DNA of 50,998 nucleotides from Deinococcales bacterium (lineage in GTDB: Bacteria; Deinococcota; Deinococci; Deinococcales; JAAFIG01), in the NCBI GenBank assembly GCA_013298595.1, contig JAAFIG010000029.1, positions 3,102 to 54,099 of the forward strand, given 5' to 3'. Shown here in pieces: positions 1 to 50,998 of the stretch. How positions within the stretch are numbered: the first letter of the stretch is position 1; every line of letters starts with the position of its first letter. Under the pieces are notes generated by a model. That model saw nothing but the letters and a program-made list of their open reading frames with translations, did not search any database and had not been told where the DNA came from. The translations under genes and the position numbers were made by a program.

Positions 1-1179
1 ACAGGCTGGCTGAACTTACTTGGTTTAGTAACCGTACTGGGCGCGATCAATGTTGGTACTTTCTTCTTTTTTATTGGTGCTTTTGGCGAAACCCTAAAAC
101 TCCAAGGTGACCTGACCACCCAAATTATTTTCTTGGTCATACTGACTGGTATCCAAGCGGCTGTAAACCACTTTGGAATTCGCCTAACCACAATGCTGAC
201 AGATTTTTCTGGTTATCTGATCTTTGCTGTAGCCATAGCTTTAACCCTTGCACTCATCATTTATGCACCAACTCGAGATTTCTCGAGATTATTTACCTTT
301 ACCAATTACTCGGGTTTTGGAGATCCCGTAGTCTGGCCCAAGACTGATTTAACCACTGTATTCTTACTTGGCTTGCTCTTACCGATTTACACCATTACAG
401 GTTACGATGCTTGCGCCCATGTTTCCGAAGAGACTGTCAATGCGCAACGCAGCGTGCCTCGCAGTATTATCTCGAGTACATTATGGTCTGGGTTATTTGG
501 TTACATCATGCTTTGTGCTTTTGTGATTGCCATTCCTGATATGAACGAAGCTGCCAAAACAGGTTTTGGCGTGTTCTTTTACGTGCTAAATAAAGTCATT
601 CCAAGTGGCTTGCGCGAAATTCTATACGTTGGCGTGTTTGTTTCACAATTTCTTTGTGGACTTGCAACTGTCACCAGTGCCTCGAGAATGATCTTTGCGT
701 TTGCTCGAGATGGTGGTTTCCCAAGTTTCTTAAAAGTGATTGATAAAAACTACCGCACACCCGTTGCGGCAATTTGGACAGCAGGTATCATCAGCATTTT
801 GTTTACGTTGTATGCACCTGTATACACCACCATTGTTACCATTTGCGTGATCTTTTTATTCTTGAGTTATGCCATGCCAATTGCGGCTGGCTATTTAGCA
901 TATGGAAAATCTTGGACAACAATGGGTCCGTGGGATATTGGCACTGCCTTCAAAGCTGTCAGTATCGCTGTTATGCTGGCAATTTGCTTTATTTTTTACA
1001 TTGGTATTCAGCCACCAAACGATAAAGCGCTATGGGTCACACTGGGTTTCTTTGCTTTGCTGGTCGTTGTGTGGTTTGGTCTCGAGCGTAATCGCTTTAC
1101 TGGACCCCCTACTGGCGAAAGTATAGCAGCTCGTCAAGCCGCAATTAAAGATGCCGAGAACGCTCTTTCTAACAAGTAG
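1..1179 (+). CDS. APC-superfamily amino acid/amine permease (5' end outside window)
   Basis: The reading frame is open from base 1, so the start lies upstream and only the C-terminal 392 residues are present. They form a series of about nine or ten hydrophobic segments with a conserved APC-type stretch around LPIYTITGYDACAHVSEET, a typical substrate-site region of amino acid/GABA permeases. The protein would sit in the cytoplasmic membrane and import an amino acid or amine by proton symport (family knowledge). It is followed by a glutamine-synthetase-like ligase gene, which suggests the substrate is an amine that is then gamma-glutamylated (inference). CTCGAG occurs five times. Confidence 0.85.
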   Translation, partial: TGWLNLLGLVTVLGAINVGTFFFFIGAFGETLKLQGDLTTQIIFLVILTGIQAAVNHFGIRLTTMLTDFSGYLIFAVAIALTLALIIYAPTRDFSRLFTFTNYSGFGDPVVWPKTDLTTVFLLGLLLPIYTITGYDACAHVSEETVNAQRSVPRSIISSTLWSGLFGYIMLCAFVIAIPDMNEAAKTGFGVFFYVLNKVIPSGLREILYVGVFVSQFLCGLATVTSASRMIFAFARDGGFPSFLKVIDKNYRTPVAAIWTAGIISILFTLYAPVYTTIVTICVIFLFLSYAMPIAAGYLAYGKSWTTMGPWDIGTAFKAVSIAVMLAICFIFYIGIQPPNDKALWVTLGFFALLVVVWFGLERNRFTGPPTGESIAARQAAIKDAENALSNK

Positions 1180-1186
1180 TTTCGTC

Positions 1187-1217
1187 AAAGACGAAAGCAC
1201 AGTTCGCTTTCGTCTTT
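1187..1217. terminator. Hairpin after the permease gene
   Basis: A perfect 12-bp inverted repeat, AAAGACGAAAGC (1187-1198) and its complement (1206-1217), is separated by a 7-nt loop directly after the permease stop. The right arm ends in CTTT but there is no long T run, so it may be a weak terminator or a processing/stability element between permease and ligase genes. Confidence 0.6.
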
Positions 1218-1237
1218 ATGCTCTCTCGAGGTAAATC

Positions 1238-2569
1238 ATGATCACATTAACTGAATTGCAAGCCCTTGTCTCGAGTGGTGCGATTGACACCGTGGTGATT
1301 GCCTTGACCGATATGCAAGGGCGGTTAATGGGCAAGCATGTAACCGCCAAGTTTTTTCTCGAGGAAGTTATACCTAACGGCGCTGAGGGTTGTAATTATT
1401 TGCTGGCTGTGGATACCGAAATGCGAACCGTGGATGGTTATGCCCTGAGTAGTTGGGGCACAGGTTATGGTGATTTTGTCATGAAACCTGATCTAAAAAC
1501 CCTAAGAATCGCGCCGTGGCTCGAGAAAACTACGTTGGTACAAGTTGATCTTGAGGGGCACGACCATCAGCCTGTGCTGCCTAGCCCTCGGCAAATTCTT
1601 AAAAAGCAACTCGAACGACTCGAGGAACGCGGTTTAGTGGCGTTAGCTGCCACCGAACTCGAATTTATTTTGTTCAAAGATTCTTACGAAGCCGCTTGGA
1701 AAAAGGCTTACCGTGACCTCGAGCCTTTTAATTATTACAATGTAGACTACAGCATTATTGGTACTTCGAGAGCAGAACCTGTGATTGGGCAAATTCGTCG
1801 GCAAATGGAACAAGCTGGTTTGGTGGTAGAAAACTCCAAAGGCGAATGTAATTTTGGTCAACACGAAGTCAATTTTAAGTACAAAGATGCCCTAGCCACC
1901 GCCGATGACCATGTGGTCTACAAAACAGGTGCCAAAGAAATTGCGAGTCGCATGGGGCATTCATTAACTTTTATGGCAAAGTTTAACGAGCGCGAAGGCA
2001 GCAGTTGCCATATCCATTTTTCACTACGGCAACAAGATGGCACACCTATTTTCAAAACGGATCCCTCAAGTTTTGATGCCTTTCTGGCGGGACAATTAGC
2101 TGCCCTGCGCGAATTAACTTTGTTTTATGCGCCAAATATCAACAGTTACAAACGGTATGCCATTGGCAGTTTTGCCCCCACCGCTGTCGCATGGGGACGT
2201 GACAACCGCACTTGCGGTATGCGAGTGGTTGGTTCAGGTAGCTCTTTACGCCTCGAGAACCGCGTACCCGGCGCAGATGTCAACCCATACCTTGCCTTAG
2301 CTGCCATGATCGCTGCTGGGCTACACGGCATGGATAACAAACTAACCCTCGAGCCAGAATTCAAAGGCAACGCGTACCATTCCGATAAGCCTCGAGTGCC
2401 ACGCAACATGCACGTGGCTCGAGAATTGTTTGCCAACTCGAGTTTAGCCAAGGAGGCTTTTGGTGATGTGGTGGTGCAACATTACTTAAATTATGCGGAT
2501 GTGGAACTGGATGCTTATGATGCCGCTGTGACGGACTGGGAACGTTTCAGGGGCTTTGAGCGATTATAA
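1238..2569 (+). CDS. Glutamine-synthetase-family gamma-glutamyl-amine ligase
   Basis: The 443-residue protein has the class glutamine synthetase fold. It shows the beta-Grasp N-terminal part, the metal ligand segment TELEFILF near residue 140, GQHEVNF near 207-213, a variant of the H-loop as GSSCHIHFSL near 254-263, and NRTCGMRVVG near 330. The usual NRSA..RIP of true glutamine synthetases is replaced, and no adenylylation tyrosine segment is evident. This pattern fits the PuuA/GlnA3-type enzymes that join glutamate to polyamines, ethanolamine or other amines using ATP. The position next to an amine-type permease supports catabolism over ammonia assimilation. The precise amine cannot be read from the sequence. 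It overlaps or abuts the next gene (TAA, one base, ATG). Confidence 0.8.
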   Translation: MITLTELQALVSSGAIDTVVIALTDMQGRLMGKHVTAKFFLEEVIPNGAEGCNYLLAVDTEMRTVDGYALSSWGTGYGDFVMKPDLKTLRIAPWLEKTTLVQVDLEGHDHQPVLPSPRQILKKQLERLEERGLVALAATELEFILFKDSYEAAWKKAYRDLEPFNYYNVDYSIIGTSRAEPVIGQIRRQMEQAGLVVENSKGECNFGQHEVNFKYKDALATADDHVVYKTGAKEIASRMGHSLTFMAKFNEREGSSCHIHFSLRQQDGTPIFKTDPSSFDAFLAGQLAALRELTLFYAPNINSYKRYAIGSFAPTAVAWGRDNRTCGMRVVGSGSSLRLENRVPGADVNPYLALAAMIAAGLHGMDNKLTLEPEFKGNAYHSDKPRVPRNMHVARELFANSSLAKEAFGDVVVQHYLNYADVELDAYDAAVTDWERFRGFERL

Positions 2570-2570
2570 A

Positions 2571-3140
2571 ATGATTGAGTTTCCAATTGCCCTCGAAATT
2601 GATTCGGTGTTGCATGACATTGAAACCCAGCGTATTCTGCAAGTTTTTGAAAGCATTGGTGCTGTTGATTTCTTGGTATTATTTCCGTTTCAAAAAATTT
2701 CGTTACTCAAACAGATTATTGTGGCAAATTTCCAAGTGAATGGTCTTTACAATTACCGAACACAGGAATGCGAGATGAGTGTTTCACGTGGCACGCATGA
2801 ATTTGGACAACAGTTTTCGTATCAAAATGTGTACAGTATCAGCTCATTGGCAACAAACGAATTCGCTGCAATTCAACGAACCGCCATTCATGAGCTTGGT
2901 CATCATATTCACAACAGGCTACGAAATACCCAATTGCCTTTTTTCCGTCGTACAATGCAAATTCCTCGGGTGTTTTCAATAAGTCAGTATGCGGCTAAAG
3001 ACAACTTAGAGTATTTTGCTGAGAGCTTTGCTGCTTTTGTTTTCTGCCAAGATCAACTCATGCACCATGATCAAATTGGGTATAACATGATCATCGAAGC
3101 ACTTGGGTTACTCGAGCTTCAAATCAAGGAATTGTTATGA
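2571..3140 (+). CDS. Small HELGH zinc metallopeptidase-like protein
   Basis: This 189-residue protein carries HELGHHIH at about residues 107-114, the zinc-binding HExxH signature, and a downstream acidic helix EYFAESFAAF (about 147-156) that could supply the third ligand, as in gluzincins of the anthrax lethal-factor/Mop kind. There is no signal peptide, so it is probably cytoplasmic. The ATG at 2571 is preferred because it starts one base after the ligase stop; an in-frame TTG at 2556 would add five residues. I do not recognise the family. Its target is unknown. It is translationally coupled to the next small ORF by an ATGA overlap. Confidence 0.65.
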   Translation: MIEFPIALEIDSVLHDIETQRILQVFESIGAVDFLVLFPFQKISLLKQIIVANFQVNGLYNYRTQECEMSVSRGTHEFGQQFSYQNVYSISSLATNEFAAIQRTAIHELGHHIHNRLRNTQLPFFRRTMQIPRVFSISQYAAKDNLEYFAESFAAFVFCQDQLMHHDQIGYNMIIEALGLLELQIKELL

Positions 3141-3343
3141 CTCAACTGGCTGAACGACCACTTGCACAACTCGATGATGCTGAAATCGCCAACGGTTTGG
3201 CAATCCTTTATTTTGAAGATAACTTAACCCGCCAAAACTATGATCGTGCCCTCCAAGAACTCATTCGGCGCAAATTTGCCCCCGAAGCGCTAGGCACCCT
3301 TATTTTATTTGGTGAATTGGAATGGCAAAAGCCATATCGTTAA
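3137..3343 (+). CDS. Small acidic protein of unknown function, coupled to the metallopeptidase
   Basis: A 68-residue soluble protein starts inside the stop region of the metallopeptidase gene (ATGA overlap), a sign of translational coupling. It is rich in charged and hydrophobic helix-forming residues and has no membrane segment or recognisable motif. The tight coupling suggests it acts with the peptidase, for example as an inhibitor or adaptor, but this is inference. The two genes sit within the amine-utilisation locus without an obvious biochemical reason. Confidence 0.55.
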   Translation: MTQLAERPLAQLDDAEIANGLAILYFEDNLTRQNYDRALQELIRRKFAPEALGTLILFGELEWQKPYR

Positions 3344-3432
3344 AGATTTCGTACACTGTACTTTGATTTTTCATTGCAAACTCGAGTTTCAAAAATACCA
3401 ACTCGAGGCATCAATTTTGGAGGAGTTTTTAT

Positions 3433-4206
3433 ATGCGTCTCGAGAATAAAGTGGCTTTAATTACAGGTGCTGGTAGTGGCATCGGCAAAGAATCAGCGTT
3501 GTTGTTTGCGACTGAAGGTGCCAGCGTGGTGGTGGTAGATCTCAACGAAGCGGCTGGTCAAGCAGTTGTCTCGAGTATTGTGGCTGCGGGTGGCAAGGCA
3601 GTTTTTGCCAAAGCCGATGTATCTAAGGCTGCTGATTGCCAGAATATGGTGCAGGTTGCCGAGGATTCGTTTGGTAAGCTAAATGTGATTTTTAATAATG
3701 CAGGTATTTCCCACGCCGACGATGATAACGCAATGAATACCGAGGAAGATGTTTGGGATTTAACCTTTGCGATCAATGTCAAAGGTGTTTTTTTGGGTTG
3801 CAAATACGCGATTCCTGCCATGTTGCGGGCTGGTAGTGGCAGCATTATTAACACAGCTTCGTTTGTGGCGGTGCTAGGCGCGGCTACACCGCAACTGGCG
3901 TATACATCGAGTAAGGGTGCGGTGCTGAGTATGACACGGGAATTAGCTGCCATTCATGCTCGGCAGGGAATTCGGGTGAATGCACTTTGCCCTGGTCCGT
4001 TACGCACTGAATTACTGATGAAGTACTTGGATACCGAGGAGAAACGTCAACGGCGTTTGGTGCACATTCCAATGGGTCGGTTTGGCGAGGCGCAGGAAAT
4101 GGCAAAAGCAGCGTTGTGGTTAGCTTCTGATGACTCGAGTTTTACTACTGGGTCAACATTTTTAGCTGATGGTGGTATTACTTCTGCTTATACAACTCCA
4201 CTTTAG
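3433..4206 (+). CDS. Short-chain dehydrogenase/reductase (SDR), classical type
   Basis: The 257-residue protein has the Rossmann motif TGAGSGIG (residues 11-18), an acidic residue after beta-2 (VVVDLNE) that favours NAD(H), NNAG near residue 90, and the catalytic YTSSK (Tyr-x3-Lys) near 155-159 with an upstream Ser. It would oxidise an alcohol or reduce a ketone; the substrate cannot be assigned. A strong ribosome binding site GGAGGAG lies 6-8 nt before ATG. It is the last gene of the plus-strand cluster and is followed by a CTCGAG-built terminator, so it may serve the same catabolic pathway as the permease and ligase. Confidence 0.85.
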   Translation: MRLENKVALITGAGSGIGKESALLFATEGASVVVVDLNEAAGQAVVSSIVAAGGKAVFAKADVSKAADCQNMVQVAEDSFGKLNVIFNNAGISHADDDNAMNTEEDVWDLTFAINVKGVFLGCKYAIPAMLRAGSGSIINTASFVAVLGAATPQLAYTSSKGAVLSMTRELAAIHARQGIRVNALCPGPLRTELLMKYLDTEEKRQRRLVHIPMGRFGEAQEMAKAALWLASDDSSFTTGSTFLADGGITSAYTTPL

Positions 4207-4214
4207 CATTCTTG

Positions 4215-4239
4215 CCTCGAGTACTGAACTCGAGGTTTT
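4215..4239 (+). terminator. Rho-independent terminator made from two CTCGAG copies
   Basis: CCTCGAGT (4215-4222) and ACTCGAGG (4228-4235) form an 8-bp stem with a 5-nt loop, followed by TTTTATT. It closes the SDR gene and overlaps the end of the convergent GGDEF gene. Confidence 0.75.
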
Positions 4240-5209
4240 ATTGCTTTATAACCTGAAGAAGTTGTGCATGGTGGCTTTGTTTATCTTTGTACATAAAGGT
4301 ATCGGCTTCAAATAATGCAGCATCTAAGTTTTGTTGCTCGAGTTGAATCCAACCTGTGCTAACTTGTGTAAAGTCTGCTCGAATTGTGTTTATCAGGGTC
4401 TCGAGTGCTATTTGATTCGGGTGAATGCTGATAAATTCGTCGCCACCAACTCGGTAAAGTTTATCTGTAGGTTGACAATGTTTTTGTAAAGTTAAGCAAA
4501 ATGCTGTGATAAAAGCATCACCTGCTTGATGTCCTTGGGTATCGTTAATGCGTTTTAATCCGTCTATATCCCATAAGGCAAAGCTGGTGTTGCTTCGTGG
4601 AATCGTTTGCCAGTCTCGCTCGAGGGCACGGCGATTCCCTAAACCTGTGGCTGGGTCAGTCAGGGCGGCTTGCTCGAGTTGTGAGTTAAGGGCTTCTAAA
4701 CGGTCGTGGCGTTGCTCGAGTACGTTGAGTAATTGATGAATTAAGATACCAAAAATGGCAAATAACAGCAGTTGATGCCCAGTGATAATCAGTTGGTGAA
4801 ATGGCAAACCCCAGAAACTCAGTATGATCACTACTAAACCGAGGACGGCACCACCTACACCTCCAAGGACACCTAAAAATAATTCCAGTGGTGACATCAA
4901 AGCGATTCGGCTTGCGGGTTGTAAATCGAGTTGGGTCATGACGCTGCTACTCGAGCCTGTACTGTATACCAGAAATGGAATTAATCCGCAGAGAAATATA
5001 ATTTCACCAATCACAAGGTAGCGTCTCGAGATGATCCAGCCGAGTATTGCCCACAGAATGACCACGAGCATGTCACCAATGCCTACTGTTATCCATCGCT
5101 CTGGTTGCAACCAGGCTGTACCAAATAATGGTGCGGTGAGTACAACACCTCCAGCCAATAATAGCCAGAATACATGCAGAAGTTTTTCTCGCACTGCGCG
5201 TGGGTGCAT
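4238..5209 (-). CDS. Membrane GGDEF-domain diguanylate cyclase
   Basis: The 323-residue protein begins with about five or six hydrophobic segments (residues 12-165) and ends with a GGDEF domain. Visible hallmarks are DPATGLGNRRAL, FALWDIDGLKRIND (metal site Asp) and the intact active loop RVGGDEF. It should make cyclic di-GMP from GTP at the inner membrane face in response to an unknown signal. The domain is a little short after GGDEF. A TACACT box lies 5 nt before the ATG (positions 5215-5220 on this strand), suggesting a leaderless transcript divergent from the next gene. Confidence 0.85.
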   Translation of the reverse strand: MHPRAVREKLLHVFWLLLAGGVVLTAPLFGTAWLQPERWITVGIGDMLVVILWAILGWIISRRYLVIGEIIFLCGLIPFLVYSTGSSSSVMTQLDLQPASRIALMSPLELFLGVLGGVGGAVLGLVVIILSFWGLPFHQLIITGHQLLLFAIFGILIHQLLNVLEQRHDRLEALNSQLEQAALTDPATGLGNRRALERDWQTIPRSNTSFALWDIDGLKRINDTQGHQAGDAFITAFCLTLQKHCQPTDKLYRVGGDEFISIHPNQIALETLINTIRADFTQVSTGWIQLEQQNLDAALFEADTFMYKDKQSHHAQLLQVIKQ

Positions 5210-5284
5210 AGTTTAGTGTACACAGAAAATGCTTATGGTTGTGGCATTTTTTGGCATTTGGTCAAACGCCTTCGTGAGTTTTTA

Positions 5285-5290
5285 TAGACT
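5285..5290 (+). promoter_or_regulatory. -10 box TAGACT, leaderless type
   Basis: TAGACT ends 7 nt before the ATG at 5298. This decides the start in favour of 5298 over the longer in-frame ATG at 5229. No clear -35 was found. Confidence 0.5.
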
Positions 5291-5297
5291 GACTTCA

Positions 5298-5858
5298 ATG
5301 AATCACGGTGTGGAAGCTTTACAAAAAGAGTACCAAGATTATGTGATGGCGCACCGAATTCGGAAATTGCTAGGCGGTAAACTCGAGCCAAAAATTTTCC
5401 TTAGTCTAGCGATTTATGCCCAGCGACGACTTGAACGGCAACGTTTAGCTCGAGAGTTGGTAACGGTAAAGCCTTTATCTATGGAACGTTTAGCTCGAGT
5501 GGATGATTTTACTGATGAACTGTGTTTTGGTATGTGGCGTAATCCTCGAGAGATTAATGATTTTCTTCGTGCTGTTTGGAAACGTGGTGGTCATGGTATT
5601 TTCGAGTTTCCAACAGAGTTTGCGGCTTTACTTTTAAGCCAAACAGAACGCTCGAGATTGCCGCTGCGTGGTGTGGAAGTTGCCGAGTTCTATGTGGCGT
5701 GCTTAAAAGTTGGTGCGGCGGCTTTTAGCCCCGAAGAAATGGGTTTAGCTGTGGATCGTGTTGAGCGTTTAGCAGCGGCTTTACCGATTTTTATTGATGA
5801 ATTACAAAGTGCTCTGGAATTTGATGATCCAGCTTTTTCCGAGCTTGACTGGGATTGA
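5298..5858 (+). CDS. Conserved-looking soluble protein of unknown function
   Basis: I do not recognise this 186-residue protein. It is mostly helical and charged, starting with a basic region, and ends in a very acidic tail ([15 protein letters not shown]). There are no membrane segments from this start. The alternative ATG at 5229 would add 23 hydrophobic residues. The 5298 start is preferred because a TAGACT -10 box sits exactly 7 nt upstream, the common arrangement in this window. It lies between a GGDEF gene and a cyclophilin gene with 61 bp to the latter. Several CTCGAG copies show it is long resident. Confidence 0.6.
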
Positions 5859-5906
5859 TGGAGATGTCTACATCTTTTCCTCATCTGATTTTTTAGGTTT
5901 TACGTT

Positions 5907-5912
5907 TAGAAT
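5907..5912 (+). promoter_or_regulatory. -10 box TAGAAT of the cyclophilin gene
   Basis: TAGAAT ends 7 nt before the ATG at 5920, placing the transcription start at or next to the start codon. The -35 is not clear. Confidence 0.55.
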
Positions 5913-5919
5913 AGTGCAG

Positions 5920-6558
5920 ATGAAAATTTCTTCAAAGTGGTTCTTAGGTACGCTGCTACTGGCTGGCGTGGCAGTCTCGAGTGTTTTGGCACAAGGCGCT
6001 AAACTCTATGTTCCAGCAGGTTTTAAGGTCGAACCTGATTTATCTAAAACTCGAGTGGTCAGTTTTAAGGGACCTAAGTATGTACTAGCGGATAACACTG
6101 ATTACCGCGCTGTGATCGAAACTGATAAGGGTCGTATTGTGGTGGATTTATTTGAAGACGATACCCCTGTTACAGTCAATAATTTTGTTTTCTTGGCGCG
6201 TAATAAGTTCTACGATGGTATTATTTTCCACCGTATCATTGACCAATTTATGGCGCAAACAGGCGATCCACTGGGTACTGGTACAGGTGGACCTGGGTAT
6301 CAATTTGGCGATGAATTCCGTACCAAACTGACTTTTAAAGAAAAGGGGCTTTTAGCCATGGCAAATTCTGGTCCTGCCACCAATGGTAGCCAATTCTTTA
6401 TTACCTTAGTTCCAACCGAGCATTTGAATGGCAAACACACAATTTTTGGTAAGCTGCTCGAGGGTGAAAAAGTGTTGAACGCCTTAAATAAGGGTGAGCC
6501 ACCTGCAAATCCTTCAAAGATGGTCAAAGTGTATATCGTTTCTAAAAAGAAAAAGTAA
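5920..6558 (+). CDS. Secreted cyclophilin-type peptidyl-prolyl isomerase
   Basis: The 212-residue precursor has an N-terminal signal peptide ([20 protein letters not shown], cleavage near VLAQ). A cyclophilin domain of about 150 residues follows, with the catalytic/binding elements [33 protein letters not shown] and [11 protein letters not shown]. It would speed proline isomerisation of proteins folding outside the cytoplasmic membrane. The start at 5920 is chosen over the longer open frame because it gives a proper signal peptide and has a -10 box 7 nt upstream. The gene ends in a strong terminator and looks monocistronic. Confidence 0.9.
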
Positions 6559-6568
6559 GTTGCTGTTC

Positions 6569-6597
6569 AAAAGCCGCTGAGCGAATCAGCGGCTTTT
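6569..6597 (+). terminator. Rho-independent terminator after cyclophilin gene
   Basis: AAAAGCCGCTGA (6569-6580), loop GCGAA, TCAGCGGCTTTT (6586-6597): a 12-bp perfect stem with a T-rich right arm. Confidence 0.85.
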
Positions 6598-6707
6598 GCT
6601 TATCTCGAGTTAAACTCTTTCCGAATGTTGTTCAGTACATTTTGCCAAAAAGAAGATTTTATAGCGAAATGATCGAATAGCATCTGGTAATTTGTACCTT
6701 TGTGCTG

Positions 6708-6713
6708 TACAAT
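6708..6713 (+). promoter_or_regulatory. -10 box TACAAT
   Basis: TACAAT ends 9 nt before the ATG at 6723. The transcript would have a leader of two or three bases at most. Confidence 0.45.
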
Positions 6714-6722
6714 TAGCACTTT

Positions 6723-7913
6723 ATGAGATTTGCCGCAATCACCGATTCAATCGTGGATGCCTCAAGGGTTGCCAGTGCCTTTGCGCGAGCTGGTCATGAT
6801 GCAACCCTTTTGCTGCACGAACACAGTGAGTACGGCTTGCAACTCGAGGGACAAAATGCGTTGGTTTTCGATGCGGATTTACGTGGATTATCTAAGCTTG
6901 ATTCAAGAATGCGTTTGCAGCGTCTAGCTCGTCAGTTGCGTAGTAGTGAAATTGCTTTTTTTCGTTTTGACTCGAGTTTACGCCGCCCTTGGGATGATTT
7001 ATTTGCTACCCTCGAAGCCAGTGGGCGTAATAAACTCATTCTGGCTGCCTTTAATCCGCTCGAAGGCTTTGAAGTTCGGCACGGCACTGTGTTCTGGCAT
7101 GGTTCGCCTTTGCATCGCACAACTTTAGCTCGAGACCGTTTAAACCCTGTGTACGATGCCAACTTACCAGAGTTACTGGAACGCGAAGGGCTTGGCACAG
7201 TGGCTTTGGTACGCGACATTACGCCGCAAACCATTGGGGTAGCACTCGAGAAAGCCAAATTTATTATCGTTGATGGTGGTAATCGTGGCGATGCCGAACG
7301 CTTAGTTGCCAGTGTGCCAGATGCCAATGCTGTGCTCTGGGCAGGTGGTGCTAACCTAGCTCGAGCGATTGGGGCAACTTATCCTAGTGTTTCAGATGAA
7401 TTCCTCGAGCCAGATATAAGTTGCAAATCAACGTTATTAGCTTTTAGTGGTTCATCACCGCAAACCATGCAACAATTCAAGGTTTTACGTGATGCTGGTG
7501 TTCAAACCATCACCTTTGATGCCCTTGAATTACTTTATGGCGATGTACTCGAGCCATTTGTGCAACGGGTCACTCAAGCCTTAAAGCGTGGTAGTTGTGC
7601 TGTGAGTTTAGATTTTAATGCCAGTACTGCTTTTGGTTTGCCTGCAACTCAATTACAACACAAAGCACGAACTGCACTAGCAGATACCATCCAGCAACTC
7701 TCGAGCCAGCAGGCATTTGAGAATATCCTATTATGTGGTTCACCCATTGCCAGCAGTACCATACGTGCTTTGCATGCCAAAGGAACGCATAATTCACCAC
7801 ACAGCGATGATATGCGTTTACTAGCCCAAAATCCGCACCGTATCAGTGTACGAGCTTCAACTGATACACCCCAAACCTTGTTAGGTGCGTATCAAGTGCT
7901 TGCAGGTTTATAG
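6723..7913 (+). CDS. Diverged DUF1537 / four-carbon acid sugar kinase homologue
   Basis: The layout of this 396-residue protein follows the OtnK/DtnK (four-carbon acid sugar kinase) family. ITDSIVDASRVASAFARAGH stands where the family has its ADDLTGA motif, RFDSSLRR where it has DSTLRG, and LAAFNPLEGFEVRHGTVFWHGSPLH where it has the AFP..GR....G substrate segment. Key residues differ in the first two motifs and I cannot find the C-terminal glycine-rich ATP motif (GGDTA). The substrate and even kinase activity are therefore doubtful. It is alone between a terminator and a convergent gene one base downstream. Confidence 0.55.
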   Translation: MRFAAITDSIVDASRVASAFARAGHDATLLLHEHSEYGLQLEGQNALVFDADLRGLSKLDSRMRLQRLARQLRSSEIAFFRFDSSLRRPWDDLFATLEASGRNKLILAAFNPLEGFEVRHGTVFWHGSPLHRTTLARDRLNPVYDANLPELLEREGLGTVALVRDITPQTIGVALEKAKFIIVDGGNRGDAERLVASVPDANAVLWAGGANLARAIGATYPSVSDEFLEPDISCKSTLLAFSGSSPQTMQQFKVLRDAGVQTITFDALELLYGDVLEPFVQRVTQALKRGSCAVSLDFNASTAFGLPATQLQHKARTALADTIQQLSSQQAFENILLCGSPIASSTIRALHAKGTHNSPHSDDMRLLAQNPHRISVRASTDTPQTLLGAYQVLAGL

Positions 7914-7914
7914 T

Positions 7915-8388
7915 TTATTTTGGAAAAATTGCTACGTTTAAAGCAGCTAAAGAAGCATAAGACACTTTCCAAGCAGCTTTTGCATCGCTGGATAAGGCAA
8001 TCACACCACTGCGTTTAACCTCACCAGAAACCAGTTTTAGGGTCATTGTGACTGCTACACTGGCGGTATTACCCGAAACCGTGGTTTTACCAAAACTCAT
8101 CTGATAACCTTTTAGTAGTTTACTCGAGACAATACTGGCAAACGCACTGGGTGCACCAACCACAAATTTCCCAGTCCAACCAACGTCACCACATTGCAAG
8201 CCCTCGAGCACTTGCCGCACAGCATTTTGGGCATTACCAGCACTTTGGGCTGGTGTGACTTGATCACCGCTCGAGACAATGTTAATTGCTTCTACTGCCC
8301 AATGGCATGGTGGCACATCCACATACGTGGTTTGTGCTTGAACCAAACCCACTAAAGCCAATGTTGCTGTGAGTAAGAATTTTTTCAT
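7915..8388 (-). CDS. Exported protein with an SLH-like N-terminal segment
   Basis: The 157-residue precursor has a signal peptide (KKFLLTATLALVGLVQAQ). The mature protein starts with TYVDVPPCHWAVEAINIV, which matches the first helix of S-layer homology domains (DVP..HWA..AI). Only that first part is present; the rest is a beta-rich region of unknown type, with a second Cys (LQCGDVGW) that could pair with the first. It is probably periplasmic or envelope-bound. A TACAGT box lies 5 nt before the ATG. It is convergent with the DUF1537-like gene with a single base between the stops. Confidence 0.6.
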   Translation of the reverse strand: MKKFLLTATLALVGLVQAQTTYVDVPPCHWAVEAINIVSSGDQVTPAQSAGNAQNAVRQVLEGLQCGDVGWTGKFVVGAPSAFASIVSSKLLKGYQMSFGKTTVSGNTASVAVTMTLKLVSGEVKRSGVIALSSDAKAAWKVSYASLAALNVAIFPK

Positions 8389-8444
8389 ACATCACTGTAC
8401 TGCTCGGTTGATGGCTTTGCAGTAAGAAAGCTTGCAATCTCTGC

Positions 8445-8450
8445 TAAACT
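8445..8450 (+). promoter_or_regulatory. -10 box TAAACT
   Basis: TAAACT ends 8 nt before the ATG at 8459, supporting that start over an in-frame TTG at 8432. Confidence 0.45.
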
Positions 8451-8458
8451 ACCCTCAT

Positions 8459-8869
8459 ATGGAACGAAAAATTCGTGTACTCATTGCTAAACCAGGTTTA
8501 GATGGTCATGACCGAGGTGCCAAAGTCATTGCTCGAGCCTTACGCGACGCTGGTATGGAAGTCATTTACACAGGCTTGCGACAAACTGCCGAAATGATTG
8601 TTAATGCCGCTGTACAAGAAGATGTGGATGCCATTGGATTATCGATTTTATCTGGAGCACACATGCACTATTTCCGTGAGATTCGCAGTTTGTTGGAAGC
8701 ACAAACAGCCACTGATATTATTTTATTTGGTGGTGGCATCATCCCCGATGAAGACATGACAAAACTCGAGGAACTCGGTGTTAGCGGCTTATTCACACCA
8801 GGAACCAACACCCAAGATGTGGTACTTTTTCTCGAGCAGAAAGCAAATGAACGCTGGGCAAAAAACTGA
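8459..8869 (+). CDS. Methylmalonyl-CoA mutase B12-binding subunit/domain protein
   Basis: The 136-residue protein is a stand-alone cobalamin-binding domain. [20 protein letters not shown] holds the DxHxxG motif whose His ligates cobalt, followed by a Rossmann-like fold (LSILSGAHM and LFGGGIIP). It matches the C-terminal domain/small subunit of methylmalonyl-CoA mutase (succinyl-CoA/methylmalonyl-CoA isomerisation). The large catalytic subunit is not in the window, so the partner must be elsewhere. Confidence 0.88.
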
Positions 8870-8979
8870 TTTTTAGGGTGATGCCAAAAGTTCTACTTAT
8901 TGCAAGCTCATCCGTATACAAACTGCCCCTAGGAATGCCATAATCCGTGTGGGTTCACCCCAGTTTTTAGGAGGATTTT

Positions 8980-10101
8980 ATGAAAAAACCGTTGGCACTT
9001 AGCGCGGTTGCCGTTATGCTCGCATTCGGCATCACATCGGCACAACAACCTATTCGTATTGGTATGGCATTCGACGCAGGTGGTAAGAACGATAAGAGCT
9101 TTAACCAAAGCGCTTATGAAGGCGCTCAACGCGCTGCTAAAAAGTTTGGTGTCGAAGTTAAAGATTTCGAGCCAACCGATCCTAGCCAAGTTGGTACTGG
9201 TATCCGTCAATTTGCCGAAGCTGGTTTTGATTTGGTCATTGGTGTTGGTTTTGCCAATCAACCAAGCATTACCAAAACAGCTGCCGAGTTCAAAGATGTT
9301 AAATTTGCTGTCATTGATGACGTACCAACTGGTGATAACACCACTGGCGCAGTTTTCCGTGAACACGAAGGCAGCTTCTTAGTCGGTTACATTGCTGGTA
9401 AAACCAGCAGCACAGGTGTGATTGGCTTTGTTGGTGGTATGCAAATTCCACTCATCCGTAAGTTCTACGCTGGCTTTAATGCTGGTGTTAAAGCCGCTTG
9501 CCCAACTTGCACCACCATCGAGAATTACACTGGTACAACCCCAGAAGCTTGGAACAACCCAACCAAAGCTCGAGAAATCGCAGCTGCCCAAGGTGCTAAA
9601 GGAGCAGATATTATTTACGCTGCTGCTGGTGCTTCAGGTGCTGGTGCTTTGAAATATATCACGGATACCAAGTGCATTAGTGGTACCAAAACCCCAGCTA
9701 TGATTAAACTCAAACCAATGCTTGCAACCATCAAAGCTGTAGCTAAGCCAAAGGATTACACTGCTAAGTGCAAAGGCGCAAATGACCGCCCAATGTTCTT
9801 TATTGGTGTAGATGCTAACCAAAACTACCTTGGCGATTCTGATAAGAACCCAAAGACCATGAATTACGTGCTGACCAGCATGTTAAAGCGTGTGGATTTG
9901 GCTGTTTACAACCTAATTGGCGGAGTTAAACAAGGCAAGCCTTGGGTTAAAGGTGCACAAGAATTTGGTTTAGATAACAGCGGTGTAGGTTACGCACTGG
10001 ATCAATACAACGAAGCCCTTATTTCTGCTGATACCATCAAAGGTGTCGAATCTGCCAAAGCCAAGATCATCAATGGCGATCTTGACGTAGCTGACAAATA
10101 A
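8980..10101 (+). CDS. BMP-family (PnrA/Med type) solute-binding protein of an ABC importer
   Basis: The 373-residue protein has a signal peptide (KKPLALSAVAVMLAFGITSA) and a BMP/basic membrane protein domain. Landmarks are IGMAFDAGGKNDKSFNQSAY, then FDLVIGVGF and GFVGGMQIPLIRKFYAGF. Members bind purine nucleosides outside the membrane and feed an ABC transporter. There is no lipobox cysteine in the leader, so it may be periplasmic. The ABC ATPase and permeases are not next to it. A strong ribosome site AGGAGG lies 8 nt before ATG. It holds only one CTCGAG and prefers a narrow codon set (GGT, AAC, ACC), suggesting high expression. Confidence 0.88.
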   Translation: MKKPLALSAVAVMLAFGITSAQQPIRIGMAFDAGGKNDKSFNQSAYEGAQRAAKKFGVEVKDFEPTDPSQVGTGIRQFAEAGFDLVIGVGFANQPSITKTAAEFKDVKFAVIDDVPTGDNTTGAVFREHEGSFLVGYIAGKTSSTGVIGFVGGMQIPLIRKFYAGFNAGVKAACPTCTTIENYTGTTPEAWNNPTKAREIAAAQGAKGADIIYAAAGASGAGALKYITDTKCISGTKTPAMIKLKPMLATIKAVAKPKDYTAKCKGANDRPMFFIGVDANQNYLGDSDKNPKTMNYVLTSMLKRVDLAVYNLIGGVKQGKPWVKGAQEFGLDNSGVGYALDQYNEALISADTIKGVESAKAKIINGDLDVADK

Positions 10102-10114
10102 GATTTTGCTCGAG

Positions 10115-10143
10115 AAAGCACACCCACTTGGGTGTGCTTTTTT
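10115..10143 (+). terminator. Rho-independent terminator after the BMP gene
   Basis: AAAGCACACCC (10115-10125), 4-nt loop, GGGTGTGCTTT (10130-10140), then further Ts to 10143. Confidence 0.9.
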
Positions 10144-10199
10144 GTGAGGATTGTAGACTCGAGCGTGCTAACCTAGAGGCATAGTTGTTTTAGGATTTG

Positions 10200-12545
10200 A
10201 TGATGACACTTGCACGTCCCAAATATACAATTGCCAAGGTTTTGTTGGTATTAATTGTTATTGTTACTTTTATTCGTCAAGGCTGGGTGATCTTCCAAGA
10301 AAGTACACCTGTTATCAGTTTGATAGACAATATCATCGCGGCAACTATAAGTTTATTTACCGCTGCAATGTGTAGTTATATAGCTAGACAAAACACGTTT
10401 ACTCAAAAAGCTTGGTATTTTTTTGCCGCAGCTTTTACAGCTTTTTTCCTCGGCGATATCATTTGGATTATCCTTGAGTTCACTTTACAAAAAGACCCTT
10501 TTCCTTCTGTAGCAGATATTTTTTATTTAGCCGTTGTGCCATTATGCGGTTTTGGTTTATTAAGTTTTCCAAAAAAACCTGTTCAACAACACGAAATTAC
10601 TCGAGTTCTGCTCAATGTTTTACTGATGCTAGGTGCAATTGGCACATTTTTATGGCATTTCTTATTTTCACAAATTGTACAAAATACGCAACCAGACGTA
10701 GGTTTCTTGGTTTCTTTCGCCTACATCATTGCTGATATTACTGTTCTGGCAATTGTCTTTTTTACATTTTTTCGATCTGGTGGTCAGCAGTACCGCACTG
10801 AATTCCTATGGATTGGCGCTGGTTTTCTTTTTAATATCATTGCCGATTTAGGTTTTTCGTTCTCGAGTGCCTACGATATCGAAGCTCAAATAATGTTTCT
10901 TAATGGAGGTTGGTCTTGGTTTGCGGTCTGTATTTCAACAGCCGCTTATTTTAATTTGCATCGTTCACAAAAAGTAATAGATTTAACCAATCAACCCTTA
11001 GTATTGAATTCAGTCTTTGTTATGAGTGCCCCTTTACTTGCAAGTTTTGCCACTGCAATTATTTATGTTTTTAGCTCCCCTGATAATGTGTTACAGCACA
11101 CTGGCACAGGTATCGGTTTTTTAATTGTTTTGGTGATGGTCATGCTGCGTCAAACTGCCATGTTTATTGAAAACAAAACCCTCAATGAAGATTTACTACG
11201 CTTTTCTGATGATCTGGAGCAACGTGTGCAGCAACGCACACAACAACTCGAGTGGGCAGCAACCCATGATGCACTGACAGGTTTATCAAATCGTGTGCGT
11301 TTACAACAACATCTAAGCACTGTTTTGCAAGAAGGTACTGTGGCTGTGATGTTTATTGATTTAGATGGTTTTAAACGTATTAATGACACGCTCGGGCATC
11401 TGATTGGTGATGAATTGCTGCGTGAAGTGGCTTTTCGTTTGCGTGGCAGTATTCCAATTGATGGCTTAGTTTGTCGCACAGGAGGCGATGAATTTGTGGT
11501 TGTCTTACCTTCTCACGAAGATGCACAAACCCATGCCACTTATTTACTCAAGCAACTCGAGAAACCTTTTTTGGTTTTAGAACTCGAGTTTGCTTTAACA
11601 GCCAGTATTGGGGTGAGTATTTCACCTAAAGACGGTAATGATGCCGAAACACTACAACGTCACGCTGATGCTGCTATGTACACAGCAAAACACCTTGGGC
11701 AAGGTAAAATCGAGTTTTTTACCCAAGCAATTCGTGATCAACTCGAGCGCCGCTTAGAAATCGAGCAACATTTACGGGGTGCAATATCAAGTCATGAATT
11801 CAGTTTGCATTTCCAACCAATTGTGCAAACAACCACAAGGCAATTACAATCCTTTGAAGCGTTAATCCGTTGGAATTCGGTGGCTTTAGGCAAGGTTGCA
11901 CCAGCCGAATTTATCCATGTTGCCGAAGAAAGTGGGTTAATTGGTTCAATCACCAATTGGGTGATTGACACAGCTTTAACCCAGCAACGCCAATGGCTCG
12001 AGGCAGGTTATGCCATTGTACCAATAGCGGTGAATGTTCCAATGGCACAAATTGCTCAACCCGATTTTTTTGTTTTTGTCCAACAAAGTTTAGAAAAACA
12101 TGGTTTGCCTGCACAGTATTTGCATTTGGAATTACTCGAGGATGCCTTAGCCCAACCGCATGTGGCTGATGCACTGCGCCAATTTCGGATTTTAGGTGTG
12201 AAAATTTCCATAGATGATTTTGGTACGGGTTACTCAAATTTATCGTATTTGCATAATTTACCCATAGATACCTTAAAAATTGCACAAGTATTTATTGCTA
12301 ATGCTAATCACATCAACAGCGAAGCTTTATTAAAAACCATTATTGCTATTGGTGAAACATTAGGGCTTCATGTTATTGCCGAAGGGGTCGAAACCGCACA
12401 GCAACTCGAGCAATTACAACGCCTAAGTTGTGATGCAATTCAAGGCTATGTTTTTGCTGCACCAGCCGAAAGTAGTGCAGCAAAAACATGGTTAGAACAA
12501 CCGTTATTTAAATTTCAAAGAGAAGTGAATGGTAAAATCGCATAA
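10200..12545 (+). CDS. Membrane GGDEF-EAL cyclic di-GMP protein
   Basis: The 781-residue protein has about eight or nine membrane segments (residues 10-320) and a short coiled linker. A GGDEF domain (about 350-505) follows with the intact RTGGDEF loop, then an EAL domain (about 520-765) with EALIRW, ELLED, DDFGTGYSNLSYL, AEGVET and a final GY. Both catalytic sets look complete, so it could make and break cyclic di-GMP, with the membrane part sensing. ATG at 10200 and 10203 are both possible, and a TTG at 10197 precedes them. With the GGDEF gene at 4238 this is the second such protein in the window. Confidence 0.9.
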   Translation: MMTLARPKYTIAKVLLVLIVIVTFIRQGWVIFQESTPVISLIDNIIAATISLFTAAMCSYIARQNTFTQKAWYFFAAAFTAFFLGDIIWIILEFTLQKDPFPSVADIFYLAVVPLCGFGLLSFPKKPVQQHEITRVLLNVLLMLGAIGTFLWHFLFSQIVQNTQPDVGFLVSFAYIIADITVLAIVFFTFFRSGGQQYRTEFLWIGAGFLFNIIADLGFSFSSAYDIEAQIMFLNGGWSWFAVCISTAAYFNLHRSQKVIDLTNQPLVLNSVFVMSAPLLASFATAIIYVFSSPDNVLQHTGTGIGFLIVLVMVMLRQTAMFIENKTLNEDLLRFSDDLEQRVQQRTQQLEWAATHDALTGLSNRVRLQQHLSTVLQEGTVAVMFIDLDGFKRINDTLGHLIGDELLREVAFRLRGSIPIDGLVCRTGGDEFVVVLPSHEDAQTHATYLLKQLEKPFLVLELEFALTASIGVSISPKDGNDAETLQRHADAAMYTAKHLGQGKIEFFTQAIRDQLERRLEIEQHLRGAISSHEFSLHFQPIVQTTTRQLQSFEALIRWNSVALGKVAPAEFIHVAEESGLIGSITNWVIDTALTQQRQWLEAGYAIVPIAVNVPMAQIAQPDFFVFVQQSLEKHGLPAQYLHLELLEDALAQPHVADALRQFRILGVKISIDDFGTGYSNLSYLHNLPIDTLKIAQVFIANANHINSEALLKTIIAIGETLGLHVIAEGVETAQQLEQLQRLSCDAIQGYVFAAPAESSAAKTWLEQPLFKFQREVNGKIA

Positions 12546-12621
12546 AATAGAATTCTTACTAAACCCGCTTCGTTAGTCCCTTTGGCAATTAGTTGTAACC
12601 TATTAAATTTGTAACTGCTAC

Positions 12622-13323
12622 TTACCCCCAATAGAATGTGAGGTCTTCATTATCCGAAAAAAAATTCGAGTCTAACTTCTGACACTTCTTTTTTTCTGCA
12701 ACTAATTCCTTTTCAAATCTATTGAGAAATTCAATATCTGCAACGTGTTTATTGAAAAACCATCGTTCTGAATAATAGTGTTTCAAAATAAGTAGGACAA
12801 AAGCGTGCGGTGTAAAAATACGTCTGACAGCCCATCTATTACTCGAGTGAAACCCTATGTGCAGATGTGAGCAAGGATGATAAAACTGAGAGTATTCTCT
12901 AGGTGAATTTTCATATCTGATCATTGGAATCGTATAATTTGATTTCAACTCACCCATTTTCTGAGTGAATTCATCTTCTGAAATAGCATTTGCATCCCTA
13001 TATTCATGGAATTCTGCTGCTTTAATACATTTATCAAGTTGACCACCAATATGAGGGTTAGGAAAAAAAACATATCTCAGTTGATTATTTTTATCATAGT
13101 TAAATTGAAAATAAGAGTAATCAATCAACATAAAGTTATATACTGACAGTCGTATTCCTGTATAATATACGTCTAGGTATGTTGATTCTGGCGAAAGACA
13201 AACATCTCGGAATTCTTTATTAATTCTTACCGACGTTGGATTGCTAAAAGTTGATTCTAATTCGAGTTGACAAATTGATCTCCAAGAAGCAGTAATACTC
13301 GCGCAAAAATCAGATTCAGTCAT
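12622..13323 (-). CDS. DUF2290-type protein paired with a helicase
   Basis: The 233-residue protein is soluble and matches what I recall of DUF2290: a central YHPCSHLHIG block, then RRIFTPHAFVLLILKHYYSERW. The HxHLHIG-like cluster could bind metal, but no function is established. It starts at the base after the helicase stop (TAA directly followed by ATG), so the two are one operon. It is AT-rich and has a single CTCGAG, unlike its surroundings, which points to acquisition from elsewhere. Helicase/DUF2290 pairs are, as I recall, listed as candidate phage-defence genes; I cannot check this here. Confidence 0.65.
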   Translation of the reverse strand: MTESDFCASITASWRSICQLELESTFSNPTSVRINKEFRDVCLSPESTYLDVYYTGIRLSVYNFMLIDYSYFQFNYDKNNQLRYVFFPNPHIGGQLDKCIKAAEFHEYRDANAISEDEFTQKMGELKSNYTIPMIRYENSPREYSQFYHPCSHLHIGFHSSNRWAVRRIFTPHAFVLLILKHYYSERWFFNKHVADIEFLNRFEKELVAEKKKCQKLDSNFFSDNEDLTFYWG

Positions 13324-15441
13324 TTAGTCCTCAGAAATTATTGATTCAAGAAAGTCGTCTTCACTTAAACCCATTTTCCTAGCTTTTGCTTTATATTCTT
13401 CGAGCAGTTTTTTTGCCCTACTAGCTTTATTACTTAAATCTCGTTGAATCAAATCTATATTGCTCAAGTCTGGCATAACAAATTTAAGCATTGGAAAATT
13501 ATCTCTTGCCAAATCAATCTCGGTACACACGAGTCGTGCACCTTTTCCAATACCACTTACACGTAACCATGCTTTTGTGCGAGTAAATGCAGTAAATAGC
13601 TTATTTCTACCAGATCGAGTTGGTAGGTAAATAGCATTTATCCCCATTGCAAAAACAACAGATGCCTCATTTCCTTTCGCTCGATAGACGGTTGAAAGTG
13701 TAACCATATTTGGCATAATGAATGGGGGTTCGTTATATGGATCCGCAGTTATGTTATTTGTAGAAACACCCTGAATTGCCAGTTCTTCAGAAATTTTAGA
13801 AAAATTCCTCCTTGCATTTCGATCATCAAGTGAAATAATTAGCATATCCTCTGGTTGCAGACCACCATTTATAAATTCCTTCACTTCATTCACAATCCAG
13901 TTCACTTCATTATCAAGTGAATCAGAAATAAAGGTTTTGACTATATTTGCTTTCTGAATTGCATTAAAACTCAATGGACTATTCTCCGCTGGACGAAGAA
14001 TTTCTACTATTGTACCAACTGAAAGTTCTCCTTCAGACTGTACTTCATATCCAACATCTTGCCAATGTTCCCTACTTTCCAAAAGTTGTACTATCTCATC
14101 GCTATAAATTCCAAAACCGAGAGCGTGTGCAATAACTAGCACTTCCGCTTGATTTCTGTAACATTTACTCAACACCGTGTCATTAATTGTACCAAAAGAT
14201 AATTTCCCCTCAGCTCTTTCCAAAGAAATTCGAGGCTCATTATTGCCATCCATACCAAATAATTCTTCTGGTGAACGCATTTTTACATTTAAAATATTTT
14301 GCAATTCATCATATGCCCACACAATATTTTTTTCATCACGTGTTCCTTTTGCAAGGGCAAAACATAATTCATAAAACCCGCTTGGGAAATCTTGACCCTC
14401 ATCAATCAATACGTGATCATAAAAACATGGAACTGATGCTTGTTTAAGTAATTGACGGCAAACATAATCAAATGGGTCTGTTGCTTCTCGAGCCTCATCA
14501 AATGAAATGGGTTTTACACCTAATCTCTTACAAGTATCTGAATAAGTTCCTGGAATGTTATTTCCACCCCATCCATGTCTCACATGTATGCGATTCCAAT
14601 CAGGGTCTTCTTCTTTATAATTTCGATAAAATCTTGTTATTAAATTTGTCAATAGATTTCGTAAATTGCGGGTAAAAAATGTAACCAAGATCAAATCATC
14701 TGGATTTGAAAGATGCAGATATGCAGCTTTCATAGCTAAAATTACTGTCTTCCCAGACCCTGCTAATCCACGAATTCTCTGCGGACCCGTTGTATTTACT
14801 AATGCAGCGCGACGCTGTTTTTGATCAAAGTTTGCAATTTCACTTTCAAGTTGGGCAATTGTTACACCGAAATGCTGTTCTTCTGTATTACTGATAATAC
14901 GGCGCTGCGGTCTTGTTAAAGCTTTCGCGCCTTCTAATACTGACCTAATTTCGGTAATTATATCATCATTTAAATCCAAACTGCTTTCAGCTAACGAAGT
15001 CTTAAAACCATCAAATGATTTAATAAAAATACTATTAACTAAATCATATTCTTCGCTTATATTTCCTAATATTATTGGAATAACTGGAAATTTCAGAGTA
15101 GATAAACTACTTTTTAATAAGCGACTTTTAAGTAATCTACCAATAAATATACTACAAAACTGACCTAAAGATTCGTCAATTTCATCAATCCAATCATATT
15201 TTTGCAAATTTTTATTTTCTGAGTATAATCGAACTGCAAAAACCCCATGATTCTTTGAAATTATCAGCACATCTGGTTTATGAGCGACTGTTTCGTAATC
15301 CGAATATGCTGGAAAATCATAATAAACAATAGCATTTTGCAAATTCGCGTTTTGCTCATGATCTTTTAGATACTCTATAAAATCTCGAGCAACTGGGTCT
15401 TGGGTAATTCGGCTAGTAGTTATAAGGATATCCAGTGCCAT
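13324..15441 (-). CDS. UvrD-like SF1 helicase with a degenerate NERD-like N-terminal domain
   Basis: The 705-residue protein has an N-terminal domain (about 1-160) shaped like NERD/PD-(D/E)xK nucleases: KPDVLIISKNHGVFAVRLY. The ExK of the active site is absent (VRL). The helicase part follows: Q motif FDQKQ (205-209), Walker A GLAGSGKT (225-232), Walker B LIDEGQD (345-351), YRAKGNEASVVFA as motif V and TAFTRTKAWLRVSG as motif VI. It should bind and unwind or translocate on DNA using ATP. RBS GGAG sits 5 nt before ATG. Only two CTCGAG copies in 2.1 kb and AT-rich codons mark it as foreign to this genome. Confidence 0.8.
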   Translation of the reverse strand: MALDILITTSRITQDPVARDFIEYLKDHEQNANLQNAIVYYDFPAYSDYETVAHKPDVLIISKNHGVFAVRLYSENKNLQKYDWIDEIDESLGQFCSIFIGRLLKSRLLKSSLSTLKFPVIPIILGNISEEYDLVNSIFIKSFDGFKTSLAESSLDLNDDIITEIRSVLEGAKALTRPQRRIISNTEEQHFGVTIAQLESEIANFDQKQRRAALVNTTGPQRIRGLAGSGKTVILAMKAAYLHLSNPDDLILVTFFTRNLRNLLTNLITRFYRNYKEEDPDWNRIHVRHGWGGNNIPGTYSDTCKRLGVKPISFDEAREATDPFDYVCRQLLKQASVPCFYDHVLIDEGQDFPSGFYELCFALAKGTRDEKNIVWAYDELQNILNVKMRSPEELFGMDGNNEPRISLERAEGKLSFGTINDTVLSKCYRNQAEVLVIAHALGFGIYSDEIVQLLESREHWQDVGYEVQSEGELSVGTIVEILRPAENSPLSFNAIQKANIVKTFISDSLDNEVNWIVNEVKEFINGGLQPEDMLIISLDDRNARRNFSKISEELAIQGVSTNNITADPYNEPPFIMPNMVTLSTVYRAKGNEASVVFAMGINAIYLPTRSGRNKLFTAFTRTKAWLRVSGIGKGARLVCTEIDLARDNFPMLKFVMPDLSNIDLIQRDLSNKASRAKKLLEEYKAKARKMGLSEDDFLESIISED

Positions 15442-15457
15442 AAATTCTCCACTTACT

Positions 15458-15550
15458 AGGCTAAGTTTTTTAACTTAAACGATCAATATCTATTTAAGTT
15501 AAAAAACTTTACAAATGAACCAATTTACTTAAATAGATATTGATTAGCCT
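15458..15550. repeat. Nested, mutually exclusive inverted repeats upstream of the helicase operon
   Basis: Plus-strand order: A AGGCTAA (15458-15464), B (15465-15479, GTTTTTTAACTTAAA), C (15482-15499, ATCAATATCTATTTAAGT), B' (15493-15507), C' (15527-15544), A' TTAGCCT (15544-15550). B pairs with B', C with C', A with A'. C and B' share bases, so the B and C hairpins cannot form together. Three ACTTAAA/TTTAAGT boxes sit at 15473, 15493 and 15527. The predicted promoter of the helicase gene lies inside, suggesting operators for a regulator or a DNA-structure switch. Confidence 0.85.
15487..15514 (-). promoter_or_regulatory. Predicted promoter of the helicase/DUF2290 operon
   Basis: On the minus strand TTGTAA (15514-15509), 16 bp, TAGATA (15492-15487). 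Transcription would start near 15480, leaving a leader of about 40 nt. The -10 lies within repeat C, and both elements are flanked or covered by inverted-repeat arms. Confidence 0.45.
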
Positions 15551-15608
15551 AAAGAACAAAATTATTGATAAATATCAAAATAGATACTTTGAATAACCGC
15601 AAAAACCC

Positions 15609-17204
15609 TTATTCAAGAGTAACAAGGTAATCGTATAAATCTGGTCCACCAGTCATCACTTCAACACCAAGTTGCGGTAAATGTTCGTTGATACTCGAGA
15701 CCAGTGTTTCTGCCAGTTCTGGTGTGACATTCGGTCCAGTGAAAACCGTGACAATTTCTTGCATGGTGTACGAACCTTTGAGCATTTCTAGCACTGCTTG
15801 TTCGGATGTGCCGCCATTATAAACAAGCACATCGTCACGCAGCCCAATCACTTCGCCTTCTTTAATCTCAAGTCCGTCTATGGTGGCAGTGCGGCTGGCT
15901 TTAGTGATTTCAAAAGTCAGTACTCGAGCACTCCCTTCGGTCATTTCTGGCAAAAGTTCCTCAACTGTATTTTCTTTATGAAAACGAAACGAAGCCCCTA
16001 AGCCTTGCCCAAGGGTTCTGGTTGGAATCACATGCAAACGTTTTTCTGTCTCGAGTTCAGCTGCTTTTTGCGCTGCCATCAGCACATTTTTATTATTGGG
16101 TAAAACAATCACATCTTCGGATTCAACACTTCTGGCTGCATCGAGAATATCTTGCACACTGGGGTTTTGGGTTTGTCCACCGGAAATAATTCGCACCCCA
16201 AGACTCCGAAAAACCTTGACTAAACCATACCCAGAAACAACTGCGACTGCGCCTGTGGTTGGTGTTTCAGATTTACTAGCCGCCCCTGCCATTGCCAGGA
16301 TTTCAGTGTGCTGTTCGGACATATCTTCGATTTTGCTACGTACCATTTTACCGTATCGAGCCACAGTTGCCAGCAAAGCATCGGGGTTATCAGTATGAAT
16401 ATGCCCTTTAACAAAGCCTTCAGCGCCAACCACCAACAAAGAATCACCAAATTCTTGTACAATTTCCCGAATTTCAGCCGCTGATTTAATGGCATTCTCG
16501 AGTAAAAATTCTGTGCAGTAACCAAATTCTTCGTTCTCAAATTGATCTTGAGCGTAGGATTCGATCACAGGAGCTGGCGGCAACTCGAGACCAACAATAC
16601 TGGCATACACACCAGTCAGTACATGCAAATACCCAGCACCACCACTATCCACAACATTGGCTTGTTTTAAAACAGGTAGCAATTCTTTGGTGTGCTCGAG
16701 ACTGATTTTACCACCTTCAAGTGCACCAGCCAGCAGCTCCGTTACACTCAAATCGGCAGTTTTTGTCAATAAAGCCCGAGCTGCTATGGCTGTTTCTCGA
16801 GCTACAGTTAAAATAGTCCCTTCAACAGGTTTTTTAACCGCGTCGTACCCAGCTTTTGCGCCTCGCTCGAGAGCTTCAGTCAGAGTTAAAGCCGAGATTT
16901 CAGTATGATCACGAATCACTTCGGCAAAACCTTTGAGTAATTGCGATAAAATCACACCACTATTACCACGCGCTCCAAGCAAAGAACCATACGAAATAGC
17001 TCGAGCCACTTCTGCCATATTGGTATGGTTTGCCACATCGAGTTCGCGACGCACACTCTGCATGGTTAAGTGCATATTTGTACCTGTATCACCATCAGGC
17101 ACAGGGTACACATTTAAGGCATTCGTTTCTTCTTTATAAACACCTAGCCAATCTGTAGCATACAAGAAGCACTTTGCTAAAGTTTCACTATTTAACTTAT
17201 CCAC
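15609..17204 (-). CDS. fakA: DAK2/DegV-type protein, fatty-acid kinase catalytic subunit FakA-like (YloV)
   Basis: The protein has 531 residues from the GTG at 17204. The N-terminal Dak2 kinase domain shows the ATP/Mg motif VYPVPDGDTGTNM and GARGNSGVILSQ; the C-terminal part fits the FakA/YloV pattern. FakA phosphorylates fatty acids bound to a FakB partner for phospholipid synthesis. No FakB is in the window. The start is set by a GGAG 6 nt upstream (minus strand); an adjacent GTG at 17207 is possible, and the longer open frame is spurious because it runs through the Asp23 gene. It overlaps the Asp23 gene by 8-11 nt, as in the yloU-yloV pair of Firmicutes. Confidence 0.85.
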   Translation of the reverse strand: MDKLNSETLAKCFLYATDWLGVYKEETNALNVYPVPDGDTGTNMHLTMQSVRRELDVANHTNMAEVARAISYGSLLGARGNSGVILSQLLKGFAEVIRDHTEISALTLTEALERGAKAGYDAVKKPVEGTILTVARETAIAARALLTKTADLSVTELLAGALEGGKISLEHTKELLPVLKQANVVDSGGAGYLHVLTGVYASIVGLELPPAPVIESYAQDQFENEEFGYCTEFLLENAIKSAAEIREIVQEFGDSLLVVGAEGFVKGHIHTDNPDALLATVARYGKMVRSKIEDMSEQHTEILAMAGAASKSETPTTGAVAVVSGYGLVKVFRSLGVRIISGGQTQNPSVQDILDAARSVESEDVIVLPNNKNVLMAAQKAAELETEKRLHVIPTRTLGQGLGASFRFHKENTVEELLPEMTEGSARVLTFEITKASRTATIDGLEIKEGEVIGLRDDVLVYNGGTSEQAVLEMLKGSYTMQEIVTVFTGPNVTPELAETLVSSINEHLPQLGVEVMTGGPDLYDYLVTLE

Positions 17205-17568
17205 CACGTGCTCCTTTTTTCTTAGCACCACTCGCCCCTGGTTTAGCCACACCAACCACATGCACTTTGACACTCGAGAGTTCAATACCAGCCAAGGCTT
17301 TAGCTGCATGGACAATACGATCTTTAACATTCTCGGCAACGGCATGAATAGCAGTACCAAATGCCACCACCACATAGACTTCGCATGTCCGTGTGGCACC
17401 TTCACCAGACACAACCACACCATCTCTGGATTGTGGTTGTCCAAGAATTTTCTGAATACCTTCTTTCAGATTTGCTGGTGCCATACCAACCACACCAGGC
17501 ACTTCATGCGCTGCCAAACCCAGTAAACTGGCTAACGCATTCTCTGTGACGTTGATAGAACCTTTCAC
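17197..17568 (-). CDS. Asp23/Gls24 family protein (YloU-like)
   Basis: The 123-residue protein is typical Asp23: KGSINVTENALASLLGLAAH at the N-terminus, the VYVVVAFGTAIHAVAENVK strand-helix, and a basic Gly/Lys-rich tail. The family is linked to the cell envelope and, by gene order, to FakA. The GTG start at 17568 is chosen because GGAGG lies 5 nt before it. An upstream in-frame TTG at 17610 overlaps a TATACT box (17607-17602, minus strand) that is probably the -10. The 97 bp up to coaD hold this promoter. Confidence 0.82.
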   Translation of the reverse strand: MKGSINVTENALASLLGLAAHEVPGVVGMAPANLKEGIQKILGQPQSRDGVVVSGEGATRTCEVYVVVAFGTAIHAVAENVKDRIVHAAKALAGIELSSVKVHVVGVAKPGASGAKKKGARGG

Positions 17569-17665
17569 GCCGACCTCCGCAACAATTGAGACATTCCCAA
17601 GAGTATACAAGTATCCACGATTAGACGCACAACCTAATTATCACAATCTCAAGCCAGTGATATTT

Positions 17666-18208
<543 letters not shown>

Positions 18209-18239
18209 GTGCTTAGGCAGTATTTAGTATAATAATTAA

Positions 18240-18261
18240 GGAGCGAACTCGTATTCGCCCC
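18240..18261 (-). terminator. Terminator of the sulfite-oxidase-fold gene
   Basis: On the minus strand GGGGCGAA, 6-nt loop, TTCGCTCC (one G-T pair), followed by TTAATTATT. Confidence 0.65.
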
Positions 18262-18280
18262 TCGAGATAACAGCTTTATT

Positions 18281-19675
18281 TTAGGATACTGTAACGTTAA
18301 TTGTATGCCAGCCACTTGCAGCTTCTGGCAGACTGTCTTTGACTTCTTGGCTTTGCATTTTGCCACCTGCAAAGCAGCGTACTTGTAATTGATGTTGCCC
18401 ACTGGTTGGTGTCCACTGGAGTGTCCAGCGTGTCCAAGCGTAACGGGCGCGTTTCTCGAGTTGGGTGGCTATTTTCCAATTTTTTCCACCATCAAAGCTG
18501 ATTTCAACTTTTTCAACATTGGTTATGCCAGCGTAGGCAATACCTGTTAGGGTGACTGGTTTTCCTGCCTCGAGTTTTGGTAAATCGTTGATACGGCTAA
18601 GCGCTTGCACGTAAGCTGTACGGCTCCAACCTCGGTTTGCCCAGTAACCAAGACGCTCTTCGCTCGAGAGGGTGATTTTGGTTAACCAGCGTGGTTGTTT
18701 CATGCCATAATGCCCTGGCAGAATCACGCGCAATGGGAAACCATGCTTAGAATTCAGTGGTTCACCATTGATAAAGTATGCCAGTAACACATCGTCTTCG
18801 ATGGCTTGTCCAAGTGGTAAGGATTCGTAGAAACCATCGGCGGCTTCCCATGTGATCCATTTTGCACCGCTTTGCATGCCAACTTTCTCGAGTAAATCTT
18901 TGACTTTTAAACCACGCCAATTGCAATTACCAATTAAACTGCCTCCGATTGGGTTGGAAATACAGCTCATGGTGAATTCCATATCTTTGGGGGTAAATTG
19001 GTCTTTGAGTTCTTGCAAGGAAAACTTTGTGGGTGTGTTGACCATTCCAGCAACCTCGAGTTTCCAATCGGCTTCGTTGAGTTTGGGGTCTAAGGCTTCG
19101 TTGCTAATCGAAACATAGTACAAATCTTTTTGTGAGACAATACCTTCAGGTAAGACTGGTTCAGTTCCTACAGGAGCCGCCACAGCCGTAGAGCCACGTA
19201 GAAGTGGTTGTAAAACCCCAAACGCACCGAGTCCCAAAATACCAGCTGCGCCACCTGTCAGGGTTTGTAATGCCCCGCGCCGACTTGGATTGCTTTGTAA
19301 TGGCTGGAGCGCCAGACGAATACCATAATACATTGCTGCATAAACCACTGCCCAAACGATCGCCATAAAGCCTTGGCTCGAGATCAGCAACCCAAGCGTG
19401 GCAAGCCCCACAGCAATCGTGGCTGGTAGTGTGCCAACCATACCCAGAACTGTAAAACCACCAATCCAAAGTAAACTCGAGCCAAGAAATGCCATGACTT
19501 TACCTGCTTCACCAAAACCAAGTAATTTGTGGACAAATTGAAACATTGCTGGGGTTCCTAGCCAGAATGTGATGGTGTTATAGAGTTTCTCGAGTGGCGA
19601 AGGTAGCCCAACAAAAACTCGAGCAATCAGGCTAAGAGCAGCAAGTACTACACTGGCAATAAAGGCGGGCATCAT
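18281..19675 (-). CDS. Membrane-anchored molybdopterin-dependent oxidoreductase (sulfite oxidase/YedY fold)
   Basis: The protein has 464 residues from the ATG at 19675. Residues 1-130 hold about four membrane helices. A twin-arginine-like segment, SRRGALQTLTGGAAGILGLG, follows. The C-terminal half is a sulfite-oxidase molybdopterin domain with the likely Mo-ligand Cys (about 238) in FTMSCISNPIGG, plus GHYGMKQPRWLTKITL and a dimerisation/Ig-like end. It would oxidise or reduce a small substrate outside the membrane. The start is chosen because TACACT lies 5-8 nt before two adjacent ATGs. No cytochrome or YedZ partner is next to it. Confidence 0.82.
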   Translation of the reverse strand: MMPAFIASVVLAALSLIARVFVGLPSPLEKLYNTITFWLGTPAMFQFVHKLLGFGEAGKVMAFLGSSLLWIGGFTVLGMVGTLPATIAVGLATLGLLISSQGFMAIVWAVVYAAMYYGIRLALQPLQSNPSRRGALQTLTGGAAGILGLGAFGVLQPLLRGSTAVAAPVGTEPVLPEGIVSQKDLYYVSISNEALDPKLNEADWKLEVAGMVNTPTKFSLQELKDQFTPKDMEFTMSCISNPIGGSLIGNCNWRGLKVKDLLEKVGMQSGAKWITWEAADGFYESLPLGQAIEDDVLLAYFINGEPLNSKHGFPLRVILPGHYGMKQPRWLTKITLSSEERLGYWANRGWSRTAYVQALSRINDLPKLEAGKPVTLTGIAYAGITNVEKVEISFDGGKNWKIATQLEKRARYAWTRWTLQWTPTSGQHQLQVRCFAGGKMQSQEVKDSLPEAASGWHTINVTVS

Positions 19676-19735
19676 GGTTAAGTGTACGCTCAAAAAGTGT
19701 ATTTGGTTCAATTTTACAAAAGCACAATTGAAGTG

Positions 19736-19765
19736 CTGACGAACCGAGGTTATCTATGTTACACT
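19736..19765 (+). promoter_or_regulatory. Promoter of the amylosucrase operon
   Basis: CTGACG (19736-19741), 18 bp, TACACT (19760-19765). The expected start site near 19772 falls within the operator below. Confidence 0.5.
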
Positions 19766-19768
19766 GAC

Positions 19769-19782
19769 CGTAAGCGTTTACG
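19769..19782 (+). promoter_or_regulatory. LacI/GalR-type operator
   Basis: CGTAAGCGTTTACG is a 14-bp near-palindrome around a central CG with two mismatches, the classic LacI-family operator form. It covers the predicted transcription start and ends 2 nt before the ATG of the amylosucrase gene, so a bound repressor would block initiation. No LacI-family gene is in the window. Confidence 0.65.
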
Positions 19783-19784
19783 AT

Positions 19785-21722
19785 ATGTTTTCATCTCCTC
19801 TATCATTTTCCGAAAAACATTTGCTCGAGCACTTCGAGACAAAGATTGCAACGGCTGTGCCAGAAAGAGATATCTTACGAGCACGGCTTGAACGTTACTT
19901 ACCCGAATTATTATCAGGACTTGAAGTCTACAAACCCAGCCAAACTCAACTCGAGCAACTGCTAGACGTTTTTATTACCCATCACAGCACACGAAAAGCC
20001 AGTTTGCGTGCTTTAGACCTCGAGCGATTACTGGCTCCAGATTGGTTTGAGCGCCCAGAAACCATTGCTTATGTGGCATACACCGAGCGTTTTGCAGGCA
20101 CATTCCAAGGTGTGCTTGAAAAAGTGCCTTACTTGGAATCCTTAAAAATTAAGTATTTGCACTTGATGCCGTTTTTGCAACCACGCCCTGCCCCTCATGA
20201 TGGTGGTTATGCTGTACAAAATTACCGCGAAGTACGTGCCGACCTTGGCACAATGGCAGACCTCGAGCATTTAACTGCAGTGCTGCATGAAAAAGGTATT
20301 TCCTTGTGCTGCGATCTGGTTTTAAACCATGTGGCAATGGAACATGAATGGGCACAAAAAGCCAGAGACGGTAACTGTAAATACCAGAATTATTTTCATT
20401 TTTATCCAAATCGCACCATGCCAGACCAACTCGAGCAACACTTACCAGAAGTCTTTCCCGATTTTGCGCCAGGTAATTTCACTTGGGATGAAACCTCAAA
20501 AAATTGGGTTTGGACAACCTTTAATACTTGGCAGTGGGATTTAAATTGGGGTAATTTTGATGTTTTCCTCGAATTTGCCGACACAATTTTATGGCTTGCC
20601 AACAAAGGTATTGATATTTTTCGGCTCGATGCAATTGCTTTTATTTGGAAAAAACTGGGCACAAATTGCCAGAACCTGCCAGAAGTACATCAGATCACCC
20701 AAGCTTTACGCAGCGTGGCACGAATTGTTGCCCCAGCCATACTTTTCAAAGCTGAAGCCATTGTGCCACCCAACGATTTAATTCATTACTTAGGTTGCAA
20801 AGAACATTTTGGCAAAGTCTCCGATACTGCCTATCACAACAGTTTAATGGTGCAACTCTGGTCGAGTCTGGCTTCTCGAGATACCCGCCTAATGACCCAT
20901 GCCTTGCGGCGTTTTCCAGCCAAACCCAGCAACACAGCTTGGAATACCTATTTGCGTTGCCATGACGATATTGGTTGGGCAATTTCTGATGATGATGCCA
21001 GAGAAATCGGCATGGATGGTTACGCCCACCGCAAGTTCTTATCCGATTATTACAGTGGCAGATTTTCTGGAACACACGCTAAAGGCTTGGTTTTTCAAGA
21101 AAACCTAAAAACCCATGACCGCCGTATTTCAGGCAGTGCTGCCAGTTTAGCTGGTCTCGAGTTAGCCTTAGAAAATAACGATGCTCGTCAGGTTGAATTG
21201 AGTGTGCAGCGCTTACTGATGACCCATGCCATTGTGATGTCCTTTGGTGGTATTCCACTTTTGTACATGGGTGACGAAATCGCATTACTCAACGATCACT
21301 CTTTTCTCGAGAACCCAGAAATGGCAATGGATAATCGTTGGGTGCATCGTCCTGCAATGCCGTGGCAAACAGTGGCTAAGCTTGAAGATGCAAAAACCTT
21401 GCAACAAAAAGCCCAACAGCAAATGCAAACAGGTATCAAAGCCTTAATTGAAGCTCGAGTTCGCACACCACACTTGCACGCAGCTATTGAAAGTCATGTG
21501 TTGGAATCACCTAATCAGCATGTCTTTACTTTTCAGCGTCTTCACCCAGAAGGGCGTTTATTGGGAGTGTTTAATTTCTCGGAAACAGCCCAAGTTCTAC
21601 CAGCTTGGTGGGTGGGTTTTGAACATGCCATCAACCAAATCACAGGTAAGCCCGTACATCTCGAGCAAGGTTTACTTTGGCTCGAGCCATATCAGTATTT
21701 GTGGCTAGTTGCCACAAATTAA
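19785..21722 (+). CDS. Amylosucrase (GH13)
   Basis: The 645-residue protein has an all-helical N-domain (about 1-90) and a GH13 barrel. Visible motifs: region I LCCDLVLNHVAMEHEWA, region II GIDIFRLDAIAFIWKKLG (nucleophile Asp), region III ILFKAEAIVPP (acid/base Glu) and region IV YLRCHDDIGW. The length and the HDDIGW form fit amylosucrase, which moves glucose from sucrose onto an alpha-1,4-glucan and releases fructose. No signal peptide is seen, so it is cytoplasmic. A PfkB kinase gene begins 12 nt downstream, matching disposal of the fructose. Sucrose hydrolase or trehalose synthase are less likely alternatives. Confidence 0.88.
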   Translation: MFSSPLSFSEKHLLEHFETKIATAVPERDILRARLERYLPELLSGLEVYKPSQTQLEQLLDVFITHHSTRKASLRALDLERLLAPDWFERPETIAYVAYTERFAGTFQGVLEKVPYLESLKIKYLHLMPFLQPRPAPHDGGYAVQNYREVRADLGTMADLEHLTAVLHEKGISLCCDLVLNHVAMEHEWAQKARDGNCKYQNYFHFYPNRTMPDQLEQHLPEVFPDFAPGNFTWDETSKNWVWTTFNTWQWDLNWGNFDVFLEFADTILWLANKGIDIFRLDAIAFIWKKLGTNCQNLPEVHQITQALRSVARIVAPAILFKAEAIVPPNDLIHYLGCKEHFGKVSDTAYHNSLMVQLWSSLASRDTRLMTHALRRFPAKPSNTAWNTYLRCHDDIGWAISDDDAREIGMDGYAHRKFLSDYYSGRFSGTHAKGLVFQENLKTHDRRISGSAASLAGLELALENNDARQVELSVQRLLMTHAIVMSFGGIPLLYMGDEIALLNDHSFLENPEMAMDNRWVHRPAMPWQTVAKLEDAKTLQQKAQQQMQTGIKALIEARVRTPHLHAAIESHVLESPNQHVFTFQRLHPEGRLLGVFNFSETAQVLPAWWVGFEHAINQITGKPVHLEQGLLWLEPYQYLWLVATN

Positions 21723-21734
21723 AAGCTTTGTTTC

Positions 21735-22739
21735 ATGCATGTTGATGTGCTAAAAAGTGTAGCATTAGCCGTGACCAAACAAGCAACCCAGCAATCAACC
21801 AACACCCCGAGCTTACTTTGTGTAGGCGACCTCAACTGGGATGTACTTGCTAAACCAGACCACATTCTGCTCAGCGGTGGCGACACTACTGGGCGAGTGC
21901 AATTGGCTCATGGCGGCTCAAGTGCCAATGTTGCCGTTTGGGCACAACGGGTGGGCATGTCAACAGGTTTTCTAGGCAAAATCGGACGTGATCAATTTGG
22001 GCAATTTGCACTGGCTAAACTCGAGGAAGAAGGTGTGAAACCGCATATTATCTGGTCAGATCAACATGCCACAGGTGTGGTTTTGGTGCTGGTAGACTCG
22101 AGCGGTCAACGCAGTATGCTAACCAACCAAGGCGCAGATTTTCAATTACTTCCTCACGAACTGCCCAAAGAAGTTATTAGTGCTGCCCAACACGTTCACA
22201 TTACCGCTTGGAGTGTCTTTACCGACCCACCTCGAGCCGCCGCATTAGAAGCGGCTAGGATTGCCACAGCCGTTGGTGCAAGTGTCAGTTTTGACCCTGG
22301 CAGTTACCAAATGATTCGGCAAATCGGACGCGAAGAATTCAAACGTGCCACCAAAGCATTATCGGTAGATATCATGTTCCCGAATCTCGAGGAAGGTCGG
22401 GCATTAACGGGCGCACAAAGCCCTGAAGATGTCCTGCATATTCTGCGTGAAGAATACCCAACTACACTTATGTGCTTAAAACTCGATAAGGAAGGCGCAA
22501 TGATTGCCGACTCGAGCGGAATCTTCCGAGTCGAAGCCACCAAAGATACTGTCATAGATGCCACAGGCGCTGGTGATAGTTTTTGCGGTGCATTCTTAGG
22601 GCATTACCTGCGTTCTAAAAACGCTCGAGCCGCTGCCACACTCGCTGCACAAGTGGCAGGTTGGGTAGTCAGTGTTTTTGGAGCAAGACCCGAGATGGAT
22701 GCTGAAATCAACAAACGCATCCTTGAGTTTCGTCCATAG
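21735..22739 (+). CDS. PfkB-family carbohydrate kinase, probable fructokinase
   Basis: The 334-residue protein has the PfkB fold: GGSSANVAVWAQRVG as signature 1, and DATGAGDSFCGAFLGHYLR as signature 2 with the catalytic Asp and anion hole. The first 25 residues are an unusual polar extension before LLCVGDLNWDV; the ATG at 21735 is the only good start seen. It lies 12 nt after the amylosucrase gene and shares its promoter, so fructose is the likely substrate (inference from context; the family also takes ribose, KDG and others). The end is convergent with an unknown gene. Confidence 0.85.
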   Translation: MHVDVLKSVALAVTKQATQQSTNTPSLLCVGDLNWDVLAKPDHILLSGGDTTGRVQLAHGGSSANVAVWAQRVGMSTGFLGKIGRDQFGQFALAKLEEEGVKPHIIWSDQHATGVVLVLVDSSGQRSMLTNQGADFQLLPHELPKEVISAAQHVHITAWSVFTDPPRAAALEAARIATAVGASVSFDPGSYQMIRQIGREEFKRATKALSVDIMFPNLEEGRALTGAQSPEDVLHILREEYPTTLMCLKLDKEGAMIADSSGIFRVEATKDTVIDATGAGDSFCGAFLGHYLRSKNARAAATLAAQVAGWVVSVFGARPEMDAEINKRILEFRP

Positions 22740-22754
22740 AAATAATTTATGACT

Positions 22755-23222
22755 TTATGGACACACTTTTTCAAGGTCTGTGTACTCAAGAAAGTTTAAT
22801 CGATATGAAATTTTTAGTTCGTGCCAAATCTCAGTAAACTCGTCGCCTCGAGTATCACGAGTATTACCTCCAACTTTACAAATCAGTAAATGACGACCTG
22901 ATAACCACTTAAAATTTAAAGACCTAAAGTATTCGTCTCGAGAATTAACTTCCTGACCTTTGATAAAACGAACGATCCTCAGGTATTCACTTTTTCGGGT
23001 TTGAATTGTTCTGGCTACATAATTGATTCCCCAAGGCTCACCCCGATGATCTGGAGCAAGTACCTCAGAGGTAATCATTGTGCCTGGATATGTAAACGCT
23101 ATCTGACAACCACGCAATACGAGCAATGACAAAACGAGAATCAGCGCGATTTGCAACACCAGCATTGTTCGAGCTTTAGAAATCTGAATCACCCATTCGG
23201 ACGAAGTTTTTTCATCAGGCAT
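22755..23222 (-). CDS. Single-pass membrane protein of unknown function
   Basis: I do not recognise this protein of 155 residues from the ATG at 23222 (169 from 23264). It has one membrane helix (TMLVLQIALILVLSLLVLRG) and a mature domain of about 115 residues that would face outside, with Cys near the helix and at the C-terminus. A TAATAT box lies 4 nt before the ATG at 23222. It is located between the convergent fructokinase gene and the foldase terminator. Codon use is less CTCGAG-rich but three copies are present. Confidence 0.5.
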   Translation of the reverse strand: MPDEKTSSEWVIQISKARTMLVLQIALILVLSLLVLRGCQIAFTYPGTMITSEVLAPDHRGEPWGINYVARTIQTRKSEYLRIVRFIKGQEVNSRDEYFRSLNFKWLSGRHLLICKVGGNTRDTRGDEFTEIWHELKISYRLNFLEYTDLEKVCP

Positions 23223-23265
23223 TTCAATATTACATACTCGAGAATACAAAAGTTTCCAAAACAAA

Positions 23266-23289
23266 AACGGAGGCAGTCACGCCTCCGCT
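23266..23289 (-). terminator. Rho-independent terminator of the foldase gene
   Basis: On the minus strand GCGGAGGC, 6-nt loop, GCCTCCG, then TTTTTG; perfect 7-bp stem (CGGAGGC 23268-23274 with GCCTCCG 23281-23287 on the plus strand). Confidence 0.85.
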
Positions 23290-23305
23290 TTAGAATGATT
23301 GACGC

Positions 23306-25471
23306 TTATTTCTCGAGTTTAACTTCTACACTCTTCTCGTCTGGGAAACGCAATTCTTTTTGGAATGGCTTGAAACCTTTAGCTTCAACTTTTAACACAT
23401 AAAAACCATTTGGGATTTTACTCAGGCTGGCAGTGCCACCTTTGGCATCCACGCTTTGCAATGTGGTTGTACCCTCGAGCAAAGTCACTTTGGCTTCGGT
23501 TGCACCAACCAATTTAATTTCGAGTGGTGGGTTCTTAGCAGCTTCGTCAGCTTTGCGCTTATCGTCTTCGGCTTTACGGGTAGCTTCGGCAGCAGCTTTG
23601 GCTTTAGCAGTTTCTGTGGCTTTTGCCTCGAGTTGCTTACGTACACCTTCGTACAAGTTCTTGGCTCCTGCTGCTTTAACAGCGGCTGTTAACCAGTTTG
23701 TACCTTCGGTGCTACGTTTTGAAGCCAAAGCTTTTTCACGGGCATCCTCGAGTACTTCGGTCAGTGGTTTGACTTTTTTCTCTACTAAGCTCGAGACTCC
23801 GAGGATAATAAATTTCTTATCCTTTTGGATCACATCCGAAACTTCAAATGCACCTGCTTTGGTTAGGGCTTTGGCTTCAAAGACCACGGTTTTGTATTCC
23901 TTGGCAATGCTATCTGGGGTTAATGCACCAAGTTCAGAAACAGTACCTTGTTGTTTGGCAGCGCCTTTGGTGAAGTCGCCTCCTGCTTGGGCAATAAAGG
24001 CACTACGGAAAGCCTTGGCAGTTTCGATAGTACTGAAGGTGGCTTCGTTGATATTGGCACTGGCTGGGGTGCTGTATAAAGCGATGTTGTCATTGTAGTA
24101 CTTCGAGACTTCGGTACCAGAAACAGCGACAGCTCGAGTTTGCCATTGCTTGGCTTGGTTAACAACATCTTGTTCTGAACCAAAGAACGGTTGACCTAGT
24201 TTCTTAGCGGCTTGGACACCGACAGCACCTTGGATCAGCGTTTCTAAGGTTTGTGGCTTAAAGAATTGTTCGACCAACTGAGCACTTTGAGCAGCGCCAC
24301 CTTGTTGTAAGAATTGTTGAATTTGTTGGTTTTGCAAGTAAACCAAACGATTCAGTTGGTTTAACCGAATTTCTTCAGTACCAACTTTAGCCACTGGTGG
24401 ATTGAAATACTCGAGTTTTTGTTCAACACCATCTTTGGTAAATTCAACTTTAGCATTCTGTTCAATGGCTTTAATCCAAGCTTCGGTTGCACCATTAGAT
24501 TTGAGTTGCTTAGCATCTTCCTCGAGTTTTTTCTTGGCTTCTTCAAAGGTTTGTTGCCCTGCTGGGAAGTACTTTTCGACTTTTAAGAAGAAAAACTTGC
24601 CACTATCGGCAATGGCTTTGGTAACACCGCCGTCTTTCAGAGCAAAAGCGGCTGTTGCCACGTTGGTTGGCAAAGCAAGTTGCACCACTGGAGCTGGTGT
24701 TTTCTTACCTTTTTCGCTGGCGATAGCACCATCTTCAGCTTTGCTGCCATCGTCTTTGCTGTATTCACGTACCAATTTAACAAAATCTTCTTTGGCATCA
24801 AGCTTGGCTTGGACTTCATCAGCAGTTTTTTGGTCATTGACCACAATTTGCCGAGCCGTGATGCGTTCCTCGTTTTTATAATTGGTTTTATTCAGTTCCC
24901 AGAACAATTTGACTTCGGCTTCTGAAACCTTTTGGGCTTCTTGGATTTCTTTTAAGCGGGCTTGAATTCTTAATTGCAAAGAAATAGTGTCGCGGAAAGT
25001 AGCATCGGTGTACCCCTGAGCACGCACAGCATTTTGGTAATCAGAATCTTTCTCGAGTTTATTATTGGCACGGAAAGTTTTGATGGTATCCGCAATTTCG
25101 CTCGCACCTAAACGCACATTCTTAGAATCGGCTTCGGCAGCTTTAAACAAGACTGTCTGGCTCATCAGTTGATTCTTTAAATCTTCGCCGATCACACCAT
25201 CTAAGCCAAGGCTAAACAATTGACTACCTTGACGATTACGATCAATTTCGCGTTCTGTAACGGGTAAACCATTTACAGTCATCACTGTTTTACCATTGCT
25301 TTGTGCGCCAGCACTACCACCACCAAGGTTTGGGGTGAATTGAATAACCATACCAGCCAGCAATGCCACAGCAACAACGCCAAGCACAACTCGAGAGACT
25401 AAAGTGCGTTTAGAGACAGGTTCTTGGGTCTCGAGCGCGGCGTAACGGGGTTTACGGGGTGTATCGTTCAC
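23306..25471 (-). CDS. SurA/PrsA-like periplasmic foldase with a C-terminal PEGA-like domain
   Basis: The 721-residue protein has a short basic N-terminus and one membrane anchor (VVLGVVAVALLAGMVIQF). A SurA-N-like chaperone region follows (VTEREIDRNRQGSQLFSLGL), then two PpiC-like parvulin regions (about 190-300 and 450-580). A Lys/Ala coiled stretch (about 610-645) leads to an end domain resembling PEGA (LLEGTTTLQS, IPNGFYVLKVEAKGFKP). It should help proteins fold outside the membrane. The GTG at 25471 is chosen because GGAGG stands 7 nt before it; the ATG at 25477 is only 1-2 nt from that site. It is divergent from tRNA-Arg. Confidence 0.82.
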   Translation of the reverse strand: MNDTPRKPRYAALETQEPVSKRTLVSRVVLGVVAVALLAGMVIQFTPNLGGGSAGAQSNGKTVMTVNGLPVTEREIDRNRQGSQLFSLGLDGVIGEDLKNQLMSQTVLFKAAEADSKNVRLGASEIADTIKTFRANNKLEKDSDYQNAVRAQGYTDATFRDTISLQLRIQARLKEIQEAQKVSEAEVKLFWELNKTNYKNEERITARQIVVNDQKTADEVQAKLDAKEDFVKLVREYSKDDGSKAEDGAIASEKGKKTPAPVVQLALPTNVATAAFALKDGGVTKAIADSGKFFFLKVEKYFPAGQQTFEEAKKKLEEDAKQLKSNGATEAWIKAIEQNAKVEFTKDGVEQKLEYFNPPVAKVGTEEIRLNQLNRLVYLQNQQIQQFLQQGGAAQSAQLVEQFFKPQTLETLIQGAVGVQAAKKLGQPFFGSEQDVVNQAKQWQTRAVAVSGTEVSKYYNDNIALYSTPASANINEATFSTIETAKAFRSAFIAQAGGDFTKGAAKQQGTVSELGALTPDSIAKEYKTVVFEAKALTKAGAFEVSDVIQKDKKFIILGVSSLVEKKVKPLTEVLEDAREKALASKRSTEGTNWLTAAVKAAGAKNLYEGVRKQLEAKATETAKAKAAAEATRKAEDDKRKADEAAKNPPLEIKLVGATEAKVTLLEGTTTLQSVDAKGGTASLSKIPNGFYVLKVEAKGFKPFQKELRFPDEKSVEVKLEK

Positions 25472-25509
25472 TTGCATTCCTCCTCGGTGCGTGCTACAAA
25501 TTCATGCAC

Positions 25510-25586
25510 GCGCCCGTAGCTCAGTCGGATAGAGCGTTGCCCTCCGGAGGCAAAGGTCAGAGGTTCGAATCCCCTCGGGCGCACCA
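25510..25586 (+). tRNA. tRNA-Arg (anticodon CCG)
   Basis: The 77-nt cloverleaf is complete: acceptor GCGCCCG with CGGGCGC, anticodon stem TTGCC/GGCAA (25537-25541, 25549-25553), loop CTCCGGA with CCG at 25544-25546, T-loop GGTTCGAATC and an encoded CCA (25584-25586). It reads CGG. It stands alone, followed by a terminator. Confidence 0.97.
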
Positions 25587-25601
25587 CTTTCAGCACACCC
25601 T

Positions 25602-25621
25602 AGCCCCTCGGTTGGGGTTTT
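25602..25621 (+). terminator. Terminator after tRNA-Arg
   Basis: AGCCCC (25602-25607), loop TCGGTT, GGGGTT (25614-25619), then TT; short GC stem with Ts. Confidence 0.7.
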
Positions 25622-25673
25622 AATTTCCCCAAGCGGCTGCTCTTCTCAGCCGTAAGAGTGTAACACGCCACCG

Positions 25674-25701
25674 TTGGGATTCATGAGACATTTGGTACAG
25701 T
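25674..25701 (+). promoter_or_regulatory. Promoter, leaderless type
   Basis: TTGGGA (25674-25679), 16 bp, TACAGT (25696-25701), then 6 nt to ATG at 25708. Confidence 0.6.
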
Positions 25702-25707
25702 ATCAAT

Positions 25708-26280
25708 ATGACTCGAGCACAACACTTAAAGAATGTAGCTGAGGCTTTACAGGCATTATTACAAACCCAACTTATTGAAAGTGACCGCACTTATTACCAA
25801 GCTCGCTTAACTCGGGTAGAAGGGTTGCTCGAGAAAATCGAAAATCCTGAACCTGACGACACAAAACCTGTTAAAACCGCAATGGAATTGCTCGAGGAAT
25901 ACGACTCTCTCGGCGATGTCACACGATGGTATCAACGACAAGCCAAACTGCCATTAACCCCTGAAGTAAAGGCTTGGCTCGAGGAATCGCAAGTGATTTT
26001 AGGCAAAAGCCAAACCGAAATAGCCAGTAGCTTTGCTAAACAGTACGCCACTGCTACTTGGTTGCCTGAAACTCGAGCCGAGAAATTAGCCATTCGAGAC
26101 CAAATTTATGATTTAAGCGAAACCAGAGATGGTTTAGAACAACTACTGACCCTACAAGCCCTAGGGCTTGAACGCCAAGGGCATATCGAATGGTTAGCTG
26201 CTCAAAGAAAACAGCAACAACTCGAGTTTGACGAGCTACAAAACAACATTCAATTACTTAAACAACAACTCTTGACATAA
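25708..26280 (+). CDS. Helical, coiled-coil-rich soluble protein of unknown function
   Basis: The 190-residue protein is almost wholly helical and charged, with probable coiled coils at 30-50 and at the C-terminus (QRKQQQLEFDELQNNIQLLK). No membrane segment or catalytic motif is visible and I do not recognise the family. It is a single gene with its own leaderless-type promoter, followed by hairpins and convergent with the DUF2071 gene. CTCGAG is frequent, so it is native. Confidence 0.6.
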   Translation: MTRAQHLKNVAEALQALLQTQLIESDRTYYQARLTRVEGLLEKIENPEPDDTKPVKTAMELLEEYDSLGDVTRWYQRQAKLPLTPEVKAWLEESQVILGKSQTEIASSFAKQYATATWLPETRAEKLAIRDQIYDLSETRDGLEQLLTLQALGLERQGHIEWLAAQRKQQQLEFDELQNNIQLLKQQLLT

Positions 26281-26300
26281 ACTATGGTTCACATGGCGTA

Positions 26301-26349
26301 ATACAAATATGACAAATTTGTATCCGCTCGAGCATTTGGTTCAAATGCT
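26301..26349. terminator. Two hairpins between convergent genes
   Basis: ATACAAAT/ATTTGTAT (26301-26308, 26316-26323) and AGCATTTG/CAAATGCT (26331-26338, 26342-26349) form two 8-bp stems. They probably terminate both converging transcripts. The second overlaps the stop of the DUF2071 gene. Confidence 0.5.
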
Positions 26350-27070
26350 ACACTCGAGTCAGCAACCAAGCTTTAACTGCGATTTGATTCGAGTAATGCA
26401 GGGTTTCAGGCGGACTGCGTAATTGAATTCCAATCCCTTGTGCCACTGTGTTGCTCGAGAATTCGGCTGTGGCTGGTTGTAATTGCCAAGGCAGATGATC
26501 TATCTCGCCGCAGTACACTTGCCCTGCTTTGTTGGCACTGTACAAGCAATACCGAGCTGTTAACCAGTGTTCGAGTGAACCCGCACTGCTTTGGTAGGTT
26601 GCCCCAGAAGGTTGATATGTCATCTCGAGATTCGCAGCTGGTTCATTTTTATGGGTACGACTCGAGGAATACAAAATCTGCTCTCCTCTACTCGAGACTT
26701 GCATGTTGGCATCCATGTAAGGCAAATGAAAACCAATTCGAGCAGCTCTGACAGCGATTTTATTGCTGGCATCGAGGCTAAAAAACCAGACTCCAGATTT
26801 TTTACCATCTGTGACATAGGTTCGCAAGTTTAACTCGTCAAAATCTGAAATTCCAGGCACTGCAAATAAGCCACGCGGAATGGTGCGTCGCATTTGAAAA
26901 GGCACCACACCAAGCCATGCGAAACCATCCCAAGTCTCGAGGGTTAAACCTTTGGGTATCAAAGGCTCGAGTAATGCAGGTTTGACTGCCCAATGAGCAA
27001 ATAAGAGTTTATGCCATTCCATGGACATCGCCCAAGGACGACGTGGTATTTCCCAAGGACGATGGCTCAT
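26348..27070 (-). CDS. DUF2071 (YqjF-like) protein
   Basis: The 240-residue protein has the DUF2071 opening (MEWHKLLFAHWAVKPALLEP, then GFAWLGVVPFQMRR), followed by ELNLRTYV and GVWFFSLDASN. The family is widespread with an acetoacetate-decarboxylase-like fold but no settled function. Its start overlaps the stop of the DCC gene by 4 nt (ATGA), so both are translated from one mRNA. The C-terminus ends inside a hairpin. Confidence 0.8.
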   Translation of the reverse strand: MSHRPWEIPRRPWAMSMEWHKLLFAHWAVKPALLEPLIPKGLTLETWDGFAWLGVVPFQMRRTIPRGLFAVPGISDFDELNLRTYVTDGKKSGVWFFSLDASNKIAVRAARIGFHLPYMDANMQVSSRGEQILYSSSRTHKNEPAANLEMTYQPSGATYQSSAGSLEHWLTARYCLYSANKAGQVYCGEIDHLPWQLQPATAEFSSNTVAQGIGIQLRSPPETLHYSNQIAVKAWLLTRV

Positions 27071-27459
27071 AAGAAACGTTTTTTTAATTCAGGAGTTGGC
27101 ATCATGCAGGCATCGCGTTGCCCAAACCAAGCATAACGATGGGTTGCCACAAACAGATACAGTGCGTCACGGATGGGTTTAGGGATAAAGCGAAAAATCC
27201 CAACCCAAGCCCACGGTGCACCAATGGCTCGAGCGATTCGCAACGCTGCATCAGATTTTGTAAACACCACGCCATCCTCGAGCAAGACTACGCTTTCAAG
27301 TTTACTGACATCCACACCTTTTGGTTCGAGTAATTGTTTAGCAACACCAGATTGTAAAGCAGCAAATTGGATAACCGCATTTTTGTCATGACGAATAATC
27401 CATTGCACTGAGCTATTGCAAAGATTACAGATACCATCAAAGAACAAAATTCGTTCCAC
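27067..27459 (-). CDS. DCC-family thiol-disulfide oxidoreductase-like protein (DUF393/YuxK)
   Basis: The 130-residue protein opens with ILFFDGICNLCNSSVQWII, the DxxCxxC motif that names the DCC family, and continues with KSDAALRIARAIG and the C-terminal FxxRDACMMPT. Predicted thioredoxin-like and cytoplasmic, with a proposed redox role. It starts with GTG; TAATAT ends 6 nt before it. It is followed by the overlapping DUF2071 gene, a pairing that suggests a common but unknown task. Confidence 0.85.
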   Translation of the reverse strand: MERILFFDGICNLCNSSVQWIIRHDKNAVIQFAALQSGVAKQLLEPKGVDVSKLESVVLLEDGVVFTKSDAALRIARAIGAPWAWVGIFRFIPKPIRDALYLFVATHRYAWFGQRDACMMPTPELKKRFL

Positions 27460-27468
27460 AACATTATA

Positions 27469-28404
27469 TTAGACTGTGACACTCGAGTTTTTGTCCCGTT
27501 TGGACATTTGCATATCGGGGTATTCGCCTTGTAAAAATTCTTCGGGTTCAACATGAATGGTCACACTGGCATTGGGTAGCGCTGTCAGAATAGCATTCTC
27601 GAGTTGATCGCAGCGGCTATGCGCTTCGAGTACACTTAACCCCGAAGGTAAAATTAAGTGAAAATCCACAAATTGTCGTGCACCAGACAACCTTGTTCGC
27701 AAATCATGAATCTCGAGGTACATCGCACGTTGGCTTTCAAAAGCAACTTGTAGGGTCTCGAGATCGGCTGGTTCAAGAGCTGCATCCATTAAGAAATTGA
27801 CATTGCGCCTGAGTAATTGTGCGGCTGTGACTAACAACAATGCACCAACACCCAAGGCAAGTAATGGGTCAAGCCATGCAATACGCGTCCAAGTCGCCAG
27901 TAACGCCCCTGAAAGCACCCCAACACTGGTGTAGACATCTGCCAGTACATGCTGCCCGTCGGCTTCTAAGGCACTCGAGGATAAACGCTTACCTGCTGTC
28001 ACCAAGTAACGCCCTAACAAAAAATTGATCAGACTTGCCACAATAGTCACAATCAAACCAAGCCAGGAAAACTCGAGAATTTTGGGATGAGCAAAACGAT
28101 TTACTGCAGCACTCATGACCAGTGCAGCAGCAACACCAATCAGTAAAGCCTCGAGTAAACTCGAAAGCGATTCGGCTTTATCGTGTCCATAAGGATGCTC
28201 TTTATCAGGTGGACGAGCTGCAATACTCACTGCCCAAGTCATGACAATCGCAGCCGCGATATTAACCGTACTCTCGAGTGCATCCGAAAGCACACCCACT
28301 GAGCCTGTTAAGTAAGCACCCAGTAACTTACACGCAAAGACCAACAAACCTCCAAGTAGCGCCACTTTTGCCACTCGAATTTTTTGTTGATGCAATAAAA
28401 TCAT
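27469..28404 (-). CDS. Cation diffusion facilitator (CDF) metal transporter
   Basis: The 311-residue protein has six membrane helices (about 12-200) and a cytoplasmic C-terminal domain. Family marks are GVLSDALESTVNIAAA in helix 2, the loop HPYGHDKAESLSSLLEA, and DGQHVLADVYTSVGV in helix 5 with the HxxxD metal pair. It would export a divalent metal such as Zn, Fe or Mn by proton antiport; the DALExxxN variant of the helix-2 site leaves the metal open. TACGAT lies 6 nt before ATG. It is followed by the DCC gene after 9 nt. Confidence 0.9.
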   Translation of the reverse strand: MILLHQQKIRVAKVALLGGLLVFACKLLGAYLTGSVGVLSDALESTVNIAAAIVMTWAVSIAARPPDKEHPYGHDKAESLSSLLEALLIGVAAALVMSAAVNRFAHPKILEFSWLGLIVTIVASLINFLLGRYLVTAGKRLSSSALEADGQHVLADVYTSVGVLSGALLATWTRIAWLDPLLALGVGALLLVTAAQLLRRNVNFLMDAALEPADLETLQVAFESQRAMYLEIHDLRTRLSGARQFVDFHLILPSGLSVLEAHSRCDQLENAILTALPNASVTIHVEPEEFLQGEYPDMQMSKRDKNSSVTV

Positions 28405-28447
28405 GACCGCATCGTAACAAGGACAAAGGTGAAAAGAACATTACACA

Positions 28448-29392
28448 TTAGTACGATCGCCGAACCACAGTCATACCTTGCGTCTCGAGCCAATCTGTTA
28501 CCACTCCAATAGATTTTTTCACACCCGCTGTTATCAGTGGTTGCCCGAATGTCTCGAGTTGTGTGATCACCCGACCATCATCGTTTACGCCAACACCAAT
28601 CAGGATTTCTTGGGCATAATCGGGTTCTTCGATCCGTGCCAGAATCAATAAACGGTTTTCTCGAGCAAAGGATTCTAATAAAATCACGGTGCAATGCTCG
28701 AATCGAGCCACAGTTTTTTCGAGTGGTGCGTTGGGAATATCTCCTGAAAGTTGAGCGTGAGGCATGGCATCTCCTTGTATTTCGAGGCGAGTAAATTCGC
28801 GGCTGGCGGGTTTTATTACTTTGAAACGAGCATGATGAATATTTAAACCCTGCGATTGCCAGCGCATGGCATACTTGGTTTGCAAAGCAGCGGAAGGTGG
28901 CTCGGGAGTCGTGACCTCGAATAAACCTGTGCTGGCAGCTTGCTCGAGCGCAAAATCGTAATACGGTGGATGATCGGTGGTCAACCACAACTCACCATTT
29001 TCGGTAAGACGTGTGGAAAGTAATTCAAAAGTTTCGGCTCGCACAAAACGATTTTCCTCGTGTTTACCTTTAAACCACGGGTCAGGAAAATTTAAAAACA
29101 CCCTCGAGATACTTTTTTCGGGTAAGGCATTACGAATTAAAAACTCAGCACTAATCCGAGTTAAAACAGCATCCTCAAGCTGCGCTGTTTTATACCGCGC
29201 AAAAGCTTTTTGTAAACTGACACCAGATACTTCCACCCCAAGGTAATTAACAGCCCCTTCGAGTGCATGATGGGCTGCCCAGAAGCGACCATCGCCAAAT
29301 CCTACTTCTAAAAAAAGTGGTTTGGAATTGGCAAATAAAGCCTCGAGTGGCTGTGGATACAAGAATTGATTAGGGCGTAAGAAGCGCGGCAT
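28448..29392 (-). CDS. trmB: tRNA (guanine-46-N7) methyltransferase with C-terminal extension
   Basis: The 314-residue protein has the TrmB SAM-binding motif FLEVGFGDGRF (about 28-38), YLGVEVSG, and the catalytic/substrate motif LNFPDPWFKGKHEENRF. Typical TrmB is about 210-240 residues. Here about 100 extra C-terminal residues form a second domain, as I recall for Thermus and Deinococcus enzymes, which supports the lineage guess. It methylates G46 in the tRNA variable loop. A consensus TATAAT ends 7 nt before ATG. Confidence 0.92.
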   Translation of the reverse strand: MPRFLRPNQFLYPQPLEALFANSKPLFLEVGFGDGRFWAAHHALEGAVNYLGVEVSGVSLQKAFARYKTAQLEDAVLTRISAEFLIRNALPEKSISRVFLNFPDPWFKGKHEENRFVRAETFELLSTRLTENGELWLTTDHPPYYDFALEQAASTGLFEVTTPEPPSAALQTKYAMRWQSQGLNIHHARFKVIKPASREFTRLEIQGDAMPHAQLSGDIPNAPLEKTVARFEHCTVILLESFARENRLLILARIEEPDYAQEILIGVGVNDDGRVITQLETFGQPLITAGVKKSIGVVTDWLETQGMTVVRRSY

Positions 29393-29399
29393 GAACGGG

Positions 29400-29405
29400 A
29401 TTATA
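29400..29405 (-). promoter_or_regulatory. trmB -10 box TATAAT, leaderless
   Basis: A perfect TATAAT on the minus strand, 7 nt before the ATG at 29392. Confidence 0.65.
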
Positions 29406-29512
29406 ATCGAAGATGATTTGGCTTTTGGCTTTGCGTTCGCAAAAAAGCTTTCGAGGATGCAATTGAGGAACGTTCTAAAACCCAGAGAAGTTTTCCTGTA
29501 TCAAACTGCACT

Positions 29513-29542
29513 TTGATAAATCTCTAAAATACACGGTACTAT
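29513..29542 (+). promoter_or_regulatory. Promoter, leaderless type
   Basis: TTGATA (29513-29518), 18 bp, TACTAT (29537-29542), then 6 nt to GTG at 29549. Confidence 0.7.
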
Positions 29543-29548
29543 ACGAGT

Positions 29549-30220
29549 GTGAACCCAAAAGTCCTTGCCGAACTTAGGCAAAATCTACGACACACGCTTT
29601 GGATTGGTGGTGGCGCAGATGCAGGAAAAACTACAATCGCTGATATTTTAGTAGCTCGTTTGGGTTGGAATATTTATCATTACGACCGCACCGATACTTT
29701 ACATCACACATTACTTGCACTTACTCAAAACGAGTACGCAACCCTAGATTCCGCCTCTCTTGAGGAACGTTGGGTTCAACCCAGTATTGACACCTTGGTA
29801 CAACGTTCGCTCGAGTCTTTTGTGGCTCGTTTACCATTTGTGCTCAGCGATTTGCATATGTTTACATCAAGTCAACCACTCTTGATTGAAGGATTTGGAC
29901 TCACCCCAGAATTAATTGCGCCACTGTTGACCCATGAGAATCAGGCGATTTGGTTATTTCCAACGCCGCAATTTAAGCTCGAGTCTATGCTGCGGCGCGA
30001 TAAACCAGCCTTTCGTCATCAGACCATGAATCCAGAGTTGGTATTACAAAAATTTCTCGAGCGTGACACAGAATTAGCCCTTCGCTCAAGGCGTGAAGCT
30101 GAAGCTCGGGGTTTTATGGTACTTGAGGTAGATGGGTTGTTGAGTGCTGAACAATTAGCGGATAAACTCGAGGAATACTTCTATCCGATTGTCATTGATT
30201 CACCATTATCTCGAGTGTAA
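29549..30220 (+). CDS. P-loop nucleoside/shikimate-kinase-like ATPase of unknown substrate
   Basis: The 223-residue protein has a Walker A as IGGGADAGKTTIADILV (about 18-34), an early acidic/basic pair YHYDRTD, a DxD-like LSDLHMF, LIEGFGLTP as Walker B-like, and a lid segment SMLRRDKPAFRHQ. It resembles small-molecule kinases. The substrate cannot be named. The GTG start is fixed by a good promoter whose -10 ends 6 nt upstream. The gene is convergent with a glutamate dehydrogenase gene, with a long inverted repeat between. Confidence 0.65.
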   Translation: MNPKVLAELRQNLRHTLWIGGGADAGKTTIADILVARLGWNIYHYDRTDTLHHTLLALTQNEYATLDSASLEERWVQPSIDTLVQRSLESFVARLPFVLSDLHMFTSSQPLLIEGFGLTPELIAPLLTHENQAIWLFPTPQFKLESMLRRDKPAFRHQTMNPELVLQKFLERDTELALRSRREAEARGFMVLEVDGLLSAEQLADKLEEYFYPIVIDSPLSRV

Positions 30221-30230
30221 TCTTCAATCA

Positions 30231-30287
30231 AGAGGCGAGGCATGTGACCATGCCTATTCGGTGTGTATGGTCACATGCCTCGCCTCT
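30231..30287. repeat. Long inverted repeat containing GAGGCGAGGCATG
   Basis: Two perfect 21-bp arms (30231-30251 and 30267-30287) with a 15-nt loop lie between convergent genes. The outer 14 bases of each arm match the palindrome at 50867-50890, so this is a dispersed family. It lacks a T run but could end transcripts from both sides. Confidence 0.85.
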
Positions 30288-30306
30288 AGCAGCTCTTCTT
30301 AAATAC

Positions 30307-31584
30307 TTACGGGTACAGACCACGTAATGCCCTGGCTTCTAAGACTCGAGTGCAAGCAACAATAAAGGTTGCTGTTCGCATAGTAACGTTTTTATCTTGG
30401 GCAACATCCCAAATGCCCTTGAAAGCTTCGACCATGATTTTCTCGAGGCGTTTGTTAATTTCGTCTTCTGTCCAGAAGAAACTACTAAAATCTTGAACCC
30501 ATTCAAAATAGGATACGGTCACACCACCAGCGTTCGCTAGTACATCTGGCACAACAATAATGCCGCGCTCTCGCAGGGCATCATCGGCAGCTGGTGTGGT
30601 AGGTCCGTTGGCACCTTCAACCACCACTCGAGCTTTAATTTGTGCCACGTTATCCATGGTGATTTGTTTTTCTAAAGCAGCTGGTACCAGAAATTCGGTT
30701 TCGATACTCCAAAAATCCTTAGCAGGTATGGTGCTGGCTTTGGGATAAGCAGTGACATCAGGGTTTTCTTTAATAAACTCGAGTAAATCATGAGGATTGA
30801 TACCATCACCGTTAAAAATCGTGCCACTGACATCTTGGATTGCCACAATTTTTGCACCATGATCGTGAAAAATGCGTGCACTGGCATTACCAACATTACC
30901 AAAACCTTGCACAATCACTCGAGCACCTTCGATTGGTAACCCAATGCGATTCGCTGCTTCTCGAGCTGTGACAAAAACACCTCGTCCTGTGGCATCACGT
31001 CTGCCAAGGCTGCCTCCAAGGGCAATGGGTTTACCCGTAACCACACCAGTGGCTGTACGCCCTTGGTTCATGCTGTAGGTATCCATCATCCAAGCCATGG
31101 TTAATTCGTTGGTGTTGACATCTGGAGCTGGGATATCTTTGTCAGGTCCGATAATAAAATTAATTTCTGAGGTGTAGCGCCGAGTGAGTTTCTCGAGTTC
31201 GCCTCGAGACAGTTTGCGAGGGTCTACACGAATACCACCTTTAGCACCACCATACGGCAGGTTTACCGCTGCATTTTTGACCGTCATCCAAGCTGATAAT
31301 GCCATGACTTCGGAAAGTGTGACATCTTGGTGATAGCGCACGCCTCCCTTGCCAGGACCTCTCGAGCTATTGTGCTGCACACGGTATCCTTCAAAATGGG
31401 CAATACTGCCATCATCGAGTTGAATTGGTACATCCACAATTAAAATACGTTTTGGGCGTTTCAGGGTTTCGACCCAATAAGAAAGTTTACCTAAATATGG
31501 TGTGACACGATCTACTTGCTCGAGGTAAATTTCCCAAGGTCCGAGATCGTCGGATAGATAAGATGGGACTTCATGTTGGTGCAT
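30307..31584 (-). CDS. Glutamate dehydrogenase, catalytic-type paralogue
   Basis: The 425-residue protein is a full-length hexameric Glu/Leu/Phe/Val dehydrogenase: [10 protein letters not shown] and [14 protein letters not shown] with the catalytic Lys residues, [20 protein letters not shown], and the NAD domain [10 protein letters not shown]. It interconverts glutamate and 2-oxoglutarate with ammonia. An RBS, TAGGAGT, lies 5-8 nt upstream. It is 66 nt downstream of a paralogue. In Thermus thermophilus two such subunits (GdhA, GdhB) form a hetero-oligomer with leucine control; the same is possible here. Confidence 0.9.
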
Positions 31585-31650
31585 AAGACTCCTAAAGGAT
31601 GAAAAGGGAAGGATAAAGATCGAAAGTGGGTCGTCATAGTTTGCTATTAA

Positions 31651-32925
31651 CTACGGATATAAGCCTCGTAAATTTGTGCTTTCATTAATTCGGCTGACTG
31701 CTAAAATAAAAGCGGCTTGTCTGAGGTTGACATTGTGTTGGTTTTTAACAGCGTAAACACTCTCGAGGGCATGGTTGATGTGTTGCTCGAGATTGCTGCG
31801 GATTTCATCTTCTGTCCAGTATAAATTATTAAAATCTTGTACCCATTCGTAATACGAAACGGTCACACCACCGCTATTAGCGAGATAATCGGGAATAATA
31901 AATCGACCCTCTCGCTCGAGGATGGTGTCAGCTGCTCGAGTAATCGCGTGATTTGCGCCTTCAGCAATAATTTGGGCTTCGATTTTACTGGCATTCCCTG
32001 CATGAATTGCACCTTCTCGAACAGCCGGAATCAGGATATCTACTGGTAATGTTAATAAGGATTCTTGGTCTATTCGTTTAGCATTACGAAAACCTTGAAT
32101 ACTACCTGTTGCTAATTTATGCTCGAGTAACGCTGGTACGTCAAAACCATCATGGGCGTATATGGCACCACTTGAGTCGGATACCGCCACAATTCGTACA
32201 CCTCGTTCAAATAAGCCAAGGGCTGCGTAACGTCCAACTGTGCCAAATCCTTGAATGGCGGCACTGGCTTTCTCGAGGGGAATATTTTCGCGGCTGGCAA
32301 CACCAAAAATGGTGTAAGCAATGCCTCGCCCTGCTGCTTCAACACGCCCTAAACTGCCTCCAAGGGCAACTGGTTTACCTGTGACCACACCTGTGACGGT
32401 ACTGCCTCGGTTTTGACTGTAGGTATCCATGATCCATGCCATGACTTGTTCGTTGGTGCCTGTGTCTGGGGCTGGAATATCTTTGTCAGGTCCGATCAGA
32501 TCTACCAGTTCAGATGTGTAACGCCTGGTCAGACGTTCAATTTCTGATCTCGAGAGGGTTTTAGGGTCTAAGTTAATCCCGCCTTTTGCCCCACCAAATG
32601 GCAAGTTCATAACTGCACATTTAATGGTCATAGCTGCTGCTAAGCCGCGTATTTCGTCGAGGTTTAAACCTGCACGGTAACGAATACCGCCTTTCGATGG
32701 ACCTCTTGAGATGCTGTGCTGCACTCGGTAGCCTGTATAAAATCGCACCGAGCCGTCATCCATTCGGGCTGGAACCGAAACGGTCACCATGCGTTTAGGA
32801 TGACGTAAATGCTCTAAGGTTTCGGAGCTAATGATTTGTTGAATGTCCTCGAGTTGATCGAGGAAAGCGTGCCAAAGGTTAAGATTTTCGGGTGGTGATT
32901 CGTTACGAGCTTGTGGCTCGGTCAT
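31651..32925 (-). CDS. Glutamate dehydrogenase paralogue, possible partner or regulatory subunit
   Basis: The 424-residue protein is homologous along its length to the downstream dehydrogenase: [55 protein letters not shown]. The catalytic lysines are kept, so loss of activity is not shown by the motifs. The ATG at 32925 is chosen because GGAGG stands 4-5 nt before it; the longer frame to 32976 has no such site. It is first in a two-gene operon with a TATACT promoter at 33003-33029. Confidence 0.88.
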   Translation of the reverse strand: MTEPQARNESPPENLNLWHAFLDQLEDIQQIISSETLEHLRHPKRMVTVSVPARMDDGSVRFYTGYRVQHSISRGPSKGGIRYRAGLNLDEIRGLAAAMTIKCAVMNLPFGGAKGGINLDPKTLSRSEIERLTRRYTSELVDLIGPDKDIPAPDTGTNEQVMAWIMDTYSQNRGSTVTGVVTGKPVALGGSLGRVEAAGRGIAYTIFGVASRENIPLEKASAAIQGFGTVGRYAALGLFERGVRIVAVSDSSGAIYAHDGFDVPALLEHKLATGSIQGFRNAKRIDQESLLTLPVDILIPAVREGAIHAGNASKIEAQIIAEGANHAITRAADTILEREGRFIIPDYLANSGGVTVSYYEWVQDFNNLYWTEDEIRSNLEQHINHALESVYAVKNQHNVNLRQAAFILAVSRINESTNLRGLYP

Positions 32926-33002
32926 GTGTCCTCCAAGCGTCAGCCCGCCTGAACCTCGAGTTTTGCTCAAGTGCATTTGCGGTGACTGTTGCTTTACTAA
33001 GG

Positions 33003-33029
33003 AGTATACATCAAACGTTTGTTTGGCAA
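33003..33029 (-). promoter_or_regulatory. Promoter of the dehydrogenase pair with a palindrome in the spacer
   Basis: Minus strand TTGCCA (33029-33024), 15 bp, TATACT (33008-33003). The spacer holds the perfect palindrome CAAACGTTTG (33012-33021), which could bind a LacI-like or other dimeric regulator. Confidence 0.5.
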
Positions 33030-33030
33030 T

Positions 33031-36000
33031 TCAAGCTCGGGGGATTGAATCTGGCAATTCGGCTAATGTGCCCTGCAAGACCAAAATGGTAAATGAAGTT
33101 CCACGTAAAACCAGTTTTTCACCTTGCCAACCTGTGCCGTATTCAAAACTTGCCACAAAAGCAGTTTCGCCACCAACACCACGCATAAACATCAAAGCCA
33201 CCTCAATGTTTGCCAAAGCAATAAAGCCTTGGGCGGTGGGTAAAACTGGTAATATTTTTTGGGTTGTTCGACCTTTTTTATTTTTGCCCTCATCCAACAT
33301 TTGGGTGTACTCGAGCGTCATAGCAATTGGGTCTAATGATAAATCAGGCTTTTCGGCAACAGCACTCGGGTCAAAACGAAAGAAACCCTGATTCAAACCA
33401 AGAACATCCAAAACCGCAGCTCGAGCTTGTAATTTTGGATGTTGCACAGCCACAATTTTGCCCTGCTGTAAATATAACGCACAACCACCTTCAAAACGAA
33501 TCATACCTTTGGGCTGCGTAATAGCAAACATTTGCACCAAAGCCGCCGCACCACCAATATCCTCGAGTAAACCGTGAATATTACTGCTGTGCAACAAGTT
33601 CTTTTTTAGCAACATCAATTGCTGCTCGAGGGCTTCTAGGTCTGTGGTAGCTGGGGCTGTACTGGTAACCGCATCTAAGTTTTGCACCCGTTGCACAACT
33701 TCTTGTAATTCGTGCACCAGATGCGAAATGCGTTTGCGGTCACTGACATCTATGGCAATACCAACCCGACCCATAACTTGAGTGCCTTGCAGTAAAGGCG
33801 CACTCCAAAATTCCCAATGCCTATTTTGCCAAGAGGCTTGTAATTGATAAATCCCTTCGTTCTTAGCCGATTCGGCTAGATCAGGTAAACCAAGCATATG
33901 CCGTACATCGTTCAGAGAACGATGTAAAACCATATCGCGTTGCTCTGGGGTAATACCTTGTCCCTCGAGTGAACGCACAATATCATTTTGGTCAATTGAG
34001 TACATCACTACAGGTAAGGCTTTAACGATATTGGAAAGTTGTAATTCTCGAGCGCGTTGTTGTTCTAAAGCTTGGTTTCGTACAATAATATTAGCGGCGT
34101 AACCAGCAATTTGCTGCATGGTGGTCATATCCGTTTCTGAAAATGCACCCACCTCGAGTGATTCAAGATTTAAGACACCCAAAGTTTGATTATCGTAGCG
34201 AATTGGCACGCAAATTTCGCTGCGAACATCCGAAAAAGCGTACTTAAAATCCGAGATTTGACTAGCGTCTTTGATCAGTATGGGTTTACCTTCTCGAGCC
34301 ACCCGCACCATCACACCATCACCTGTTAAATCAAAGCATTCAATCACACTTGGGTAATTAACATGATGCTTTAAAACCAATAAATCATTCTCGAGTAGAT
34401 AAATACTGACGAAACTGACATTAAAAGCTGCCGAGATACTGTTGACGATGGTTTCAATGGCTGTTTGCACATCTAAAACTCCAAGCAACGAAGACCGCAC
34501 TTTGTCTATTAAAATCAGATTACGGGTTTGCGCGGCAGAATATTCGTACAATTCCCTGTATTGGCGCTCAGAAACACGTAATAGTTCTTCTTGAACGTTA
34601 CGCTCGGTAACATCGGTCAGTACGCCAACTGCACCAACATAAACCCCTTTTTCAAAACGCGGATGAGCAGTATATTCGATTTGCCGCACTGAGCCATCTT
34701 TATGAATAAAACTGTATTGGTGCCGCGCAATGCTATTGTGCTGTTGCCGAACTTGGCGAGCAACACGAATGGCAGTTGCATCTTCAGGAAGCACAAAATC
34801 GGTATTATCCCGACCAATTAATTCTTCGACCACATAGCCAAGCATTTCGGCTCGAGCTGCATTGGCAAACTGAATTTTATGATCCGCATCGAGTAACTCA
34901 AGTCCTTGTGAAACAGCCGAAACAATTACTTGACCAAAATCTTTTTCGCGCCCAAGTGCATCAGTTGTTGCCACTAAACGTTGCTCGAGTTCAACATCTG
35001 CCGTGATATCTCGAGACAAAATGATCGCACCTTGGAAAATACCATTTTCAAAACGCGGTGAGCCACGCACTTCTACTACCAATTCTGCACCATTTTTACG
35101 AATCACTCGAGTGCGGTAAACATTGCTGGTACCGTTTTGTCGTTCAATAAAACGTTTTTTACCTTTTTCAACATCATCTGGGTGAAATATAAATGTACCC
35201 GTTTGATTGCGAGCTTCCTCGAGCGTATAACCTGTCATTTCTGTCCAAGCTGGATTGACCCACATCACTTGGGCTTTTGCATCCAATAAAACAATGCCCT
35301 GTAAAATTCCATTGGTAATGGTTAATGCCTGTTGGCGCTCATACTCAAGTTGACCACTGACCACTTCAAGTTGCCGCTCGAGTTCTAATGCTCGACGCAA
35401 ATTGGTATCCAGTGGAATCAGTGTTGCCATCGTGCCACCATCAGAAAGTAACGTAATTGTCGCCAGCACATCCAGCGTCTGACCATTTTTTTTATTGCCT
35501 CGCAATGGAACCAAACTGCGTTTACCTGCTTTAAAATCCTCATTAATACGAGTCGTAATTGCCTCGGGTTGCACACCAAAGGTATCATCAATTGGCGTAC
35601 CAATCAGTTCGGTGTTCAAATACCCAAACAAATTCTCGTACATAGGATTAACGTAGACAAAACGCTGTTTTGCATCGGCGAATGTAAAAGCATACGGTAA
35701 ATTCTCAACCACTGTTTGTGCGGCAGCCCGTTCTGCTTCAAGTTTAGCCAGTAAAGCTTTCATCTCGAGTTGCCGCTCGAGTTCAGCTGTGATATTGGTC
35801 ACAACGATAACCGAACCCATAAAACGCTGCCTATCTAAACGCGGTGTTTCCTCAACTCGCACTGGCACACCAGAAGCCAACCGCGTTTCGTAGACATTCA
35901 GCACACCATCGCGTTGTGTAAGCCAAATTTGCTCGAGTCGTGGTAATTGAGTTGGTTCAAAGTAATCATGACTGCTCATTTGCAGTAATTCAGTGGTTGG

Positions 36001-38898
36001 TAATTGCATCATTTCTGCCAAAGCAGGATTGACAAATTCCACGACACCATCTGCCCCAAGCAAAGCCAAACCTTGATGCACCGAATTGGTAATAATCTGT
36101 GTGATTTTTCGTTCATGCTCGAGCGCATGTTGCTCGGTAATATCGGTCATAATGGTGACAGCTCCCGCAAACTCACCATTTTCAAAACGCGGATAAGAAA
36201 CCACATCCACCAATAACTCGGCGTTTTCGGCACCATGCAACAAGCGAATTTCATGAAAAATCTCACCTGTTTCAAGCCTTGCTCGAGCCTCAAGCACCAC
36301 TTGGTGATCGCTTGCATTGGATAAAGATAAAATATCAATACCAATCATCTGTGAAACAGGCACACCCTGCATCTTAGCTCGAGCTTGGTTGACATAAACA
36401 ATTCGGTGATCTGCATCGGTCACAGAAATACCTTGATTAATGGTCTGCGTGACAGTTAAAGCAAAGTTTTTCTCTCGCTCAGCCATACAACGGGCTGCAT
36501 CTAAAGCCTTTTGCTGCTCAAGTTGCTTGGTAATATCAGAAGAAATACCGATTACACCAATAAACTGACCCGCTTCAAATCGTGGGTATAACAAGGTTTC
36601 TAAATCCCGATGACCAAATTCTTTGGTAACAACTTGCTGTTGCACCCGCACAACTTCAGCCGACTCGAGCCTTTCCAGTACCACGCCGAGTGTTTCATCC
36701 TGCGCTAAGAATTTTGCAAAAGATTGCCCAACTACGGCTACAACATCTAAGCCATGTAACCGTGCTTGAGTTGGATTAGCATATTGCACCAACCCAAGTG
36801 CATCAGTAATAAAAAGTCCTTGAACAATACTGGTAGCAATATCTAAAGCGAAACGTTGTTCACGCTCCATCTCGAGCTGAGCTGCTGCCAATTCGCGCTT
36901 TAATTGCAATTGAGCAGTGATATCACTAATCACATTGATCGAACCTGTGTACTCCCCATCCAGAAACTGTGGGTGCATAACAACTTCAATATCCATTTCA
37001 GAACCATTTCGGTGCAAAATTTTTCTGGTCTGGCGAACAATTTCACCGACATACAAACGGCTTTGGGCAGCTCGAGCCTGCATTTTTTCTGCATCCGACA
37101 AGAAATGCTCGATCTGCATACCAATCATTTCTTGGGTGGTATAACCTTGCATCGCAGCTCGAGCAGGGTTGACATAAATAAATTTATCTTCGCGGTCGTT
37201 AATACTTAAACCCTCAGAAATCGAATTAGCCACTGTGTACGTTAAACTTTGTTCACGCAATACTTCACCACGAATACGCTCGAGTTCAAGGTCTTTTAGG
37301 CGTTCAGCGGTCACGTCCGTAAATATCCCGGTTGCTCCAGAAATTTTATCCTGCACAAACAATGGGCTGATCCAAGCTTCTTGGTACGTACCACGCCATT
37401 CCATGACTTCATGCACTGGTTCACCAGCTAAAGCTCGACGCAGCGCACCAATCACTTGTGGTGAACTGGCAAAAATCTCAAAAGCATTACGACCAACTCG
37501 GCGTTGACGCACTTCTAGGCTAACATCACGCCCAGTAAATAAGGTCAACGTACCAATTTCATCACAACGAACCACCACAATTGGCAGGGTTTGTAAAACA
37601 TCAAACAACTGCGATTCACTATATTCTAAAGCATCTCGAGTACTGATCTGATCAGTGATATCAATAGCCAACGCCGATAAACCATTGGGCTGATCGTGCT
37701 GCATCAAAGGCGAAAACCACACTTCAAAATGACGATTCCGCCACTCGAGTGTTGTATGCAGCGCTTCGCCACCAAGCACTGTGGCTAGTAAACGCACAAC
37801 TTTGGGTGAATCTAAGAAAATATGAAAAGCCGATTGCCCAATCAGTTGTTGTGGTTGAAAACCAAGATCATGCAATGCCTTACCAGAAATATCCACCACC
37901 ACACCCGCATGATCGAGTTGTAAAACAAAGACTGGTATATTCTGCATTAATTGCTGTAACCGCAAATTTTGCGTTGTCTGCTGAGGATTTCCAGGTGCAC
38001 CTGAAAAAGACATTACCCCAATCACTTTGCCGCTTGCGTCGCGTAAAGCATTAAAAGCGGCTCGCACGTGGATGCGAAACCCAGACTTGTGCACTCGTTG
38101 CATCTCGAGCGGCGGTAAACGCTCACCCGCCATAACTCGAGCTGCAAAGTTCTGAGCGGTTAATTCGTTACCTTGTGGAATTAAAAAAGTGACGTTACGT
38201 CCAAGCGCTTCTTTGGCACTATAACCATATAAACGCTCTGCCCCAGCATTCCAAAAAGTCACAACACCATCCATATTTTCGGTGATAATCGCTTCGTCTG
38301 TACCTTCAAGCAATTGCTCTGCGATTTGTTTACGCTCGGAAATAGATGGCGCATTAGTTGTTAATTTTGCCTGATACGCCTCGAGCCGAGCTTCCATTTG
38401 GTCAATAAATTCGTCACCCAACAAAGTTAAAACCTCGAGTTGCCCCGAACTTAAACGCAGCGGCTGAACATCCAGTACACAAATACAACCCAAAATGTGC
38501 CCATCACGGTGCTTTAATGGAGCAACTGCCATAAAAGCAAATCGTTGAGAAGTTTGCAACAACCCAGAAACCATGCGTAAATGTGTAGCACTTTCGGACT
38601 GAAATGCCTCCTCGGGTAAAAGCACCTGCACTTGTGAAGGCAAACCGCGCGGTAACAAATCCACATTCAATTGATGCGCTGCCAGTAAGTGCACACTGGC
38701 TTCACCAACCCAACAAACAAATGCCGACTTAGCATTCACCGACAAAGCCGCCACTCGAGCCATTCGTTGCGCTTGCCGCGAAACTTCGTGCCGAACCACG
38801 GTAAAAGATTGCAGCACAGCAACACGTTTAGCATTGGTAATATCCAAAGGTTCAAACCGCACTGAAGCGCGTTTTAACTGAACCCGAGACCTTTCCAT
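33031..38898 (-). CDS. Giant multi-PAS/GAF signalling protein ending in DUF4388
   Basis: This protein has 1955 residues. Domains by eye: GAF (about 25-175), ten consecutive PAS repeats (about 190-1450), a second GAF (about 1470-1620), an eleventh PAS (about 1630-1735), a helical linker and DUF4388 (about 1780-1945). PAS cores are recognisable by repeated phrases such as FVNPA, YVNPARAAMQGYT, SDITKQLE and TDVTERN. There is no histidine kinase, GGDEF, EAL or methyl-accepting domain and no membrane segment. It is probably a cytoplasmic sensor or scaffold acting through DUF4388, a domain found in MglA/two-component settings. TAGAAT lies 8 nt before ATG. Confidence 0.85.
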   Translation of the reverse strand: MERSRVQLKRASVRFEPLDITNAKRVAVLQSFTVVRHEVSRQAQRMARVAALSVNAKSAFVCWVGEASVHLLAAHQLNVDLLPRGLPSQVQVLLPEEAFQSESATHLRMVSGLLQTSQRFAFMAVAPLKHRDGHILGCICVLDVQPLRLSSGQLEVLTLLGDEFIDQMEARLEAYQAKLTTNAPSISERKQIAEQLLEGTDEAIITENMDGVVTFWNAGAERLYGYSAKEALGRNVTFLIPQGNELTAQNFAARVMAGERLPPLEMQRVHKSGFRIHVRAAFNALRDASGKVIGVMSFSGAPGNPQQTTQNLRLQQLMQNIPVFVLQLDHAGVVVDISGKALHDLGFQPQQLIGQSAFHIFLDSPKVVRLLATVLGGEALHTTLEWRNRHFEVWFSPLMQHDQPNGLSALAIDITDQISTRDALEYSESQLFDVLQTLPIVVVRCDEIGTLTLFTGRDVSLEVRQRRVGRNAFEIFASSPQVIGALRRALAGEPVHEVMEWRGTYQEAWISPLFVQDKISGATGIFTDVTAERLKDLELERIRGEVLREQSLTYTVANSISEGLSINDREDKFIYVNPARAAMQGYTTQEMIGMQIEHFLSDAEKMQARAAQSRLYVGEIVRQTRKILHRNGSEMDIEVVMHPQFLDGEYTGSINVISDITAQLQLKRELAAAQLEMEREQRFALDIATSIVQGLFITDALGLVQYANPTQARLHGLDVVAVVGQSFAKFLAQDETLGVVLERLESAEVVRVQQQVVTKEFGHRDLETLLYPRFEAGQFIGVIGISSDITKQLEQQKALDAARCMAEREKNFALTVTQTINQGISVTDADHRIVYVNQARAKMQGVPVSQMIGIDILSLSNASDHQVVLEARARLETGEIFHEIRLLHGAENAELLVDVVSYPRFENGEFAGAVTIMTDITEQHALEHERKITQIITNSVHQGLALLGADGVVEFVNPALAEMMQLPTTELLQMSSHDYFEPTQLPRLEQIWLTQRDGVLNVYETRLASGVPVRVEETPRLDRQRFMGSVIVVTNITAELERQLEMKALLAKLEAERAAAQTVVENLPYAFTFADAKQRFVYVNPMYENLFGYLNTELIGTPIDDTFGVQPEAITTRINEDFKAGKRSLVPLRGNKKNGQTLDVLATITLLSDGGTMATLIPLDTNLRRALELERQLEVVSGQLEYERQQALTITNGILQGIVLLDAKAQVMWVNPAWTEMTGYTLEEARNQTGTFIFHPDDVEKGKKRFIERQNGTSNVYRTRVIRKNGAELVVEVRGSPRFENGIFQGAIILSRDITADVELEQRLVATTDALGREKDFGQVIVSAVSQGLELLDADHKIQFANAARAEMLGYVVEELIGRDNTDFVLPEDATAIRVARQVRQQHNSIARHQYSFIHKDGSVRQIEYTAHPRFEKGVYVGAVGVLTDVTERNVQEELLRVSERQYRELYEYSAAQTRNLILIDKVRSSLLGVLDVQTAIETIVNSISAAFNVSFVSIYLLENDLLVLKHHVNYPSVIECFDLTGDGVMVRVAREGKPILIKDASQISDFKYAFSDVRSEICVPIRYDNQTLGVLNLESLEVGAFSETDMTTMQQIAGYAANIIVRNQALEQQRARELQLSNIVKALPVVMYSIDQNDIVRSLEGQGITPEQRDMVLHRSLNDVRHMLGLPDLAESAKNEGIYQLQASWQNRHWEFWSAPLLQGTQVMGRVGIAIDVSDRKRISHLVHELQEVVQRVQNLDAVTSTAPATTDLEALEQQLMLLKKNLLHSSNIHGLLEDIGGAAALVQMFAITQPKGMIRFEGGCALYLQQGKIVAVQHPKLQARAAVLDVLGLNQGFFRFDPSAVAEKPDLSLDPIAMTLEYTQMLDEGKNKKGRTTQKILPVLPTAQGFIALANIEVALMFMRGVGGETAFVASFEYGTGWQGEKLVLRGTSFTILVLQGTLAELPDSIPRA

Positions 38899-38906
38899 AT
38901 GGCCTC

Positions 38907-38912
38907 ATTCTA
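38907..38912 (-). promoter_or_regulatory. -10 box TAGAAT of the multi-PAS gene
   Basis: TAGAAT on the minus strand, 8 nt before the ATG at 38898; no clear -35. Confidence 0.5.
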
Positions 38913-38968
38913 TGCGTTTTTGACAATCAATTGTGTGCATAAACCACAGTCTACAAAGTGTGAGACTT

Positions 38969-39646
38969 TTACCCCAAAGCAGTACTAGCAAATAAACCAT
39001 CGGTCAAAAGAGCAATTGGGGCAAAACTCCTGCGGTGCTCGAGACAAACCCCAAACTGTTGCAAAGCTGCCAAATGCAGACTCGAGCCATACCCTTTATG
39101 CTTAGCAAAACCATACTCAGGAAAAGTTTGGTCTAACCCAACCATAAACGCATCTCGAGTGGTTTTTGCTAAAATACTGGCAGCCGCCACATTGTAACTA
39201 CTTGCATCAGCTCGAGCAGGGGAAAGTAACGGCACATCCAACAACAACTTCAAATAATCGGTAATGATACCTGTAGGCTGTACTTGTAATTGCGCTAATG
39301 CCCGCAAAGCTGCTCGTTTGGTTGCTCCTAAAACATTAAACTCATCCACTTCGCCACTCGGCGCAAACTCCACAGCCCAAGCCAGTGCCTCGAGTTTAAT
39401 CTCGGCAGCCAATTCAGAACGCTTAGTTGCACTCAGGGTTTTAGAGTCTCGGTACGCTCGAGGCGCACCATCAAACGGTAAAATCACAGCTGCAACCACC
39501 ACAGGACCCGCCAACGCACCACGACCAGCTTCATCCACACCCGCAATCAAATCACAACCCTGCAAAAACAAGTGCTGCTCGAGAAACCACATTGGATCAG
39601 ACGACATACCACCAATTCTAACTCGAGGCAATTGAATCTTTGGCAT
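38969..39646 (-). CDS. rnhB: Ribonuclease HII
   Basis: The 225-residue protein has the RNase HII active-site segments IAGVDEAGRGALAGPVV (first two acidic residues), YRDSKTLSATKR, IITDYLKL and ADASSYNVAAASILAKTTRD. It cuts RNA in RNA-DNA hybrids and single ribonucleotides in DNA. An in-frame ATG 13 codons later is possible, but GGGAAAG precedes the first ATG. It is divergent from the ribokinase gene; the two promoters share the 39640-39670 region. Confidence 0.93.
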   Translation of the reverse strand: MPKIQLPRVRIGGMSSDPMWFLEQHLFLQGCDLIAGVDEAGRGALAGPVVVAAVILPFDGAPRAYRDSKTLSATKRSELAAEIKLEALAWAVEFAPSGEVDEFNVLGATKRAALRALAQLQVQPTGIITDYLKLLLDVPLLSPARADASSYNVAAASILAKTTRDAFMVGLDQTFPEYGFAKHKGYGSSLHLAALQQFGVCLEHRRSFAPIALLTDGLFASTALG

Positions 39647-39662
39647 ACTTTCCCTTTACAAT
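39632..39662 (+). promoter_or_regulatory. rbsK promoter, leaderless
   Basis: TTGAAT (39632-39637), 19 bp, TACAAT (39657-39662), then 7 nt to ATG at 39670. Confidence 0.6.
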
Positions 39663-39669
39663 ACCAATC

Positions 39670-40566
39670 ATGATAACTGTTGTTGGTAGTCTCAATCTTG
39701 ATTATGTTGTTCGTGTCGAGCATCACCCTAAACTCGGTGAAACAGTACTAGGTTCCGATGTCGAACTTCACCCTGGTGGCAAAGGGGCAAATCAAGCTAT
39801 TGCCGCCGCTCGAGCAGGTGCGGGTGTACAAATGATTGGTTGTGTTGGAACTGACCCAGCAGCCAGTGTTTTACAAGCTAACCTCGAACGGGCAGGTGTT
39901 CTAACTTCGCATTTGCTGGCTCGAGATGGTGCTAGTGGTGCCGCTTTTATTACTGTTAATCCGTCTGGGCAAAATTCGATTGTGGTTGCACCTGGTAGTA
40001 ATCATCGTTTGTTAACAACTGATTTGCAGGCAACATTCTTCGAGCAGACTTCGGTGTTGTTGTTACAACTCGAGATTCCTTGGGCAACATCTTTAACCGC
40101 AGCTCAATTGGCACGTCAGCGGGGTGCTAAAGTGGTTTTGAATCTGGCTCCTGCTCAGAAACTCGAGGCAGCAGATTTAGCCCATATCAGTACTTTGGTG
40201 GTTAATGAAACCGAAGCCAGTATTTTGCTTGGTCGTGCTCCGCAGAATGTCAAAGAAGCTTTGCTCGAAGTTGCAGCTTTGCTTGAACTTGTGCCTGAAG
40301 CAATTATTACACTTGGCGCAAATGGCGCAGTTTACGGTAATCAAAATGGCACTGGGCATGTACCAAGTTTTGCTGTGCAGGTTATAGATACCACAGCCGC
40401 AGGTGATGCATTTATTGGAGCTTTAGCAGCGGCATTGGCAAAACAAAGTTCACTCGAGGTGGCTGTGCAACGAGCTGTGGCTGCGGGGGCTTTAGCTTGT
40501 ACTCGAGTTGGTGCTCAACCGAGTCTGCCTTCCGAAGCTGAAATTGATGCTTTACTGCGGCAATAA
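39670..40566 (+). CDS. rbsK: Ribokinase
   Basis: The 298-residue protein has VVGSLNLDYVVRV, PGGKGANQAIAAARAGA (signature 1) and DTTAAGDAFIGALAAAL (signature 2, catalytic Asp), the usual ribokinase length and order. It phosphorylates ribose to ribose 5-phosphate. The start at 39670 is chosen over 39640 by the TACAAT box 7 nt upstream and by the start of the conserved beta strand. It is not next to ribose transport genes. Its 3' end overlaps the convergent dxr gene by 15 bp. Confidence 0.88.
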   Translation: MITVVGSLNLDYVVRVEHHPKLGETVLGSDVELHPGGKGANQAIAAARAGAGVQMIGCVGTDPAASVLQANLERAGVLTSHLLARDGASGAAFITVNPSGQNSIVVAPGSNHRLLTTDLQATFFEQTSVLLLQLEIPWATSLTAAQLARQRGAKVVLNLAPAQKLEAADLAHISTLVVNETEASILLGRAPQNVKEALLEVAALLELVPEAIITLGANGAVYGNQNGTGHVPSFAVQVIDTTAAGDAFIGALAAALAKQSSLEVAVQRAVAAGALACTRVGAQPSLPSEAEIDALLRQ

Positions 40567-41697
40567 TTCTTTGGCTCGAGTTCTTGCCCATGCGTCTGTA
40601 CTGGCAATGGATTCCCATGTGAGTTCGGCTTTGGGTGTTTCTGCCAGAATCTGTTCGATCAGTTTGGCAATGCCAAGGTATGGCAAACGATGCTCTAAGA
40701 AGGCTTGAACAGCAATTTCATCGGCAGCATTGAGAGCTACAGGGGCAACACCACCAAGTTTGCCAGCCGCAAAGGCTAAACCAAGGCAGGGGAATCGTTC
40801 TTGGTTCACAGCTCTTAACTCGAGGTTACCGATTAAGTTCAATGGTTCGAGTGGAGTATCAGGGCGTTCTGCGCCTGATATTTTTGTGGTTAATGGCTCG
40901 AGGGCAGATAAAATCGAGTACTGAATTGGTAAGCGCATATCTGGAGCACCAAGTTGCGCTTTAATTTGGTTATCTTTGAAGCGCACCATACTATGGATAA
41001 TGCTGCCTGGTTGAATTAAAACACTGATTTGCTCGAGTGGAAATTCGTATAAATAATGGGCTTCGAGCACTTCAAGTCCTTTATTCATTAGTGTGCTGCT
41101 GTCTATAGTCACTTTTGCGCCCATCACCCAGTTTGGGTGTTTCAGTGCCATAGCTGGGGTAACTGTGCTTAAATCTTCGGGGGTATCACGGAATGGTCCG
41201 CCACTGGCAGTTAAGATCAGCTCAGCAACATCTGTTATTTTTTCGCCTACCAAACATTGGTACAAAGCACTGTGTTCGCTGTCCATTGGGGTGATGCGGG
41301 CATTATTGGTTCGAGCAATTTGCCAAATCAATTTGCCACCACAGACCATTGCCTCTTTATTGGCAAGAGCAACGTGTCTGCCTGCAGCTAAGGCAGCCCT
41401 GGTTGGCTCGAGTCCAGCCAATCCTGGTATGGCACCAATCACAACATCACATTGGCTGGTAGCGACTTCATTGGCATCTGCCACAATTTTGCTGTGTGGT
41501 AGGGCTTCCCTTGTAGCTTGTAGAATGCTTGGGTCTACACTGATGATTTCTGGTTGAAATTCTTTGGCTTGCTGCACAACCAATTCAAGGTTTTTCCCAG
41601 CCGCTAGAGCAACCACTTTCCAGCCACGCCAGCGTGCCACTTCGAGGGTTTGGGTACCAATGCTGCCTGTGCTGCCTAGTATGGCGATTCGGGTCAT
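40552..41697 (-). CDS. dxr: 1-deoxy-D-xylulose 5-phosphate reductoisomerase
   Basis: The 381-residue protein has ILGSTGSIGTQTLEV (NADPH site), ALANKEAMVCGG, PMDSEHSALYQCL (metal site D and E), LTASGGPFRD and HPNWVMGAKVTIDSSTLMNK. It converts DXP to MEP in the non-mevalonate isoprenoid pathway. It has an excellent leaderless-type promoter. The tail overlaps rbsK on the other strand. Confidence 0.96.
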   Translation of the reverse strand: MTRIAILGSTGSIGTQTLEVARWRGWKVVALAAGKNLELVVQQAKEFQPEIISVDPSILQATREALPHSKIVADANEVATSQCDVVIGAIPGLAGLEPTRAALAAGRHVALANKEAMVCGGKLIWQIARTNNARITPMDSEHSALYQCLVGEKITDVAELILTASGGPFRDTPEDLSTVTPAMALKHPNWVMGAKVTIDSSTLMNKGLEVLEAHYLYEFPLEQISVLIQPGSIIHSMVRFKDNQIKAQLGAPDMRLPIQYSILSALEPLTTKISGAERPDTPLEPLNLIGNLELRAVNQERFPCLGLAFAAGKLGGVAPVALNAADEIAVQAFLEHRLPYLGIAKLIEQILAETPKAELTWESIASTDAWARTRAKELLPQ

Positions 41698-41703
41698 GCC
41701 TTG

Positions 41704-41732
41704 AGACTAATGGCAGGATTTATTTTGTTCAA
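41704..41732 (-). promoter_or_regulatory. dxr promoter, leaderless
   Basis: Minus strand TTGAAC (41732-41727), 17 bp, TAGTCT (41709-41704), then 6 nt to ATG at 41697. The rest of the 41733-41913 gap is AT-rich and shows nothing more than a weak AGACAA/TTGTCT hairpin at 41772-41789. Confidence 0.7.
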
Positions 41733-41913
41733 GGACGAAAATTGGTCTTGAGGTTAGGCTGTTTAGACTCGAGACAATTTGTTTTGTCTGATAAGTTGGC
41801 ATCTTGATAAAAATAAGATTTATTGTCTACAAAACATTTTTTCAAATTTTCAGATAAAATTCCCGAAAGTTTGAATAGCTTGTTTTTACTTTTCACAAAG
41901 GGCTGACAAAGAC

Positions 41914-41942
41914 GTGACATTTTGCAATCCACGCAGTACAAT
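41914..41942 (+). promoter_or_regulatory. Promoter of the YqeK-like gene
   Basis: GTGACA (41914-41919), 17 bp, TACAAT (41937-41942). The expected start near 41949 precedes a GGAGGG ribosome site, so this mRNA has a short leader. Confidence 0.7.
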
Positions 41943-41966
41943 CTGTCCTCGGGAGTGGAGGGCTGT

Positions 41967-42581
41967 ATGGCAATTGCTGTTGTCACTAAAAAACCAAATA
42001 CCCCCGAAATGCAAGCACTAGCAACTCGAGTGCGGTCAATGGTTAAACCCGAACGTTTTGCTCATATCGAGCGGGTTGCGATTCTAGCAAAACAAATTGC
42101 TATGGCGCACGGTTTAGATGCCGAAAAAGCATTCTGGGCTGGTATGTTGCACGATGTCGCTCGGGACTTACCAAGTGCACAATTACTCGAACTTGCCCCA
42201 CCAGAAACCATTGCCGACGCAGACCATCCGTTGGCTGTTCATGGGCGGGCTGGGCGCACAATTCTCGAGCAGTGGGGTGTTACCGATCAGGTTATTCTCG
42301 ATGCTGTTGAAGAACATGTGACAGGTCCTCGTGATGGTAATTTGCTCTCAATTTGTGTTTATATTGCCGATGTTTCCGAACCAGGACGTGGGGTTAATAA
42401 CGACATCCGCGAATTGGCTTTTGATAATCTCGAGCAAGCATATCATCAGGCTTTAACTTGCAAAGTCCATTACTTACAAAGCAAAGGTCGTATCGTGCAT
42501 CCACGCACACTCGAGGCATACCAACGTTTGGTGCTTGTACAACCCAATCCAGACGTACAAACGTTTAGCTCGAGTGCTTGA
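41967..42581 (+). CDS. HD-domain phosphohydrolase, YqeK-like (symmetrical Ap4A hydrolase)
   Basis: The 204-residue protein has an HD domain typical of YqeK: RFAHIERVAILAKQIAMAHG, FWAGMLHDVARDLP (metal-binding HD), HPLAVHGRAGRTIL and the late ICVYIADVSEPGRG. YqeK enzymes split diadenosine tetraphosphate into two ADP. The ATG at 41967 follows GTGGAGGG by 4 nt, which decides it over an earlier frame start at 41922. In many genomes YqeK sits with NadD and RsfS; those are not here. Confidence 0.85.
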   Translation: MAIAVVTKKPNTPEMQALATRVRSMVKPERFAHIERVAILAKQIAMAHGLDAEKAFWAGMLHDVARDLPSAQLLELAPPETIADADHPLAVHGRAGRTILEQWGVTDQVILDAVEEHVTGPRDGNLLSICVYIADVSEPGRGVNNDIRELAFDNLEQAYHQALTCKVHYLQSKGRIVHPRTLEAYQRLVLVQPNPDVQTFSSSA

Positions 42582-42594
42582 GTGTCATAAATTT

Positions 42595-42618
42595 GACATG
42601 CTCTGGTTTTAGCATGTC
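42595..42618. repeat. Inverted repeat overlapping a -10 box
   Basis: GACATGCT (42595-42602) and AGCATGTC (42611-42618) flank an 8-nt loop. The right arm overlaps TAGCAT (42610-42615), the likely -10, 8 nt before the ATG at 42624. It could be an operator or the terminator of the YqeK-like gene. Confidence 0.6.
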
Positions 42619-42623
42619 AGCAT

Positions 42624-44126
42624 ATGAAGTTACGTGCTGCCAAGCAATTCATGATTGTACTCTTGGTCTGTTTTTCTTCTGCTTTAGCAGAGAATGCTTT
42701 TCAAGCACAACATGGTTGGGGATTAGCTCAGCATATTGCAACCCCTAATATTGCTCAGGGTATAGTTATTGACCCTGAGCAAAAACGCATTATTATTGCT
42801 GAAGTCAACGGACTCGAGCAACGCGATTTGAATGGTCAACAATCAAAAATATTGTTTGCCACCCAAGGTGTTCGTTATTTGCGCGGCACAGGAACTGGTC
42901 AACAATTAACGATGGCGTGGTATCGCCGTGACCCCATCAATCCATCTGGTGTGATGTGGTGGTACAAAGGCAAAGCTGTTCTTGCCCTCGAGACTCCGAT
43001 CAGTGAATTTGTGGTTTTATTAGTCAAAGGCGTACCAACGCTACTGACAATCAATCAAGTGGGTACAAAAACCGAAGTGTACATGCAAAGCTGGGGACAG
43101 AAAGCGACACGTATTTATCAGACTACTTTAAATATTGGAGCATTGGCTGCCAGTGTCACCAGTACAGGCAAAATTGGTGTGCTTTTTGCTGAAGGTTACC
43201 GAAACGCCCAAGACGAAAAATACGATGCGCGTTTTCTCAAAATCAGTAACAACAAAACTGTGACCTCAAAGTTAATTGCTCCTGCTGTGTTCATTGGTAA
43301 AGATCAACGATACGGTGTAGCCGTCTATCAAGAGCAACTCTTACCCATTTGGTGGTTTGAAACCGTAGAGGAACAACGCCTTGCTGCTTTCACGCATCAG
43401 CATTATCCGCGTTTAGCAATTTTAAATAATAATCAGATTCTCGAGTTTGCTGCCCCTGCCAATATCATTGGACAAATCGGCAATGCCATATATTACGCCA
43501 ATAAGAACTTCATTTACGCTTTTGATCTTGAGAAGCTTAGTAGCCAAGTGCAAATTACAACGCCAGAAAGTTTTAGTACTGCTGCTCTCGCCAGTGGTTC
43601 TGATAAATTTATGGCTTGGCAAAGTTTGCAACGCGATGGTTTTAGCAATCAACTCTGGATTGCCGACTCGAGCCAAGCTTTTACACCTTCTTTCGTAGAT
43701 CAAGCATCGGTGGCATTGGGCTGGAATCCTTGGTTTCCATTACAAAACTTACTTGGACAATCGGCATTAACCTTGGTGCTTTCGATACTGGCAATGATTA
43801 TTGTTGTACCTGTTGTTTGGCTTTTGCATGGCAGACTGAATTTGCAACAAGGCGTATTATTTGGCACAGGATTTGCTTGGTTTATTTTACTGGCGTTACG
43901 CATTTGGGGCGGCACACTCAACACCCCCAATTGGGTTTTTACACCACTGCTGACACCATCGTGGTTGGTGGTCATTGGTGGTTTAATCTTTGCTAGTTGC
44001 ATTGTTTTTTGGCAACGCAAAAAACTGCTAGGCATAGAACTTGGTGCCACATTAGCGGCTGGAATCGTGGTGCTTGTCGCATCATTTATCACGATTTTCT
44101 CGAGAATTGGTTATTTGCAATTCTGA
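42624..44126 (+). CDS. Exported propeller-like protein with C-terminal membrane domain
   Basis: The 500-residue protein has a signal peptide (cleavage near SSALAENAFQ), a beta-rich region (about 30-360) with repeated blades in the manner of NHL/WD propellers (QGIVIDPEQKRIIIAEVN), and four membrane helices at the end (about 375-495). I do not recognise a family. It precedes an oligopeptide permease pair, so a role in solute recognition at the membrane is conceivable, but nothing in the sequence proves it. Confidence 0.6.
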   Translation: MKLRAAKQFMIVLLVCFSSALAENAFQAQHGWGLAQHIATPNIAQGIVIDPEQKRIIIAEVNGLEQRDLNGQQSKILFATQGVRYLRGTGTGQQLTMAWYRRDPINPSGVMWWYKGKAVLALETPISEFVVLLVKGVPTLLTINQVGTKTEVYMQSWGQKATRIYQTTLNIGALAASVTSTGKIGVLFAEGYRNAQDEKYDARFLKISNNKTVTSKLIAPAVFIGKDQRYGVAVYQEQLLPIWWFETVEEQRLAAFTHQHYPRLAILNNNQILEFAAPANIIGQIGNAIYYANKNFIYAFDLEKLSSQVQITTPESFSTAALASGSDKFMAWQSLQRDGFSNQLWIADSSQAFTPSFVDQASVALGWNPWFPLQNLLGQSALTLVLSILAMIIVVPVVWLLHGRLNLQQGVLFGTGFAWFILLALRIWGGTLNTPNWVFTPLLTPSWLVVIGGLIFASCIVFWQRKKLLGIELGATLAAGIVVLVASFITIFSRIGYLQF

Positions 44127-44185
44127 TATTAAGTCAGTGCAATTCTGAATATTTGGTCATTGTAATTCTGGTATTTGGTAATTAT
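44116..44185 (+). repeat. Three imperfect 22-23 bp tandem repeats before the permease genes
   Basis: TGCAATTCTG recurs at 44116, 44138 and 44161 (the last as TGTAATTCTG), each followed by ATATT-like and GGTCA/AGTCA-like sequence. The array starts in the last codons of the preceding gene and runs to just before the AAGGAGG ribosome site. Confidence 0.7.
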
Positions 44186-44199
44186 AACAAGGAGGCAAG

Positions 44200-45183
44200 A
44201 TGTTCTTATTCATTGCTAAGCGGTTAATCAATGCGCCAATCATGTTCTTATTTTCAACCTTGTTTGCTTTTATGATCATCCAAGCAGGACCGGGCAACCC
44301 AGCCGAATTACAAGCCTTTGGCAATGACAGATACGGACGACAAGAAGTACAACGTTTTATTGCCGAATTTGGCTTAGATAAACCTGTGGTGGTGCAATAC
44401 CTCGAGTGGTTAGGACGAGCAGTAACAGGCAACCTTGGGCGCAGCTTAGAGAGCAAACGCACTGTCAATGAAACCATTGGTATTCCTGTTACCAATTCAC
44501 TTATTCTAGCAGCCTCGAGTTTGGTCTTAGTTTTTATCATTGCCACATTTGTTGGGGTTTACTCAGCCGTCTACGAAAATAGTTGGTTTGACCGAATTAT
44601 CAGTATGATTTCTTATATTTTTCTGGGTTTACCAAGTTTTTTTCTTGCCATTATTTTTATTACCCTGATTCTCGAGTTAGGCTGGCGTGGATGGCGTATT
44701 TTACCCATTGGTGGTATGACTTCAGATAATTTTGATTCGTTGTCCTCGTTTAATCAATTGATTGATATTTTTTGGCATATGATTGCCCCCATGCTTTGTG
44801 TTGCTTTATCGCAAGTGGCAATTTATGCCCGTTTATTGCGTTCACAAATGATTGAATTCTTAGCAGACGATTTTGTTCGCACTGCCAAAGCCAAAGGTTT
44901 ACCCACTCGAGTCATCTTTTTTAAGCACGCCTTACGTAATGCTTTAGTGCCTTTTGTGGCAGGTGTTGGTGGTTTACTGCCAACCTTACTTGGTGGCGCT
45001 GGACTGGTCGAAACAGTCTTTAATTGGCCCGGTATTACCAATGTCATGCTGAGTGCTTTACAAGTTAAAGATTTTTTCTTATTCACGGGTTTAGTTAGTG
45101 TCAGTATCCTGATTTTAATTGTTGGTAATTTAATCGCCGATATTCTTCTGGCTGTTGTTGACCCGCGAATTCGTTATCAGTGA
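44200..45183 (+). CDS. Oligopeptide/dipeptide ABC permease, DppB/OppB type
   Basis: The 327-residue protein has six membrane helices, the N-terminal FLFIAKRLINAPIMFLF start typical of DppB/OppB, a Gly-Leu-Asp-Lys loop (FGLDKPVVVQYLEWLGRAV) and the ATPase-coupling EAA loop DDFVRTAKAKGLPTRVIFF. It forms half of the membrane channel. AAGGAGG precedes ATG. The companion permease begins 29 nt later. No binding protein or ATPase gene of this system is present. Confidence 0.9.
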   Translation: MFLFIAKRLINAPIMFLFSTLFAFMIIQAGPGNPAELQAFGNDRYGRQEVQRFIAEFGLDKPVVVQYLEWLGRAVTGNLGRSLESKRTVNETIGIPVTNSLILAASSLVLVFIIATFVGVYSAVYENSWFDRIISMISYIFLGLPSFFLAIIFITLILELGWRGWRILPIGGMTSDNFDSLSSFNQLIDIFWHMIAPMLCVALSQVAIYARLLRSQMIEFLADDFVRTAKAKGLPTRVIFFKHALRNALVPFVAGVGGLLPTLLGGAGLVETVFNWPGITNVMLSALQVKDFFLFTGLVSVSILILIVGNLIADILLAVVDPRIRYQ

Positions 45184-45212
45184 AGTATTAATGCACCGTA
45201 AAGGACGCTACT

Positions 45213-46349
45213 ATGACCAGTCTGACTTTACCTCTACCAGAAACAAAACCTCGAGCTAAATCGCAATGGCGGGTTATCTGGGAACAATTCCAGAAACAAC
45301 CACCAGCTATTGTGGCGTTATTTGTCTTATTGGCACTGTATATTGCAGCCATCTTTGCACCAATGCTCGCCCCTTATGAGCGCAACGAAACAGCTCCTGT
45401 AACCGAGGGAGTTCGTTACCAAGCACCAACCCAAGTTCGTTTCGTAGACCCCGAAACAGGAGCCTTAGAACGCCCCTTTGTTTACGCCACCACTCGACGT
45501 GTAGACCCAAATACTTTTGAATTACAATTTCTCGAGGATCGGTCGGTCAAGTATTATGTGCAATTTTTTGCACAGCGTGGCGAGCCATACCAATTATTTG
45601 GTTTTATTCCAATGCGTCTGCGCTTATTTTCGGTCAGTGCACCTGCCAGAATTTTTATCATGGGCAGCGATGGTTCTGGACGCGATATTTTCTCGAGAAT
45701 AATTTATGGCGCACAAGTCAGTTTAATGATTGGTTTTGTGGCGGTTGGTATTAGTTTTCTGATCGGTGCCATCCTTGGTGGGTTGGCAGGGTTTTATGGT
45801 GGATTACTCGATGCTTTGCTGATGCGTTTTACCGAAGTGATTCAAGCTATCCCACCGTTTTTTCTATTGATTGCATTATCGGCTTTAATCCCCAGTTTTC
45901 TCGAGCCAGAACAGTACTTTTATGGTGTGATTATCATGCTTGGTTTAACCAGTTGGATGGATTTAGCGAAATCTATTCGTGGACAAGTGCTATCTATCCG
46001 CGAACAAGAGTTTATTGTTTCAGCTCGAGCTTTAGGCATTGGTGATGGTCGGATTATTTTGCGGCATATTTTGCCAAACACGGCTAGTTACTTAGTAATA
46101 CTGGGTTCGATTACCATTCCTGGTGCCATTCTTGCCGAAAGCGGGTTATCCTTTATTGGACGTGGTATTCGTGAGCCTTCTGTCAGTTGGGGTTCGTTAT
46201 TATCTGATATTACAACCAATGGAATTGCTGGTGTCAATCTGCATCCTTGGGCATTGATGCCAGGCTGGTACATCCTTGTTACCATTGTTGCTTGGAATAT
46301 CCTTGGTGATGGTCTACGTGCGGCTTTTGACCCTAAGAAACGTCGGTGA
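45213..46349 (+). CDS. Oligopeptide/dipeptide ABC permease, DppC/OppC type
   Basis: The 378-residue protein has the first helix at about 33-53, then an extended region of some 95 residues before helix 2 (GSDGSGRDIFSRIIYGAQ at its end), and five more helices. The EAA loop is EFIVSARALGIGDGRIILRH. It is longer than usual DppC (about 300) because of the external insert, a trait shared by some thermophile and Deinococcus permeases as I recall. It pairs with the preceding gene. Confidence 0.9.
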   Translation: MTSLTLPLPETKPRAKSQWRVIWEQFQKQPPAIVALFVLLALYIAAIFAPMLAPYERNETAPVTEGVRYQAPTQVRFVDPETGALERPFVYATTRRVDPNTFELQFLEDRSVKYYVQFFAQRGEPYQLFGFIPMRLRLFSVSAPARIFIMGSDGSGRDIFSRIIYGAQVSLMIGFVAVGISFLIGAILGGLAGFYGGLLDALLMRFTEVIQAIPPFFLLIALSALIPSFLEPEQYFYGVIIMLGLTSWMDLAKSIRGQVLSIREQEFIVSARALGIGDGRIILRHILPNTASYLVILGSITIPGAILAESGLSFIGRGIREPSVSWGSLLSDITTNGIAGVNLHPWALMPGWYILVTIVAWNILGDGLRAAFDPKKRR

Positions 46350-46364
46350 GCATCAGGAGGTTTT

Positions 46365-46889
46365 ATGAAAAAAGTGGTGATTATTCTTATTACAACCCTC
46401 ATCTCGAGTGCCCTTGCCAGCACGCTGACAATACAATTTCGTAGTGTCGCTCGAGTGGTTGATACCATTGAAAAAAATGGGAAATTACTATCCGAAGCGG
46501 GCGAGCTTGGTTTTGGTTTTGGTATTGGTATGACTGTGCAGGGCGATAAAATCAAATTTTACTTAGGTAAAAAAGCCCAAGTGGTGGTTGACAGCACCCA
46601 AAGTGGCAATCTTGGTTGGCAATATGTTGATGCTTTAGCAGTTGCTAAAGGTCTTGGTTATACGGCTAAACTTGAAAAAGTTACCGATAAAAACGGGTCT
46701 CGAGATGTATTAAATATCAATTATCCGCAAAAAATTACTTGTGAGGATTTTACATATTGGGAAGATGCACAAAAATTTTATAATGCCAGCAGCAACTGGC
46801 GTTCCGAAAAATTTGATGAACAAGACCCATATAATATTGATCGCAGTAAAGATAAACTGGCTTGCGAAAACTTACCTCGAACTCGGTAA
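46365..46889 (+). CDS. Secreted protein with stalk-like region and degenerate Excalibur domain
   Basis: The 174-residue precursor has a signal peptide (KKVVIILITTLISSALA). A middle part resembles copper-amine-oxidase N-terminal/stalk domains (YVDALAVAKGLGYTAKLEK). The C-terminus follows the Excalibur pattern C..F...AQ.FY...DPYNIDRSKDKLACE. The calcium loop normally reads DxDxDG; here it is DRSKDK, so calcium binding may be lost. AGGAGG lies 4-5 nt before ATG. It follows the permease pair by 15 nt and could share its mRNA. Confidence 0.65.
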   Translation: MKKVVIILITTLISSALASTLTIQFRSVARVVDTIEKNGKLLSEAGELGFGFGIGMTVQGDKIKFYLGKKAQVVVDSTQSGNLGWQYVDALAVAKGLGYTAKLEKVTDKNGSRDVLNINYPQKITCEDFTYWEDAQKFYNASSNWRSEKFDEQDPYNIDRSKDKLACENLPRTR

Positions 46890-46936
46890 AACGACACGGG
46901 AACTTTTTAGCGATAAAACAACTCTGATGAAATAGC

Positions 46937-46965
46937 GAACAGCAGGTTGAAACCTCGAGCTGTTC
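46937..46965 (+). terminator. Possible terminator hairpin
   Basis: GAACAGC (46937-46943) pairs with GCTGTTC (46959-46965), with an inner AGGT/ACCT pairing, followed by ACAATTTTAG. The T run is weak. Confidence 0.45.
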
Positions 46966-47035
46966 ACAATTTTAGAACAGCACAACTGTGCTGGTACTGG
47001 TTTTGTATTTCTATGCAAAACCAAAAGGAGTTTTT

Positions 47036-48247
47036 ATGCGTTCATGGGTTTTTCTAGCATTCGCCGCTGTTTCCTTGGTTGGTTGTAATACCGCTGCACC
47101 CAGTATCCCTGCAACATTAACCATCAATGCTGTCAGTGGCAATAATCAAATAGCTGCCAGTGGTTCTGCCGTTGGTACGCCACTGGTTATCCAAGTGGTT
47201 TCCTCGAGTGGTGCTGCCAGTGGTGTTTCAGTTGCCGCTTTTACTGACACCCGTTATTGCAGTATCAGCCCTGCAACCGCCAGCACCGATACAAATGGCA
47301 ATGCCTCGTTCACAGTCACTGCTCTGGCGATCACAGGTGTTACCTGCAACAGCAACTTGACAATTGTTGGACAAACAGTTTCTCGAGGAACGATTGCATT
47401 CAATACGTTTATACGTCCAGCTCAGCGAAATTTAAGTTTAGTCAGCACCTTAGCTTTACCAACAGCCACTGCCACAGTCACCGATGCGGGAGCAGCCACT
47501 GGCAGTGTCAACATCAGTGCTGCCAGTAATTTACCAACCCCAGACAGCAACCATACGTATGGTATTTATATGGCTCGCCAAGATATCAATGGTAACATCA
47601 GCAACGTTAGCTTACTGGGTAAAAGCTCGAGTTTTCCTTTACCAGCAGCCCTTGCTGCCCCAACAAATTTAGCCACTAATGGCAACAATGTACTAGCCAT
47701 TGTTTTGCAAGCCATTGGCGCAGGTCGTGTCAACGATTTGAACAATGCCACTTTAGTCACTGCATTCACTCCAGTTGCCGCAGGCACTGCCAATGTTGCC
47801 ATGACTTTATCTGCCGAAGGATTGCGTTTACCAACGGCTTATACTGTCTCGAGTGCCTCAGCTCAAGTCACCCTGACCAATCCGAACATTAATTTAGGCG
47901 TGGCAGGCGATGGTATTTCGGTTGCTTGGACTGGTTTACCTGTTAATCCAAGTGGCTGGGTCTATGTACTCAACACCACCGATGCTGCCAGTGTCAGCAC
48001 TCGAGTTGCTACTTTTAACAGCAATGGACGTAATGGAACAAGCAACTTCAATGCACAAGCACCAAGCAACAGCACTATTCCAAGCAGTATTGTCGATGCC
48101 AAAGATAAATTTAGCCGAGTTTTTGTCACCCTCGAGCCACTTTCAGCAGGCGATGGTGGTTTTGCCAGCAGCACAACAGGTGCAACTGTGGTCTTAGATA
48201 ATGCCACAAGCCTATGGACTTTGAGCACAAATAACACACAACAATAA
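47036..48247 (+). CDS. Lipoprotein with bacterial Ig-like (Big-1-like) domain
   Basis: The protein has 403 residues with a lipoprotein signal RSWVFLAFAAVSLVGC (lipobox LVGC, lipidated Cys at about residue 17). A Big-1-like domain (about 25-125) with a typical TDTNGNASFTVTA strand follows, then Ser/Thr/Asn-rich beta repeats to the end. It should be anchored to the outer face of a membrane and may mediate surface contacts. AAAGGAG precedes the ATG at 47036, which is preferred over 46988. It is closed by a long palindromic terminator. Confidence 0.75.
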   Translation: MRSWVFLAFAAVSLVGCNTAAPSIPATLTINAVSGNNQIAASGSAVGTPLVIQVVSSSGAASGVSVAAFTDTRYCSISPATASTDTNGNASFTVTALAITGVTCNSNLTIVGQTVSRGTIAFNTFIRPAQRNLSLVSTLALPTATATVTDAGAATGSVNISAASNLPTPDSNHTYGIYMARQDINGNISNVSLLGKSSSFPLPAALAAPTNLATNGNNVLAIVLQAIGAGRVNDLNNATLVTAFTPVAAGTANVAMTLSAEGLRLPTAYTVSSASAQVTLTNPNINLGVAGDGISVAWTGLPVNPSGWVYVLNTTDAASVSTRVATFNSNGRNGTSNFNAQAPSNSTIPSSIVDAKDKFSRVFVTLEPLSAGDGGFASSTTGATVVLDNATSLWTLSTNNTQQ

Positions 48248-48260
48248 CCGTACAAGTTCA

Positions 48261-48294
48261 CTCGAGCACCTTAATTAAGGTGCTCGAGGTTTTT
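48261..48294 (+). terminator. Palindromic terminator beginning and ending in CTCGAG
   Basis: Positions 48261-48288 form a perfect 28-bp palindrome whose ends are CTCGAG and whose centre is TTAATTAA. TTTTT follows at 48290-48294. Confidence 0.85.
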
Positions 48295-48545
48295 ATTTGC
48301 CTAAAACCTTAATACTTTTAGTGAGAAACCAATCAACAAAAAGCTTTGCCAATTTTTATGAGGAGCATCGGTGCTTGCGTGGCGCAAATTTACGAATGTG
48401 TGTCTAATGTTGCGTTTTTCATGCAATACTTACAAAAAAACAACTTGGGAACTTTCTTTAAAAAGTGTCACTCTAAAAATCGAGGACAGCCGAAAGTCTC
48501 GAGTCTGCCTTTTTGTATAACGCTGTAAAGGAGTCATTTTATTCA
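48295..48545. other. Intergenic region without a supported gene
   Basis: About 250 bp of AT-rich DNA. It contains a 60-codon frame (48346-48528, TTG start, no ribosome site) that I do not accept. TATAAC near 48516 and AAAGGAG near 48527 could be the -10 and ribosome site for the small ORF that follows. No convincing RNA structure was seen. Confidence 0.4.
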
Positions 48546-48662
48546 ATGATGGTCTTAGGTATCCGTTGGTACTTAGCGACTGCTAAATACCCTGACACTG
48601 ACTTCTTGAGCAAAGCAACAACAACCTACATTTTCAAGAAGCACAAAGGAGAACCAACATGA
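48546..48662 (+). CDS. Small ORF of 38 codons coupled to a secreted-protein gene
   Basis: ATGATG at 48546 opens a 38-residue frame ending in TGA at 48660-48662, overlapping the ATG of the next gene (ATGA). It begins MMVLGIRWYLATAKYPDTDF and ends with a Lys-rich tail. AAAGGAG lies 12 nt upstream, a little far. It could be a real microprotein or a leader peptide that controls the next gene by translational coupling. Confidence 0.4.
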   Translation: MMVLGIRWYLATAKYPDTDFLSKATTTYIFKKHKGEPT

Positions 48663-49090
48663 AAAATGTCAAGTTAATCGCCCTTGGAATGATCGCCGCT
48701 CTTGGTATGAGTGCTGCAACTATCGCAGCCCCAAGTTATATCGCTGATTGGGAAAATACAGCTGTGGTTAATATTTTCTCGAGTGCCGAAAGCACTGTAC
48801 AGATCAATTCCAGTAGCTTGCTCGATGTGAACCAATTGATTCTTGTGCAATATGGTTTTGAAAACCTCAAAGATATGCTTCGCATCAAGGAAGTGATCGT
48901 TTCCGAGGCAATTGGCATTACTGCAAAAAAATATAGCCTAGAGGCAGATGACAACGGCAACCCAGAACTCAGCCTGACTTTTACCCTAAAAAGTAACACG
49001 GCATATGGCACATATCCCGCAATTATTGTGCTCGAGAATACGCAAACTGGTCAAACCACAAACATTGGTATTACCATCAGCGTACAATAA
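48659..49090 (+). CDS. Small secreted beta-rich protein of unknown function
   Basis: The 143-residue precursor has a signal peptide (KNVKLIALGMIAALGMSAAT, cleavage near IAAPSYI) and a compact mature domain of about 118 residues with alternating beta strands and no Cys. AAAGGAG lies about 8 nt before ATG. I do not recognise the family; the fold could be immunoglobulin-like. It ends three bases before the convergent plsC gene. Confidence 0.65.
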   Translation: MKNVKLIALGMIAALGMSAATIAAPSYIADWENTAVVNIFSSAESTVQINSSSLLDVNQLILVQYGFENLKDMLRIKEVIVSEAIGITAKKYSLEADDNGNPELSLTFTLKSNTAYGTYPAIIVLENTQTGQTTNIGITISVQ

Positions 49091-49093
49091 AAT

Positions 49094-49672
49094 TTACTTC
49101 TCGAGGGCGTGCATTGCGTCCTCGAGTTGTTTGTTGTGCTCCTCGAGTGTACCTGTGGGCAGAATGGGTTGACCATAGCGAAAAACAAAACGTTTACCAC
49201 CAAACCAATTGCGCTCGAGATGAATACCTACAGGAATAACTGGCACTTTGGCTTTTAAAGCAATTAACGAAGTGCCACCTTTGACTTCTTGCCCACCTCG
49301 AGTACCTTGTGGGAAAATAACCAGTAACTGCCCGTTTTGTAATAGCCGTAAAGCTGTTTTAATCGCTTGTAAATCGGTTTTATGCCGATCCACAGGAAAA
49401 GAATTGCCCGCTAACATATACCAGCGCAAAGGATTTTTTTCAAAAGATTCTTTTTTTGCCATGTAATGCACTCGGCGTTTTGTTGGTTGTGCCGCACCAA
49501 ATGGGTCTATGGCAGTAATATGATTTGGTGCCAGTATAGCTGCGCCACTTTTTGGTAAATACTCAGTACCAAGGTACTGCACACCAATAAAACGAAAATA
49601 CCAACCCCAAATACCTTTAATCGCATCAAACGCCACTGGGTTATTGGAAAAATCAGGATTTTTATCGTTCAC
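49094..49672 (-). CDS. plsC: 1-acyl-glycerol-3-phosphate acyltransferase family
   Basis: The 192-residue protein has the acyltransferase motif I NHITAIDPF (NHxxxxD), motif II-like NSFPVDRHKTD, motif III FPQGTRGGQEV and the late VPVIPVGIHLER. It acylates lysophosphatidic acid to phosphatidic acid at the membrane. Its start overlaps the end of cmk by 4 nt, so the two are co-translated, a pairing seen in other bacteria. Confidence 0.88.
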   Translation of the reverse strand: MNDKNPDFSNNPVAFDAIKGIWGWYFRFIGVQYLGTEYLPKSGAAILAPNHITAIDPFGAAQPTKRRVHYMAKKESFEKNPLRWYMLAGNSFPVDRHKTDLQAIKTALRLLQNGQLLVIFPQGTRGGQEVKGGTSLIALKAKVPVIPVGIHLERNWFGGKRFVFRYGQPILPTGTLEEHNKQLEDAMHALEK

Positions 49673-50331
49673 AAAACACCCCCTAATTTGCCACGAATCA
49701 ACTCAAGGGCATGCTGCACTGTTTGCTCAAGGTTTAAATTGCTGGAATCAATATGAATTGCATCTTTGGCTGGTTGGGTGTTAATGGCATCCATTGCATC
49801 TCGAGCTTCGATACTTTTTTGCACTTCTTCCAAAGAACGGCTGCGCTCCGCCACGCGACGCAATGCCCGAACTTGGCTACTGGCAGTTAAAAACAGTTTA
49901 ACCGCTGCATCAGGAAAAACCACTGCCCCCATATCACGCCCTTCGGCAATAAAAGGCGGCTCGAGCAAACGAATTTGTGTATTCACCCAAGCCCGAACTT
50001 GTGGGTGTTGTGCCACAACACTCACTGCTAAGTCAACTCGAGTCGAATGACAAAGCGCTGTAACATCTATGCCATCCAGCCAAACAAGATTACTTGGTAC
50101 TCGAGCCTCGAAACACAATTCATGGGTGCGAATAACAGCCAGCACCGCAGCTTCAAGTTTCACATCAGTACTTGCTTCAAGCGCCGCCAAAGCCACCAAG
50201 CGGTACAACAATCCACTCGAGATATACGGAATAGCCAACGCACTGGCAATACCTTTGGCAACACTGGACTTACCACTGGCAGCTAACCCATCTAAGGTAA
50301 TGACACAAGATTTTGGCAAAGAAAATATCAC
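49669..50331 (-). CDS. cmk: Cytidylate kinase
   Basis: The 220-residue protein has the P-loop ITLDGLAASGKSSVAKGIA, the Cmk-specific early segment YISSGLLYRLVALAAL, AEGRDMGAVVFPDAAVKLFL and the lid RRVAERSRSLEEVQKSIEARD. It phosphorylates CMP/dCMP with ATP. The start is GTG, with TATACT ending 6 nt upstream, so it is leaderless. Confidence 0.93.
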   Translation of the reverse strand: MIFSLPKSCVITLDGLAASGKSSVAKGIASALAIPYISSGLLYRLVALAALEASTDVKLEAAVLAVIRTHELCFEARVPSNLVWLDGIDVTALCHSTRVDLAVSVVAQHPQVRAWVNTQIRLLEPPFIAEGRDMGAVVFPDAAVKLFLTASSQVRALRRVAERSRSLEEVQKSIEARDAMDAINTQPAKDAIHIDSSNLNLEQTVQHALELIRGKLGGVL

Positions 50332-50337
50332 TGCTCG

Positions 50338-50343
50338 AGTATA
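50338..50343 (-). promoter_or_regulatory. cmk -10 box fused to a CTCGAG
   Basis: Minus strand TATACT, whose last two bases start a CTCGAG, 6 nt before the GTG at 50331. Anything bound to or modifying CTCGAG here would touch the promoter. Confidence 0.55.
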
Positions 50344-50352
50344 CGGTATGGG

Positions 50353-50772
50353 TCAAGTGTTATTCGTTGTTGGCGCAACTGGAGTGGCAGGTTTTGGAGC
50401 TGCTTTAAAAGCTTTATACCGCTCGATTTCTGGTTTGGCAAATTGCAAAGCAAAATGCAGCACAGCAATATCATCAGCAAGTCCAAAAGCACCAAGGAAA
50501 CGCTCTGGCAACAAATCAAACGGACTGACCAAATATGCCAATGCGCCAATGACGGCGTATTTCACTTCGGGTTTCATGTCAAAAGACGCATCAAAACCCA
50601 TCTGGTAAATGGTTTGCACATCCTGCCAAGAGTCACCTAGTTTATCTTTGACAGCAACAAAAGCCGTACCAAAACCAGCTTCGATAGCTTTTAAGGTATC
50701 AGGGCTTTCGGCTTTAGCTTTGGCTTCGGGGCTAGAAAGCATCGCGGAAATCGTATCTTGGTTCGGGGTCAT
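50353..50772 (-). CDS. DUF1232 (YkvA-like) small membrane-associated protein
   Basis: The 139-residue protein has the DUF1232 signature YAVIGALAYLVSPFDLLPE with the following GLADD, and an Ala/Pro-rich end. The family is linked to membranes, without a proven role. The ATG at 50772 is set by TAAACT exactly 7 nt upstream; the longer frame to 50976 runs through a repeat and is rejected. Confidence 0.78.
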   Translation of the reverse strand: MTPNQDTISAMLSSPEAKAKAESPDTLKAIEAGFGTAFVAVKDKLGDSWQDVQTIYQMGFDASFDMKPEVKYAVIGALAYLVSPFDLLPERFLGAFGLADDIAVLHFALQFAKPEIERYKAFKAAPKPATPVAPTTNNT

Positions 50773-50779
50773 ACGATAT

Positions 50780-50785
50780 AGTTTA
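50780..50785 (-). promoter_or_regulatory. -10 box TAAACT, leaderless
   Basis: TAAACT on the minus strand ends 7 nt before the ATG at 50772. Confidence 0.55.
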
Positions 50786-50866
50786 GCACTCGAGCAAGCC
50801 TCGAGGTAACACGCCTTTGCTACAAAGCTGCATGTTGCGGTGGTATTACAAACTGTATTTTGCCGT

Positions 50867-50890
50867 AGAGGCGAGGCATGCCTCGCCCCT
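50867..50890. repeat. Palindrome of the GAGGCGAGGCATG family
   Basis: A 24-bp palindrome with one mismatch, centred on GCATGC. Its half matches the outer arms of the inverted repeat at 30231-30287. On the minus strand it lies just after the stop of the partial gene at the window edge. Confidence 0.8.
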
Positions 50891-50906
50891 TGTATATTAA
50901 AAGAGG

Positions 50907-50998
50907 TTAGAAATGATGTGGCAGATCGTTCGCCGCTAGAACCCAATGAGTTCGTCCTGTAGCAGGATCGCCACAACCAAAAACCTTGAGAAAAGCTC
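50907..50998 (-). CDS. C-terminal end of an unidentified gene (start outside window)
   Basis: On the minus strand one frame is open from the window edge to TAA at 50909-50907, giving 29 residues that end in GRTHWVLAANDLPHHF. The phrase WVLAANDLP is reminiscent of the WxLxTNLP strand in DDE transposases, where it would lie mid-protein, so a truncated transposase is one possibility. Too short to be sure it is coding. Confidence 0.3.
   Translation of the reverse strand, partial: AFLKVFGCGDPATGRTHWVLAANDLPHHF

Follow-up and report, generated by a model that had tools for sequence, protein, structure and literature searches.

Highly iterated palindromes (HIPs) are known from cyanobacteria, where most of them occur at 500-2,500 copies per Mb and where the prototype HIP1 (GCGATCGC) is replaced in some strains by alternate HIPs, namely GGCGCC in Calothrix PCC 7103, rCCGGy in Oscillatoria PCC 10802 and GCsGC in Cyanothece PCC 7822 (PMC4390886). 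The hexamer CTCGAG is the target of a solitary methyltransferase of Nocardia, reported for clusters of this motif near the replication origin (PMC4752239). Why cyanobacteria carry HIP1 has been an open question for decades. With CTCGAG, a second phylum has a genuine highly iterated palindrome, one that extends through a whole order; the case is apparently independent and several times denser.

The window, i.e., the whole stretch of 50,998 nucleotides analysed here (Deinococcales bacterium, GCA_013298595.1 JAAFIG010000029.1:3102-54099), contains one exact CTCGAG every 182 bp on average. The expectation for the window is 9.4 copies from base composition and 3.6 from a motif-masked order-2 Markov model; the value of about 12 put forward in a first-pass annotation, made from the sequence alone, is right for equal base frequencies (12.5). 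Most TCGA tetramers of the window (278 of 408) sit inside CTCGAG. The following features were delineated:

1..50998, no strand: CTCGAG sites over the whole window, 278 copies (exact positions and background models)
272-277, 282-287, 471-476, 681-686, 704-709: first CTCGAG sites (exact positions)
272..2442, no strand: dense first stretch, 17 CTCGAG in 2.2 kb
8980..10101, strand +: second motif-poor gene, substrate-binding lipoprotein-like (named from sequence), 1 CTCGAG in 1.1 kb
12622..15441, strand -: motif-poor island, 3 CTCGAG (sites 12842, 14487 and 15384) vs about 17 expected
12622-13323, strand -: DUF2290 gene (family match)
13324-15441, strand -: UvrD-like helicase gene (family match)
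50789-50794, 50800-50805: last CTCGAG sites (exact positions)

Counting confirmed the 17 copies previously noticed in the first 2.5 kb, where permease-like and glutamine synthetase-like genes underlie the dense stretch (names from translations alone). The similar density previously claimed for most of the window agrees with the 278 copies, apart from one clear hole at about 12.8-15.4 kb. The island at 12622..15441 is probably acquired DNA that the motif has yet to colonise, and its UvrD-like helicase gene has one of the lowest CTCGAG densities in the genome sample. Probably acquired genes have a low CTCGAG density, and the gene at 8980..10101 shows that vertical-looking genes can be CTCGAG-poor too.

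The density is not limited to the contig of the window. The whole genome (G000; 4.58 Mb in 68 contigs, with a G+C content of about 45% in the sample) contains 27,159 copies, i.e., about 5.9 per kb (5,930 per Mb) or roughly one per 170 bases, which corresponds to a 31-fold excess over base composition and, in a 484-kb sample, to an excess of about 73-fold over an order-2 Markov model. The first-pass reading of CTCGAG as a highly iterated palindrome, in a Deinococcota-like lineage, is supported, and the observation had even been understated. Among 33 sample stretches, each 15 kb or longer, density ranges from 2.9 to 8.0 per kb; along genes it is flat. Concerning the spacing of the sites, a helical periodicity was rejected, only the 3-base codon period being strong. 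Sites less than about 20 bp apart are underrepresented in all four genomes of the window family (G000-G003); this avoidance is absent from the intergenic DNA of G000 and G002, so a steric footprint was discarded as its cause and we attribute it to coding constraint.

CTCGAG stands alone in this genome since most other hexamer palindromes are avoided (pooled observed/expected ratio, O/E, of 0.47). For this reason the reversed motif GAGCTC, with 15 copies genome-wide, was an unfair baseline and was dropped as a control in favour of Markov and codon models. Among tetramer palindromes, GGCC (O/E 0.01) and CCGG (O/E 0.09) are avoided in G000. GGCC occurs 3 times in the window against 149 expected (O/E 0.01-0.02 in the window and in the G000, G001 and G003 samples), and in the same sequences CCGG is rare and many further palindromes are avoided too; the near-absence of GGCC and the rarity of CCGG are as under long-standing restriction. 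The enrichment of CTCGAG is the reverse of the avoidance expected in a host for a type II restriction target, and no gene of the XhoI family (PF04555) was found in G000-G003. The iterated sequence is also distinct from HIP1 proper, with 2 copies of CGATCG in the window against 9 expected.

Codon usage, given the Leu-Glu pairs present, predicts 122 in-frame CTC-GAG in 484 kb of G000, where 1,405 are found, and the other two frames contain 577 copies vs 37 expected and 422 vs 11. Outside called genes the density is 5.5 per kb, against 5.9 overall. CTCGAG is thus iterated in coding and non-coding DNA beyond codon use, in every frame and between genes as first described, and the codon-pair explanation is refuted for G000 and its family. 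As a high-GC codon baseline we used the matches listed by a motif scan of all genomes and of viruses for clustered CTCGAG, which are mostly high-GC sequences and are unusable for estimating prevalence. In the haloarchaea among them, CTCGAG is somewhat high out of frame as well: haloarchaeal loci L201, L206, L235, L248, L249, L251 and L257, a biased sample since the motif scan chose them, carry 3.7 CTCGAG per kb, with 10 vs 1.0 and 9 vs 2.3 (codon expectation) out of frame.

Comparison of G000 with its congener G001 (72% identity in alignments) shows that the motif is maintained at the DNA level. CTCGAG is kept in 64% of cases, vs 19% for all hexamers, and ranks first of 314 hexamers for conservation. 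Where Leu-Glu pairs align, those written CTCGAG have the same six bases in 74% of cases and those with other codings in 5%, in line with the earlier proposal that some process maintains the hexamer. Turnover is nevertheless substantial, 36-41% of the sites being unshared between the two genomes. Only sites facing an ungapped hexamer in the other genome entered this count; that hexamer is often one or two changes away, so the unshared sites arose by substitution. As a group, the one-step neighbours of CTCGAG are not depleted, and most of the transition neighbours are mildly enriched, a pattern that suggests selection or drive plus ongoing decay, and not strong conversion of neighbours. A Vsr-like correction of CTTGAG was rejected, this hexamer not being depleted in three of the four family genomes. 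The DNA motif also shapes the proteome: in each of the four family genomes Leu-Glu tops the list of over-represented dipeptides, at 2.2-2.6 times expectation, vs 0.93-1.04 for Glu-Leu, and the two are about equal in G004, which has no CTCGAG excess. The pressure on CTCGAG is strong enough to alter proteins.

CTCGAG was counted in 111 genomes of the phylum set. The density is about 6 per kb in the window family, 6-8 in genus g11, 3.6 in G008, 1.4-3.4 in Meiothermus-like genera, 1.6-2.3 in genus g23 and lower in others, with about 0.8 in the Thermus-like genus g7 and about 0.3 in G004, G041 and G052. An excess over codon expectation, in and out of frame, is present in Meiothermus-like samples, G070 and G062, weak and near the high-GC baseline in Truepera- and Marinithermus-like samples, and absent in G004, several relatives being represented by samples of 6-60 kb. 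The named plasmids of Allomeiothermus, Meiothermus and Oceanithermus are 5-7.5-fold enriched. In contrast to these sister lineages, Deinococcus strongly avoids the motif in the two plasmids examined (O/E 0.08-0.16; 2 copies in 40 kb of L480 and 1 in 40 kb of L481). Within this sampling, the trait thus does not extend beyond the Thermus side of the phylum. In the favoured explanation, CTCGAG is a highly iterated palindrome of the order, in Thermaceae, in Truepera-like and Marinithermus-like families and in two further ones. Flanking bases vary by lineage: CCTCGAGG accounts for 84 of the 183 CTCGAG sites in the G008 sample and is depleted in the window family (52 vs 149 in G000 and 0 vs 41 in G002).

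Genus g10 provides a natural experiment in the erosion of an iterated palindrome. Its three genomes with an intact XhoI restriction gene (G018, G042 and G048) have the fewest CTCGAG of the genus, 0.7-1.0 per kb vs 1.7-2.0 in those without the gene. In these three genomes (loci L445, L446 and L447), the XhoI-type restriction gene adjoins a beta-class methyltransferase gene.

In Thermus, CTCGAG is exempt from an avoidance of TCGA. The megaplasmids of T. thermophilus HB8 and HB27 and of T. brockianus (named records) show an O/E of 0.06-0.18 for TCGA and of 1.75-2.66 for CTCGAG; with codon usage modelled, CTC-GAG reaches 52-78% of expectation, vs 3-11% for the other in-frame NTC-GAN pairs. Almost every remaining TCGA lies within CTCGAG at the Thermus loci L476, L483, L484 and L150. 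Leu-Glu exceeds Glu-Leu by about two to one in the megaplasmid proteins, as in the window family. Among phages (loci L478, L487 and L485 were compared), the temperate ones share the host pattern and the two lytic ones do not. The Thermus phage P23-45, known to be lytic, avoids TCGA without the CTCGAG exemption (11% for other NTC-GAN pairs and 9% for CTC-GAG, relative to expectation), and the CTCGAG excess is absent from the lytic phage phiFa. Riverbug, whose genes include an integrase and a regulator resembling LexA, follows its host (1% and 47% of expectation, respectively), and the Mu-like Meiothermus phage MMP17 carries 2.6 CTCGAG per kb, like its hosts.

Across 21 sampled genomes, a stronger CTCGAG excess goes with a stronger avoidance of other palindromes (rho -0.83; rho -0.75 with one genome per genus, n=14). 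G+C content is confounded with both variables and the species are not independent, so this correlation is no more than a lead, towards a possible link between CTCGAG and exposure to heavy type II restriction.

We favour, with a probability of roughly 55%, the explanation that selection or drive keeps the signal, through a putative host factor able to recognise CTCGAG in resident DNA. In its favour are the genome-wide copies in all frames and between genes, the conservation at Leu-Glu pairs, the Leu-Glu excess in proteins, the undrained neighbours, the graded enrichment over the order, the patterns of Thermus and of the phages, the low counts in XhoI-bearing genomes of genus g10 and the result that no methyltransferase of five Pfam classes is common to the four family genomes. 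Point mutation would create new copies anywhere in the chromosome, in genes and intergenic DNA alike, and those read by the factor in double-stranded resident DNA would gain an advantage and be retained; the scaled selection or drive would have to be roughly ln(73), about 4, per site. As a guess, the factor could serve break repair, mismatch repair or recombination, where it would read a mark of resident DNA. We infer selection or drive, not directed conversion, as the cause, and a single ancestral factor may act in all genera, which the differences in flanking preference between lineages make less certain. Against this explanation, site turnover is faster than a constant pressure of about 4 would give, the mild enrichment of transition neighbours fits decay as well as partial function, and the Truepera- and Marinithermus-like samples are only weakly enriched. 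A more detailed version can be offered tentatively. In the Thermus-Meiothermus lineage, CTCGAG would mark resident DNA across the whole order and be read by a factor other than a methyltransferase; the mark would double the Leu-Glu of proteins, withstand TCGA restriction in T. thermophilus and be picked up by chromosome-resident phages, though not by lytic ones.

Second in rank, and rather unlikely in our estimate, comes a methylation-based HIP, in which a CTCGAG methyltransferase would steer mismatch repair or mark the DNA and sites would accumulate. Every HIP-bearing cyanobacterial genome has a methyltransferase able to modify its HIP (PMC4390886). If an extra adenine methylation were protective, it would also account for CTCGAG escaping the avoidance of TCGA in Thermus. 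G000 does encode candidate DNA methyltransferases in five Pfam classes (METHYLTRANSFERASES), but each of them lacks an orthologue in at least one of G001, G002 and G003 (search of these five classes in genomes that are 91-94% complete). Two of the G000 genes carry 0 and 1 CTCGAG against 7-8 expected and, being motif-poor, look recently arrived. Resident-looking methyltransferases also exist, of D12 type in G002 and G003 and of m5C type in G000, G001 and G012, where the m5C gene (contig 15) has a near-normal CTCGAG density. This m5C gene is missing from G002 and G003, which are equally CTCGAG-rich, and was rejected as the driver because it fails on G002, G003 and G070; a signature of m5C deamination was looked for and was not seen.

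The first-pass annotation had proposed a solitary methyltransferase with XhoI-like specificity. In G009 (L448:5829-8014), the gene for an intact 583-aa methyltransferase adjoins an XhoI restriction gene that stop codons interrupt. Relatives of this enzyme occur at about 50% identity in some Meiothermus-like genomes, which favours methylation, and at only 27% in G002, but the most enriched Meiothermus-like genome, G075, has no XhoI-type methyltransferase, and the direct search detected no homologue (E<=1e-10) in G000, G001, G003, G008, G012 and G016. With neither an XhoI-type homologue in G000 nor an enzyme of the five classes shared by the family, the proposal is left without its enzyme; it is kept alive by classes beyond the five, by the incompleteness of the genomes and by unassigned specificities, and the enzyme could belong to such a further class or have been replaced by different enzymes across lineages. 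On contig 34 of G000 (L041:1399-3245), a beta-class methyltransferase gene is directly followed by a gene for a 275-aa protein, NotI-like endonuclease by sequence reading and with no NCBIfam match; the pair adjoins a gene read as S-adenosylmethionine synthase.

A bias of mutation or repair alone, in which replication, repair or conversion would favour CTCGAG over its neighbours with no benefit to the cell, is improbable. Consistent with such a bias, density is uniform within and between genes as well as along them, and the resident-type phage MMP17 is enriched, but a 73-fold excess produced by conversion should have drained the one-step neighbours. Still less probable is a DNA uptake signal, by which CTCGAG would promote the uptake of kin DNA during natural transformation and spread by drive. 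Thermus is naturally competent and the excess is missing from lytic phages; against this, the motif has six bases only, shares no flanking consensus and is far denser than known uptake signals, and we know of no CTCGAG-type uptake specificity in Thermus. Lastly, a mere artefact of codon pairs or composition, with Leu-Glu spelled CTC GAG, may contribute part of the count in high-GC relatives, the in-frame pair being 1.3-2.4-fold over expectation in the unrelated high-GC genomes among the motif-scan matches, but is practically dismissed for G000 by the excess of 11.5-fold in frame and of 16- and 39-fold out of frame and by the full intergenic density.

Selection or drive by a putative CTCGAG reader remains our preferred reading. 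The strength of the signal is graded, with natural losses (G004, G041 and G052) and an eroded state in genomes with an XhoI restriction gene, and it is retained, in weaker form, in HB8 and HB27, two strains of T. thermophilus with standard genetic tools; the cause of iterated palindromes therefore becomes directly testable.

We found no report of CTCGAG over-representation in the Deinococcota group in a search of 5.39 million open-access articles, in agreement with the first-pass annotation, which knew of no described case. The closest system is HIP1, likewise a palindrome extremely over-represented across genes and intergenic DNA in the vertically inherited DNA of a lineage. HIP1 differs in its sequence, its length (8 bases instead of 6) and its phylum, and in having a matching methyltransferase, for which the five Pfam classes and the XhoI-type search gave no counterpart here. 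At 5,930 per Mb in G000, CTCGAG is more than twice as dense as most HIPs (about 500-2,500). The Nocardia methyltransferase shares the target hexamer, but the clusters near the origin contrast with an even density here, and the searches found no enzyme of this kind. Chi sites and DNA uptake sequences are also short over-represented motifs that mark self DNA; those known differ in being asymmetric or longer, in their lower density and in a much weaker over-representation. Alternate HIPs resemble CTCGAG in being short palindromes in genomes that avoid related palindromes; they replace HIP1 and are confined to single strains, whereas CTCGAG is iterated in several genera and families and extends as far as Thermus.

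Follow-up and report, generated by a model that had tools for sequence, protein, structure and literature searches.

A member of the described helicase and DUF2290 defence system

Gene pairs that combine a helicase with a DUF2290 protein have already been described as anti-phage systems: the pair reported by Rousset et al. 2022 (PMC9122126) blocks phage T7, corresponds to the PADLOC models PDLC02998/02999/03002, and goes by the name 'Rst Helicase+DUF2290' among the DefenseFinder helicases surveyed elsewhere (PMC12278908). A literature search, in which subscription journals and preprints were little covered, found no mechanistic study of the helicase and DUF2290 combination. Hachiman (HamAB) has a similar layout, with two genes for a helicase and a small protein of formerly unknown function, and there HamB has been shown to act as a sensor helicase and HamA as an effector nuclease. 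Gabija (GajAB) likewise employs a UvrD-like helicase.

The stretch of DNA analysed here (the window, 50,998 nucleotides from a Deinococcales bacterium) contains two adjacent genes on the reverse strand, one for a UvrD-family SF1 helicase of 705 aa (13324..15441) and one for a DUF2290 protein of 233 aa (12622..13323). In the list of open reading frames the last base of the helicase stop is 13324 and the DUF2290 ATG starts at 13323, confirming the stop-start contact described in an earlier note on this DNA. The same note had named both protein families from the letters, and the HMM and PADLOC checks agree: the helicase matched Pfam UvrD_C_2 (39 bits), Pfam UvrD-helicase (27.9 bits) and the PADLOC model PDLC03002 'Helicase' (443 bits, residues 25-676), while the smaller protein matched Pfam PF10053 (39.5 bits, cut-off 25) and the PADLOC DUF2290 model (53.4 bits). 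The locus thereby combines a match to the helicase model, a DUF2290 protein and adjacent co-directional genes, as in the Helicase + DUF2290 system. Both proteins, their order, their adjacency and their family-level motifs are shared with the pair of Rousset et al., but the copy in the window is divergent in sequence and comes from another lineage, and protection against T7 belongs to the homologous pair only. The likeness to Gabija is more distant, as the PADLOC GajB models match the helicase weakly (35 bits) and its partner is DUF2290 in place of the GajA nuclease; Hachiman differs in both components, as HamB belongs to the Ski2-like helicases and HamA to the DUF1837 nucleases. Judged by sequence, the window pair is an acquired member of the helicase and DUF2290 anti-phage system that DefenseFinder and PADLOC already list, in agreement with the earlier note's remark that such pairs are catalogued. 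It is genuine, and ordinary as a discovery.

Acquisition and neighbourhood of the operon

The GC content over 12-16 kb of the window is 0.35-0.37, compared with ~0.45 around it, in line with the earlier suggestion that composition marks the pair as acquired. Comparison with another genome of the same genus (G005) by blastn and empty-site alignment revealed an extra segment of 5.5 kb (~10102..15610) without counterpart there. In G005 a fakA-like and a bmp-like gene are convergent and ~57 bp apart; in the window the same two genes enclose 5.5 kb more, holding the operon and a gene for a GGDEF-EAL protein (10197..12545, forward strand; Pfam EAL 217 bits, GGDEF 142 bits). Evidence linking this gene to the defence pair beyond their shared segment was not found, nor was an integrase at the segment boundary. 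DUF2290 was found in 1/111 genomes of the phylum; beyond the window's own genome there was one more in a set of 337 genomes and none in a set of 247, and members of the family also occur on plasmids. Because of the composition and this rarity, we argue for gain of the segment by the window lineage more than for its loss from G005.

A scan of genome contigs with a helicase profile provided the best 80 of 512 confirmed relatives, which together with five plasmid loci gave 85 helicase loci. DUF2290 lay directly 3′ of the helicase in 80 of these. Three of the five exceptions (L050, L058, L103) end at a contig edge and one (L062) is disrupted; the last, L087, is truly without DUF2290, its helicase being complete and the remaining 860 nt containing no such gene. 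In its place, next to the L087 helicase (L087:176-3132), lies a converging opposite-strand ORF of 240 aa. Starting from DUF2290, a helicase was directly 5′ in all 12 plasmid regions inspected, two of which are near-identical A. pittii copies. Junctions between the two genes were within 30 nt in 78/79 cases, with 26 being overlaps of 4 nt. Pairwise divergence of the helicases correlated with that of the DUF2290 proteins (r 0.85, permutation maximum 0.14), part of which would be expected from joint inheritance alone.

Each Pfam family was seen five times at most in the 136 neighbouring ORFs, and integrases and resolvases were the commonest. Type I restriction subunits and AriA-like ATPases were also present, noted as presence and not as enrichment; plasmid copies adjoin toxin-antitoxin genes and DNA methyltransferases, and the Thioflavicoccus copy adjoins a PglZ gene. 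The family neighbourhood, including the plasmid loci, is variable and often mobile, and not the consistent housekeeping setting that the earlier note named as a refutation. Membership of the UvrD family in general might speak for a housekeeping DNA-repair operon with no part in defence, but such an operon would be hard to reconcile with the few genomes that carry DUF2290, the empty site within the genus, neighbours that do not recur, the plasmid copies and a homologue that protects against T7 (PMC9122126). We consider it very improbable.

An intact helicase core behind a degenerate N-terminal domain

The ATPase motifs of the helicase are intact as read from its sequence. Walker A (GLAGSGKT, residues 225-232, 14746..14769, reverse strand), Walker B (DEGQD, residues 347-351, 14389..14403, reverse strand) and motif VI (RNKLFTAFTRTKAW, residues 612-625, 13567..13608, reverse strand) are all present, and 84/84 helicases show no change at the key positions of Walker A, Walker B or motifs III to VI, among them G225, A227, G228, G230, K231 and T232 of Walker A, D347, E348, Q350 and D351 of Walker B, and R612, F616 and R621 of motif VI. 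An AF2 model (pLDDT 91.2) aligned by VIA-align, chiefly over the helicase core, with UvrD (Z 28.6), SLFN11 (Z 27.3) and HelD (Z 24.6).

Residues 1-177 (14911..15441, reverse strand) form a putative degenerate NERD-like domain of the PD-(D/E)XK type, as the earlier note had proposed. The proposal holds at the level of remote profile similarity and not at that of a Pfam assignment: Pfam gave no match to this domain of the window helicase at E up to 1, and NERD was not among the matches listed (25/38 families) for 75 helicase relatives. Aligned by hhalign with NERD and NERD-like sequences cleaned by hand, a set that also includes some restriction-fold relatives matching the NERD profile weakly, the profile of the N-terminal domain scored 15.8; none of 300 column permutations scored as high, and the reversed profile reached 9.95. 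The first comparison, using an uncleaned set with wrong-frame ORFs, was not significant, making the support from the cleaned set post hoc.

In the NERD register of the catalytic hairpin, D57 (codon 15271-15273, reverse strand) takes the position of the catalytic Asp, while R71 and Y73 (codons within 15223-15231, reverse strand) stand where catalytic NERD domains have Glu and Lys. Across the family the ExK pair was found at this register in 0/84 sequences, with Glu at position 71 in 1/84 and Lys at position 73 in 0/84, bearing out the earlier remark that the pair has been lost. A regular-expression match to D-x-ExK at E75-N-K77 was set aside, since it is not conserved and falls out of register, past the second strand. 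A NERD-UvrD relative from the same order (L192, G001:C13) keeps D...EVK, and DUF2290 gave no match in its genome; this contrast is one case only. Taken together, these comparisons form an argument that the N-terminal nuclease-like domain is probably dead across the family.

Conserved polar residues in the DUF2290 protein

The most conserved positions of DUF2290 are mostly polar. The earlier note had pointed to an HxHLHIG cluster, which is present although its spacing was given slightly wrongly, the real motif being H149-P-C-S-H153-L-H155-I-G157 (12853..12879, reverse strand). H149 and H153 are kept in 86/86 sequences, and position 155 holds His in 75 of the 86 and, in one subfamily, Thr (10 sequences). 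A second motif, R136-Y-E138 (Arg, aromatic, acidic; 12910..12918, reverse strand), has Arg at 136 in 86/86 and Asp or Glu at 138 in 86/86. R163 (12835..12837, reverse strand) and F175 are likewise kept in 86/86, and D68 (13120..13122, reverse strand) in 85/86. In the AF2 model (pLDDT 93.9), which consists of short strands with flanking helices, R136/E138 and H153/H155 are located on strands. DUF2290 thus appears to carry a conserved active-site-like set, D/R/(D/E)/H/H/R.

Foldseek searches with this model against PDB and BFVD gave no match at E <= 0.001, which does not show a new fold, and the best VIA-align Z was only 4.3. A Pfam match of the window protein to Toxin-JAB1 (E 0.015) was below the cut-off and occurred in 1/74 members, and was treated as chance. 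Because sequence and fold searches linked DUF2290 to no protein whose function is known or whose fold is solved, it is conservation that argues for its enzymatic nature.

The same residues bear on which of the two proteins acts against the phage. The helicase could itself be the effector and act by unwinding phage replication complexes or displacing them, with DUF2290 as a loading, specificity or structural subunit. In favour of this are the helicase's intact motifs and the alignment of its core with UvrD, HelD and the SLFN11/14 helicase domain, but a subunit with a purely structural role would not usually have D, R, D/E, H, H and R among its best conserved positions, as DUF2290 does, and we regard this alternative as unlikely. 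Instead of the effector, DUF2290 could also be a subunit with a structural or inhibitory role, or one that confers specificity. The earlier note had raised the possibility that DUF2290 is the effector, and from the conserved polar set we infer that it may be.

Proposed roles of the two proteins

The pattern of conservation suggests that sensing may fall to the helicase, and that the damaging enzyme may be the small DUF2290 protein. A sensor helicase with a DUF2290 effector (hydrolase or nuclease) is in our judgement the best model, and somewhat better than an even bet; sensing, gating, effector role and substrate are what we infer. The UvrD-like helicase would sense a DNA structure formed in phage replication, while its degenerate NERD-like domain would no longer cut and might have a scaffolding or regulatory role. 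DUF2290 would then be released or activated by the helicase. Its conserved Asp/Arg/acidic/His/His/Arg set would give it hydrolase activity, probably that of a nuclease and perhaps of an RNase, through which phage growth would be stopped or the cell halted. We liken the model to Hachiman, since a sensor (HamB) and an effector (HamA) have been demonstrated there.

Counted in support of the sensor-effector model are the PADLOC matches, the T7-protecting homologue, the conserved pairing, the intact helicase motifs, the loss of ExK, the polar set of DUF2290, the contrast with L192 and its genome G001, and the patchy distribution together with the empty site; counted against it are the L087 helicase, which occurs without DUF2290, the lack of a match between DUF2290 and any protein of known function, and the divergence of the window copy from the pair that protects against T7. 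The type of system and the protection against T7 by a relative were known previously. To these are added the family-wide argument for a dead domain and the active-site-like residues of DUF2290, and the combination of ExK loss throughout the family with an invariant D/R/(D/E)/H/H/R set yields a short list of residues bearing on which protein is the effector.

Comparison of DUF2290 with TumE

TumE (DUF6516, PF20126) is a toxin that lowers translation, with a fold described as a seven-stranded sheet carrying two helices (PMC10584680); a solved structure was not found. It has in common with DUF2290 an Arg-aromatic-acidic ... His-x-His pattern, or R-[YFW]-[DE]...H-x-[HT], the TumE consensus FRYDNtPHfP.L.tFPHHKH resembling IRYDYs......HPxSHLHIG of DUF2290. 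The partners differ, as TumE pairs with a small antitoxin and DUF2290 with a helicase.

One special form of the sensor-effector model would make DUF2290 a distant relative of TumE, a translation-targeting toxin that the helicase holds off and frees on engaging phage DNA. The shared pattern favours such a relationship, as do the short strands and flanking helices of the DUF2290 model beside the helices on a sheet of TumE (PMC10584680). Two of 74 DUF2290 members touched the Pfam TumE family (best E 0.032), but this is within chance expectation for 74 queries. An hhalign comparison of the two families aligned the motif with a score of 19.2, not above its controls: 7/1000 permutations scored as high, the reversed profile gave 18.9 and helicase decoys reached 21. 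Position 155, moreover, is Thr in one DUF2290 subfamily. With a reversed profile that comes so close and helicase segments that score higher, we treat the resemblance as a lead only, and think kinship with TumE doubtful. On the small chance that it holds, a sensor helicase of the UvrD type, its nuclease domain dead, would control a TumE-like, translation-blocking RNase, and the system would be a helicase-gated toxin and not a helicase-nuclease.

Other features of the window

Elsewhere in the window, a protein of 1955 aa (33031-38898) has seven PAS-domain matches and histidine-kinase similarity. Repeat search and folding identified overlapping inverted repeats in the leader 5′ of the helicase start (15463..15544). 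An Rfam search gave no credible match, and a family-wide regulatory element was rejected, as most relatives are without such repeats. The repeats, one of 17 nt that is perfect and one of 21 nt at 95%, could form alternative hairpins, and the folding z of the leader is -3.96.
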